Positions 1 through 44,287 of a DNA stretch of 44,287 nt are shown here, in pieces. The notes under the pieces are model-generated. The model was given only the letters and a program-made list of their open reading frames with translations. It was not told the DNA's origin and searched no databases. Numbering within the stretch: the first letter of the stretch is position 1; each line of letters opens with the position of its first letter. The position numbers and the translations under genes were made by a program. Origin of the DNA: an uncultured Ruminococcus sp. (GTDB taxonomy: Bacteria > Bacillota > Clostridia > Oscillospirales > Acutalibacteraceae); the NCBI GenBank assembly GCA_902763835.1, contig CACWTQ010000024.1:1-44287 (forward strand). Reading direction: 5' to 3'.

Positions 1-100
1 AAACCGTACTTTCATTTTTTCTGCCACCCTTTTGGTAATATCTTGATATTATATTACTACTTTTTTCTCTTTGTAGCAACTCCCAACCGCTCAGGTAGAG

Positions 101-119
101 TTATTTTCTGACAGTTCCT
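101..119 (+). repeat. Fragment of family B inverted-repeat element
   Basis: This 19-base stretch matches the right end of the family B element (compare 7842-7860 and 39429-39447). No left end is visible, so it is a remnant or solo terminus. It lies just upstream of the thioredoxin gene. The rest of 1-149 is AT-rich and shows nothing else recognisable. Confidence 0.55.
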
Positions 120-149
120 AAAAATAATAAATGAAAAGAGTGATTTTTA

Positions 150-470
150 ATGGCTTTAAAGCTTACATCAGAAAATTTTGAAAACGAGGTTCTCAAAAGC
201 CAAGAACCTTTCCTTGTAGACTTCTATGCCGACTGGTGCGGCCCTTGTCAAATGCTTGCTCCGATTATCGAGGATATTTCCGATTCGGATATAGGTGTTC
301 GTGTCGGCAAGCTGAATGTTGACGAGGAAGTTCCGCTTGCGTTACAGTATGGTGTTCGTTCAATTCCGTTCCTTATGCTTTTTAAAAATGGCGAGGTTGT
401 CGCAAAAACTCTCGGTTATCAGGAAAAGGAAGAAATTCTTAAAATGATTGAGGACGCAAATGTCGATTAA
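150..470 (+). CDS. trxA: Thioredoxin
   Basis: A 106-residue cytoplasmic thiol-disulfide oxidoreductase. The active-site motif WCGPC follows the strand FLVDFYADWCGPC at about residues 22-34, and the cis-proline loop is present as RSIPFLMLF near residue 75. Length and fold order are those of a single-domain thioredoxin. The start is the ATG at 150, behind a weak AAGAG about nine bases upstream. Its last codons overlap the start of a small FTR-like iron-sulfur gene, so the two are probably translated together. That suggests this thioredoxin is reduced by, or passes electrons to, its neighbour rather than only NADPH thioredoxin reductase. The thioredoxin call is secure; the partnership is inferred from the overlap. 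Confidence 0.96.
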   Translation: MALKLTSENFENEVLKSQEPFLVDFYADWCGPCQMLAPIIEDISDSDIGVRVGKLNVDEEVPLALQYGVRSIPFLMLFKNGEVVAKTLGYQEKEEILKMIEDANVD

Positions 471-660
471 ACTTAACCCAAACGAAAAAATAGTTGCGAT
501 GATTAAGGACGGACTTCAAAAAAAGAACGGCTACTGCCCTTGCAGACTTGAAATTATCCCCGAAAACAAATGTATCTGCAAGGAGTTTAGAGAGCAAATG
601 GCAGACCCCGATTTTGAGGGATTCTGTCATTGCAGATTATATTATAAAAGTAAAGACTGA
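460..660 (+). CDS. Ferredoxin:thioredoxin reductase catalytic-chain-like small protein
   Basis: A 66-residue protein with paired cysteine motifs C26-P-C28, C38-I-C40 and C56-H-C58. CPC followed by CHC is the hallmark of the catalytic chain of ferredoxin:thioredoxin reductase, which holds a 4Fe-4S cluster beside a redox-active disulfide. Here the middle CPC is CIC, and the spacing (9 then 15 residues) differs from the plant/cyanobacterial pattern, so it belongs to a short divergent branch. I choose the ATG at 460, which overlaps the thioredoxin stop codon, over an in-frame TTG at 448. A strong hairpin ends the unit at 670-704. No variable-chain or ferredoxin gene is adjacent. Family membership is likely; the exact reaction is inferred. 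Confidence 0.8.
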   Translation: MSIKLNPNEKIVAMIKDGLQKKNGYCPCRLEIIPENKCICKEFREQMADPDFEGFCHCRLYYKSKD

Positions 661-669
661 TAAAATAAA

Positions 670-708
670 AGTGCTGTGAAAATAACAATGATTTTTACAG
701 CACTGTAT
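670..708 (+). terminator. Rho-independent terminator after trxA-FTR pair
   Basis: A 14-bp stem (AGTGCTGTGAAAAT paired with ATTTTTACAGCACT, one G-T pair) with a 7-base loop, followed by GTATTTT. It begins 10 bases after the FTR-like stop codon and closes the two-gene unit. Confidence 0.85.
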
Positions 709-731
709 TTTGATATGGGAGAGTGATTAAA

Positions 732-1580
732 ATGAAAACTGGACTTGTACTCGAAGGCGGTGCAATGAGAGCTACTTACACAATAGGAGTTCTCGATGTG
801 CTTATGGAAAACAATATTGAATTTGACGGAATAATCGGAGTTTCGGCAGGTGCTATTCACGGCTTGTCTTATGTCGCAAAGCAGCCCGGCAGGAATATCA
901 GATATTACAAAAAGTACGCTTCCGACAAGCGGTTTATGAGCTGGTCGAATTTTATCAGAACAGGCGACCTTGTCGGCAAAGATTTTTGTTACAGCGAAAT
1001 CCCGTGGAAACTCGACCCGTTCGACAACGAAACTTTCAAAAAATCAAAAACCAAATTTTATGCGGTTGCCGCAAATATCGAAACGGGGGAAAGCGAATAT
1101 CTGAGAATTAAAGACCTTAAAGACCCTGTTCAAATGGAGTACCTGAGGGCCTCGGCATCATTGCCGATTGTGTCGAAGCCTGTCGAAGTTGAGGGTCTGA
1201 AACTTCTTGACGGTGGAATGACCGACAGCATACCCCTGAGAGCCTTTCAAAATATGGGATTCGAGAAAAATGTTGTTGTTGCAACAAGGTCGGACGGATT
1301 TGTAAAGCAAGATGAACAGGTCGGCTTGACAAGTATGGTGTATAAGAATTATCCGAAATTTGTATCTGCCATAAGATATCGTGCCAAAATGTACAATGAC
1401 GAAAAAGCGTACATACTTTTACAGGAGAAACTCGGAAATATATTTTTATTTCGTCCAAGTGAGGAGCTTAATATTACAAGAACAGATACAGACCCCGAAC
1501 ACCTTGAATTAATTTATCAAATCGGCAGAAGAGATGCACAGAAAAGGCTTTCGGAGCTTTTGGAGTTTTTGAGTAAATAG
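732..1580 (+). CDS. Patatin-like phospholipase family protein
   Basis: A 282-residue acyl hydrolase of the bacterial patatin (RssA/YjjU-like) type. The N-terminal oxyanion loop reads GLVLEGGAMRATYTIGVLD, the nucleophile elbow is GVSAG (Ser near residue 40), and the catalytic Asp lies in LLDGGMTDSIP near residue 160, giving the Ser-Asp dyad. No signal peptide is seen, so it should act in the cytoplasm or on the inner face of the membrane. I choose the ATG at 732 because GGGAGAG lies about eight bases upstream; an in-frame GTG at 723 lies within that site. It is convergent with the asparaginase gene, and family A copy 1 lies between them. Substrate unknown; lysophospholipase or lipid acyl hydrolase activity is the usual prediction. 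Confidence 0.9.
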   Translation: MKTGLVLEGGAMRATYTIGVLDVLMENNIEFDGIIGVSAGAIHGLSYVAKQPGRNIRYYKKYASDKRFMSWSNFIRTGDLVGKDFCYSEIPWKLDPFDNETFKKSKTKFYAVAANIETGESEYLRIKDLKDPVQMEYLRASASLPIVSKPVEVEGLKLLDGGMTDSIPLRAFQNMGFEKNVVVATRSDGFVKQDEQVGLTSMVYKNYPKFVSAIRYRAKMYNDEKAYILLQEKLGNIFLFRPSEELNITRTDTDPEHLELIYQIGRRDAQKRLSELLEFLSK

Positions 1581-1600
1581 CTGTATATAGAGCGAAAATT

Positions 1601-1800
1601 GTTAAAGTTTGGTCAAGCTTTTCAAAGCTTGCGGATTCCAAAGGCAGAGCCTTTGGTCGCTGACGAAACCAACTTGCAAAGAAAAACAAACTACCCTCAG
1701 CGAAACTGAACGAACTATCAAAAGCAAAAAATAAAAGCATATACCTAAAATGTATCTTTCGGTTAAAATCAAACTTGTTTCCGGCGGACGTTGTCCGCTG
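1601..1800 (+). repeat. Family A structured intergenic repeat, copy 1 (short form)
   Basis: It begins with GTTTGGTCAAGCTTTTCAAA, followed by a perfect hairpin CCAAAGGC-AGA-GCCTTTGG at 1638-1656, then CGCTGA (about 1658) and its partner TCAGCG (about 1698). The right end is the GCGGACGTTGTCCGC palindrome at 1784-1798 (family D), which lies inside the 3' end of the convergent asparaginase gene. The GGAACACC/GGTGTTCC arm of the long form is missing. Confidence 0.85.
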
Positions 1801-2815
1801 TTTCGTAAAACAAATTGATTTCAATAATATCTTTTCTATATTTAACATCAACCGCATACGCAAGCATAACCTTACAATATGCAGCAGGAGTGTTAATATT
1901 ATACAAAGGTATTATCCAAGAATTTTCCATACCCTCAACAGACTTATATTTGTATTCACTGTTCTTAACCGAATACACAAACACATCTACTCCGTTTTCA
2001 AAACATCTTTCCGCAAATTTCGGAAATGCCGTACCTGTGCCGTCATTACAAAACGTTGCAGAATGATACAATTTCAGCAAAACGGCAGACTTCCCCGATA
2101 TGTCAACAGCGTTAAAATCCATTCCCACATAGCTGTGCAGAAGTAAAACATCATTGCGGAAATGCACTTTTCCTTTTCTAAGGAAAGCCGTCTTTTCATT
2201 GGGCATTGTGAGTTTTGGGTTAATGTCGGCTACAGTCCGCTTAAAATGATTGTTTTTAATGACACCGAACTCCGCACCGCCCCAAGATGTAAAGCTGTCA
2301 AGGTAACCGTCCGCTTCGTTAAGTCTTGTCGAAACGTACACCTTTACAGATTCACCCTTATTTTTCCATACGGTAAACACACCCATATTATTATGCAGAC
2401 CGTTCACAAAATCGGAAATAAAATCAATTGACGCTTTAAAATTCTCCGTGCCGTTGCTTTTAGGGAGGGTCAGCACATAATCCGCTGCCGTGATTACAAC
2501 AGGAATTCTCACCCACGAAAGAACAAGTCCGAGCATAGCAGAGGTATATGCAAGAGTGTCACTTCCGTGAGTTATTATCACACCGTCATATTTTTCATAA
2601 TCTATATCCAGCATAAAATTACATATTCTTGTTAAGGTGTCACAATTAGCATTTTCGCTCAGAATATTAAAGGTAGAGAGATATTCAAATTCTGCGTTAT
2701 CGTAATCACTGCATATATCTAAAAGAATTTTTGAAGCTTCGCCGTCAACATCGGCAATTCCGTTTTTAACGGTACTTCCTATAGTTCCGCCTGTAAATAC
2801 AACTAAAATTTTCAA
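1769..2815 (-). CDS. Asparaginase-family amidohydrolase
   Basis: A 348-residue protein of the bacterial L-asparaginase/glutaminase family. The first nucleophile motif is TGGTIGS at residues 9-15. The second conserved block is ITHGSDTLAYTSAML near residue 85, where canonical HGTDT has become HGSDT, a conservative change. No signal peptide, so it is likely a cytoplasmic type I enzyme converting Asn to Asp plus ammonia. Translation starts at TTG (2815) behind AAAGGTGAT; no suitable ATG is nearby. The last dozen or so residues, including ADNVRRKQV, are encoded by the family D palindrome and the end of family A copy 1, so the original stop has been replaced by repeat sequence. Activity is presumably unaffected. 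Confidence 0.85.
   Translation of the reverse strand: MKILVVFTGGTIGSTVKNGIADVDGEASKILLDICSDYDNAEFEYLSTFNILSENANCDTLTRICNFMLDIDYEKYDGVIITHGSDTLAYTSAMLGLVLSWVRIPVVITAADYVLTLPKSNGTENFKASIDFISDFVNGLHNNMGVFTVWKNKGESVKVYVSTRLNEADGYLDSFTSWGGAEFGVIKNNHFKRTVADINPKLTMPNEKTAFLRKGKVHFRNDVLLLHSYVGMDFNAVDISGKSAVLLKLYHSATFCNDGTGTAFPKFAERCFENGVDVFVYSVKNSEYKYKSVEGMENSWIIPLYNINTPAAYCKVMLAYAVDVKYRKDIIEINLFYETADNVRRKQV
1784..1798. repeat. Family D palindrome inside the 3' end of the asparaginase gene
   Basis: GCGGACGTTGTCCGC, with arms GCGGAC and GTCCGC. Same palindrome at 3913-3927, 6193-6207 and 22791-22805, with degenerate copies near 6427, 22946 and 42328. Confidence 0.8.
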
Positions 2816-2834
2816 CTCTTATCACCTTTCTAAA

Positions 2835-2876
2835 AACCGGCAATGCCGGACGAAAATCGGTCGGGAGACCCCGACG
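2835..2876. other. Two small GC-rich hairpins upstream of the asparaginase gene
   Basis: CCGGCAATGCCGG and CGGTCGGGAGACCCCGACGG lie side by side just upstream of the asparaginase ribosome-binding site. The GGCAATGCC core also occurs at 6219-6233 in the repeat-derived tail of the Nudix gene. They may be part of the family D unit or a leader structure. Confidence 0.5.
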
Positions 2877-2928
2877 GGCAAATCGCACTTTAATTTTTTA
2901 TTGCCGTTAGTTTTGTATCTGCGTATAA

Positions 2929-3039
2929 AGGAACTGTCAGAAAATAACTTGAACATTTATACTTGTCTAATTTGCCCTGTGTGTCGTTACAACACCTTGA
3001 AATACGTCAGTATTCCTGCGGTGTTTCCCAACAGTTCCA
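2929..3039 (-). repeat. Family B inverted-repeat element, long form
   Basis: Bounded by AGGAACTGTCAG and CAACAGTTCC, with the shared segment GAACATTTATACTTGTCTAA and a central module (GTCGTTACAACACC, ATACTGACGTATT in reverse) also seen at 9154-9246 and 39332-39447. It abuts the stop codon of the small membrane-protein gene at 3043. Confidence 0.8.
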
Positions 3040-3042
3040 AAG

Positions 3043-3561
3043 TTATTTTTTACGAAAGTTTACAAAACGATATGAAAACACGGTATATATTATCGGCACG
3101 GCAAGCACTGTCACAAACATTACTATGTAAAAGAATGTCGACGAACTTTTAGACATTATCAGCGACAAGTAAGATATTCCGCCCAATACGCTGACAATAA
3201 TACCGCACACAAACGGTGCAAAGATAAAGCGTTCTGCCCAATTTGAGTATTCCTTTTCGATATACTTTTTCTTGTTTGCACCCACAGCGATAATTATTCC
3301 CACAATTCCGGCAATTATTTGAACAATCGTTAAAACATTTACGGAAAGATTAAAAACGGCTATGACATCATTAATCTTTGATAAAAACCCTGTCCACGTG
3401 CCAACCTCGGAATAATCGACATTAGACTGTGCAATATCGCTTACTGTGCCGATAATTCCCACGGCTTTTCTTATAAGGATTAAAACAAAGTTGAGAAGAC
3501 CGCATATTATCAAAGCGATTGACGATATAATAACTCTGGCGGTATAGGGTAAAGTTGACAT
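3043..3561 (-). CDS. Small four-helix membrane protein, function unknown
   Basis: A 172-residue hydrophobic protein with about four predicted membrane helices: residues 7-30 (ARVIISSIALIICGLLNFVL), about 70-95, about 112-135 and about 142-165. A charged KKKYIEKEY loop lies between helices 2 and 3. The start ATG at 3561 has a good GGAGG seven bases upstream. The reading frame closes just at the edge of a family B element, so the extreme C-terminus (NFRKK) may have been reshaped by it. No catalytic motif or known family is recognised. It stands alone, with repeats on both sides. Confidence 0.7.
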   Translation of the reverse strand: MSTLPYTARVIISSIALIICGLLNFVLILIRKAVGIIGTVSDIAQSNVDYSEVGTWTGFLSKINDVIAVFNLSVNVLTIVQIIAGIVGIIIAVGANKKKYIEKEYSNWAERFIFAPFVCGIIVSVLGGISYLSLIMSKSSSTFFYIVMFVTVLAVPIIYTVFSYRFVNFRKK

Positions 3562-3699
3562 AAAAAACCTCCGATATTCAATTATAGTATGATTATATCA
3601 CAAACCTCTAAAAATAGCAATTCTTTAAATAGAATTAATATAAGAACGTTTAAACAATAATTTAGAAATTATACTCAAAATATAAAAGAATTATCTTTG

Positions 3700-3962
3700 A
3701 AAAGTTTGGTCAAGCTTTTCAAAGCTGATTGGGAGGTGTTCCTAGTGTTCTTGCACCAGCAGGGGCAGAGTCCTGCTTCCTGACAAAAGCAACATGCAAA
3801 GAAAAGCAAACTACCCTCAGCGAAATTAAATAAAATTTTTTTAAAGCAACCCTTAAAATAATATCTTTCGGTTTAAATTATACTCAAGATTAAAAAGATT
3901 TACCATTTTCCTGCGGACGTTGTCCGCCGAACAGTTCCTAAACCTTAACGCTTTAGAGTATA
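3700..3962 (+). repeat. Family A structured intergenic repeat, copy 2
   Basis: It starts AAAGTTTGGTCAAGCTTTTC, but the left arm of the GGAACACC hairpin is deleted (it runs straight into GCTGATTGGGAGGTGTTCC). The hairpin AGCAGGGGC-AGA-GTCCTGCT and the CTACCCTCAGCG box are present. A family D palindrome lies at 3913-3927, and the far end reads TTAACGCTTTAGAGTATA, matching the outer end of copies 3 and 8. Confidence 0.85.
3913..3927. repeat. Family D palindrome
   Basis: GCGGACGTTGTCCGC, identical to the copy at 1784-1798, inside family A copy 2. It is followed by a scrap of a family B end (GAACAGTTCCTAAA). Confidence 0.75.
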
Positions 3963-4157
3963 ACACCAAAAAATCAAATTATGAATAAATGTCAAATTCA
4001 CAACTTTTATATTGTAAAGAACTCAATTTTATATTATAATAAAATATAATGCTGGGCAACGCTTGCAAGAGAAAAACAAAGATACAGCATCTTTTATAAT
4101 TTAACTTTGATTAGTAATATTAAAAAAACTTAAATATAGATTTTAACAAAGTAATCT

Positions 4158-4227
4158 AAAATTACCGCAATAAATCAACTATTGGTCGGGTGCGTGAAAT
4201 CAGGCTACAAAAGACTATCTTCACGTG
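4158..4227 (+). repeat. Family E repeat directly upstream of the DHHW-like gene
   Basis: Shared blocks are ACCGCAATAAATCA, TCGGGTGCGTGAA and ACTATCTTCACGTGT, in the same order as at 42449-42525 and in reverse at 6238-6309. It ends about ten bases before the ribosome-binding site of the gene at 4255, so it probably forms that gene's leader or promoter region. The stretch 3963-4157 is AT-rich with nothing else recognised. Confidence 0.65.
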
Positions 4228-4254
4228 TTAAAAATAAAAAGGAGATACTTTTTT

Positions 4255-5469
4255 ATGAGTAGTTATTCTCACAGAGGTTATGAACAGAGAAGCGGCGGTT
4301 ACGGCCGCAGACGACATAAGGCTTCGGGATTTAAACGTAAACCCTCCGGCGGTGAAACCGCTAGAGGTCTTGTTATTTTTATTTTAATAATCGTTATATC
4401 TGCTTTGGTATTCATTTTTATAAAATATTTAAAGCCGTTTCTGAATTCATTTAATGATAACAATTCTGTTGAAGCTATCGAAACATTCGATATCGCTACC
4501 CCCGATTCGCCCGATATACCCACAGGGGAGTTTGATAAAGTCGATGATAAAATTTTCGTGTCAAACGGCAGAGGTTATCTTATGTTTAAGGGCATTAGCG
4601 ATACAGCCGTAAATTATGCGGCTACACTCAACAGTGTTGTATCTTCCGTTGGCGATGACATTATCGTTTACAATATGGTTATTCCCACTAATACGGAGTT
4701 CGGTCTTAACGGCGATATGAGTAAGTATACAAATTCCCAGCGTGATAATCTCGATAAGATAAATTTAGCTCTTATGGATAATGTTGTAAACGTTGATTTG
4801 TATAAAACACTTGACCTCCACAACAGCGAATACATCTATTACAGAACAGACGAAAGCCTTACTTCTTTAGGTGCTTACTACGTTTACAGAGAGTTTGCAC
4901 AGACTGCGAATTTTGCTCCCGACTATATTTATTCGCTTGACAAGCTTTCCGAGAAAAAGGGGAGTATCGGTAGATTTGAGGGTTCGTTCATCAAGCGTAC
5001 CACAGACGAGAAAATTCAGCCGCACGGAAATCAGGAGCTTTTCAATAATGCCGACAGCATTGATTTCTACAAGCTGCCCGTGCATTACAACTGCGACAGC
5101 GTAAATGCCCGAACAGGCAAGAGAACCGAAACGGATTTGTTCACAACGGACAATGCGGTTACCGACCCATTGAGCGTTTTTCCCGGAAAGGATACGGAGC
5201 TTCTGGAAATTTCAAACGAAGAAAACCATAATGATGAAAATCTTCTTATTGTAAAAGACCATATAGGCGAGCCCGTTATAGGTTATCTTATTCCGGCTTA
5301 TAATAAGGTTTATGTTGTAGACGCACAGTTATATAAAGAAAATTTGAGCGAGTACATACGCAGCAACGATATAACTCAGGTGCTTATTCTGAGCGGTATA
5401 GCAAATGCTAACAACTCACTCTATTGTCAGAGATTGAGGGATTTATTTGACAGCAGTATATCAGGTTAA
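4255..5469 (+). CDS. Membrane-anchored DHHW-family-like protein with degenerate motif
   Basis: A 404-residue protein: a basic Arg/Gly/Ser-rich N-terminus (residues 1-35), one membrane helix at about 38-60, then an extracytoplasmic domain. At residues 196-213 it reads YRTDESLTSLGAYYVYREF, which aligns with the DHHW-family block YRTDHHWTSLGAYYAY; the catalytic-type HHW has become ESL. The later block, normally a Ser after KD in related AlgX/SGNH-like proteins, reads LLIVKDH at about 330-336. The DHHW family is linked to cell-envelope polysaccharide acetylation; this member appears to have lost the catalytic residues and may be structural. Start ATG 4255 is preferred over GTG 4225 because AAGGAG sits nine bases upstream. 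The Nudix gene follows 37 bases downstream. Confidence 0.65.
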   Translation: MSSYSHRGYEQRSGGYGRRRHKASGFKRKPSGGETARGLVIFILIIVISALVFIFIKYLKPFLNSFNDNNSVEAIETFDIATPDSPDIPTGEFDKVDDKIFVSNGRGYLMFKGISDTAVNYAATLNSVVSSVGDDIIVYNMVIPTNTEFGLNGDMSKYTNSQRDNLDKINLALMDNVVNVDLYKTLDLHNSEYIYYRTDESLTSLGAYYVYREFAQTANFAPDYIYSLDKLSEKKGSIGRFEGSFIKRTTDEKIQPHGNQELFNNADSIDFYKLPVHYNCDSVNARTGKRTETDLFTTDNAVTDPLSVFPGKDTELLEISNEENHNDENLLIVKDHIGEPVIGYLIPAYNKVYVVDAQLYKENLSEYIRSNDITQVLILSGIANANNSLYCQRLRDLFDSSISG

Positions 5470-5506
5470 TAAAGTCAGAAACAATAATTATATAGGAGGT
5501 GACAGT

Positions 5507-6235
5507 ATGCTTGGCAAAAAGCTTGATGTTAAGGTAGTTGCGGCTATTCCTTATGCCGGACTTTACAGCGGATATTATATGGTCGGAAACCGCAGGCGGA
5601 ATATTTATCTTATCTCAAAGGACAAGCCGAGAGATTATGTTCACTGCACTGTAATTGCAATGGTTCAGGCAAGAAATTCCACTCAGACCAAGCTTATTGC
5701 CGCCCCGGAGGGTCAGATTTATTATGAGCCGCTTATCAAGAAGCGACTTCGCCGTTTACGAAATTTCAGAGTTGGCAGAATAAGCTGCCTGTATGAAAAA
5801 TCGTGCGGAGCAATAGTTTTTTACAGAGCCCCCGACGAAGTTAAAGTTTTGCTTGTAAAGAATAAAAACGGAAGATACTGGTCGTTTCCGAAAGGTCACG
5901 TTGAACTGGGCGAAAACGAACGTCAGACGGCTATGCGTGAGATAAAAGAGGAAACAGACCTTGATGTTAAGATTCACCCGGGATTCAGGGAAACAAGCGA
6001 CTACTGCCCGTTTGGAAAGGTTCGCAAGAGAGTTGTCTTTTTCCTTGCTGAAGCTTACTCGGATAAAGTGCATATTCAGGAAAGTGAGATTGATTATTTT
6101 ATCTGGGTATCGTTTCAACAGGCACGTGAAATGTGCTGTTACGAAAACGATTTACGGGTTATCGACAAAGCCGAACGCTACCTAGGCGGGCGGCGGACAA
6201 CGTCCGCAGGAGATATGGTCGGCAATGCCGACTGA
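5507..6235 (+). CDS. Nudix hydrolase with pyrophosphatase-like N-terminal domain
   Basis: A 242-residue protein. The Nudix box lies at about residues 130-154 (GHVELGE, then REIKEETD), with all metal-binding glutamates present; the usual Gly after EE-x is Asp. Residues 1-85 resemble the strand pattern of family I inorganic pyrophosphatases as found in clostridia, notably HCTVIAMVQARNSTQTKL followed by IAAPEG, but the catalytic Asp cluster is not evident. The start ATG at 5507 has GGAGGTGA right upstream; the frame is open further upstream only by chance. The C-terminus from about residue 227 (GGRRTTSAGDMVGNAD) is read from a family D palindrome and the adjacent GGCAATGCC hairpin. Substrate unknown; a nucleoside or dinucleotide polyphosphate is typical. 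Confidence 0.85.
   Translation: MLGKKLDVKVVAAIPYAGLYSGYYMVGNRRRNIYLISKDKPRDYVHCTVIAMVQARNSTQTKLIAAPEGQIYYEPLIKKRLRRLRNFRVGRISCLYEKSCGAIVFYRAPDEVKVLLVKNKNGRYWSFPKGHVELGENERQTAMREIKEETDLDVKIHPGFRETSDYCPFGKVRKRVVFFLAEAYSDKVHIQESEIDYFIWVSFQQAREMCCYENDLRVIDKAERYLGGRRTTSAGDMVGNAD
6193..6233. repeat. Family D palindrome forming the 3' end of the Nudix gene
   Basis: GCGGACAACGTCCGC at 6193-6207 is followed by AGGAGATATG and the hairpin GTCGGCAATGCCGAC, ending at the gene's TGA. Compare GGGCAACGTCCGCAGGAGAT at 42331-42350. Confidence 0.8.
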
Positions 6236-6237
6236 AA

Positions 6238-6309
6238 ACACGTGAATACAGTCTTTTTAAGAATAACTTCATCTACCCGACCACAAATTTATATTAATGC
6301 GGTAGTTTA
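6238..6309 (-). repeat. Family E repeat, reversed copy
   Basis: ACACGTGAATACAGTCTTTT, then CATCTACCCGACC and ATTAATGCGGTAGTTT: the reverse complement of the blocks at 4158-4227 and 42449-42525. It lies immediately after a family D unit, as the half copy at 42350-42397 does. Confidence 0.65.
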
Positions 6310-6379
6310 AGAGTAACTTTATTTTATACAATAACAACTATATTTAATACCTTTTGTTTGACCTATTAATATTTGTTTT

Positions 6380-6656
6380 ATACTCGAAAGCGTTAAGATT
6401 TAGCACTTTTCTTTCTTAGAACGGCAATTCGGCAGACAACGTCAGCAGAAAAATGGTAAATCTTTTTAATATTGAGTATAATTTTGCTGAGGGTAGTTTG
6501 ATTTTCTTTGTATGCTGCTTTTGTCAGCGAACAGGGCTCTGCCCCTGCATGGTGCAATACCACTAGGAACACCTGCCAATCAGCTGTCGCCTACAGCTCG
6601 GCTTCTTGGAGTGTTCCGTCGCCCGAAAGCTTTGAAAAGCTTGACCAAACTTTAAA
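6380..6656 (-). repeat. Family A structured intergenic repeat, copy 3 (long form)
   Basis: Outer end TACTCGAAAGCGTTAAGATT; a degenerate family D palindrome (GGCAGACAACGTCAGC) near 6431; then the AGA-loop hairpin (GGGGC-AGA-GCCC on the minus strand) and the GGAACACC...GTGTTCC arm enclosing an inner stem AGCTGT/ACAGCT. It closes with AAGCTTGACCAAACTTT. It fills most of the 6236-6712 gap; the short AT-rich remainder holds nothing else seen. Confidence 0.9.
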
Positions 6657-6712
6657 ATGCTAAATCTTTTATATTTTCAGTATATCAATAAACCTAAAAA
6701 AGGGGAATTATA

Positions 6713-7123
6713 ATGATTTATTGTTTAATTATTACAGACCTAAATTTATCGTATAATAACCATTTTGAGAATTTTAATATCGGGTATTTTACTTCATACG
6801 AAAAGGCTCTCGAAACTGCAAACAGATATTTAACCGATATTAAGGGGTTTAACGAATATTCTTGCAAATATGACATCACAGAAAAACCGATATCCGATTT
6901 TAACTCTCGGACATCAGCTGATGAAATATTTATTGTTTTCGGTTGGAATGTTAATGATAATCTTGATGAAACGGATATTGTCGAAAGTGATTGTTTTGTT
7001 TCATATAATACTGCATTGCAGGAACTTGATAATATGAAACTAAAGTATCATCGAAATGAATGGTGCATAGATAAATATAAGCTTGACGAATGTGAATGGG
7101 CGAACGGTTTCACTAGAGTATGA
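6713..7123 (+). CDS. Small hypothetical protein (136 residues)
   Basis: A soluble acidic protein of 136 residues with AAAAGGGG about seven bases before the ATG at 6713. The C-terminal half has the pattern TALQELDNMKLKY, then WCIDKYKLDECEWANGF. That resembles small proteins of unknown function ending in an 'IDEYELDE-x-x-W-x-x-GF' signature (DUF7336-like, from memory). The N-terminal half has a similar pattern (YEKALETANRYL), so it may be a short internal duplication. It is 15 bases upstream of the endonuclease III gene and probably co-transcribed with it. No function is proposed; gene status is supported by the ribosome-binding site and spacing. Confidence 0.65.
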   Translation: MIYCLIITDLNLSYNNHFENFNIGYFTSYEKALETANRYLTDIKGFNEYSCKYDITEKPISDFNSRTSADEIFIVFGWNVNDNLDETDIVESDCFVSYNTALQELDNMKLKYHRNEWCIDKYKLDECEWANGFTRV

Positions 7124-7138
7124 TTGGAGAAATAATAT

Positions 7139-7777
7139 ATGGACATAACACCTAAAGAAAGGGCGGCTCTCGCTGTTGCGGCTCTCAAAAAAGAATATCC
7201 GAATGCGGTTTGCTCGCTTGTCTACACCGACCCTTTGCAGCTGTTAATCGCTACAAGGCTCGCTGCACAATGTACAGACGCACGTGTGAATATTGTTACC
7301 CCTGCTTTGTTTGAACGCTTCAAGACCGCCTCAGACTTCGCACAAGCGGACGTGACGGAAGTTGAGGAGTACATAAAAAGCTGCGGACTTTACAAAACAA
7401 AAGCCCGTGATATTGTGAAAATGGCACAGCAGCTCTGCGACAACTTCAACGGAGAAGTTCCCGAAACTATAGAGGAGCTTACTTCCCTTGCCGGAATCGG
7501 CAGAAAAACGGCAAATCTGGTTGTGGGGGATACTTTCAAAAAGCCTGCGGTTGTTGTTGACACGCACTGTATCAGGATTACTTCAAGGCTCGGATTTCAT
7601 AACATCAAAGACGCAAAAAAGATAGAGTTTATTTTGAAAGCCGTTCTTGACCCGAAAGAGTCGAATGACTTCTGTCACAGATTAGTTCTTCACGGCAGGG
7701 CAGTCTGTACGGCTAGGAAACCCAAATGTAATAAATGCTGTATGAGTGAGTTTTGCGAAAACAAAGAAATCGTTTAG
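7139..7777 (+). CDS. nth: Endonuclease III (DNA glycosylase/AP lyase)
   Basis: A 212-residue base-excision repair enzyme that removes oxidised pyrimidines and cleaves the abasic site. The helix-hairpin-helix motif is LAGIGRKTANLVVG at about residues 116-129, with the catalytic Lys in GRKTA; the catalytic Asp is in VVVDTHCIR at about 139. The 4Fe-4S cluster ligands follow the exact C-x6-C-x2-C-x5-C spacing at the C-terminus (CTARKPKCNKCCMSEFC). The ATG at 7139 has GGAGAA eight bases upstream. A family B element lies 14 bases after the stop; its long hairpin could end the transcript. Function is secure. Confidence 0.97.
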   Translation: MDITPKERAALAVAALKKEYPNAVCSLVYTDPLQLLIATRLAAQCTDARVNIVTPALFERFKTASDFAQADVTEVEEYIKSCGLYKTKARDIVKMAQQLCDNFNGEVPETIEELTSLAGIGRKTANLVVGDTFKKPAVVVDTHCIRITSRLGFHNIKDAKKIEFILKAVLDPKESNDFCHRLVLHGRAVCTARKPKCNKCCMSEFCENKEIV

Positions 7778-7791
7778 AATTTTTGAAATTA

Positions 7792-7860
7792 GGAACTGTT
7801 TGGAAATAAGTTGAACAAATTAGACAAGTATAAATGTTCAAGTTATTTTCTGACAGTTCC
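7792..7860 (+). repeat. Family B inverted-repeat element, short form
   Basis: A 69-bp near-perfect long hairpin: GGAACTGTTTGGAAATAAG pairs over about 26 bases with the reverse complement at the right end (TTATTTTCTGACAGTTCC). Flanked on both sides by TTA (7789-7791 and 7861-7863), a possible target duplication. It may also terminate nth transcription. Confidence 0.85.
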
Positions 7861-7943
7861 TTACTATTCACAACTTAAGAAAAGTTAAAAGCTTACATTA
7901 TAACACTTTTTGACAAACTTATAGTTTCAATGCTTTTTACATA

Positions 7944-7973
7944 TTGACACACATATAAAAAAAAGCGTATAAT
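7944..7973 (+). promoter_or_regulatory. Promoter of the SGNH lipoprotein gene
   Basis: TTGACA (7944-7949), an 18-base spacer and TATAAT (7968-7973): both boxes match the housekeeping sigma consensus. About 30 bases separate the -10 from the start codon at 8007. Confidence 0.85.
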
Positions 7974-8006
7974 TATAATTGCCAAATAATCAAAGAGGTG
8001 TTTTTG

Positions 8007-8972
8007 ATGAATTATAAAAAAAGAAACGCTGCACTTGCAGTGTTTCTGACAGCCTTAATGCTTAATTTTTCCGGGTGCGGTACGTCCGTAAACGGCGAGG
8101 AAACAGAATCTGCAATCGCCCAAGAAGTGTTGGTTGATTTTAATAAGATTGATATACCGCAAACCAAATCGGAAAGTGTATCCGAAATCAAAAACGATAC
8201 AAACTCAGAAATTGAAGAAGAAGAAACAGAAGAAACAGAAAGCTCCGAACCCGAAGAGGAGCAGGAAATATCACTTGAGGGTCAACCGGAGTACCGACAG
8301 GAGCTTATCAAAAACAAAGATAATACAATCCAAAAGAATGTTAAGGTGACTACGGGTTCACCTGTTGACATCTCGTGGTTTGACGATTGTGTTTTCCTGG
8401 GCGACAGTTTTACCAACGGACTTGGATTATATAATGATTCGTTCGGCGAGTTGGGAAACGCACAATTTGTATGTGCGGCTTGTATCGGCTGGGTAAGCAG
8501 TCAGTATGGTATGTATGATCCGAATGAGTTTCACCCGCTGTATAACGGTCAAAAAGTTTTTATGTATGACGCACCTGCACTTACGGGAGCTAATAAAGTA
8601 GTTATTACATTGGGTATGAACGATGTTGGCTGCTTTGGAATAGACGGCACTCTCGAGGCAGCGGATTCGTTTATCGCCAAAATAAGAGAGCTGACCCCAA
8701 ACGTAAAAATATATATTACAACTGTCACTCCAATGGTAGCGGCAGCGGAATACGACCTTCTCAACAATCCTCTTATAAAGGAGTATAATGAAAGATTGCC
8801 CGAATTTGCACGGCAGCATAACTGCGGATTTCTCGATACATGGTCGGTGTTTGCAAATGCGGACGGCAAGCTCCCCGAAGAATTGTGCATTGACCCCGAC
8901 GGTTTGGGATTCCACCTCAACGACAAGGGAAACCATATGCTGTGCGATTTCTATAAAGCAAATCTTGGCTGA
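8007..8972 (+). CDS. SGNH/GDSL-family hydrolase lipoprotein
   Basis: A 321-residue exported lipoprotein. The signal peptide MNYKKRNAALAVFLTALMLN ends in a lipobox-like FSGC with Cys24 as the lipidation site. A Glu/Ser-rich linker (about residues 60-90) precedes the esterase domain. SGNH blocks: CVFLGDSFTNG (nucleophile Ser about residue 134), ITLGMNDVG (Gly and Asn of the oxyanion hole) and the terminal GFHLNDKGNH with the catalytic His; the expected Asp is in CIDPDGLGFH. It likely acts outside the membrane on an acyl or acetyl ester, perhaps of wall polysaccharide. Start ATG 8007 follows AGAGGTG; an in-frame GTG at 7998 lies within that site. Own promoter and terminator, so it is a single-gene unit. 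Confidence 0.9.
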   Translation: MNYKKRNAALAVFLTALMLNFSGCGTSVNGEETESAIAQEVLVDFNKIDIPQTKSESVSEIKNDTNSEIEEEETEETESSEPEEEQEISLEGQPEYRQELIKNKDNTIQKNVKVTTGSPVDISWFDDCVFLGDSFTNGLGLYNDSFGELGNAQFVCAACIGWVSSQYGMYDPNEFHPLYNGQKVFMYDAPALTGANKVVITLGMNDVGCFGIDGTLEAADSFIAKIRELTPNVKIYITTVTPMVAAAEYDLLNNPLIKEYNERLPEFARQHNCGFLDTWSVFANADGKLPEELCIDPDGLGFHLNDKGNHMLCDFYKANLG

Positions 8973-9041
8973 GTTACTATTCGTAATTTGTAATGCGTAA
9001 TTGTGACAGGCGGAAATCGCTCTTTCTTGGAAAGTATAAAT

Positions 9042-9083
9042 GCACCTCATATAGGCTTTGGCTTATATGAGGTGCGATTTTAA
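9042..9083 (+). terminator. Rho-independent terminator after the SGNH gene
   Basis: GCACCTCATATA pairs perfectly with TATATGAGGTGC (9064-9075) around a 10-base loop, followed by a T-rich run (GATTTTAATTTT). Confidence 0.85.
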
Positions 9084-9153
9084 TTTTAAGAATCCCTATT
9101 TGCACAGTGTTGTTATTTTGGATTTTGAAACTCGCTTTATTATGCTATTCTTT

Positions 9154-9246
9154 GGAACTGTTGGGAAATAAGTTGAACAATTTAGACGCAGGATAATTTG
9201 TTCTGTGTTAGGCACAACACCGCAGGAATACTGACGTATTTCAAGG
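9154..9246 (+). repeat. Family B element, truncated at its right end
   Basis: GGAACTGTTGGGAAATAAG at the left, then the central module with ATACTGACGTATTTCAAGG. The expected right terminal repeat (CTGACAGTTCC) is missing; sequence passes directly into the partial gene at 9182-9589. It supplies the last codons of that reading frame. Confidence 0.7.
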
Positions 9247-9589
9247 TGGGAAACATAAAGACTATATTTCGTGTCTGATATTCTGTAAAAGTAAAATCTA
9301 ATCCGTTATAATTGAAATAGTATATATTTTTATCAAAATTTGTTTCTACAACCTTTGTAAACTCGGTTTTAATATGCTTTGCTTCGGGAAACATTTCTTG
9401 AATTGCGGCTATGACCTCTTCCGGCGAATGAAGCTCTTCGTTGTTATCGTTATCTATTCCGAAAAAATGTGTAATCCCGTTGCCTATAGCCGAAATTGTG
9501 GGTGCAACCTTTGTATCAATATAGTAACGCAAGCATATCGAACTCAGTATGTCCAAATTAATCACCAATGCCGCAATAACTGTAAACAA
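9182..9589 (-). pseudogene. Truncated hypothetical gene ending in repeat sequence
   Basis: A 135-codon frame. Residues 1-115 look like a real protein: a hydrophobic start (MFTVIAALVINLDILSSICL, a possible helix or signal), then HSPEEVIAAIQEMFPEAKHIKTEF and an aromatic-rich segment NFDKNIYYFNYNGLDF. From about residue 115 the sequence (PTLKYVSIPAVL and onward) is family B DNA read through, as the same peptide appears in the element at 2929-3039. The only start is TTG with no ribosome-binding site, and an in-frame stop lies just upstream, so the 5' end also looks lost. Most likely the remnant of a small envelope protein gene broken by an element insertion. No family recognised. Confidence 0.5.
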
Positions 9590-9907
9590 TGGTTAGACTG
9601 ACAAAAGTACCTTTTCAAAATGGGATTCGGTAAAATGAACAATAAAAAACTTGAAAAGTGCCCCCAAAGTCCTATTTTTCTTTTGAGAGGTTGACTTGAA
9701 AATCAATTATTTATTGTGCATGATGACGAACGAGTTTCTGAATTTTGACTTTTGTCGGTCAAACCAACAATATTATTTTGGTTTTATTGAATTTTATCTT
9801 CATAAAATCACCTTTTCAAGTGCCGTCGGAGATATTTTTATTTTTGTTTGTATGTTACCATATTTAAACGAGAATACTGTTAATTTTTTGTAAAATATAA
9901 GCAAGAC
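9590..9907. other. AT-rich gap with no recognised feature
   Basis: A 318-base stretch. Two related patches, ACTTGAAAAGTGCC (about 9648) and the inverted CCTTTTCAAGTGCC (about 9811), suggest ends of a decayed element about 170 bases long. A 65-codon frame here has no ribosome-binding site and is judged spurious. Confidence 0.4.
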
Positions 9908-12900
9908 TTATTTATTTTGTTCAACAATTATTTGCTCTTTATTATCATTTAAAAATTTACTCTCAAACTTATTGTAAATTCCGCTGATAACAAAGCAAAC
10001 TATACCGCCAATTACAAATGCCGCAACTCTCGACAGCGAATCTGCATTTGTTGTACCGATATCAAATGTTACAAGCTTAATCACGCACAGCATAACAACC
10101 ATAAGACCGTAAACTCTCAGCCCCTTTGTATTTGCGGCAAAACCTACTGCAATACAAATCAATGAAGTAATCATTGTCACTATACTGAAAATATATGCAA
10201 TTTCAAATATATTAGATAATCCGCTGCAAGCCGCATTAACAATACATGTTGCGGTAAAGCCGACATAAGCCTGAATAAACACAGACCTTGATTTCAAAAT
10301 CTCTCTTGAAATCAGATAGTAAAGAGCGACTGTCAAAAGAATTAACGCTACACGGATAGTATATACTGCCACAAAGCGGCTTACTACAGGTGACTGCGGC
10401 ACACGAATTTTTTCTGTCATAAATATAACAGATATATAAAGCACTACAGATGACACAATTTTTACTGTTATATCAAGAACTTTACTGCTTTTATGATATT
10501 CAAGTATAAACAATACAACGTTAATTAATGTCAGCACAGCAAATGCACATTCACTGGGTAAAAACTTATCTGTTATCTCCGAACAAATTGCAAATGCAGA
10601 CATATTCATCCAGAAATATTCAATCATTTTCATAACTGTTAATGTACTTCTGCGTTGTTCTTCGTTTTGAATCTTCCACGAAAAATAAAAAATTAAAGCG
10701 TTAATAACTGCGTGTACAGCACATACCGATACAGAAATTACATATGCAGGAGTGTTATTTCTAAATTCATATATAAGCTCGCCGTATCCCCAGAACAGCA
10801 TTAGGAACGCATCTATTCCGAGAACCGCCCATATGAATACTTGCAGCTCGTGATTTCTGTTATAACGGTAAATCAGAACAAGTGCAATTGCGGCTATTAA
10901 AAACATCGGTTTGCATTGGAGGACGTATGTATAAATTTCCGCTAACGTCCAGCTGTCCGCAAAACCTATAAAGAACACCGTTATAAATCCCGATATCGTA
11001 GCGGCGGCGGTCACTTGTAAAGCGGTGGATTTTGATGTAACGAACTCCCTAATGTAAAGTGCCGTCAAGCCTGCCGAGAGAATTATAAATGCAATCTTTA
11101 TTGCTAAAATGTCGCCTAAAGCTCCAGAAGCGTTAAATGCAAGTGCAAATATACTTGTGTAGATTGTACCCAATGATTCAATTTTAACCGTCAATCGCAG
11201 TTCGGGTTCGTTATCTCTGCCGTATTTCAACACATACGCTATTATATTGATTAACGCAAATTCACTCAAAATAAGAGGGAATGAAATGTCGCTGAACTCG
11301 CTGATATTGATAGGAATAACAGATACACTCAGCCACAAATATTCCGACATCTTAAAGAACGTGAAACGTCTTTCTCTGCTTTCACCGCTCTGCATAAACC
11401 AATGGAGAAGAATTTCAACTCCGACAATAAACATATATACAATACTCAACACAACATTTGCCGCCGCAAAATATCCGTAAAATGCCATATACACCATTTC
11501 ACAGCCAATCAAAAATGCGACAAGATGATTGAGCTTTTTATTTTTCGTATATCGAATCACAATCATAACGAATCCGATATATACAAACAGGAACGGCATT
11601 CCCTTTAAAATATCTCTCGACGCTGCTTGAATAAACAGTGAAATCATAACGACAATCGAATTAAACCAAATCGAAATTTTTGAAAGTTTCTCGTTGAAAT
11701 TCAGCTTTTCGCTCATAAAAAGTGTCACTAAAATATGACCGACTACCGCCGTGCAAACTGCCAAAGTAGGGTAGACCACACTGTCAATACCGTAGGCATT
11801 CTTAAAGATAAAATATATTACAAATCCTACCGAAGTAACAATTCCTGATATCCAAAATATTTTATTTGAAATATGTGCAAAGAATATAATATCGTTAAGA
11901 TTATTCAGATTAGGCTTTTCGGTTTCGAGAGCAGCCGTTGATATAGTTATCAAATAAGATATAAACGAAATTGCCATAAACTGCACTGTAAATATTATTA
12001 TTGTGAAAACAGGTGAAACTACATCGGGCATAACGGAGATATCACTAAACGTCACGCACATAACTATTGATGTATAAATCATAAGTATTTCAGACATAAA
12101 TAATCCGAAACGATATGTTTTCTTACAGCAGAATATATTACCTATAATAATAACTGCAATAGCCGCTATCTGATATACAACGGGGAGAATAATTTTCTCT
12201 GCGGAAAAACCAAGTGAAAACGCAAAACAAATCGATACAGCCGTACCCATATGTGCTGTCACACTCAGCATAACAGAATCGAGCTTTTTCGACATAAACA
12301 GTGCGAATATCGCCCATACAAGGAGAAGTCCGAATGCTGCGACATCTGTTAAAACGTGAAAATATATGTGAGATAACAATATTGAAATAAAGAACGACCC
12401 GAATCCACAGCCTGTAAGACCCAGAGAAAATACGGATTTATTCTGACGTGTAAAGAATGCACCCAGACCGATAAATGCACCGCTGACAACGAACATCGCC
12501 GCCATTTTCATAGTATCGGTAATGTACTCATAGCCGAGCGTACAGAAGAGAACAAGACCTATGAAAATCATAAGAGAAGCCACAACGTTGAAAAGCCTTG
12601 TGCCGAGCCAATTTTCAAATGATTTAAGCTGAGGAGGTTCGGACGATTTTTTCTTTTGTTCGTGGGACACATTCGGAGTATGGGGTATGACGTTGTCCGA
12701 ACTTGAAGCGTGAACGTTCTTAACGTTATTCTTAATAACGGACGTAATTGCCGAGGGAGTTTCGGGATTTTGACGTATCGGAACACTTGCAGCGACAGGA
12801 GCATTAACAGGCTGTCCGGAATCACTATGTATTGGAGAACCATTAACCTGTGAAACATTTTCCGGTGAAGTACTCATACTTACAACCGGAACATTTTCAC

Positions 12901-13225
12901 GAACATCATCTTTGAATATAGTCGGAATATTCTCAAGCTTTTGGTAAGGATTAAACAGCTTATCCGGAACATTCTGAGAGGGAACGGGGGGAGAATCGGA
13001 AACATTAACAGGCGGCTGAACACTGTCGGGAGCATTATTGTTTTCGGTTACATCGCTGTTTTTAAGCTGTTTTATCTGCTCGTAATTATAATAAGCTTTA
13101 TCGTACAAATCACGAATTTTACTATCGAGAAAATTCACTTGATTTCGCAGTTCTTTAATTTCTTTTCGGGATTTTGAAAGTGAAACTACCAAAACAACAC
13201 AAACAATAAAAATAAAAAATTCCAT
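9908..13225 (-). CDS. Large DUF2339-family multi-pass membrane protein
   Basis: A 1,105-residue integral membrane protein. Order: an N-terminal helix (residues 1-17), a coiled coil (about 18-56, KEIKELRNQVNFLDSKIRDL), a Pro/Val/Asn/Ser-rich linker (about 60-195), the DUF2339-type entry motif SFENWLGTRLFNVVASLMIF at about 200, then some two dozen or more predicted helices in a repeating pattern to residue about 1090. DUF2339 proteins are widespread with unknown function; the long helix array suggests a transporter or lipid/glycan-handling role, which is inference only. GGAGG lies seven bases before ATG 13225. The XRE regulator gene ends 11 bases upstream, so both are probably one transcript from the promoter at 13724-13752. 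Confidence 0.85.
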   Translation of the reverse strand: MEFFIFIVCVVLVVSLSKSRKEIKELRNQVNFLDSKIRDLYDKAYYNYEQIKQLKNSDVTENNNAPDSVQPPVNVSDSPPVPSQNVPDKLFNPYQKLENIPTIFKDDVRENVPVVSMSTSPENVSQVNGSPIHSDSGQPVNAPVAASVPIRQNPETPSAITSVIKNNVKNVHASSSDNVIPHTPNVSHEQKKKSSEPPQLKSFENWLGTRLFNVVASLMIFIGLVLFCTLGYEYITDTMKMAAMFVVSGAFIGLGAFFTRQNKSVFSLGLTGCGFGSFFISILLSHIYFHVLTDVAAFGLLLVWAIFALFMSKKLDSVMLSVTAHMGTAVSICFAFSLGFSAEKIILPVVYQIAAIAVIIIGNIFCCKKTYRFGLFMSEILMIYTSIVMCVTFSDISVMPDVVSPVFTIIIFTVQFMAISFISYLITISTAALETEKPNLNNLNDIIFFAHISNKIFWISGIVTSVGFVIYFIFKNAYGIDSVVYPTLAVCTAVVGHILVTLFMSEKLNFNEKLSKISIWFNSIVVMISLFIQAASRDILKGMPFLFVYIGFVMIVIRYTKNKKLNHLVAFLIGCEMVYMAFYGYFAAANVVLSIVYMFIVGVEILLHWFMQSGESRERRFTFFKMSEYLWLSVSVIPINISEFSDISFPLILSEFALINIIAYVLKYGRDNEPELRLTVKIESLGTIYTSIFALAFNASGALGDILAIKIAFIILSAGLTALYIREFVTSKSTALQVTAAATISGFITVFFIGFADSWTLAEIYTYVLQCKPMFLIAAIALVLIYRYNRNHELQVFIWAVLGIDAFLMLFWGYGELIYEFRNNTPAYVISVSVCAVHAVINALIFYFSWKIQNEEQRRSTLTVMKMIEYFWMNMSAFAICSEITDKFLPSECAFAVLTLINVVLFILEYHKSSKVLDITVKIVSSVVLYISVIFMTEKIRVPQSPVVSRFVAVYTIRVALILLTVALYYLISREILKSRSVFIQAYVGFTATCIVNAACSGLSNIFEIAYIFSIVTMITSLICIAVGFAANTKGLRVYGLMVVMLCVIKLVTFDIGTTNADSLSRVAAFVIGGIVCFVISGIYNKFESKFLNDNKEQIIVEQNK

Positions 13226-13236
13226 ATTAATCCTCC

Positions 13237-13692
13237 CTACGTATTCATTATTTTTTTCAAATCCTCAATATTAAAAGACGAAGCGACAATTTTGTTATCC
13301 TTAGTGAGAAGTCTGTAATGCTGAGATACAATGTTTTGTTCTATAAGGTACTCTTCATTTTGAAGTACAGTCTGCCACCATATACGGTAAGTATTAGCCT
13401 GACGGTAATTCGGTTCGGAATTTTCAAAGGCTATATTTCTGAAAACGTCAACGGGGTTTTGAGTAAAAGTATTGTTAAGAATCTCGCTGCTGCTGAAAAT
13501 TGCACACAGAACCACACTGCCCGACCACCCGAGAGAAGAGCGACCCTTTTCAATTTCGACCAAAGTCTTTTTTGAAATACCGAGCATAAGAGCCATTTTC
13601 TCTTGACTGAAAGAAAATTCCGTCCTAACAAGCTTCACCTTTGAATTGCACAATGCAATAAAATCATCTCTATCCAAACTCTCACCGCCCAT
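13237..13692 (-). CDS. XRE-family helix-turn-helix regulator
   Basis: A 151-residue DNA-binding protein. The N-terminal domain (about residues 15-70) carries the XRE/Cro motif VRTEFSFSQEKMALMLGISKKTLVEIEKGR, where SQEKMA is the first and SKKTLVEIEKGR the recognition helix. The rest is a small domain with Trp/Tyr-rich YRIWWQTVL and VSQHYRLLTKDNKIVAS, possibly a ligand or dimer domain. The start is ATG 13692, without a convincing ribosome-binding site; TTG six codons in is an alternative. It precedes the DUF2339 gene and probably controls it and itself, because a palindrome overlaps the shared -10 box. The family call is strong; the target is inferred from position. Confidence 0.85.
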   Translation of the reverse strand: MGGESLDRDDFIALCNSKVKLVRTEFSFSQEKMALMLGISKKTLVEIEKGRSSLGWSGSVVLCAIFSSSEILNNTFTQNPVDVFRNIAFENSEPNYRQANTYRIWWQTVLQNEEYLIEQNIVSQHYRLLTKDNKIVASSFNIEDLKKIMNT

Positions 13693-13718
13693 TGTAAATG
13701 TGTAATAAATATTCTATA

Positions 13719-13752
13719 GTGTAATTTTACACCATTGAAGAAGAATTGTCAA
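13719..13752 (-). promoter_or_regulatory. Promoter of the XRE-DUF2339 operon with overlapping operator palindrome
   Basis: On the minus strand TTGACA (13752-13747), a 17-base spacer and TAAAAT (13729-13724). The -10 lies inside a palindrome GTGTAA-AA-TTACAC (13719-13732), and a second half-site TGTGTAAT occurs at 13699-13706. This is a likely autoregulatory operator for the XRE protein. Confidence 0.7.
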
Positions 13753-13862
13753 TAATAGTCTTAAAAAAATTCCACTTATAAATGCCAAAAAATGAATTGA
13801 TTATTTGTTAAAAATGTGATATAATAGTAAAAATAAATTTGCACTTAGGAGTTTTTTTAATT

Positions 13863-14417
13863 ATGATTGTACTTGCGTCCGCTTCGCCTCGCAGGCAGGA
13901 GCTTTTAAAACTCATTTTTGACGATTTCACCGTCGAACCGTCTGACATTGACGAAACTGTAAGACGTTCCATTGAACTTGAACAGTATCCGGAATATCTC
14001 GCACTTAAAAAGTCACGTCACGTTGCGGAGAAAAATCATTTTGACGATATAGTTATCGGCTGTGACACGGGAGTTTTTATCGGTGATATTATGCTCGGAA
14101 AACCGAAAGACAAAGAACAGGCTCGTGAAATGCTTAAGCTTCTTTCGGGTAAAACACATCGTGTAATCACAGGTGTGAGCATTTTTTACAAAGGTCAAAA
14201 CATCAGCTTTTCGGAAGTAACGGAGGTTGAATTTTATAACCTGACAGACATCGACATTGACGAGTACATCGCAGCAGGCGAGCCTATGGATAAAGCAGGG
14301 GCTTACGGCATTCAAGGAAAGGGTGCGTTGCTTGTAAAGCGGATTAAGGGTGACTTTTACAATGTTGTCGGCTTGCCTGTTGGTGAGCTTAAACAGAAAA
14401 TCAAGACATTGCTATAA
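13863..14417 (+). CDS. maf: Maf-family nucleotide pyrophosphatase
   Basis: A 184-residue house-cleaning nucleoside triphosphate pyrophosphatase of the Maf/YhdE type, acting on dTTP/UTP or modified nucleotides. Diagnostic motifs: the N-terminal phosphate-binding LASASPRRQELL (residues 4-15), ESRHVAEK-like KSRHVAEKN, VIGCDTGVFIG with the catalytic Asp (about residue 68), LSGKTHRVITGV, and the C-terminal GIQGKGALLVKRIKGDFYNV followed by VGLP. The ATG at 13863 follows TAGGAG; an upstream in-frame TTG (13839) is discounted. A Nudix gene 61 bases downstream is likely co-transcribed, giving two nucleotide-sanitising genes together. Confidence 0.95.
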   Translation: MIVLASASPRRQELLKLIFDDFTVEPSDIDETVRRSIELEQYPEYLALKKSRHVAEKNHFDDIVIGCDTGVFIGDIMLGKPKDKEQAREMLKLLSGKTHRVITGVSIFYKGQNISFSEVTEVEFYNLTDIDIDEYIAAGEPMDKAGAYGIQGKGALLVKRIKGDFYNVVGLPVGELKQKIKTLL

Positions 14418-14478
14418 TAAAAATACTTTTTATTAAGAATTACATCGAACACAAATAATATATCAAAAGGACACTAAA

Positions 14479-15009
14479 ATGGAACAATGGGATATTTACG
14501 ATATCAACCGTAACAAAACAGGCAGAATAATGAACCGTGGGGAAGAGCTGAAAAACGGAGAATATCACCTTGCGGTGCAGGTTTGTATTTTCAACGAAAA
14601 GGGTCAAATGCTAATTCAACAGCGACAGCCTTTCGAATCGGATTGGTCGAATATGTGGGATATCACCACCGCAGGCAGTGCTTTGGCAGGGGAAACCTCA
14701 CAGCAGGCGGCAGAAAGGGAACTTTTTGAGGAACTGGGATATAGGATTGATTTAACGAATATCCGACCGAAATTCACGGTTAATTTTGACGGAGGATTTT
14801 GTGACATTTATTTGATTGAGCGTGATGTTGATATTGAAATTCTAACATTGCAGTACGAAGAAGTTCAGGCTGTTAAATGGGCAGACAGGGAAGAGATTCT
14901 TGAAATGATGGATAGAAGAGAGTTTATCACATACTATAGGTCATTTATCGAACTGATGTTTGACGGACGTAAAAGTTACGGAAGTCACAGTTCGATGTGT
15001 ACCCCTTAG
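14479..15009 (+). CDS. Nudix hydrolase (IDI/YfcD-like)
   Basis: A 176-residue Nudix protein. The start MEQWDIYDINRNKTGRIMNRG is typical of the isopentenyl-diphosphate isomerase-like Nudix branch (YfcD). The Nudix box GSALAGETSQQAAERELFEE at about residues 73-92 has all catalytic glutamates. The metal-ligand Cys/His set of true isomerases is not seen, so hydrolysis is more likely than isomerisation. AAAGGAC lies eight bases before ATG 14479. The stop codon TAG (15007-15009) lies inside the first unit of a tandem repeat, so the last residues (SHSSMCTP) may be repeat-affected. Substrate unknown. Confidence 0.9.
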   Translation: MEQWDIYDINRNKTGRIMNRGEELKNGEYHLAVQVCIFNEKGQMLIQQRQPFESDWSNMWDITTAGSALAGETSQQAAERELFEELGYRIDLTNIRPKFTVNFDGGFCDIYLIERDVDIEILTLQYEEVQAVKWADREEILEMMDRREFITYYRSFIELMFDGRKSYGSHSSMCTP

Positions 15010-15197
15010 GGATAAATTTGAACGCAGGCGGTAAAGCTACCCAATCCCAAAAGTAGGTGTGCGTATTTCGTCTGCCGTTGGCAGTTCGGTGAACTCTCCT
15101 TAGGGAAAATTTCGGACGCGAGCAATAAAGGTTACCGAACTCAAGAAGTCGGTACGCGATTTTCGTACGCGATTTTCGTCTGCCGTTGGCAGTTCGG
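15004..15197 (+). repeat. Two tandem 95-100-bp repeat units
   Basis: Unit 1 (15004-15096) and unit 2 (15097-15197) share CTTAGGGA-AAATTT, a GTAAAG/GGTTACC patch and a nearly identical end TTTCGTCTGCCGTTGGCAG, which forms a small hairpin (CTGCC-gtt-GGCAG), then TTCGG. Unit 2 also contains TACGCGATTTTCG twice in a row (15153-15178). Unit 1 starts within the stop region of the Nudix gene. Confidence 0.75.
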
Positions 15198-15223
15198 AGA
15201 AGTTGAAATAATTTTTAAACAAA

Positions 15224-15254
15224 AACCTCGCCCAAAACGGACGAGGTGATTTTT
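15224..15254 (-). terminator. Terminator of the hemolysin III-family gene
   Basis: On the minus strand ACCTCGTCC-gtttt-GGGCGAGGT followed by TTTTTG, nine bases after the stop of the gene at 15263. The opposite strand also ends in TTTTTTA, so it may work in both directions. Confidence 0.8.
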
Positions 15255-15262
15255 TAGTAATA

Positions 15263-15937
15263 TTAAAGCACATAGAATAAAATACAAAAAAAGTGAAGTA
15301 AACTTCCGATAACAATAAAAATATGGAAAACCGAGTGCATATACTTTCTCTTTTTGCCGATTCCGTAAATAACTGCACCGATAGTGTAGCTAACTCCGCC
15401 GAGGAGAAGAAATGTAAAACCGCCCTGACCTATCTCCGAAACAACAATTTTCAGCACAGGGGCAATACACCAGCCGATAGATATGTACAGAACCATTCCG
15501 AGAACCTTGAATTTATCAAGATTAATTGCGGTAAGAGTAACACCGATAGCCGCCAGACCCCACACAATACCGAAGTAAGTCCAGCCGAGTGCGGTGTTGT
15601 ACACCCTGAGCGGACAAAGTGCAAGCGGAGTATATGTGCCTGCAATCAGGAAAAAAATCGTGCAGTGGTCAAGAACCCTGAAAACCCTTTTAGCTTTTAA
15701 ATTAGGGCTTAACCCGTGGTAGATGCTTGACATACTGTAAAGCACAATCATCATACTGCCGAATATTGCCGCACTTACAACAGCATACGCATTGTGATGT
15801 TTTGCCGCTGCAATTATGCACAGAACAGCAACCGCAATTCCCATTGCACCGCCTACAATATGCGACACCATATTAAAAATTTCCTCGCCCTTGGTATACT
15901 TTGGAATAGGAATTTTATCTTTTACAATTTCACTCAT
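15263..15937 (-). CDS. trhA: Hemolysin III / TrhA-family membrane protein
   Basis: A 224-residue seven-helix membrane protein of the PAQR-related hemolysin III family. Family marks: EEIFNMVSHIVGGAMGIA at about residues 18-35 (conserved N-H), SSIYHGLSPNLKAKRVFRVLDHCTIFFLIAGTYTP-type core at about 70-105 (conserved S, H and D-H), and the C-terminal HSVFHIFIVIGSLLHF with the last His pair. These His and Asp residues form the metal site in PAQR proteins. AGAGGTGG lies eight bases before ATG 15937. In other bacteria the family affects membrane energetics or fluidity; haemolysis is not established for most members. Confidence 0.92.
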   Translation of the reverse strand: MSEIVKDKIPIPKYTKGEEIFNMVSHIVGGAMGIAVAVLCIIAAAKHHNAYAVVSAAIFGSMMIVLYSMSSIYHGLSPNLKAKRVFRVLDHCTIFFLIAGTYTPLALCPLRVYNTALGWTYFGIVWGLAAIGVTLTAINLDKFKVLGMVLYISIGWCIAPVLKIVVSEIGQGGFTFLLLGGVSYTIGAVIYGIGKKRKYMHSVFHIFIVIGSLLHFFCILFYVL

Positions 15938-16074
15938 AATAATCCACCTCTTTAATAATAATTCATCTTAACTCACTAAAACCGAATTTTACTATTAAAT
16001 ACATTATATCATTACAGGGAAGATTTTTCAATTGATATTTTATATTTCTCTTTAAAAAAATTATGTACAACTAA

Positions 16075-16503
16075 TTAGCAAATTATCTTGTCTGCCGCTG
16101 CTTGCAGATATGTAAATAATTCCGTTGTAATATCGGAGTAGGTGAGATTTTCAGGCAGACTGTCAAACTCCTTTACCTCTGCCATTTCGCTTTCGGGAAG
16201 TTCGCCGAGTGTTTTTATAACCCCATGAAAAACAACACCGTTTGCAAAATCATTAGTTTCTTTATCTCCTGCTCTGTAATCGCATAGGGGAGTCAGGTCA
16301 AATTCAACCGCACCCGATTCCTCGAAAAGCTCACGTTTTGCTGCGTCAATCGGTGTTTCGCCTTTTTCGATATGACCTCCCTGAGTTTCCCATGTAGTTC
16401 TGTTTTTGTGGCGGCTGAGAAGAATTTTACCGTTATACTCCGACAGAACTACTATATATTTATAGTTGTTGAATGTATTTATATTATATGTATTGCAAAA
16501 CAT
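16075..16503 (-). CDS. Nudix hydrolase
   Basis: A 142-residue compact Nudix protein. The box is GGHIEKGETPIDAAKRELFE at about residues 42-61, continuing ESGAVEF, with the catalytic REL-x-EE pattern. The preceding WETQG strand and single-domain length fit MutT/8-oxo-dGTPase-like or ADP-sugar-type hydrolases; the substrate cannot be read from sequence. AGGAGA lies seven bases before ATG 16503. The stop of the upstream GNAT-DUF1287 gene is 14 bases away on the same strand, so they form a unit. No clear terminator follows. Confidence 0.9.
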   Translation of the reverse strand: MFCNTYNINTFNNYKYIVVLSEYNGKILLSRHKNRTTWETQGGHIEKGETPIDAAKRELFEESGAVEFDLTPLCDYRAGDKETNDFANGVVFHGVIKTLGELPESEMAEVKEFDSLPENLTYSDITTELFTYLQAAADKIIC

Positions 16504-16517
16504 TTATTTCTCCTGTA

Positions 16518-18128
16518 TTAACTTACCCTAAAATGTTCTTTAATTTCACCGTAAAAATTAATCGGTCTGCCAAACAAATCCTCTTCATACTCGGGCTGAC
16601 AGGGGTAAGCGTGATGAATAACAAACGGCTGACCGTTACTGTTACGCTTATCCGATACAATCCCGATATGGTCGGCGAAAACGATAATGTCACCGCCCTG
16701 CCACTGTGAAATATCATTAATATCCGTTGTAAGCGATTCCGCCGTATGATTGAAGTAAACCGTCAGATTTTTCACTCTGCGGAAATCTATATTGATATCG
16801 GGGTCGTCAATATCATAATCCTGCGGATTTTTAATGATGTCATTATTCAGCAGCACCATTAAATCGTAACCCGAATTTTTGAGAGCATATCCGACAACAT
16901 CTGTGCAAACTCCGTATTCTCCCGTGGGATAGCCACCGATATAGTATTCGCTTTTATACTTCGGGGCAGTGGAAATATACTCCCTTGTTCTGAGTAAAAT
17001 TTCGGTTTGGTCGTCAATGTCGTTGCCGTTTATATCCTTTTGGCTTTTATAATCGTTGATATTGAAGTCGCTGTTATAATACACTTTACCGTTATACAGA
17101 AACAACACATACACCGCAATACATAATATTATAAAAACCGCAATTACTATTATAAAAAATCTTCCCTTTCGCCAATCGGTATGACCTACTATTGTATAAC
17201 CAAGCTTTTCGTAAAGTCTTAGAGCGGATTTATTTTTGGTGAAAGCATCAAGACGGATAGTTTTGATGTTCTTGTTTTTCAGATATTTTTCAATCCACTG
17301 CATTATTTCCGCTGCATAGCCTTGATTTTGATATTCGGGATTTACACAAAGCCTATGAATTACATTATAGCTTGCGTTGGGATATTTCCAATTTCCGTTT
17401 TTATACTCGTCATCGCAGAAATGATTTATTGTAAAAGCACCGATAATATTATTATGTTTCTTTGCTATAAACATTTCATTATGTACAATATCTTCTTTTA
17501 TAATATTCTTATCGGGGTATAGGTTATCCCACTGAAAAATTTCCTTGCTTTCCATATCGGCTGTCACATTTTTGTAAATTTTAAGAATATCATTCAAGTT
17601 ATCTCTTTGGGCTTTTACTATTTTAAACCTGTTACTTTCAATAGAAGGTAATTTTTCAAAAACCGACATATTATCCCCATCGTCACAATGACAAATTACT
17701 TTATCAAATTTTTTCGACACAATGTAGAAATCTCCAAGCAAACCCGTTGTTTCAAAAAGAACATTTTGAATTTCGGAAATATATCCCTCGTAAACCCAGC
17801 CATAATCCAGAATAAGATAGTACATTTTATTGATATCGGGAATATATTTCACAACGCTACGGATATACTCCTCCCAATTTTCACATTGATTAAGCCTCTG
17901 AACTATTTCGTTTTCAACGTCACTGCGAATTTTCAGCCACAGATAGTTTAGGGAAATACTTTTGTACTTTTCATAATCGAAAAATGTGTAGTAGAATTTG
18001 TTTATAATCTCATTGTAGCGGTGCTTGTCAAATTCGTGGAATCGAGTTCTGTCGATATTTTCGGTTTTTATGATTTCTTCGATTTCATCACGCATAATTG
18101 TTTTTAAGGATTTACTGTTGTCATACAT
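16518..18128 (-). CDS. Three-module protein: N-terminal domain, GNAT acetyltransferase, membrane helix, DUF1287
   Basis: A 536-residue fusion. Residues 1-165 form a soluble domain (DGYWVYEGYISEIQNVLFE-like region and DFYIVSKKFDKVIC) resembling small single-domain proteins of immunity/DUF6756 type. Residues about 168-315 are a GNAT N-acetyltransferase with the acetyl-CoA loop NPEYQNQGYAAEIM and the motif B region KSALRLYEKLGYTIVG. A membrane helix (about 324-347) leads to a C-terminal domain outside the membrane: GVCTDVVGYALKNSGYDLM, NIDFRRVKNL, GGDIIVFADHIGIVSD. These match DUF1287, an NlpC/P60-like papain fold with Cys and His. An intracellular acetyltransferase tied to an extracellular hydrolase fold is unusual. 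Start ATG 18128 is preferred; TTG 18140 is in frame. Confidence 0.75.
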   Translation of the reverse strand: MYDNSKSLKTIMRDEIEEIIKTENIDRTRFHEFDKHRYNEIINKFYYTFFDYEKYKSISLNYLWLKIRSDVENEIVQRLNQCENWEEYIRSVVKYIPDINKMYYLILDYGWVYEGYISEIQNVLFETTGLLGDFYIVSKKFDKVICHCDDGDNMSVFEKLPSIESNRFKIVKAQRDNLNDILKIYKNVTADMESKEIFQWDNLYPDKNIIKEDIVHNEMFIAKKHNNIIGAFTINHFCDDEYKNGNWKYPNASYNVIHRLCVNPEYQNQGYAAEIMQWIEKYLKNKNIKTIRLDAFTKNKSALRLYEKLGYTIVGHTDWRKGRFFIIVIAVFIILCIAVYVLFLYNGKVYYNSDFNINDYKSQKDINGNDIDDQTEILLRTREYISTAPKYKSEYYIGGYPTGEYGVCTDVVGYALKNSGYDLMVLLNNDIIKNPQDYDIDDPDINIDFRRVKNLTVYFNHTAESLTTDINDISQWQGGDIIVFADHIGIVSDKRNSNGQPFVIHHAYPCQPEYEEDLFGRPINFYGEIKEHFRVS

Positions 18129-18148
18129 TTCAGTCACCAACTTTACGG

Positions 18149-18188
18149 AACAGCGTACAGATTTTTACTCTGTACGCTGTTATTTTTT
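18149..18188 (+). terminator. Strong hairpin with T-run on the plus strand
   Basis: AACAGCGTACAG pairs perfectly with CTGTACGCTGTT, followed by ATTTTTTC on the plus strand. Both neighbouring genes (gyrA and the GNAT fusion) run on the minus strand, where the hairpin is followed by CCGTAAAG and no T-run. It may be a processing or attenuation hairpin for minus-strand transcripts, or stop plus-strand transcription entering gyrA. Confidence 0.6.
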
Positions 18189-18220
18189 CAAAACTTTAAT
18201 AATATTCACACCGCTGAAAA

Positions 18221-20773
18221 TTACTCTTCATTGTTTTCGGGACTATCCTCTGTAATCTCTTCTGAGTTTCCAACACTTTCTTCATTATCTGTGGAAAACT
18301 TCTCCAAATTCTCCTCGTCTGTGTTATCCTCTTCATGCTGTGCCCTTGCGATAGTAACAACTTTCGAGCCGTCTGCAAGCTTCATCACCTTAACACCTCT
18401 GCTCGAGCGTGAATAAATGCTTATCGTATCTGCTTTGAATCTGATAATAGTACCGTTATCGGCAATGAGAATTACATCGTCATCGAGATCCACAACCTTA
18501 ATAGCCGCAACATTTCCGTACTTCTGAGTATGATAATTCAAAAGACCCATACCGCCTCTTGACTGTATACGATAATCGTCAATCTTGCTTAATCTGCCGT
18601 AGCCTGTTTCTGAAACTGTCAGAACATAGCCGCTCTTACGAAGTGTAGACATACCGATAACACTGTCACCCTCACCAAGCTTAATAGCGTGAACGCCTCT
18701 CGCAGTTCTGCCCATAGCACGGACATCTGTTTCCTTAAAACGAATTGCCTTGCCTAATTTAGTAGCAACAAGCAATTCATTGTTACCGTTGGTCAAGCGA
18801 ACCCAAGAAAGTTCATCGTCCTCATTCAAGTCAAGAGCAATCAGACCAGCCTTGCGGATAGAATTAAATGCACTGAGTTCAACTCTCTTGATAAAGCCCT
18901 GTTTAGTAACCATAACAAGGTAGCGTTCAGATTCGCCCTCAACGTGAGGAACTTTAATAACCGAGCTTACATGTTCTTCATCGGCAAGCGGAAGAATTCC
19001 GTTAATTTTAGCCCCCTTTGATGTACGGCTGCCCATAGGAACTTCGTAGCATTTGATTCTGTATACCTTGCCGTGATTTGTAAAGAACAGAACATAATCG
19101 TGACTGTTTATTACAAACATATCCGTTGCAACGTCATCATCGGACTTACCGACACCCGAAATACCTCTGCCGCCACGCTTCTGAGCCTTATATGTATCGG
19201 CTGTAAGACGTTTCACATACCCCTGATTTGTAAGAGTAAGCACACATTCCTCACGTGGGATAAGGTCTTCCACATCAACTTCTCCGTTTACTGTGCAGAT
19301 TTCCGTTCTTCTCTCGTCACCGTATTTATTTCTAATTTCCGTTATTTCTTCTTTGATAATACTATACTTTCTGTCACGGCTTTCAAGAATATCGTTAAGG
19401 TCTGCAATCTTCGCATTCAAACCGCTGATTTCATCTTCAATTTTATTTCTTTCGAGATTTGTAAGCTGTCCCAAACGCATCTGAACTATTGCCTGAGTTT
19501 GCACGTCATCAAGTCCGAAACGTTCACTTAAAGCCTGTTTTGCAGCTGCTTGGTCTTTGCTTGAACGAATAACGGAAATTACTTCGTCAATGTAGTCTAG
19601 AGCTGTTTTTAAGCCCTCTAAAATGTGAAGTCTGTCCTGAGCCTTTTTGAGGTCAAAAATGGAACGTCTTGTAATTATATCAACCTGAAATTCTACATAA
19701 AGCTCAAGTATTTTCTTCAAGTCAAGAATTTTAGGCTCACCGTTTACTATCGCAAGCATTATCGCACCGAAAGTAATCTGCATTTGAGTAAACTTAAAAA
19801 GCTGATTCAACACGTACTGTGCGTTTGCTTCACGTTTTACGTCAATCTCAATGTGCATACCGTTTCTGTCGGAATGATCTTCGATGTTGGTAATTCCTTC
19901 AATTTTCTTATCTCTGACGTATTCTGCGATAGTTTCTATAAGCTTTGCTTTATTGACTTGATAGGGGAGTTCGTTCACAACAATTTTACTTCTACCGTTC
20001 TTTGCTTCGACAATTTCGGTTTTTGCACGAAGAGTAATTTTTCCTCTGCCTGTGGCATATGCAGCTTTTATGCCGCTTCTGCCCATAATCATACCGCCTG
20101 TCGGAAAATCCGGACCTTTAATGAAGTCCATAAGTTCGGTAAGGTTAGCGTCGGGGTGGTCTACAAGGTAACAAATTGCGTCGCTTACCTCGCTGAGATT
20201 ATGCGGCGGAATATTTGTTGCCATACCAACGGCAATACCCGTACTCCCGTTTACAAGCAGATTCGGAAATCTTGTTGGAAGAACAGACGGTTCTTTTCTT
20301 GTATCGTCATAGTTTGGTACGAAATCAACTGTATCTTTATCGATATCACGGAGCATTTCAACGGAAATCTTACTCATTCTAGATTCCGTGTAACGATAAG
20401 CGGCAGGCGGATCACCGTCAACGCTGCCAAAGTTTCCGTGACCGTCAACAAGCATATATCTCATACTGAAATCCTGTGCAAGACGCACAAGAGCGTCATA
20501 AACGGACGCATCGCCGTGTGGGTGATATTTACCGAGAACGTCGCCAACGGTGGTCGCACATTTTTTATATGGGGAAGTAGGCAAAATATTATTTTCATAC
20601 TTTGCGTACAAAATTCTTCTGTGAACGGGCTTCAAGCCGTCCCGAACGTCGGGCAAAGCACGGCTCACGATAACCGACATTGAGTAATCGAGGAAAGATT
20701 TTCTCATTTCCTTATCCAAATCAACATCGATAATTCTTGATGTGGGAATGCCCTGATTTGTTTCGTTATCCAT
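18221..20773 (-). CDS. gyrA: DNA gyrase subunit A
   Basis: An 850-residue topoisomerase subunit that breaks and rejoins DNA. The winged-helix/tower domain starts [20 protein letters not shown]; the catalytic Tyr is in PPAAYRYTE (about residue 123). The quinolone-resistance region reads [12 protein letters not shown], with Ala where E. coli has Ser83. The C-terminal beta-pinwheel carries the gyrase-specific GyrA box as QKRGGRG (about residue 535), which separates it from ParC. The tail after residue about 810 is a run of Glu, Asp and Asn. AGAGGAG lies upstream of ATG 20773. It follows gyrB by 31 bases, so they are one operon. Confidence 0.98.
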
Positions 20774-20804
20774 TATCTGATTATCTCCTCTAATAACAAA
20801 TTAC

Positions 20805-22787
<1,983 letters not shown>

Positions 22788-22790
22788 TTA

Positions 22791-22805
22791 GCGGACAACG
22801 TCCGC
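22791..22805. repeat. Family D palindrome in the gyrB leader
   Basis: GCGGACAACGTCCGC about 36 bases upstream of the gyrB start. A degenerate copy (AGCAGACAATGTCCGCC) lies at about 22943-22959 in the same 278-base gap. Confidence 0.75.
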
Positions 22806-22971
22806 TTGAAACATTTCAAGATATTTATTTTTTTATTTACTTAATGCACCTGAATAATAAAAAAATATTTGATACACACATATTGACTGTTTGCTAATAA
22901 CAATTTGATTTTAACAAATAAAAAATCAGACTCTGATTAGCAAGCAGACAATGTCCGCCAAAATACGGAGA

Positions 22972-23012
22972 AGAAGTGGTTACAATCCCTAATGGGATTG
23001 CCCACTAAACTT
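22972..23012. other. Hairpin after the small zinc-ribbon gene
   Basis: AATCCC-taat-GGGATT with outer partial pairing GAAGTGG/CCACT...CTTC. It lies just downstream (minus strand) of the gene at 23033 and may be its terminator or part of a repeat; no T-run is present. Confidence 0.4.
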
Positions 23013-23032
23013 CCAATTATCGTAATTACGCA

Positions 23033-23398
23033 TTATTTCTTAGTTTTCTTATGTCTGTGCCTATTCTTTTTAAGCTTTTCGGGAGGGTCTTCCTGACCGT
23101 CAATCTTCCCGAATTTTATTTTCAACGGAATAATAGCAAGATAAACAAATATAAATACAACCGTTAATACTATATTCGGAATAATAGTTCGACTTTTCGA
23201 GTGAAACAGATAAACCGTATTCACAAAAACAAGAAACACAAAAAACAAAACCGCCGTTTTGGCTGCGGCAAGCTTATAGGAAACACTCATAATCTTGCCG
23301 CATTTTTTGCACTTTACTTGCTTTTCGGATAAAGTCTTTCTTGCCTTTGAGTAATCAAATTTAAATCCGCAATACGGACATATCGGTAATTTAAGCAT
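23033..23398 (-). CDS. Small zinc-ribbon membrane protein, paralogue of the adjacent giant protein
   Basis: A 121-residue protein. An N-terminal zinc ribbon (CPYC at residues 7-10 and CKKC at 30-33, of CxxC-about 20-CxxC type) is followed by two membrane helices (about 48-65 and 73-93, VVFIFVYLAIIPLKI) and a basic His/Lys-rich tail (KKNRHRHKKTKK). This is the same architecture as the N-terminus of the neighbouring 1,313-residue protein 25 bases upstream, so they look like a duplicated pair. The basic tail contrasts with the acidic body of the larger partner. Both lie between remB and gyrB. No function can be assigned. Confidence 0.75.
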   Translation of the reverse strand: MLKLPICPYCGFKFDYSKARKTLSEKQVKCKKCGKIMSVSYKLAAAKTAVLFFVFLVFVNTVYLFHSKSRTIIPNIVLTVVFIFVYLAIIPLKIKFGKIDGQEDPPEKLKKNRHRHKKTKK

Positions 23399-23423
23399 AT
23401 TACAAACCTCAAGTAATCAACTG

Positions 23424-26400
23424 TTATAACAATTCGTCCGCTTCCTGCTCTCTTTTTTTCTTTTTCTGAGAAACCTTTGAACGAACATTATTCACTTCCT
23501 TAAGGCTTACGCTGCCGGGGTCACGCTTTTCCTCAAGCTTTTTTCGTGCATCCTGATTTCTGCGAACCTGCTTAACCTGTTCACGTCTAATCTCTTCAGC
23601 CTTTTCAAGACGTTCGTTTTGGAGCTGTTTTTCCCTGCGTTTTTTCTCTTTGCGAACTCTCTGTTCTTCCTGCTCGGTTTTAAGCTTCTCAATTTTCTCC
23701 AAACGTTTTTCTTCGTCAACCTTTTCGGAGATAATCTTCACCTTTTCAGCTTCGGTAACTTTCTTATTTTCAAGCTCCTTAACCTTATCCTTAACGCTGT
23801 CAAGCACAATTTTCTCCTGAAGCTCGTATTCCTTGGTGACTGTTTTTTCTGAATTTTCAAAAACAATAGTCTTGCCGTCTGCAGGAAGATTTGAAAGAAT
23901 TTTCACCTTATTTTTCTCAATTCTCTTTGTTTTTTGAGATTTTCTTTTTCTCTCCTCGGCATCTTCCTTTGACTTACTCTCAGACTTTTCGCCTCTTACT
24001 TTCGTGGTATTAACCTCGGCATTCGCCTTAGCTTTTTCTTTGAGCTTTTCAGCTTTCTCCTTGTCTTTTTCCTTAGCCTTTCGGCGAGCTTCTCTCTCGG
24101 CAAGCTTTCTTTCACGCTCTTCCTCTTCAAAAGCCGCCTGACGTTCTTCCTCCGTAGCCTCAATGATTTTATTTTTCAAACCTGAGAAAAATCCCGTCTT
24201 CTGCTCCTGAACCTTTGATGTTTCCTTTGGTTTAGGAGTTTCTTTTTTCTGAACATCTTTCGACTTCACGGAATCACTTTCGGATTTTTTCTTTTTAGCC
24301 TTGTTTGCGGATTTAGCCTTTTGCTGCTCTTTCTTACTTTTCAGTTCAGAAACCGCTGCTTGTTCGGCAGCCGCCTTTGCAGCATTCGGGAATTTTTTCT
24401 CGTAATGAGAAGTTTTTTTTGGCTCGTCTATTCTGTTTCCACTTGAATCGATTTTCACAGGAATAATCGGCTCTGCATTGACTGTTTCTTCAATTGGTTT
24501 CTCCTCAATGCTTTTTGCACGGAACTCTTCCAAATTGAAATTCTCGTCCAATTGTTCGCCGCTTGAAATATCCTCAAATTCCTCAGATTTATCGGAGGAA
24601 TAATCGATTACAAAACTATCCTCGATTTCCTCTTCGGGGATATACTCAATTGCACCCTCGACAGTTTCTGTTACAAGAATATCTTCATCATCTTCCTCAG
24701 AAAATTTGAAATATTCTTCGTCCTCTTTATAGGCGTTTTCTTCTACGGAAACATTTTCTTCTTTGGAAACGTTATCTTCCTCGGGAATATCATCGTTTTC
24801 CTCATCAAACTTGTAATAATTCTCGTCCTCTTCGGAAAATTCTTCGTCCTCAATTTCTGGAACATCGTCATCTTCGGAAACATTATCTTCCTTGGGAACA
24901 TCATCGTTTTCCTCGTCGAACTTGTAATAATCTTCGTCCTCTTCGGAAAATTCTTCGTCCTCAATTTCTGGAACATCGTCATCTTCTTCATTGAACTTGT
25001 AATAGTCTTCATTTTCTTCGACATTTACAGACTCGTCTTCTGCCTCAATTTCCTTATCGCCAATCTCACCGTACATAAACTCTTCCGGCTTGAAGATTTC
25101 GATTTCCTCGTCCTCTACTTCCTTTTCGGGAATTTCTACGCTTTCCAATTTGACATTTACAACATCGTTGGCAACAGTGTCATAATTCATTTCAAATTTT
25201 GTTTCCGGTGAAATATTATTTTTAACAGAAGTATTTTGAACGGAAATATTTTGGAGTTCAATTTCCGTTACCTCGGATAAAGCTTCGTCTTCATCGGGTT
25301 CATTTGCGGTGTTATCGGATTCGGAAGATTCATTGATAATATCTTCTTCTGTTTCCAAATCAGAGGAAAATTCAATAATTTCATCAACTTTAACTTCTTC
25401 ATCGGGCAAATCGTCTTTAAATTCAATAATCTCCTTGGGCTTCTCTACAGAATTCTTATCGGATTTTCCGGACTTATCGAAATTGAAAACACTATCACTT
25501 TTTATTTTTGAAACATATTTTGAAAATAAACCAAACTTATGTTTTTCCTTTGTTTCACCTTTGTTATCGGAAGGAATTTCAATATTTTCCGATACAGCTT
25601 TTTCTTCAGGATTGTCGTCTGCTATATTCTGTGAAAATATTTCATATTCGGATTTATAATCAATCTCGTCATTTACAACCGGGTCAATCAAATTTCCGGT
25701 ATCGAAATTAGCTTTCTCAGGTTTAAGACCAAGCTTCGAAGATTCGGCTGAAAATACATTCCATTCAAATCTTATCGGATTTTTTTCAAAAAGCTTTTCG
25801 TCAAGCTCCGATAACGTTTTTTTTGAATCCTCAACAATGATAACGGGCAGCTTATCTTCAAATTCATAATCAACAAAACTATCCTTTGTTTCGATATTAT
25901 CCTGAGAATTTTCTTCACTTTCGGCAATATCAAAATTCACATCGGACAGACTTATAATATTATTCGTATCGGATTTTTTAGGTTCACTAAAACTCAAAGT
26001 AATAAAATCGCCTTTTTCGTGAGCATAATCGACCCAATCATTGTCAATATTTTCGGAAACATCGTCTGTAACATTTGCTTTCTGAACATCTATGCTTTGA
26101 ATTTCAGAAATGTTTTTGTCAACTTGTTCATCATTTTTATCGGCAAAGAAGTTGACAATTTCACGATTTTCTTTTTCGTCCTTTTCTGCTTCAATCGCTT
26201 TTTCTACAACCATTTCTATTGCTTCTGTAATTTCATTGTTACTATCCTGAGCAGCAATTTCAACAGTTTCTGTTTTGAGTTCATCAGCAACTGTTTTGGC
26301 AGTTTCGTTTTTCGGTTGGATAGTGACTGTTTCGACAGCTTCGTTTTCCGTTTTGTCAACAATTGTTTCAACAATTTCGGAATTAACTTCTTCCGCTGTA

Positions 26401-27365
26401 TTATCCGAAACACTCAAATCAACGGAAATAATCGCCTTTTTGTCAGGATAATAAATAAAATTAACCTTATTGGTTTTAGTTAATCTATGATAAACCGGTG
26501 TATTTAAATTCCCAGATATTTCAAATTTTGTTCCAACTGTATCAGAATTATCTCCTGATATAGTCAATTCGTTCTTTTTATTATCACTGAAATTAAGCTT
26601 AGAGAAAAGCTTATTAAAATTCAGCTTAGGTCTATCGTCGGAATTTTTCGTTTTATCATCAACTTTAGCTTCAACCGGAGTGATATTCTCCGAAACGGAT
26701 TTTTCGGTTGATTCATCATTAATCTCCGAAACAATCTCCTCTGTTTCGCTTACTGTGATAACCTCCGGCTCAATATTCTCCTCGATAATAAAGTCCGAAT
26801 CGGAGTTATTGTCTATTTCAGGCTCGGAGTTCTTTTTATTGACCTTATTGTCAATCTCCTCGTCATCATCGGGAACAATAATATAAGTTCTGACAAACTG
26901 AGAAAATTTACCTCCACCCGATTTCTTCTTTTTATCACTGCTCTTTTTTTCTGTCTTAACTTTTTCAACCTTAGCGACCTCATCACTCTTCAAAATTCGA
27001 GATTGCTTTTCCGCTCGTGCGGCTCGTTTCGGCTCAATCATAACAGGTGTTTGGGCTTCATTTTTTATCTCTTCCAATGAAAAAAACAGGGGAGTGATGA
27101 AATAAAAGACACCAAAAGGAACAAGTATTAAAACAAGTGCTAAAATCAAATTTGTGATAATTTTTAACCAAAAGAACATTGCAGCAACAGCAATTGCAAT
27201 AATAAGAGCAACAGCAGCCGGAATATAGATTGTTTTATTAAACGAAATATTTGAATTTTTATAGCAATTACGGCAAGTATGCTCACCGTTTTGCATCTCC
27301 GACAAAGCTTCGAAATACGAAACCTTGCTTTTGCAATAAGGACATTTTCTAGTTTTCCTACCCAT
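23424..27365 (-). CDS. Giant acidic zinc-ribbon membrane protein (1,313 residues)
   Basis: Order: a zinc ribbon (CPYC at residues 8-11, CRNC at 32-35), two membrane helices (about 47-68 and 71-93), a basic juxtamembrane segment, then about 800 residues of low-complexity, strongly acidic sequence rich in Glu, Asp, Ser, Asn and Val, with Phe/Tyr punctuation such as YYKFDEE. A tandem pair of 37-residue units lies near residues 790-865. From about residue 950 the charge flips to a Lys/Glu/Arg-rich probable coiled coil (ERKLAEREARRKAKEKDKEK). Known parallels are only general: membrane-tethered scaffolds with disordered linkers. ATG 27365 has a suitable upstream GGGGA. It shares base composition with its neighbours, so it does not look recently acquired. 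Function unknown; a link to chromosome or gyrase biology is suggested only by position. Confidence 0.75.
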   Translation of the reverse strand: MGRKTRKCPYCKSKVSYFEALSEMQNGEHTCRNCYKNSNISFNKTIYIPAAVALIIAIAVAAMFFWLKIITNLILALVLILVPFGVFYFITPLFFSLEEIKNEAQTPVMIEPKRAARAEKQSRILKSDEVAKVEKVKTEKKSSDKKKKSGGGKFSQFVRTYIIVPDDDEEIDNKVNKKNSEPEIDNNSDSDFIIEENIEPEVITVSETEEIVSEINDESTEKSVSENITPVEAKVDDKTKNSDDRPKLNFNKLFSKLNFSDNKKNELTISGDNSDTVGTKFEISGNLNTPVYHRLTKTNKVNFIYYPDKKAIISVDLSVSDNTAEEVNSEIVETIVDKTENEAVETVTIQPKNETAKTVADELKTETVEIAAQDSNNEITEAIEMVVEKAIEAEKDEKENREIVNFFADKNDEQVDKNISEIQSIDVQKANVTDDVSENIDNDWVDYAHEKGDFITLSFSEPKKSDTNNIISLSDVNFDIAESEENSQDNIETKDSFVDYEFEDKLPVIIVEDSKKTLSELDEKLFEKNPIRFEWNVFSAESSKLGLKPEKANFDTGNLIDPVVNDEIDYKSEYEIFSQNIADDNPEEKAVSENIEIPSDNKGETKEKHKFGLFSKYVSKIKSDSVFNFDKSGKSDKNSVEKPKEIIEFKDDLPDEEVKVDEIIEFSSDLETEEDIINESSESDNTANEPDEDEALSEVTEIELQNISVQNTSVKNNISPETKFEMNYDTVANDVVNVKLESVEIPEKEVEDEEIEIFKPEEFMYGEIGDKEIEAEDESVNVEENEDYYKFNEEDDDVPEIEDEEFSEEDEDYYKFDEENDDVPKEDNVSEDDDVPEIEDEEFSEEDENYYKFDEENDDIPEEDNVSKEENVSVEENAYKEDEEYFKFSEEDDEDILVTETVEGAIEYIPEEEIEDSFVIDYSSDKSEEFEDISSGEQLDENFNLEEFRAKSIEEKPIEETVNAEPIIPVKIDSSGNRIDEPKKTSHYEKKFPNAAKAAAEQAAVSELKSKKEQQKAKSANKAKKKKSESDSVKSKDVQKKETPKPKETSKVQEQKTGFFSGLKNKIIEATEEERQAAFEEEERERKLAEREARRKAKEKDKEKAEKLKEKAKANAEVNTTKVRGEKSESKSKEDAEERKRKSQKTKRIEKNKVKILSNLPADGKTIVFENSEKTVTKEYELQEKIVLDSVKDKVKELENKKVTEAEKVKIISEKVDEEKRLEKIEKLKTEQEEQRVRKEKKRREKQLQNERLEKAEEIRREQVKQVRRNQDARKKLEEKRDPGSVSLKEVNNVRSKVSQKKKKREQEADELL
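24770..24991 (-). repeat. Tandem 111-bp in-gene repeat
   Basis: Two consecutive units with a 111-base period, seen by the recurrence of TTATCTTCC at 24772 and 24883. Each encodes 37 residues of the form DDDVPEIEDEEF-SEEDE-YYKFDEE. Further degenerate units lie on both sides. Confidence 0.8.
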
Positions 27366-27421
27366 AGGAACTCCCCTTTACGGTTTGATAACTTTTATAT
27401 AAATATATTTTAAGATTATTA

Positions 27422-27685
27422 TTATTTAAACTTAACTTTTGAAGCAAAGCGTTTCAAAAGCGTCTGAGATGACAATTGACTGATATACACTGCGGCATTT
27501 CCGTTTTCAATGCTTACAACGAACGACTTCGGCAGCTCATAAGAAACCGTCACAACTCTGCCTTCTTTTTCAGCAAGAGCGAGATAGTTTTTAGTATGTT
27601 TTGAAATAGTGGCAGTATCCAAATCGAATATTCCGACTATGTTTTTTTTCAGAATTACAACGTCCGAACCTAAATGGAGATACAT
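27422..27685 (-). CDS. remB: Extracellular matrix regulator RemB (DUF370)
   Basis: An 87-residue protein of the DUF370 family (YaaB/RemB), small DNA-binding regulators that in Bacillus control biofilm matrix genes. Recognisable blocks: MYLHLGSDVVILKKNIVGIF, DLDTATISKHTKNYL, and the ELPKSFVVSIE segment. In B. subtilis the gene lies between recF and gyrB, as here, supporting the call. I choose ATG 27685 with GGAGG seven bases upstream; the TTG just before it is disfavoured. Here remB is separated from recF by about 1.2 kb of repeats and from gyrB by two extra genes. Its Lys-rich C-terminal extension (SSQTLLKRFASKVKFK) is typical of the family. Confidence 0.9.
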   Translation of the reverse strand: MYLHLGSDVVILKKNIVGIFDLDTATISKHTKNYLALAEKEGRVVTVSYELPKSFVVSIENGNAAVYISQLSSQTLLKRFASKVKFK

Positions 27686-27717
27686 CAAAAATCCTCCGAT
27701 AAAAATTTAGTTGTTAA

Positions 27718-28152
27718 GTTTGCGAAGCCTTTAAAAAGTTTGGTCAAGCTTTTTAAAGCTTATGGGCGACGGAACACCTCAATCAGTCAAGTTGTTAGGT
27801 GCAGACTGATTGGCATATGTTCCTAGTGGTCTTGCACCATTCAGGGCAATGTCATCAACTTAGCGTAATATACACTAATATCGTTTTTCTAAATGACTGA
27901 ATTTTAGTGGATAAAAAGTATCAAAGACAATACTATGCTTAATCCGTTTTTTCTTAAGTTGATGACATTGCCATTCAGGGGCAGAACCCCCGCTACGCTG
28001 ACACAACAAATCAGCGTAGAAAATAAACTACCCTCAGCAAAACTAAATAACCTATCAACAACGAAACAAAAATAACACACATCAAAAAAATATCTTCTGT
28101 CACAAACCACAAAGGCAAGATCAATGCGAATTGACGGTCAAAGAAAAAACAA
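27718..28152 (+). repeat. Family A structured intergenic repeat, copy 4 (long form, interrupted)
   Basis: It begins GCGAAGCCTTTAAAAAGTTT; the GGAACACC arm encloses an inner stem CAATCAGTC/GACTGATTG that differs from other copies yet still pairs. After CACCATTCAGGG it is interrupted by the 124-bp element, resuming as GGGGCAGAACCCC, then CTACGCTGA/TCAGCGTAG. The far end AATTGACGGTCAAAG corresponds to AATTGCCGGTC in other copies. Confidence 0.85.
27847..27970. mobile_element. 124-bp MITE-like element with 10-bp target duplication
   Basis: Terminal inverted repeats of 16 bases, CAATGTCATCAACTTA at the left and its exact reverse complement TAAGTTGATGACATTG at the right, flanked by CCATTCAGGG at 27837-27846 and 27971-27980. 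Comparison with the other family A copies shows the unbroken target would read CACCATTCAGGGGCAGA, so the 10-bp duplication is real. No coding capacity; the size of the duplication fits an IS4-like transposase acting in trans, which is inference. Confidence 0.85.
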
Positions 28153-28587
28153 ACTCACGGCTAAAATTCGACATCAAAAAGTTTTTTTATATTGAAAGTA
28201 TATTTATATTTCAATATACTTTCCCAACAACAAACTATTGACCATATTATATATATATAATATATGCACCTGTTATAATCCATAATGATATTGATTATAA
28301 TAATATTTTATAATCTTTACTTGGTATATTACTCAAAGCATTACATCGAAACAAATTCGCCTTTAAAGCTTATAATTTATTATCCTTGGTTAAAGGTCCG
28401 TGACCACACGGAAAATTTATATATACTTACATTATACCATAAAAAAAGCGTTTTGTGGGCTTTTTTTTAAATTTTTTTGATGCAATGAAAGTTTTATGTT
28501 TACGGAAATTTTCAAAACCAGTTAAACAATAAATATTTATACAATTATAAGATTATATAACTCGTATATTTTTAATCGAAAATCGTA
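28153..28587. other. AT-rich spacer with inverted repeats
   Basis: The clearest structure is at 28188-28223, where TATATTGAAAGTATAT is followed by TTTCAATATACTTTC so that two overlapping 10-base arms can pair. A smaller hairpin CCGTG-acca-CACGG lies at about 28397-28410, and AAAAAAAGC...GCTTTTTTT at 28441-28467 is a weak two-way terminator-like hairpin. No gene is supported; a 61-codon frame here lacks a ribosome-binding site. Confidence 0.45.
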
Positions 28588-28857
28588 CGTTTTCTTTCTT
28601 TGACCGGCAATTCGCTACGCTGTTGCCTGTTTTGGTTTTTATGGAAAGATATTGTTTTGAGAAGTGCTTTGTTTGCTATTGCTGGTTTGTTTATACTCGA
28701 AAATGAAAACATTGAGCAAGTGTCTAGCAATATCAATTTTTATAAAGGCTTGACAGTTCAATTTCAAATGTAAGAAAAATATAATTGCTAGCGGGGCCCT
28801 GCCCCTGCACCCCGCAAGCTTTGAAAAGCTTGACCAAACTTTAACAGGCTTCGCACA
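28588..28857 (-). repeat. Family A structured intergenic repeat, copy 5 (short, diverged)
   Basis: Left end TTTCTTTCTTTGACCGGCAA, then CGCTACGCTGTTGCCTG and a scrambled middle. Right end on the minus strand: GCGGGG-tgcaggggcagg-g-CCCCGC hairpin and GCTTTGAAAAGCTTGACC, then the outer CTGTTAAAG/GCGAAGCC. The long GGAACACC arm is absent. It ends just beyond the recF stop codon. Confidence 0.75.
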
Positions 28858-28870
28858 GCTGAAAGATATT

Positions 28871-29974
28871 TTAATAATTTTTTACAACGCCCTTTTTAAC
28901 CTCAAACAATCTTCCGCCCTTCAATCTCTCAACAGAAGCCGCTTCACAGCAACTGATAAAAACCTGTCTGTCAAAAATTTTATTTAACAAAAACTCCTGT
29001 CTTTTACTGTCAAGCTCACTCAAAACATCATCAAGCAGCACAACCGGTTCTTGTGAGGTTGCAATTTTAATAAGCTCTGCTTCTGCAATTTTAATTGACA
29101 GAACACAGCTCCGCTGCTGTCCCTGAGAGCCGAAAGTTCTTGCATTTTCTCCGTTTATCAATATTTCAAGGTCATCACGGTGCGGACCGATTGAAGTATA
29201 TCCGTCTTTAAGGTCTTCCGTTCTGTTTTCACGGATTTTCTCACTTAGATAGTCACGGATCTGCATACCTGAGCTGCAATAGTCCTTTGGTGTAATACAA
29301 GAATAATTTATGTCAAGGTCTTCCATACTTTCAGAAATTCCCATATGATATATTTTCGCAGACTCGCTAAGTCGTTCAACGTAATTAATTCTCATTCTTG
29401 TAACACTAGCTCCCAAAACAGCAAGTCTGTAATCCCAGATATCAAGTGTATCCAAAAGCTCCGAATGCATAGGTATATCTTTAAGCAAAGCATTTCTTTG
29501 TGCAAGTATTTTATTGTAATTAGATAAAGCCTCACCGTAGCTTGGTTTTATCTGACAGATAGCATTATCGATAAATTTTCTTCTTTCGGCAGGGCCGCTC
29601 TTTACAAGGGAAAGATGCTCAGGAGAAAACACAACAACACACAGCTTACCAATCAAAGCGGAAACCGAATTTTTTTTCACACCGTTGATTTTAACTTCTT
29701 TTTTCCCTTTGAGAAATAAAATCTCTGCATTCTGAACTCTATCTTCTGCAAAGAAGTCAATTTTGAGTCTTGCATAATCTTTGCCGAATTTTATAAGTTC
29801 GCTGTCCCGAGAGCCTCGAAAACTTTTATTACCGCTTAAAAGCCAAATTCCCTCAAGCAAATTTGTTTTACCTTGTGCATTAGTGCCAAAAACAACATTC
29901 ACACCGCTGTCTGGCAGAATTTCGCCGTCATCAAGATTGCGAAATCCCTCAAATTGCAGCTTAGTAATAATCAT
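28871..29974 (-). CDS. recF: DNA replication and repair protein RecF
   Basis: A 367-residue SMC-like ATPase that helps load RecA at single-strand gaps. Walker A is [16 protein letters not shown] at residues 30-45, the ABC-type signature is [15 protein letters not shown] (about 280), and Walker B is [13 protein letters not shown] (about 310). The N-terminal [13 protein letters not shown] is typical. The ATG at 29974 overlaps the stop codon of the S4-domain gene (ATGA), so translation is coupled; the frame is open 26 codons further upstream but that overlaps the S4 gene. Order dnaA-dnaN-S4-recF is conserved in Firmicutes. Confidence 0.97.
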
Positions 29975-30186
29975 TTGCCACACACCTCGAGAACAATTCC
30001 GTTGCACTCGGCAGAATCGCCTATTCTCATTTTCTTTCCTCTCATAGTACAAACTTCTCCGTTTACTTTCACACCGCCGTTCTGGATAAGCATTTTTGCC
30101 TGTCCTCCGGTGCCGAATCCGCCGATTTTAAGCAAATCGTTAAGTCTGATATATTCTGTATCAATATAAATATTTTCTCTTCTCAT
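29971..30186 (-). CDS. S4-domain RNA-binding protein (YaaA/RlbA-type)
   Basis: A 71-residue single S4 domain, the fold used for RNA contact in ribosomal S4 and pseudouridine synthases. Core pattern: [20 protein letters not shown], then [21 protein letters not shown] and RIGDS. It is the standard gene between dnaN and recF in Firmicutes (yaaA in B. subtilis), with a suspected role in ribosome assembly. ATG 30186 has AAGGAG seven bases upstream; the stop overlaps the recF start. Confidence 0.93.
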
Positions 30187-30226
30187 ATATTTTTACTCCT
30201 TATCGGTGTACTCACCACCGAAAGTA

Positions 30227-31324
30227 TTACGCTAACCTCATCGGTACTATAAGAAAAACAAAACTGTTTCCCTCAACAGGCAAAACCTTAAGCGGCTTCA
30301 AAGATCCGTTAAACTCCAAAAGAATCTCATCAGTATCGGAATTCTTTACGGCATCAAGCAAATATCTTGCATTAAAACCGATTTCAACCTCACTGCCGTC
30401 AAAGGGCAGTTCAATGCAATCGCTGGCTTTTCCGACTGCTGTTGTGCAGAAAAGCTTTATTCCCTCATCGGCAACAATAAATCTGACAGGGCTTTGAAGT
30501 TTTTCGGTTGTAAGCAGAGCCATTCTCTCAACAGAAGATGCAAGCTCTCTTGTCTTTACACGCAGGCTTGTCTGAGCGCCGTTCGGAATAGTGCCTGCAT
30601 ATTCAAGAAATTTTCCTTCGATAAGTCTGGAAACCACGGAATAATTTTCTATTTTAAAAATCACGTGCTTTTTTCCCACAATAACGCTGATTGAACCCTC
30701 GTCATCGCAGTTGATTTTCAGAACCTCGCTTAATGTCTTTCCGGGAACGATGAAATTAAAATTAAAATCTCCTTCGATTTTTTCTTTTCTGACCGCCATT
30801 CTGAATCCGTCAACCGATACAATATTAAGATATCCGTCTTTTAAATCAAACAAAGAACCTGTATATATAGGCTTTGCTTGATTATCGGAAACAGCATAGT
30901 ATGTCTGTTTAATCATATTCTTCAGCAAATTACCGTTAAGCTCAAAGCTTTCAAGCTTTTCAAAGCTGGGCAGCTCCGGATATTCATATGCTGAAATTCC
31001 TACAATCTGATAATCTGCAACACCGGAATTAATATATGTGATAAGTTTGTCATCTGTTTCGATTGTAATAATCTCGTCGGGCATACGGCGGACAATTTCC
31101 GAAAAAAGCTTTGCGCTGAGAACAATTTCACCTTCTTCGATTATTGTTGATTCCAGTTCAGTGCTAATTCCTATTTCAAGGTCATAGCCGCAAAGGGTAA
31201 CCTTTCCGTTTGAAGCCTTTATAAGAATTCCTTCCAGTGCCGGAATTGAATTTTTTGTGGATACGGCTCGCTGTACATTTGATACTGCCTGTGCCAACTC
31301 CGACTTATTGAACGTTATTTTCAT
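30227..31324 (-). CDS. dnaN: DNA polymerase III beta sliding clamp
   Basis: A 365-residue processivity clamp that dimerises into a ring of six similar domains around DNA. N-terminal MKITFNKSELAQAVSNVQRAVSTKNSIPALEGILI, later VTLCGYDLEIGI and the C-terminal FNGSLKPLKV...FLIVPMRLA are family hallmarks; the terminal VPMRL contributes to the binding cleft for polymerase and other partners. AAAGGAG lies eight bases before ATG 31324. It lies downstream of the oriC spacer and 40 bases upstream of the S4 gene, heading the dnaN-S4-recF operon. Confidence 0.97.
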   Translation of the reverse strand: MKITFNKSELAQAVSNVQRAVSTKNSIPALEGILIKASNGKVTLCGYDLEIGISTELESTIIEEGEIVLSAKLFSEIVRRMPDEIITIETDDKLITYINSGVADYQIVGISAYEYPELPSFEKLESFELNGNLLKNMIKQTYYAVSDNQAKPIYTGSLFDLKDGYLNIVSVDGFRMAVRKEKIEGDFNFNFIVPGKTLSEVLKINCDDEGSISVIVGKKHVIFKIENYSVVSRLIEGKFLEYAGTIPNGAQTSLRVKTRELASSVERMALLTTEKLQSPVRFIVADEGIKLFCTTAVGKASDCIELPFDGSEVEIGFNARYLLDAVKNSDTDEILLEFNGSLKPLKVLPVEGNSFVFLIVPMRLA

Positions 31325-31391
31325 ATCTTTGCTCCTTTCAATTTTGGGTTTGTTCGTTTTCGATTTTGCAGCTTCCTAAATTTTCAAAAAT

Positions 31392-31620
31392 TTATCCAGA
31401 GAAATTTTTCCGGAAAAAAACAGTGAAATATATATAATAGATATTTAGTAGTAGTAGTAGGGGGCTAGGAAAAGTGAGGAAGTGGTTGAAACCCCGATTT
31501 AATCAAAGTCAAAACATCATAACAGATTTTGACAGGATTTAACAGACTTAACAGACTTCATGCCCAGCCATGTTGAATATGTTAATAATCCCATGTGGAA
31601 AGTTAAGGAAATGTGGAAAA
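31392..31620. other. Chromosomal origin oriC with DnaA-trio, AT-rich and DnaA-box elements
   Basis: Read from dnaA towards dnaN (minus strand): boxes TTTTCCACA (31620-31612) and CTTTCCACA (31602-31594), one and two mismatches from TTATCCACA; GC-rich CCTAGCCCC (31469-31461); five CTA triplets (31460-31446), the complement of TAG repeats, matching the DnaA-trio element; then an AT-rich tract ATATCTATTATATATATTTC (31445-31426). A further box-like TTATCCAGA is at 31392-31400. The order copies the Bacillus oriC between dnaA and dnaN. The clear boxes are about 135 bases from the trio, which is longer than usual; only weak matches lie closer. The rest of this 807-base gap is family A copy 6 and AT-rich DNA. 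Confidence 0.75.
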
Positions 31621-31701
31621 CTCATGGTTGATAATTTGTTGCTTTGTCGAACGAATTATTAACAAAATATGAATGGAATTGCACTAAAAAATCCGACAGC
31701 A

Positions 31702-31740
31702 ACACCCCTGATGTTTACTGAGAGTAATATGACAGGGTGT
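31702..31740 (-). other. Hairpin between dnaA and oriC
   Basis: On the minus strand ACACCCTG...CAGGGGTGT with an inner stem TTACT-ctc-AGTAA. No T-run follows, so it is a poor terminator; it may insulate dnaA transcripts from the origin. Confidence 0.45.
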
Positions 31741-31914
31741 AAAATCCCCTTATATATTTCAACTAAACTCATATACGGTTATTTTTTGAATATAAAATGT
31801 TTATTAGATTTATTGATTTAAAGTAATAAAGTACGTTTTCTGTTTTAGCAAAATAAAAAATTATTGATTTTTTTGTTTTTTTATTCTTGTGTTTCCTTTG
31901 TTAATGAAAAGCTC

Positions 31915-32096
31915 TTTTTGTTTCGCTGCGGGAAGTTTATTCTTCTACGTTGATTTGTTGTGTCAGCAAGCAGGACTCTGCCGCTGTCGGTGCAAGACCA
32001 CTAGGAACATCTCCCAATCAGCTGTCGCCTGCGGCTCGGCTTTCTTGGGGTGTTCCGTCGCCCGCAAGCTTTTCAAATTTTGACCAAACTTTGAAA
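31915..32096 (-). repeat. Family A structured intergenic repeat, copy 6 (left part missing)
   Basis: It keeps TTTCGCTGCGGGAAGTTTAT, the AGA-loop hairpin (weakened here), GGAACATC/GGTGTTCC with inner AGCTGT/GCGGCT arms and the end CAAGCTTTTCAAATTTTGACC. The outer TACTCGAAAGCG end is absent. It lies 36 bases past the dnaA stop codon, beside oriC. Confidence 0.8.
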
Positions 32097-32131
32097 AGGT
32101 GATTTTTTTACTTTAATAAAGAAAAAAATAC

Positions 32132-33454
32132 TTACATATCTTGAATATTCTTAATAATATCGTCAACCATCTCTTTTGTTTTTGTATCTTTTTCCAGTTT
32201 CTTTTCCATTTCCTGCATTGTATATACAATAGTAGAATAATGTCTGCCGCCGAACTCTTCTCCTATAGCAGTCATTGAAAGTCCTGTAACCTGACGTACA
32301 ACATAAATCGCAACATGACGTGCATTGCTAAGGTTTGCACGTCTGTTCTTAACCGAGCGGATATCTTCCGCACTTACACCGAAAGTTCTTGCAACCTCTT
32401 CAATGATTTTCTCAACCGTTACAGGCACAGGAACTTCATTTGTCTGAACATCGGAAATAACCTCTTGTGCGATTGTGATTGACGGTTTTTCGCCGTTAAG
32501 AAAGCTTTTCGCCTTAATTTTTTTTACAACTCCCTCAAGCTGACGAACATTTGTTTTTAGCTTGGAAGCTATGTATTCGCAGATGTCGTCGGGAATTTCA
32601 AAGTCAAGTGATTCCGCCTTGCTTTTCAAAATTGCAATACGTGTTTCTATGTCTGGCGGCTGAATGTCCGCAATAAGCCCCCACTCGAATCGTGTGCGAA
32701 GACGTTCCTCCAAAGTTTTTATTTCTTTTGGCGGACGATCCGATGTGAGAACAATTTGCTTTTTAGCCTCGTACAAAGCATTGAATGTGTGGAAAAATTC
32801 CTCCTGAGTTGACTCCTTGCCTCCGATAAACTGAACGTCATCGACAAGAAGAACATCTGCGTTTCTGTACTTTTGTCTGAACTCCGCTTGATTTACACGG
32901 CGAAGAGAGTCTACTATTTCATTGGTAAAATCGTCGCCTTTTACGTAAGCTATTTTCATATCGGCATCGTTATTCAGAACCTCATTTTTTATTGCGTGAA
33001 GAAGATGAGTTTTTCCTAGACCCGAATTTCCGTAAATGAAAAGCGGATTGTAAGCTCCGCCGGGATTCTGTGCCACGGCAAGAGAGGCGGCATGTGCGAA
33101 TTTATTTGACGAGCCTACTATGTAGTTATCGAAAGTAAGCGGTGTGTCGTCGTCGGAAGTGCCTGTTGTGTCAAGCTCAGGCTTCTTCACCTTTTCAATT
33201 TCATCGGGAACAACGAGCTTAATGTCAAACTCCTGACCGAAAATCTCAGTGAAAGCATCTTTCAAAAGATTTAAGTAACAGCGTGTTACGGTTTCTCTAT
33301 GAAATTCGTTCGGAACAAGCAGTTTTATCTGGATTAAGTCAAAGTCGATTTCCTTAGGTTCGATTCTGCTGATCCAAGTCTGAAACGCTACCTTAGTAAT
33401 TCTCGTTTTGCAGTAATCGCAGACAAGCGTCCAAGTTTCGTTGAATGAATCCAT
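32132..33454 (-). CDS. dnaA: Chromosomal replication initiator DnaA
   Basis: A 440-residue AAA+ initiator. Domain I starts MDSFNETWTLVCDYCKTRI; a short linker (about 85-105) precedes the AAA+ core with Walker A YGNSGLGKTHLLHAI (about residue 140), Walker B VLLVDDVQFIGGKEST, and sensor/arginine-finger region LEERLRTRFEWGL. Domain IV ends with the DNA-binding signature GGRHYSTIVYTMQ (about residue 405). Start ATG 33454 gives the family's normal length and domain I; the frame happens to stay open 49 codons upstream but no homology is seen there. A GGGGGT stretch serves as a ribosome-binding site. Promoter at 33687-33715. Confidence 0.98.
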   Translation of the reverse strand: MDSFNETWTLVCDYCKTRITKVAFQTWISRIEPKEIDFDLIQIKLLVPNEFHRETVTRCYLNLLKDAFTEIFGQEFDIKLVVPDEIEKVKKPELDTTGTSDDDTPLTFDNYIVGSSNKFAHAASLAVAQNPGGAYNPLFIYGNSGLGKTHLLHAIKNEVLNNDADMKIAYVKGDDFTNEIVDSLRRVNQAEFRQKYRNADVLLVDDVQFIGGKESTQEEFFHTFNALYEAKKQIVLTSDRPPKEIKTLEERLRTRFEWGLIADIQPPDIETRIAILKSKAESLDFEIPDDICEYIASKLKTNVRQLEGVVKKIKAKSFLNGEKPSITIAQEVISDVQTNEVPVPVTVEKIIEEVARTFGVSAEDIRSVKNRRANLSNARHVAIYVVRQVTGLSMTAIGEEFGGRHYSTIVYTMQEMEKKLEKDTKTKEMVDDIIKNIQDM

Positions 33455-33479
33455 ATGTTTTACAACCCCCAATACTGGC

Positions 33480-33504
33480 AAATTGAAAAAAATGTTTTCA
33501 ATTT
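33480..33504 (-). promoter_or_regulatory. Hairpin in the dnaA leader
   Basis: AAATTGAAAA pairs perfectly with TTTTCAATTT around a 5-base loop, about 25 bases before the dnaA start codon and next to the GGGGGT ribosome-binding site. It could modulate dnaA translation or act as a DNA site; no function shown. Confidence 0.45.
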
Positions 33505-33686
33505 GATTTTTTAACTTGTAGTATTTTCCGTTTTTTATATTATTCCCGATAAATGTTACAATACAATCGGCATTTCTCCATAATCTATTAAAAAACGGCA
33601 TTCATTACAAAGCGGCAGCAATTCAAAAAATATTCATAATTCAAAAAAAGACACTACTACTCATAATGAAACTAATAATTAGACTT

Positions 33687-33715
33687 ATTATAACATATCG
33701 GATTTTTTATTTCAA
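33687..33715 (-). promoter_or_regulatory. Candidate dnaA promoter
   Basis: Minus strand TTGAAA (33715-33710), 17-base spacer, TATAAT (33692-33687). It would give a leader of about 220 bases containing the hairpin at 33480-33504. No good DnaA box lies near it. Confidence 0.65.
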
Positions 33716-33966
33716 TAAGAAAAATAAGGATAAATGTTAAAAAAGTTCGATTCAACCTAAAATTTACGGATTTTTTTTCAAGGAAATTCACTGTATTTTA
33801 ATGAATAAAGGGGATTTTTGATGAATTTTAAGGTTAAAATAATGATAATAAATGCCTGATAAAAAATAATTTTGTCTAAAATATAGAAAACGTAATTCAT
33901 ATATTGACATTTTGCCGAAATTTATTTAAATTTATAGATAGAATAGGAAAATAAAGCTTTTGATTA

Positions 33967-34037
33967 AGGGACTGTTTGGAAATAAGTTGAACAATTTAGA
34001 CAATTATAAATGTTCAACTTATTTTCTGACATTTCCT
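33967..34037 (+). repeat. Family B inverted-repeat element, short form
   Basis: AGGGACTGTTTGGAAATAAG to TTATTTTCTGACATTTCCT, a diverged copy (one change in each terminal repeat) of the 69-bp form at 7792-7860, with the same long hairpin. It sits between dnaA and rpmH. The rest of 33602-34108 is AT-rich with no DnaA boxes seen. Confidence 0.8.
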
Positions 34038-34108
34038 AAGGATAATTTCAACCAAAACTTTCAGATTGCTTTGATTTATTTTTACTTAATCGAAATCTAA
34101 AAAAACTA

Positions 34109-34138
34109 TTGACATACCGCTTCTGTTTAGAGTATAAT
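34109..34138 (+). promoter_or_regulatory. rpmH promoter
   Basis: TTGACA (34109-34114), an 18-base spacer and TATAAT (34133-34138): a full consensus promoter, about 40 bases before the rpmH start. Confidence 0.88.
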
Positions 34139-34178
34139 TATATAATGCAAGGTTATATACCCGAAAGGAGGGTTTTGT

Positions 34179-34313
34179 ATGCTGAGAACATATCAGCCTA
34201 AAAAGCTTCACAGAAAAAAGGAGCACGGCTTCAGAAAGAGAATGTCTGACCGCAACGGCCGCAAGGTTTTGGCTCGCCGCAGAGCGAAGGGCAGAAAAAG
34301 ACTTTCTTACTAA
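34179..34313 (+). CDS. rpmH: Ribosomal protein L34
   Basis: A 44-residue, extremely basic 50S subunit protein: [20 protein letters not shown] continuing with [20 protein letters not shown] and ending RLSY. The start MxRTYQPxxxxRxxxHGFRxRM is the family signature. AAAGGAGGG lies seven bases before ATG 34179. It is the first gene on the plus-strand side of dnaA, as in nearly all bacteria, and heads the rpmH-rnpA-yidD-yidC-khpB cluster. Confidence 0.97.
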
Positions 34314-34342
34314 TAAGTTGAGTTTTTTATGTCGTGTAATTA

Positions 34343-34500
34343 CAGCGATTCCGGGTATATCTTCAAAATATCGTGAAAATACCTATTTTCATCGGTGAAG
34401 ATATACCTTACGCTGCTGTTATTTTAACTTATAACAATAAGTCCCTTGCTTGTGGAAGCAGTGGGTGAATAAAAAATACAGAACATCAAAGGTAGGCGGA
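34343..34500 (+). ncRNA. Structured spacer between rpmH and rnpA
   Basis: An 11-bp perfect stem, GGTATATCTTC (34354-34364) with GAAGATATACC (34397-34407), encloses a second stem TGAAAAT/ATTTTCA and is itself enclosed by CAGCG/CGCTG. Further on, CCCTTGCTT-gtgg-AAGCAGTGGG and AAAGGT...ACCTTT can pair. The first hairpin lacks a T-run, so it is not an ordinary terminator. No known RNA family is recognised. Confidence 0.45.
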
Positions 34501-34619
34501 GATAGGTAGGTATCACCTTTCGATATGAAGAAATCCGTATCGGAGAGCGAATATATATGTGTTTACAGTCGCACTCCGACAATACCGAGCATGGATTGAA
34601 AAAATGGAAGGGTATGTTT

Positions 34620-34964
34620 ATGGCTGAACTTCAGACAATTAAAGAAAACTACACTTTCAGACGGTTATACAAAAGCAAAAAATGCTATGTATATCCGCAA
34701 ATTGTTGTATATGTTGCCAAAAATCGTTTTGGTGCTTTCAGATATGGCATCACAACGAGCAAAAAAGTAGGCAACGCTGTTAAAAGAAGCAGGTGCAGAA
34801 GAGTAATAAGAGCGGCTCTCTATGAGTATTCCGACAAGCTTTCGCAGTGCAGTAAGGGCTATGATGTGGTTATAGTTGCACGAACAAAAACGGCTTACAT
34901 AAAGTCAACGGAGCTTATTAAGCCGATAGGAGAGAGCCTGAAAAAAGCCGGAGTAATTCGATGA
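34620..34964 (+). CDS. rnpA: Ribonuclease P protein component
   Basis: A 114-residue basic protein that binds RNase P RNA and helps cleave tRNA 5' leaders. It has the N-terminal [16 protein letters not shown], and the RNR motif region [20 protein letters not shown] with the conserved basic helix. GGAAGGG seven bases upstream decides for ATG 34620 over ATG 34614 and more distant upstream starts. The last codons overlap yidD (ATGA). The gap to rpmH, 306 bases, is longer than usual and carries strong RNA structure. Confidence 0.96.
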
Positions 34965-35209
34965 AAAGGCTTTTTATTGCAATTATTAGATTTTATCAGA
35001 AATATATTTCGCCGAGAACTACACCTTGCTGCCGCTTTTCACCGTCCTGTTCAAGCTACGGCATTACGGCAATAGAGCGTTTCGGTGCTTTTAAAGGCGG
35101 TTTTATGACAATTTGGCGAATACTCAGATGCAATCCGTTTAACCCGGGTGGCTATGACCCGGTTCCCGAGAAGAAAAGAAAATATAAATATATAAAATAC
35201 AAGAAATAA
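34961..35209 (+). CDS. yidD: Membrane protein insertion efficiency factor YidD
   Basis: An 82-residue amphipathic protein that assists YidC-dependent membrane insertion. The family core is [20 protein letters not shown], then [18 protein letters not shown] and [16 protein letters not shown], all present. The start ATG overlaps the rnpA stop codon, implying coupled translation, and yidC follows 81 bases later. The Lys/Tyr-rich C-terminal tail ([12 protein letters not shown]) should hold it at the cytoplasmic membrane face. Confidence 0.96.
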
Positions 35210-35290
35210 TTTAATGCTTTCTACGCATTATGTTACACTGTATTTGTTTTTATAAAGTTTTTATGGATACAGTCGAAAGGATTTTCTTGA

Positions 35291-36280
35291 ATGAATGGTT
35301 TATTTAACATAATAGGTGGGATCTTCGGATATGTGCTGTGGTACGCATATCTGGCGGTCGGAAGTTTTGCAATAGCAATTTTGATTTTTACGGTAATATT
35401 GAGATTTTTCCAGTTTCCGCTTCAGATTAAGAGCCAGAAGTCTATGGCAGGAAGTATGCGTTTGCAGAAGAAGCAGCAGGAAATTCAGGAAAAATACGGA
35501 CGTGACAGAGAAAAGGTAAACGAAGAGCTTTCAAAGCTTTACGAAAAGGAAAATATAAGCCCGACAGGCGGCTGTTTAACTTCGATTGTGCCTATGTTTT
35601 TGCTTATGGGAGTATATTGGACTGTAAGATATCCTCTTACAAATACACTTCATATTGCACAGTCTACTGTTGATAAAATGCTTGAATACGGAAAGGGTTT
35701 GCCTGTAGTGGGTTCAACTCTTGACGGAATTTACGGTCAGATTAATTTTATAAGCGTATATTCGGAAATTAAAAATAATACCGAATTCGTGGCTCAAACA
35801 GGTCTTACACAGGTTGATATCGATAAAATTGATAAATTTGCACAGGGATTTAAGATGTTCGGTGTTAATCTTCTTGAAATGCCGAGTTCGTACGGTATTA
35901 CGTCTGTATTTATATTATTCCCGGTTTTGTGCTTTGTTACATCTTTCGGTACAAGCTTTATTTCTATGAAAATGAACGGTTCAAGCCTTAAAGGTCAGCA
36001 GGGCTGTATGAATATGATGTTCCTTATGATGCCGCTTATGTCGGCTTGGATTGCGTACTCCGTACCGGCAGCTATTGCATTGTATTGGATTTATGCTAAC
36101 CTTATCGGTTTGGTGACTACCGTAATTATACATAAATTTTATAACGCACAGGCTATGACGGCACTTGATGAAGCGAGAAGAATCGCACTGCTTGAAGAAG
36201 AGGAAACAAATGTTAAGCAGGTTGTAAGAGTTCATAGTACAAAGCCTGAGGTAAAGGCTAAGAAAAAGAAGAAAAAGTAA
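35291..36280 (+). CDS. yidC: Membrane protein insertase YidC/OxaI
   Basis: A 329-residue insertase with the Gram-positive, single-domain arrangement: helix 1 (about 18-38, SFAIAILIFTVILRF, with the conserved groove Arg38), a cytoplasmic coiled hairpin (MRLQKKQQEIQEKYGRDREK), helix 2 (about 100-115, GGCLTSIVPMFLLMGVYW) and three more helices at about 205-285. No lipobox is seen, unlike SpoIIIJ-type paralogues. A Lys-rich tail (KAKKKKKK) can contact the ribosome. AAAGGA lies about nine bases before ATG 35291. khpB follows in 24 bases. Confidence 0.96.
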   Translation: MNGLFNIIGGIFGYVLWYAYLAVGSFAIAILIFTVILRFFQFPLQIKSQKSMAGSMRLQKKQQEIQEKYGRDREKVNEELSKLYEKENISPTGGCLTSIVPMFLLMGVYWTVRYPLTNTLHIAQSTVDKMLEYGKGLPVVGSTLDGIYGQINFISVYSEIKNNTEFVAQTGLTQVDIDKIDKFAQGFKMFGVNLLEMPSSYGITSVFILFPVLCFVTSFGTSFISMKMNGSSLKGQQGCMNMMFLMMPLMSAWIAYSVPAAIALYWIYANLIGLVTTVIIHKFYNAQAMTALDEARRIALLEEEETNVKQVVRVHSTKPEVKAKKKKKK

Positions 36281-36304
36281 GAGTAATAATTTGGAGGTGT
36301 AATT

Positions 36305-37207
36305 GTGGTTAAAGAGGCATTTGGTACCGGTGACACAATTGACGAAGCACTTGCACAGGCGTGCAGTGAATTAGGGGTAGAGCCCGAGAAAGCAGAGTAT
36401 GAGGTTCTTCAGGAGCCTGCAAAGAAAAAATTGGGAATTTTCGGAGGTAATCCGGCTAAGGTTAGAGCGTATGTGAACGTAACTCCTGCAGAAAAGGCAG
36501 TTGAATATCTCAGAGATGTACTTTCATGTATGGGTCTTAAAGATATTGAATTTGAGATTAAGGAAGAGGGCGAAACAGCCGAGATTAACCTTAAGGGCGA
36601 GGACGTAGGATTTATTATCGGCAGAAGAGGGGAAACTCTCGATGCTTTACAGTACCTTGCAGGTTTGGTTGCAAATCATGTTGATAATAAATATTTTAGA
36701 ATTACAATTAACACAGGCAACTACAGAGAGAAGAGAGAAGTAACTCTTGAAAAGCTTGGCAAAAAGCTTGCTTTTAAGGTTGTGAAGACAGGTAAGAGCG
36801 TAAATCTTGAGCCTATGAATCCGTATGAGAGAAGAATTATTCACACTGCCGTACAAAAAGTAAACGGTGCTATTTCTTTCTCCGAGGGTGAAGTTCTAAA
36901 TCGTCATGTAGTAATTGCACCCGACCCGAAGAATCCGGTTAAACCCAGAAGAAACAACTACAATAATAACAAACGACAGGGACAAGGTGGAAAAGGTTCT
37001 TACAATAATAACAGAAACGGCAATAACGGCGGCTATAAGAGAACACCATATAAGCAGAATTTTGAGAGAAAACCGTATCAGAATAAGTATAATAAGCCTG
37101 TTGATGATGAGATGATTACAACGTCATCGACATTTAATCAAAGAAGTCCGATTGAAAAAGCAGGACTTCCGTTGTTCAGTAAAATTGAAACTAAAGGCGA
37201 GGAATAA
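36305..37207 (+). CDS. khpB: RNA-binding protein KhpB/Jag (Jag-N, KH, R3H) with Asn-rich tail
   Basis: A 300-residue RNA-binding protein, usual partner of KhpA. Jag-N domain at residues 1-55 (TIDEALAQACSELGV, KKKLGIFGG), a KH domain at about 78-150 with GFIIGRRGETLDALQYL, and an R3H domain at about 165-205 with MNPYERRIIHTAVQ (Arg-x3-His). After residue 210 a low-complexity Asn/Gly/Arg tail (NNYNNNKRQGQGGKGSYNNN) extends it well past the roughly 210 residues of the B. subtilis protein. The GTG start at 36305 has GGAGGTG upstream. A terminator at 37222-37252 ends the cluster. In other Gram-positives it affects cell division and elongation. Confidence 0.95.
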   Translation: MVKEAFGTGDTIDEALAQACSELGVEPEKAEYEVLQEPAKKKLGIFGGNPAKVRAYVNVTPAEKAVEYLRDVLSCMGLKDIEFEIKEEGETAEINLKGEDVGFIIGRRGETLDALQYLAGLVANHVDNKYFRITINTGNYREKREVTLEKLGKKLAFKVVKTGKSVNLEPMNPYERRIIHTAVQKVNGAISFSEGEVLNRHVVIAPDPKNPVKPRRNNYNNNKRQGQGGKGSYNNNRNGNNGGYKRTPYKQNFERKPYQNKYNKPVDDEMITTSSTFNQRSPIEKAGLPLFSKIETKGEE

Positions 37208-37221
37208 TGCCTTTTTATGAG

Positions 37222-37252
37222 TGCGGAGGTAAAATATTGCTTCCGCATTTTT
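37222..37252 (+). terminator. Terminator of the rpmH-khpB cluster
   Basis: TGCGGA (37222-37227) pairs with TCCGCA (37242-37247), followed by TTTTTG; 14 bases after the khpB stop codon. Confidence 0.75.
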
Positions 37253-37263
37253 GTAACTTATAG

Positions 37264-37542
37264 GTAAGCGAAGCCTGTTAAAGCTTGCGGGCGACGGAAC
37301 AACCCAAGAAGCCGAACCGCAGGCAAAAGCTGAGATTGGTAGGTGTTCCTAGTGGTCTTGCAACATCGGGCAGAGCCCTTGTCGCTGACGAAATCAATTT
37401 GCAAAGAAAAACAAACTACCCTCAGCGAAATTAAACGAACTATCAACAAAGAAACAAAAAATTAAAAACACACATCAAAAAAGTATACTTCGACACAATC
37501 CAAAATAAGCAACAGTTAAGCGAATTTCCGGTCAAAGAAAGA
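37264..37542 (+). repeat. Family A structured intergenic repeat, copy 7
   Basis: It begins GCGAAGCCTGTTAAAGCTTG: the GTTTGGTCAAGCTTTTCA segment has been lost precisely between two AAAG words. Then GGAACAACC...GGTGTTCC, the hairpin GGGC-AGA-GCCC, CGCTGA/TCAGCG and the end GCGAATTTCCGGTCAAAG. The following 37543-37921 is very AT-rich with no recognisable feature. Confidence 0.85.
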
Positions 37543-37921
37543 CAAACATATGATTATAATTCAACAATACAGTTTTACATAAAAATAGCTGTGTTTTAAA
37601 GTATTATTTAAAAAATAAATGATAAATAATTATTTGATTGTGTTTATTTTTAATATTGATGTTTTTTGTATTATTAATAATGTAAATAAATAGAGTATAT
37701 TGATAAATAAATTAATCTTTTTTATTAATTGAATTTTATTTTCCAACACAAACGAGTAAAGATTGAATAACAGAGTATACAAAAGCAAACAGAAGCAAAT
37801 AAAAGGAAATTAAAGATTTTTAACTTTTGAATTACGATTCTGTAACGTGTTTTTTGATTATTATAATACAATTTTATAAATTTGTAACTAGTGATTTTAT
37901 ATAACTAAATGAGGTATTAAT

Positions 37922-39286
37922 ATGAATGAAACAATAGCTGCAATATCCACTCCATTAGGTTCGGGAGGTATCAGTGTTATAAGAATATCGGGCGAGGAAG
38001 CTGTTTCAATTGCCGATAAGATTTTCAACTCCGTAAGCGGCAAAAAATTAAACACCTTAAAAGGCTATACCGCAGCTTTCGGAAAAATCTACGATAACGG
38101 AGAACCTCTCGACGAAGCCGTTGCGACTGTTTTTCTTGCACCGCACAGCTATACGGGCGAAGATGTTGTCGAGCTTTCTTGCCACGGTGGCGTTTATATT
38201 ACAAATCAGGTTTTGAGGACAGTCTTGAATAACGGTGCGTCACTCGCCGAAGCAGGTGAATTTACAAAACGTGCATTTCTGAACGGCAAAATTGACTTGA
38301 CCGAATCCGAAGCAGTTATGGATATTATATCCGCAAAGGGAAGAGCCGCCGCACGTTCCGCATTAAGCATTAAAGACGGCAGACTTAGAAAAGAGATTGA
38401 TGAAGTTAAAGATTTGCTTGTTGATAATGCGGCACATCTTTCGGCTTGGGCGGACTACCCCGAAGAGGATATACCCGAGGTTTCGGAAAGTCATTTGCTT
38501 GAAAGTGCTGCGTTGGCGGTTGAAAAGCTTGAAAAGCTTTTGAAAGGCTATGATGTCGGAAAAGTTGTTAAGGAGGGGGTCGATACTCTTATTATAGGCA
38601 AACCGAATGTCGGTAAATCAACTTTGATGAATTTTCTTTCGGGCTGTGAAAAAAGTATTGTTACCGACATTCCCGGAACAACAAGAGATATAATTCAGGA
38701 AACTGTTGTTCTTGGAAGTGTCGTGCTGCTTTTATCCGATACGGCAGGTTTGAGAGATACGGACAACCCTATTGAAAAAATCGGTGTTGACCTTGCAAAA
38801 AAACGTTTGCAGTCGTGCGGTCTTGTTTTGGCGGTTTTCGATGCGTCACGTCCGCTTGACCAAAATGATTATCAAATGCTGGATTTGCTGGGTGATGTTC
38901 CGTCGGTTGCCGTTATAAATAAGAGTGATTTGGAGTCGGTTATTGATGCGGATTATATCAAAAACAAGGTAAGTGAAATTGTGTATGTTTCGGCTGTTAA
39001 AGGCGAGGGTCTGGAAGCGTTGACCGAAGCTGTCGAAAAGCTTACGGGTACTGCCGACTTTGACGAAAATTCCGCAGTTTTGTCTACGGAACGTCAAAGG
39101 GAATGTGCGGTTAATGCTTTAAACGCTTTGAAAGATACGGTAGCCGCACTTGAAACGGGAATGACACTTGATGCGGTGACAGTTTCGCTTGAAGATGCTA
39201 TTCAGTCGCTTTTGGAACTGACGGGAGAGAGAGTAAGCGAAGTTGTGGTGCATGGTGTATTTTCAAAATTCTGTGTTGGAAAATGA
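37922..39286 (+). CDS. mnmE: tRNA modification GTPase MnmE
   Basis: A 454-residue GTPase that, with MnmG, makes the 5-carboxymethylaminomethyl group on wobble U34 of tRNA. The N-terminal folate-binding domain starts ETIAAISTPLGSGGISVIRI; the inserted G domain has GKPNVGKSTLMNFLSG (P-loop), DIPGTTRDIIQE (G2), DTAGLRDT (G3) and NKSD (G4). The essential C-terminal FCVGK (C-x-G-K) is intact. Start ATG 37922 with GAGGT about seven bases upstream. It lies upstream of mnmG; the two are separated by a 467-base repeat block, so co-transcription would have to read through it. Confidence 0.98.
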   Translation: MNETIAAISTPLGSGGISVIRISGEEAVSIADKIFNSVSGKKLNTLKGYTAAFGKIYDNGEPLDEAVATVFLAPHSYTGEDVVELSCHGGVYITNQVLRTVLNNGASLAEAGEFTKRAFLNGKIDLTESEAVMDIISAKGRAAARSALSIKDGRLRKEIDEVKDLLVDNAAHLSAWADYPEEDIPEVSESHLLESAALAVEKLEKLLKGYDVGKVVKEGVDTLIIGKPNVGKSTLMNFLSGCEKSIVTDIPGTTRDIIQETVVLGSVVLLLSDTAGLRDTDNPIEKIGVDLAKKRLQSCGLVLAVFDASRPLDQNDYQMLDLLGDVPSVAVINKSDLESVIDADYIKNKVSEIVYVSAVKGEGLEALTEAVEKLTGTADFDENSAVLSTERQRECAVNALNALKDTVAALETGMTLDAVTVSLEDAIQSLLELTGERVSEVVVHGVFSKFCVGK

Positions 39287-39292
39287 TACACT

Positions 39293-39710
39293 ATACTCGA
39301 AAGCGTTAAGATTTAGCACTTTTCTTTCTTAGGAACTATTGGGAAATAAGTTGAACAATTTAGACGCAGGAATACTGACAGGTGTTGTAACGACACATAG
39401 GGCAAATTAGACAAGTATAAATGTTCAAGTTATTTTCTGACAGTTCCTTAGACCGGCAATTCGCTACGCTGTTGCCTGTTTTAGTTTAAACCGAAAGATA
39501 TTATTTTGAGGGTTGCTTTAAGAAAGTTTATTTAATTTCGCTGAAGATAGTTTGCTTTTCTTTGCGTGCTGCTTTTGTCAGCGAGCAGGACTCTGTCCCT
39601 GCTGGTGCAAGACCACTAGGAACACCGCCCAATCAGTCTACGCCTAACGGCTTGATTTCTTGGGGTGTTCCGTCGCCCGCAAGCTTTGAAAAGCTTGACC
39701 AAACTTTAAC
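39293..39710 (-). repeat. Family A structured intergenic repeat, copy 8 (full length, with nested family B element)
   Basis: The most complete copy. Minus-strand order: GTTAAAGTTTGGTCAAGC, GGAACACC/GGTGTTCC arm, the hairpin GGGAC-AGA-GTCC, CAGCG box, CGGTTTAAAC, GGCAACAGCGTAGCGAATTG, and the outer end TCGAGTATA. A family B element (39332-39447) interrupts it at TTA. Reading between mnmE and mnmG, it fills the whole gap. Confidence 0.9.
39332..39447 (+). repeat. Family B inverted-repeat element, long form, inside family A copy 8
   Basis: GGAACTATTGGGAAATAAG ... TTATTTTCTGACAGTTCC with the central module (ATACTGACAGGTGTTGTAAC). TTA flanks both sides (39329-39331, 39448-39450). Comparison with A copy 3 (CTTTCTTAGAACGG) and copy 5 (CTTTCTTTGACCGG) shows a single site in uninserted copies. 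Confidence 0.88.
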
Positions 39711-39753
39711 ATTTTTTGCTTTATGAGTATATTTAATTTTGGAGTGATAAATT

Positions 39754-41613
39754 TTGAGTTATTTTGCAGGTAAATTTGATATTGCCGTTATCGGTGCAGG
39801 TCATGCAGGCATTGAAGCCGCACTCGCTTCTGCACGTCTTGGCTGTAAAACGGCAGTATTTACTATAAATATGGACGCAGTCGGAAATTGTCCGTGTAAT
39901 CCGTCAATCGGCGGTACGGCAAAAGGTCATCTTGTAAGAGAGATAGATGCTTTAGGCGGTGAAATGGGCAAGACGGCAGATGAATGTATGTTGCAAATGA
40001 GAATGCTGAACAGAGGAAAAGGTCCGGCAGTTCATTCTCTTCGGGCACAGATAGACAGACGTAAGTACAGTGAATTAATGAAACACAAACTGGAGCTGCA
40101 GGAAAATCTTGAGCTTCACCAAGCCGAAATTGTCAAACTTGACGAGTGCGGTGATGTTTGGAAAGTCACCACAAGAATGGGAGCGGAGTATGAGGTCAAA
40201 GCGGTTATCATTGCAACAGGTACATATCTCGGCGGCAGAATTTATATTGGTGAGGTTTCTTATGACAGCGGTCCGGACGGAATTTTCCCGGCTACATTTT
40301 TGGGGCAATCTTTGAAAGATTTGGGTCTTTCGCTTAGGAGATTCAAGACAGGTACTCCTGCAAGAGTTCTGCGTTCAAGCATTGATTTTTCGGAGCTTGA
40401 AGAACAGTCGGGAGATGAACCTATAGTTCCGTTTTCTTATGATACAGAGGACGAGCTTGAAAACAAGGTTGTATGTCATATAAGCTGGACAAACGAAAAA
40501 ACAAAACAAATTATTCTGGATAATATTCACCGCTCACCTCTTTACAGTGGTATGATTCACGGTGTAGGTCCCCGATATTGTCCGAGCTTGGAAGATAAAA
40601 TTGTAAGGTTCAGCGACAAGGAACGCCATCAGCTTTTTATTGAGCCTTGCGGAGAAAATACGGAGGAGATGTATCTTCAGGGTATGTCTTCCTCATTGCC
40701 CGAAGAAGTTCAGCTTGCGTTTTATCATTCTATAAAGGGTCTGGAAAATGCGGTAGTTATGCGTCCTGCATATGCTATTGAATATGATTGTGTAGATCCG
40801 TTGCAGATGAATAACACTCTTGAATTCATTGAACACCCCGGTTTGTACGGTGCAGGACAGTTCAACGGTTCATCGGGTTACGAAGAGGCGGCGGCACAAG
40901 GATTGGTTGCAGGAATAAATGCGGCTTTGAAAATCAAAGGTGAAGAGCCAATGATTTTAGACCGTGCCGGTTCGTATATTGGAACTCTTGTTGACGACCT
41001 TGTTACAAAAGGTGCAAACGACCCTTACAGAATGATGACATCACGAAGCGAGTACAGATTGATTTTACGTCAGGATAATGCCGATGAGAGATTAACTCCA
41101 ATTGGAAGAAGAATCGGTTTGATTTCCGATACGAGATATGAAAAGTTTCTCGAAAAGCAGGAGTTGAAAAAACAGGAGATTAAGCGTATTAAGAGTAAAG
41201 TTATAGCACCGTCGGAGGAGATTAATGCCATTCTTGTTTCATGTGAAACATCTCCGATTAGTACGGGTGTTAAGCTTGTCGATTTGATAAAGCGTCCTCA
41301 GCTTTCGTATGATGTGCTGAAAGAAATTGACACGGATAGACCCGATTTGAATCCGAATATTTTTGAGCAGATTGAAGTAGAAGTAAAGTACGAGGGATAT
41401 ATAAAGAAACAGCTTGCTCAGGTTGAGCAAATGCGGAGAATGGAAACTAAGCTGCTGCCGCCCGACATTGACTACAGCACTATCACAGGGTTACGGCTTG
41501 AAGCACAGGAAAAGTTGAACAAGGTTCACCCAAGCAATCTGGGTCAGGCGAGCAGAATTTCGGGCGTTAGTCCTGCGGATATCAGCGTACTTGTAATTTG
41601 GTTGTCGAGGTGA
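39754..41613 (+). CDS. mnmG: tRNA uridine 5-carboxymethylaminomethyl modification enzyme MnmG (GidA)
   Basis: A 619-residue FAD enzyme, partner of MnmE. The dinucleotide-binding motif is VIGAGHAGIEAALASARLG at residues 12-30; the catalytic-site segment CNPSIGGTAKGHLVREIDAL follows at about 48-67. Other family blocks: RRFKTGTPARV, EPCGENTEEMYLQGMSSSLP, PAYAIEYDC and the C-terminal RISGVSPADISVLVIWL. The start is TTG 39754 with GGAGTG eight bases upstream; no ATG is nearby. rsmG begins five bases after the stop codon. Function is secure. Confidence 0.97.
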   Translation: MSYFAGKFDIAVIGAGHAGIEAALASARLGCKTAVFTINMDAVGNCPCNPSIGGTAKGHLVREIDALGGEMGKTADECMLQMRMLNRGKGPAVHSLRAQIDRRKYSELMKHKLELQENLELHQAEIVKLDECGDVWKVTTRMGAEYEVKAVIIATGTYLGGRIYIGEVSYDSGPDGIFPATFLGQSLKDLGLSLRRFKTGTPARVLRSSIDFSELEEQSGDEPIVPFSYDTEDELENKVVCHISWTNEKTKQIILDNIHRSPLYSGMIHGVGPRYCPSLEDKIVRFSDKERHQLFIEPCGENTEEMYLQGMSSSLPEEVQLAFYHSIKGLENAVVMRPAYAIEYDCVDPLQMNNTLEFIEHPGLYGAGQFNGSSGYEEAAAQGLVAGINAALKIKGEEPMILDRAGSYIGTLVDDLVTKGANDPYRMMTSRSEYRLILRQDNADERLTPIGRRIGLISDTRYEKFLEKQELKKQEIKRIKSKVIAPSEEINAILVSCETSPISTGVKLVDLIKRPQLSYDVLKEIDTDRPDLNPNIFEQIEVEVKYEGYIKKQLAQVEQMRRMETKLLPPDIDYSTITGLRLEAQEKLNKVHPSNLGQASRISGVSPADISVLVIWLSR

Positions 41614-41617
41614 TAAA

Positions 41618-42322
41618 ATGGAAAGATTAAGAAATTACTGCAATGAGTTTGGGATAACTCTTGATGATACAGCGATTTTCAGATTTGAAAAATATATGCG
41701 TACCGTTTTGGAGTGGAACGAGAAAATCAATCTTACATCAATAACGGACGAGAACGAGTTTATCATCAAGCATTTTTACGACAGTCTTACCTTGCTACGC
41801 ACACTCGATATTAAAGAAGGTGCAAAAGTTATTGATGTCGGCACAGGGGCAGGATTTCCGGGAATTCCGCTGAAAATTGCCCGACCCGACATTAATCTTA
41901 CGCTTCTCGATAGTTTGAATAAAAGGCTTGTCTTTTTGCAGGAAAATGTTCTTACAACGCTTGATTTGTCAGCAAAGGTTATTCACGGCAGAGCAGAGGA
42001 GATTTCAAGAAGAGTCGATTACAGAGAAAAATTTGATTTTGCGGTGAGCCGTGCAGTTGCGAATCTTTCTTCACTGAGTGAATATTGCATTCCGTTTGTG
42101 AAAGTCGGTGGAGTTTTCACATCTATGAAAGGACCGGAAAGCAGCGAGGAAATCAAGCAAGCCTCTAATGCAATAAAGGTTCTCGGCGGTAAAGTGGACA
42201 TAGTTGAGAATCTGACATTGCCCGACGGCAGCGGAAGAAGTATTGTTGCGATTGACAAAATTAAGCATACTCCCGAAAAATATCCAAGACGTGGAGTTAA
42301 AATCAATAAAAATCCACTTTAG
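41618..42322 (+). CDS. rsmG: 16S rRNA m7G527 methyltransferase RsmG (GidB)
   Basis: A 234-residue S-adenosylmethionine-dependent methyltransferase acting on G527 of 16S rRNA. The N-terminal WNEKINLTSITDENEFIIKH precedes motif I VIDVGTGAGFPGIPLKIARP (about residue 70) and LTLLDSLNKRLVFLQ; FAVSRAVANLSSL is the catalytic-region block. It starts five bases after mnmG with GAGGTGA within the upstream stop region. The basic tail (KYPRRGVKINKNPL) is typical. Loss of this enzyme gives low-level streptomycin resistance in other bacteria. Confidence 0.97.
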   Translation: MERLRNYCNEFGITLDDTAIFRFEKYMRTVLEWNEKINLTSITDENEFIIKHFYDSLTLLRTLDIKEGAKVIDVGTGAGFPGIPLKIARPDINLTLLDSLNKRLVFLQENVLTTLDLSAKVIHGRAEEISRRVDYREKFDFAVSRAVANLSSLSEYCIPFVKVGGVFTSMKGPESSEEIKQASNAIKVLGGKVDIVENLTLPDGSGRSIVAIDKIKHTPEKYPRRGVKINKNPL

Positions 42323-42327
42323 CGGGT

Positions 42328-42525
42328 GGTGGGCAACGTCCGCAGGAGATAAGTGAAGATAGTCTTTTTAAGCGATAAATTTACGTACCCGACAGTGATA
42401 TAATTAGTTTTTGATTGTGATTGTTCTTTCACAAAAAAAAGTTGGTCAAAAACTACCGCATTGAATCAAGTCATCGATCGGGTGTATGAATTTTTGTATA
42501 TAAATAAACTATCTTCACGTGTAAA
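42328..42525. repeat. Family D/E composite element with inverted-repeat ends
   Basis: A degenerate D palindrome (GGGCAACGTCCGC) and AGGAGATAAGTGAAGATAGT at the left, then TACCCGACAG. The right half has ACCGCATTGAATCA, TCGATCGGGTGTATGAA and ACTATCTTCACGTGT. GTGAAGATAGT and ACTATCTTCAC are exact inverted repeats about 165 bases apart, so this may be one whole small element. The right half equals the family E unit at 4158-4227 and lies directly upstream of the ASCH gene. Confidence 0.7.
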
Positions 42526-42545
42526 AAAAGTATTAAAAAAAGAAG

Positions 42546-42900
42546 GTGTTATCCATTACAACACATAAAATGAATTTGTGCAGAAAGCCGTTTGATATGA
42601 TTGTAAGCGGTGAAAAAACTATTGAGCTTCGTCTTTACGATGAGAAAAGACAGCTTGTTAAAGTTGGTGACACTATAGTTTTTACCGATTTGGAAAATCC
42701 CGATAAAAAAATTATTACGGAAGTTATTTCGGTAAATGTGTTTAAGAGTTTTGCAGAGCTTTATAAAAATCTTCCTTGTTTTGAAATGTGGCTACAGACC
42801 GGGGGAGATTGCTTACCCCGATGATATGTTAAAGTATTACAGCCGTGAGCAGGAAGAGAAATACGGTGCAGTCGGAATAGAAATTAAGATTATACAATAA
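42546..42900 (+). pseudogene. ASCH-domain protein gene with a frameshift
   Basis: The first 86 or so codons encode an ASCH domain, a beta-barrel fold linked to RNA binding: KMNLCRKPFDMIVSGEKTIE, LRLYDEKRQLVKVGDTIVF and the FAELYKNLPCFEMWL segment. The frame then ends at 42824 with GGDCLPR, while the plus-one frame continues EIAYPDDMLKYYSREQEEKY and GAVGIEIKIIQ to a stop at 42900, which is the expected family ending. The break lies at GGGGG (about 42800); four Gs instead of five would restore one protein. It may be a genuine mutation or a homopolymer sequencing error. The start is unclear: GTG 42546 overlaps the AGAAGGTG site, ATG 42570 is 16 bases past it. Confidence 0.75.
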
Positions 42901-43006
42901 TCATAGAATTAAAAATTTTTTTCTCTCCCATATTTCGACACACTTTTCACAGCGAATGTGTTATTATATTATTGTAATCAATACAGACCGTTCGAGGTGA
43001 GCATAT

Positions 43007-43801
43007 ATGAGCAGCGGAAAAATTAAAGGCGAAAGTAAAATTTCAATGATTCCTGTATTTCAGATATCTGAAAATAAATCTCAGCCGAGAAAAAATTTTA
43101 ACCGTGAAGATATACGCTATCTTGCTCGAAGCATAGAGTTAAACGGAATTTTACAGCCGCTTATTGTCCGAGATGTTTCACCGTTTGAGTATGAGCTTAT
43201 TTCAGGTGAAAGAAGACTTCGAGCCGCAGTAATGGCAGGGTTCAGTTTTGTTCCTTGTATAATTCTGCATTGCAGCGAACATCAGTCGGCTGTTTATACT
43301 CTTATTGAAAATGTTCAGAGAGAAGATTTATCCTATTTTGAACAGGCAGAGGCTATACAGAAATTGATTAAAGAGTATGGCTTTTCCGTTGAGAAAGCGT
43401 CAAAGCAAATCGGAAAAAGCGAAGTCAGCGTCAGAAATAAGCTTAATCTTATTAAGTTTAGTGAAGAGGAAAGGAAACTTCTTATTGATAACCAATTGTC
43501 GGAGAGATATGCAACTGTCTTGATGAAAATTAAAAATACCGATATCAGAAAGAATGTTTTAAATAAAGTTATTGATAATAACCTGAATTTGTTTGATACA
43601 GAAGAGTTGGTTGAAAGAATGACCGACTCCGATAATAATAAAAATAATTCAAGACATCGTATTGTTATAAAAGATATTCGATTGTTTTACAATACTATCA
43701 ATAAAGCAGTATCTACAATGCGGCAGTCGGGAATAAATGCGACCGAGGAAAAAACGGAAACCGATGAGTTTGTTGAATATCGGATTCGCATTACTAAATG
43801 A
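43007..43801 (+). CDS. ParB/Noc-family chromosome partition or nucleoid occlusion protein
   Basis: A 264-residue ParB-fold protein. The N-terminal CTPase/parS-clamp region has ILQPLIVRDV and the ParB box GERRLRAA (about residue 68), then TLIENVQREDLSYFEQAEA. The helix-turn-helix at about 125-150, KASKQIGKSEVSVRNKLNLI, resembles Noc (NKLRLL) rather than Spo0J. The gene lies directly downstream of rsmG and the ASCH gene, the normal place of noc in Firmicutes. Start ATG 43007 has GAGGTGAG upstream. A strong terminator follows. Two exact parS sites lie about 370 bases downstream. ParB or Noc cannot be decided without the soj/spo0J genes, which may lie beyond the window. Confidence 0.9.
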   Translation: MSSGKIKGESKISMIPVFQISENKSQPRKNFNREDIRYLARSIELNGILQPLIVRDVSPFEYELISGERRLRAAVMAGFSFVPCIILHCSEHQSAVYTLIENVQREDLSYFEQAEAIQKLIKEYGFSVEKASKQIGKSEVSVRNKLNLIKFSEEERKLLIDNQLSERYATVLMKIKNTDIRKNVLNKVIDNNLNLFDTEELVERMTDSDNNKNNSRHRIVIKDIRLFYNTINKAVSTMRQSGINATEEKTETDEFVEYRIRITK

Positions 43802-43870
43802 TTTTTGCGTACTTCTATAATATCCATATACACATTTCTTCATACCCCTTTATTCGGCTATATCCCGAAG

Positions 43871-43919
43871 TCAAGAACCCGAGTGAGCATTTTGCTTGCC
43901 CGGGTTCTTGATTTAAAAT
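43871..43919 (+). terminator. Terminator after the parB/noc gene
   Basis: TCAAGAACCCG pairs with CGGGTTCTTGA, with an inner imperfect stem GAGCA/TGCTTGC, followed by TTTAAAATTTT. A large stable hairpin. Confidence 0.85.
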
Positions 43920-43936
43920 TTTATTTGCAATAACCC

Positions 43937-44160
43937 CTGTTAAAAGTTCGGTCAAGCCTTACAAGGCTTGCGGGGTGCAGGGGCAGAGCACCGCTCGCTG
44001 ACGAAACTAACTAGCGTAAAAAGAAGAACTACCCTCAGCGAAATTAAATGAACTATCAATAACGAAAAAATAAAACAATAAAATTAAACATAAAAATAAT
44101 ATCTTTCGATATAAATTAAAATAGGCAAAAGCAAAAAGAATTGCCGGTCGAAGAAATTAG
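43937..44160 (+). repeat. Family A structured intergenic repeat, copy 9 (short form)
   Basis: CTGTTAAAAGTTCGGTCAAG, a changed but still pairing end hairpin CAAGCC-ttaca-AGGCTTG, the hairpin GTGC-aggggcaga-GCAC, CGCTGA/TCAGCG and the end AATTGCCGGTCGAAGAAA. Confidence 0.85.
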
Positions 44161-44172
44161 CGTGCAAAAAGA

Positions 44173-44188
44173 TGTTTCACGTGAAACA
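44173..44188. promoter_or_regulatory. parS site 1
   Basis: TGTTTCACGTGAAACA, a perfect 16-bp palindrome identical to the Firmicute parS consensus for ParB/Spo0J binding. Confidence 0.95.
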
Positions 44189-44245
44189 ATGGAAGTCTTA
44201 CGATAAAAATTTATTAAGAACAGAGAGTAGATGTTAAACAAAAAA

Positions 44246-44261
44246 TGTTTCACGTGAAACA
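44246..44261. promoter_or_regulatory. parS site 2
   Basis: A second perfect TGTTTCACGTGAAACA, 73 bases after the first, with the same right flank (GGAAGTCTTACGATAAAAAT), so the pair is an imperfect tandem duplication continuing to the window edge. Confidence 0.95.
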
Positions 44262-44287
44262 ACGGAAGTCTTACGATAAAAATTTAT

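Follow-up and report, generated by a model that had tools for sequence, protein, structure and literature searches.

BOX elements of Streptococcus pneumoniae, in the sections of PMC3049150 drawn on here, number about 125 copies, are modular, carry terminal inverted repeats, are flanked by target duplications and insert into one another. The SPRITE repeats of the same species are enriched near the 3′ ends of genes and, in the same sections of PMC3049150, are suggested to be co-opted terminators. Among the palindromic REP/BIME repeats, according to the portion of PMC3733652 used, most REPs bear GTAG or CGTC tags, and those with GTAG occur with RAYT transposases. The repeat analysed here belongs to a family of gut and rumen clostridia that is very abundant and apparently undescribed; open-licence papers searched by subject and by core motif strings contained no description of it, which does not prove that none exists. 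The repeat is likely to be mobile but non-autonomous and to carry as its payload several short hairpins in a row (H1, H2 and H3, with further ones depending on the genus); by analogy with pneumococcal BOX, it is best read as a modular cassette of hairpins.

The window, that is, the whole 44,287-nucleotide stretch of DNA under analysis, contains nine copies, five on the plus strand and four on the minus strand. All nine had been proposed in a sequence-only reading, in which minus-strand copies were placed by their 3′ ends, and all nine were recovered by inspection and by a sequence profile, with E-values for the best piece per copy from 1.7e-29 to 4.9e-9. Copy 4 was matched as two pieces, and copies 1 and 9 match by construction, as they are among the 27 short copies from which the profile was built. 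Between copies, stretches of 200 bp and more are shared at 72–79% identity.

Copy 1 (1601..1774, plus strand) is a short form made up of H1, a CCAAA-type H2 and H3, without the 3′ hairpin and followed by another palindrome. Copy 9 (43938..44160, plus strand), also short, comprises H1 (43953–43970), H2 (43977–43994), H3 (43995 to about 44041) and the 3′ hairpin (44124–44145). Long forms are found in copy 3 (6379..6684, minus strand), which has a TATACTC-type shell at both ends, and in copy 4 (27710..28150, plus strand), which has the inner stem CAATCAGTC/GACTGATTG and is interrupted by a separate, unstranded 128-bp element (27845..27972) with inverted ends GGCAATGTCATCAACTTA and ATTCAG at either flank. 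Copy 6 (31915..32100, minus strand), a long form, lies in sense orientation downstream of a dnaA-like ORF, and copy 7 (37255..37545, plus strand), a long form that has lost most of H1, is flanked by jag-like and mnmE-like ORFs. The long copy 8 (39292..39731, minus strand) sits in a TATACTC shell and contains another repeat at about 39331–39447. Copy 2 (3670..3962, plus strand) lies within a TATACTC shell whose 5′ and 3′ ends are at 3670 and 3962, with its H1-to-H2 region deleted in part; copy 5 (28590..28850, minus strand), directly after a recF-like ORF, has H1, H2 and the 3′ hairpin, with other DNA in place of its middle.

The hairpin with an AGA loop was said to change its two arms together. 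Such arms are present (AAAGGC-AGA-GCCTTT in copy 1, GGGGC-AGA-GTCC in copy 2 and GGGAC-AGA-GTCC in copy 8); across the genus, the hairpin falls into three discrete arm types (GCAGG in 47, CCAAA in 33 and CAAG in 32 of 112 copies), so that the paired changes in the window are mostly block differences between subtypes, with few independent substitutions. Module replacement may account for part of the joint arm changes within the genus. The second arm pair put forward, GGAACACC/GGTGTTCC, is present and, among the window copies, exact on both sides in copy 8 only; one arm is altered in copies 3, 4, 6 and 7, and copy 2 retains the 3′ arm alone. The CGCTGA/TCAGCG pair is likewise present and hardly varies, six of the seven pairs of the TCGCTGA/TCAGCGA helix being invariant across 27 copies. 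Both inner-stem versions described from the window were confirmed; the sister species has a third, AATC/GATT. Loci L050 and L060, duplicates of L133, are left out of the arm-type, shell-end, long-module and site counts and of the G-U control.

The structure model matched the window's own genome (G000, 2.74 Mb) 78 times, a few copies being matched twice, and at least 101 copies are present in the sister species G007 (101 candidates scored). Long and short forms coexist, with 35 long modules in the DNA of two genomes. Across the order, the family was found in 39 of 295 sampled genomes and 27 of 148 genera; its distribution is patchy, the other 256 genomes giving no structure-model match. Rfam 15 at gathering thresholds gave no match in the window, where no named RNA family had been recognised by eye either, and nothing but a tRNA (six loci, four genomes) in the loci of other genomes. 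A relative's sequence, searched against 50,697 phage records, matched one of them across 38% of its own length and found nothing among plasmid records; a window copy had no match among phage records. A strict motif is present in seven viral contigs. A phage element (both queries) and a plasmid element (the relative's sequence) were rejected on these near-empty record searches.

Among 24 relatives, one per genome, two-sided changes occur at 17 of 25 base pairs (115 cells; shuffling gives 33), and the covariation, strong over many genomes, extends to all three hairpins. The view of the family as an intergenic repeat that is structured, non-coding and present in high copy number, with stems that remain paired as their arms change, is upheld. 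The structure-built first model could have biased alignment A3 (24 of 28 loci; L222, L227, L233 and L234 were dropped because their third hairpin was absent or of another type) towards paired sequences; as a check, a sequence-only search, with a profile itself derived from A3, yielded 44 copies, nearly all paired, and thus the same picture. Alignment A2 comprised 27 of 30 loci (L020, L024 and L026, rearranged or incomplete, were dropped), and the same-copy versus cross-copy test covered 40 of the 44 copies of the sequence-only set and 74, 72 and 80 of 93 in other genomes.

The stems are almost exact Watson–Crick palindromes, with few G-U pairs and mismatches. Complementarity of this kind could be kept by arm-to-arm copying (hairpin-templated correction of quasi-palindromes) together with gene conversion between copies and with no structural selection, an explanation that we consider rather unlikely. 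It would fit arms that are diverse (40 copies have 28 distinct H3 5′ arms) yet mostly exact (in genome G134, 10 of 14 distinct H3 stems are perfectly paired), the scarcity of G-U pairs and mismatches, and the block differences at orthologous sites. Copying alone leaves unexplained the tips and linkers that recur between genera (for example GGCAGAGCC, GCGG, CCGCAG and CGAAA), and the H3 of the window genus stays paired despite a loop of about 34 nt.

Gene context was read from simple ORF calls. In gaps between codirectional genes, sense copies outnumber antisense ones by 65:29 in the two sister species and by 26:10 in 12 other genomes, or 91:39 combined (p 6e-6, binomial, treating copies as independent, which overstates certainty). 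The median distance from the upstream stop codon is 37 nt in G000 and 56 nt in G007, and 12 of the 14 sense copies in G134 start within 24 nt of it. Convergent and divergent gaps hold near equal numbers of copies in the sisters (20 and 19), versus 26 and 4 in the 12 other genomes. In G134, several copies run on into further hairpins and a T-tailed one resembling a terminator, and in seven cases two copies face each other at a distance of at most about 400 bp. The core may instead act in cis as an RNA element, forming a structured mRNA 3′ end (terminator, processing or stability) selected for pairing, with mobility secondary; this is quite possible, though not probable. The sense bias, the position behind stop codons, the T-tailed hairpins, the facing pairs, the excess of convergent gaps and the covariation of all three hairpins argue for it; against it stand the 39 of 130 codirectional-gap copies that are antisense, the patchy distribution and the rarity of G-U pairs.

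G-U pairs fill 5 of 1,216 cells of H2 and H3 in the 12 other genomes. A control of 23 tRNA genes from the fetched loci has 44 among 486 pairs; it marks standard pairs only, so that an A-C count is impossible. Counts of GT versus AC are 5:3 in the same H2 and H3, 4:4 in H1 and 6:3 in H3 of the genus, and 15:12 of 666 cells in H1 of the 12 other genomes, the last marred by misaligned rows, as seen in G116. The corresponding G-U and A-C counts are 30:19 for terminator-like hairpins and 121:118 for chance hairpins, which makes this a test of low power; by it, the G-U excess that would serve as proof of RNA is absent from the stems. This scarcity of G-U pairs suits RNA selection no better than it suits exact DNA palindromes. 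Of the selection for an RNA or cruciform structure claimed in the sequence-only reading, the pairing is real, and selection specifically on RNA is not shown.

Ordinary intrinsic terminators arising repeatedly by convergence would account for hairpins behind genes and for the terminal T-tailed hairpins of some genera. This is extremely improbable because of the identity of 72–79% over at least 200 bp and the transposon-like ends; antisense copies also speak against it, as does the core of the window genus, on whose sense side no T tail is seen by eye. A coding function was rejected. Copies inside ORFs number 24 of 93 in other genomes, and the two sisters have 2 of 78 and 3 of 97; 22 of the 24 overlapping ORFs have 91–144 codons, on either strand, and the two longer ones (L286 and L291) extend at one end over the copy.

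In the window genus, the same core sits inside two different and unrelated miniature-transposon shells. Type 1 has TATACTC...GAGTATA ends at TA sites, and type 2 has TAGCTGTACGG...CCGTACAGNTA ends with 8-bp duplications. TATACTC-type ends are present on both sides of 46 of 178 copies (15 in G000 and 31 in G007), reading TATACT in 40 and AGTATA in 43 of these; TAGCTGTAC-type ends are present on both sides of 15 of the 178, and at about half of these 15, 8-bp direct repeats can be read by eye. Neither end type is found in 62 copies, and the remainder are one-sided or mixed. The TATACTC shell also surrounds other cargo. Each shell type has one clear empty site, L050 (TA type, with a 7-bp difference adjacent) and L088 (8-bp type), among ten site alignments, in which L080 and L086 placed the element poorly.

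Insertion sites are polymorphic between the sister species. When copies were mapped by their flanks, 21 of 34 from G007 had no counterpart in the fetched G000 DNA, and 9 of 23 from G000 had none in G007. For 12 of these 21 G007 copies and 7 of the 9 from G000, the interval lacking the copy is shorter by 150 bp or more; for the other 9 and 2 it is not much shorter, which indicates replaced rather than empty sites. Window copies 1, 2, 7 and 8 are absent at their G007 counterparts, and the site of copy 3 is nearly empty there (43 versus 451 bp). Shared sites can differ by whole modules (L205/L086 and L208/L067); among eleven site comparisons, L174/L043 (in part) and window copy 6/L133 are unlike one same insertion. 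With their inverted ends, duplicated targets and sites that differ between sisters, the repeats of this genus look like mobile DNA. The earlier statement that the repeat is not simply decaying mobile DNA finds no support as put, though the repeat is not merely decaying.

No transposase bearing the ends of the repeat was found in the families searched, DDE_3 and Y1. An IS630-type parent is unconvincing, as the sole DDE_3 gene of G000 is found on 2,024 bases that a contig end truncates, where TATACTC is absent and a single GAGTATA occurs some 1 kb upstream; G007 has no DDE_3 match. A Y1 transposase that moves the palindromes in single-stranded form, as in REP/RAYT systems, would suit palindromic, extragenic, high-copy repeats often found behind genes, and Y1 genes matched in 3 of 10 hosts, twice in G000. 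No Y1 match was obtained in the copy-rich G007 (97% complete, so that a gene may have been missed), G134, G116, G047, G055, G156 or G251. Y1 transposition is not known to produce target duplications, and the TA and 8-bp duplications are unlike it. We regard this origin as very unlikely.

The non-autonomous mobile repeat, as we picture it, probably spreads through borrowed transposition machinery, with transposases that would act in trans on the shell ends. Recombination between copies would reshuffle whole hairpins, which would be maintained as near-exact palindromes either because a structured 3′ end, termination or RNA stability makes insertion behind a gene harmless or useful, or because the spreading machinery handles hairpin DNA itself, or for both reasons. 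Alternatively, and in our view unlikely, the three-hairpin core may be an independent genetic module, spread across the order, that predates the shells and is carried as cargo by unrelated transposition systems; its arms would then be kept exactly palindromic at the DNA level, by recognition of hairpins or by copying from arm to arm, while their sequence drifts almost freely between copies.

Within one genome, the copies of the family form a ready-made collection for tracing compensatory change, exchange of modules and transposition, which makes the question of why palindromic repeats remain palindromic testable. The family also explains why some contigs of such genomes break where a repeat ends, as well as spurious short ORFs.

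Compared with known systems, the repeat shares with REP/BIME and REPIN sequences, as treated in the parts of PMC3733652 and PMC3116915 used, the character of a high-copy extragenic palindrome; unlike REP/BIME in that portion of PMC3733652, it abounds in a genome without a Y1 match, G007, and has duplications of 2 and 8 bp. With MITEs, within the part of PMC10969869 considered, it has in common that it is non-coding, bears inverted ends, duplicates its target and occupies polymorphic sites, whereas its payload is separable and covaries across the order, and searches for DDE_3 and Y1 found no parent insertion sequence. SPRITE, in the sections of PMC3049150 cited above, is terminator-like, whereas this core is a hairpin chain that, by eye and in the window genus, has no T tail of its own on the sense side. 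BOX, in the same sections, has the small modular form, strong predicted secondary structure and inverted ends seen here, where the optional inner module separates long from short forms and the two sides of L205/L086. The present repeat differs in having at least three short-loop hairpins with freely changing arms, a spread over many genera and two kinds of ends, and it is likened to BOX by architecture, not by sequence.

All nine family A copies listed in the sequence-only reading were found in the window, five on the + strand and four on the − strand. Copy 4 is interrupted by a small 128-bp element (27845–27972) with inverted ends GGCAATGTCATCAACTTA and ATTCAG on either side, copy 8 contains another repeat, and pieces are missing from copies 1, 5 and 7. 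The core is composed, from 5′ to 3′, of AAAGTTTGGT, hairpin H1 (CAAGCTTTTCAAAGCTTG), a GCGG linker, hairpin H2 with the tip GGCAGAGCC, the wider hairpin H3 (TCGCTGA…TCAGCGA) and an A-rich spacer; most full-length copies continue with a 3′ hairpin, GGCAA…TTGCC, and then GGTC. The H2 arms are of three types among 112 copies of the genus (GCAGG in 47, CCAAA in 33 and CAAG in 32). As proposed earlier, long and short forms differ by a whole module, an additional hairpin GGAACACC…GGTGTTCC between H1 and H2; 35 such modules occur in fetched DNA (18 in the draft genome G000 and 17 in its sister species G007), with inner stems AGC/GCT, AGTC/GACT or AATC/GATT. The window is contig C24 of G000 (2.74 Mb, 232 contigs), and the genes that we take from their translations to be gyrA, gyrB, recF, dnaN, dnaA, rnpA, yidC, jag, mnmE, mnmG, rsmG and a parB-like gene form a set that looks like a replication-origin region. 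A 1313-aa acidic ORF of the window contains imperfect tandem repeats (24679–25020).

A search of the genome and its relatives with covariance models showed family A to be more extensive than the nine copies first reported. Model R1, built from 27 short copies, gave 78 matches in G000 at E 0.01, some copies matching twice; contigs of this draft break off inside copies (for example, L156 at 5826, L164 at 7562 and L170 at 1), and the real copy number therefore probably exceeds this count. At E 0.001, R1 matched 15 of 21 congeners, with 1 to at least 101 matches per genome; outside the genus, a weak match was obtained in 1 of 18 genomes of other genera. In wider draws, filtered more strictly with the loss of weak matches, R1 was positive in 29 of 295 genomes of the order, and R2, a second model with one relative per genome, in 39 of 295 (27 of 148 genera, often with at least 16 matches per genome) and, across the phylum, in 5 of 398, namely the window's own genome, three members of the same order and one weak match elsewhere. 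As far as sampled, family A is therefore a family of one order, with a patchy distribution inside it. We take this order to be Oscillospirales of GTDB; the NCBI lineage of Ruminococcus runs through Eubacteriales and Oscillospiraceae.

Insertion sites mapped between G000 and G007, its nearest relative by protein identity among the genomes compared, are in many cases polymorphic for family A. No copy was present at 21 of the 34 G007 sites with both flanks located in fetched G000 DNA (two of these 21 copies share one interval), or at 9 of the 23 G000 sites mapped onto fetched G007 DNA; three window matches with a counterpart fall into a single G007 interval. The copy-less intervals were at least 150 bp shorter in 12 of 21 and 7 of 9 cases; in the remainder the interval is about equally long or longer and contains other sequence. 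At one clear site (L050) the element is TACTC…AGTA with TA on either side and a 7-bp difference adjoining, and at another (L088) its ends are TAGCTGTACGG/CCGTACAGTTA, with AAAAATCC on each side. Over 178 copies, the first type of ends (TATACTC…GAGTATA) is present on both sides in 46, the second type on both sides in 15 and neither in 62, the rest having ends on one side or mixed; among the 15 with second-type ends, inspection by eye shows a direct repeat of approximately 8 bp in about half. From the ends, the duplications and the polymorphic sites, we infer that family A transposes.

Hairpin cargo of quite another kind, and short deletion forms, are also enclosed by the first ends, and the most unusual feature is the occurrence of one core in two unrelated shells together with one shell holding several cargos. 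TATACTC ends in L041, L079, L085 and other G007 loci enclose CCCCTCTGTCCTGCGGACATCTCCCCTATGAGGGGCGAC hairpin cargo, a separate repeat family. Another family, with inverted ends AGGAACTGT…ACAGTTCCT, lies at 2928–2997, 7782–7862, 33958–34037 and 39322–39448, and some of its copies sit inside family A copies; a small intergenic palindrome, GCGGACAACGTCCGC with variants (6186–6215, 22784–22813, 42322–42351 and near copies 1–3), is also found inside TATACTC-ended elements. Loci in SAR324 cluster assemblies (L042, L053, L063 and L092) have 25 bases of the H1 region in common with family A, in a hairpin array that is otherwise unlike it and has a terminator-like hairpin at its end; this repeat recurs exactly, with 5 copies in one genome and 2 in another, and the likeness may reflect common origin, convergence or misbinning.

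Copies were compared at 11 sites, among which L174/L043, in part, and window copy 6/L133 are apparently different insertions. Some shared sites are nearly identical throughout (L151/L045 and L197/L102). At L205/L086 the flanks and outer 5′ end are common, with one copy short and of CAAG-type H2 and the other long and of GCAGG type; at L208/L067 both form and outer end differ; and at L204/L094 the flanks and H1–H2 are common and the inner blocks differ. The best reading of these differences is that whole modules were probably exchanged between copies, a process that can alter both arms of a hairpin in one step; they may instead reflect another insertion at an already occupied site.

The evidence for the compensated stem changes claimed from the sequence is strong across genera and moderate within the genus alone. 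The genus alignment has two-sided changes at 4 pairs (2.2 in shuffles, equally high in 16 of 500) and in 28 cells versus 10.5, with no excess of pair types (8 versus 8.3), and its signal stems mostly from the H2 types. In A3, a sequence-only alignment of 24 relatives across genera, 96.4% of cells are paired, with two-sided changes at 17 of 25 pairs (11.5 in shuffles) and in 115 cells versus 33; the covariation score is 0.50 versus 0.18 shuffled, falling to 0.18 or less with shifted partners, and further pair types are no more numerous than in shuffles (35 versus 33.2). Because A3 derived from a model with structure, a sequence-only profile search was run on 20 loci of seven other genomes. It yielded 44 copies, of which the 40 nearly complete ones, with 28 distinct H3 5′ arms, gave same-copy pairing of 0.99, 0.98 and 0.97 for H1, H2 and H3, versus 0.82, 0.81 and 0.75 between copies. 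After 40 extra loci were added, the difference persisted for H2 (0.997 versus 0.813) and H3 (0.973 versus 0.744); H1, with some rows misaligned, gave 0.938 versus 0.768. Structural covariation of family A is well supported; the pairing may be kept by RNA, DNA or templated copying.

RNA stems tolerate G-U pairs, and a control set of 23 tRNA genes from fetched loci contains 44 in 486 pairs. In the genus, GT and AC cells number 4 and 4 of 1147 in H1, 8 versus 30 of 817 in H2 and 6 versus 3 of 1007 in H3; read row by row, most of the H2 AC cells are one recurrent form that is perfectly pairable with a bulged A. In 12 other genomes the counts are 15 versus 12 of 666 (H1), 4 versus 2 of 576 (H2) and 1 versus 1 of 640 (H3). 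With G-U so scarce, the stems resemble near-exact DNA palindromes. An RNA function may nevertheless be compatible with few G-U pairs, since strong stems such as terminators may avoid them too; terminator-like hairpins in these genomes gave GT versus AC counts of only 30 versus 19.

Gene context was taken from simple ORF calls, excluding edge copies (16 of 78 in G000, 21 of 97 in G007 and 3 of 93 in other genomes). In codirectional gaps, sense copies outnumber antisense by 26:12 in G000 and 39:17 in G007 (joint p = 2.6 × 10−4); in the 12 other genomes the ratio is 26:10 (p = 0.011), giving 91:39 pooled (p = 6 × 10−6, with copies that are not independent events). Copies in convergent versus divergent gaps number 20 versus 19 in the sisters and 26 versus 4 in the other genomes, where 24 of 93 copies lie inside ORFs, 22 of them short. 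Sense copies start a median of 37 nt (G000) and 56 nt (G007) after the stop codon. In G134, a copy-rich genome from another genus, 12 of 14 start within 24 nt of it. Behind many G134 copies come further hairpins along with a terminator-like one that has a T tail, and seven copy pairs facing each other flank a stretch of this kind (terminator scan on one).

The family is real and bigger than the sequence-only reading stated; the best description is of a mobile hairpin repeat that is modular and non-autonomous. Its core occurs across one order and, within the genus of the window, sits between miniature-transposon ends of two kinds. No published account was found in the open-licence papers searched, within which it has apparently not been described before. 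Family A works in a manner like that of the BOX elements of Streptococcus.
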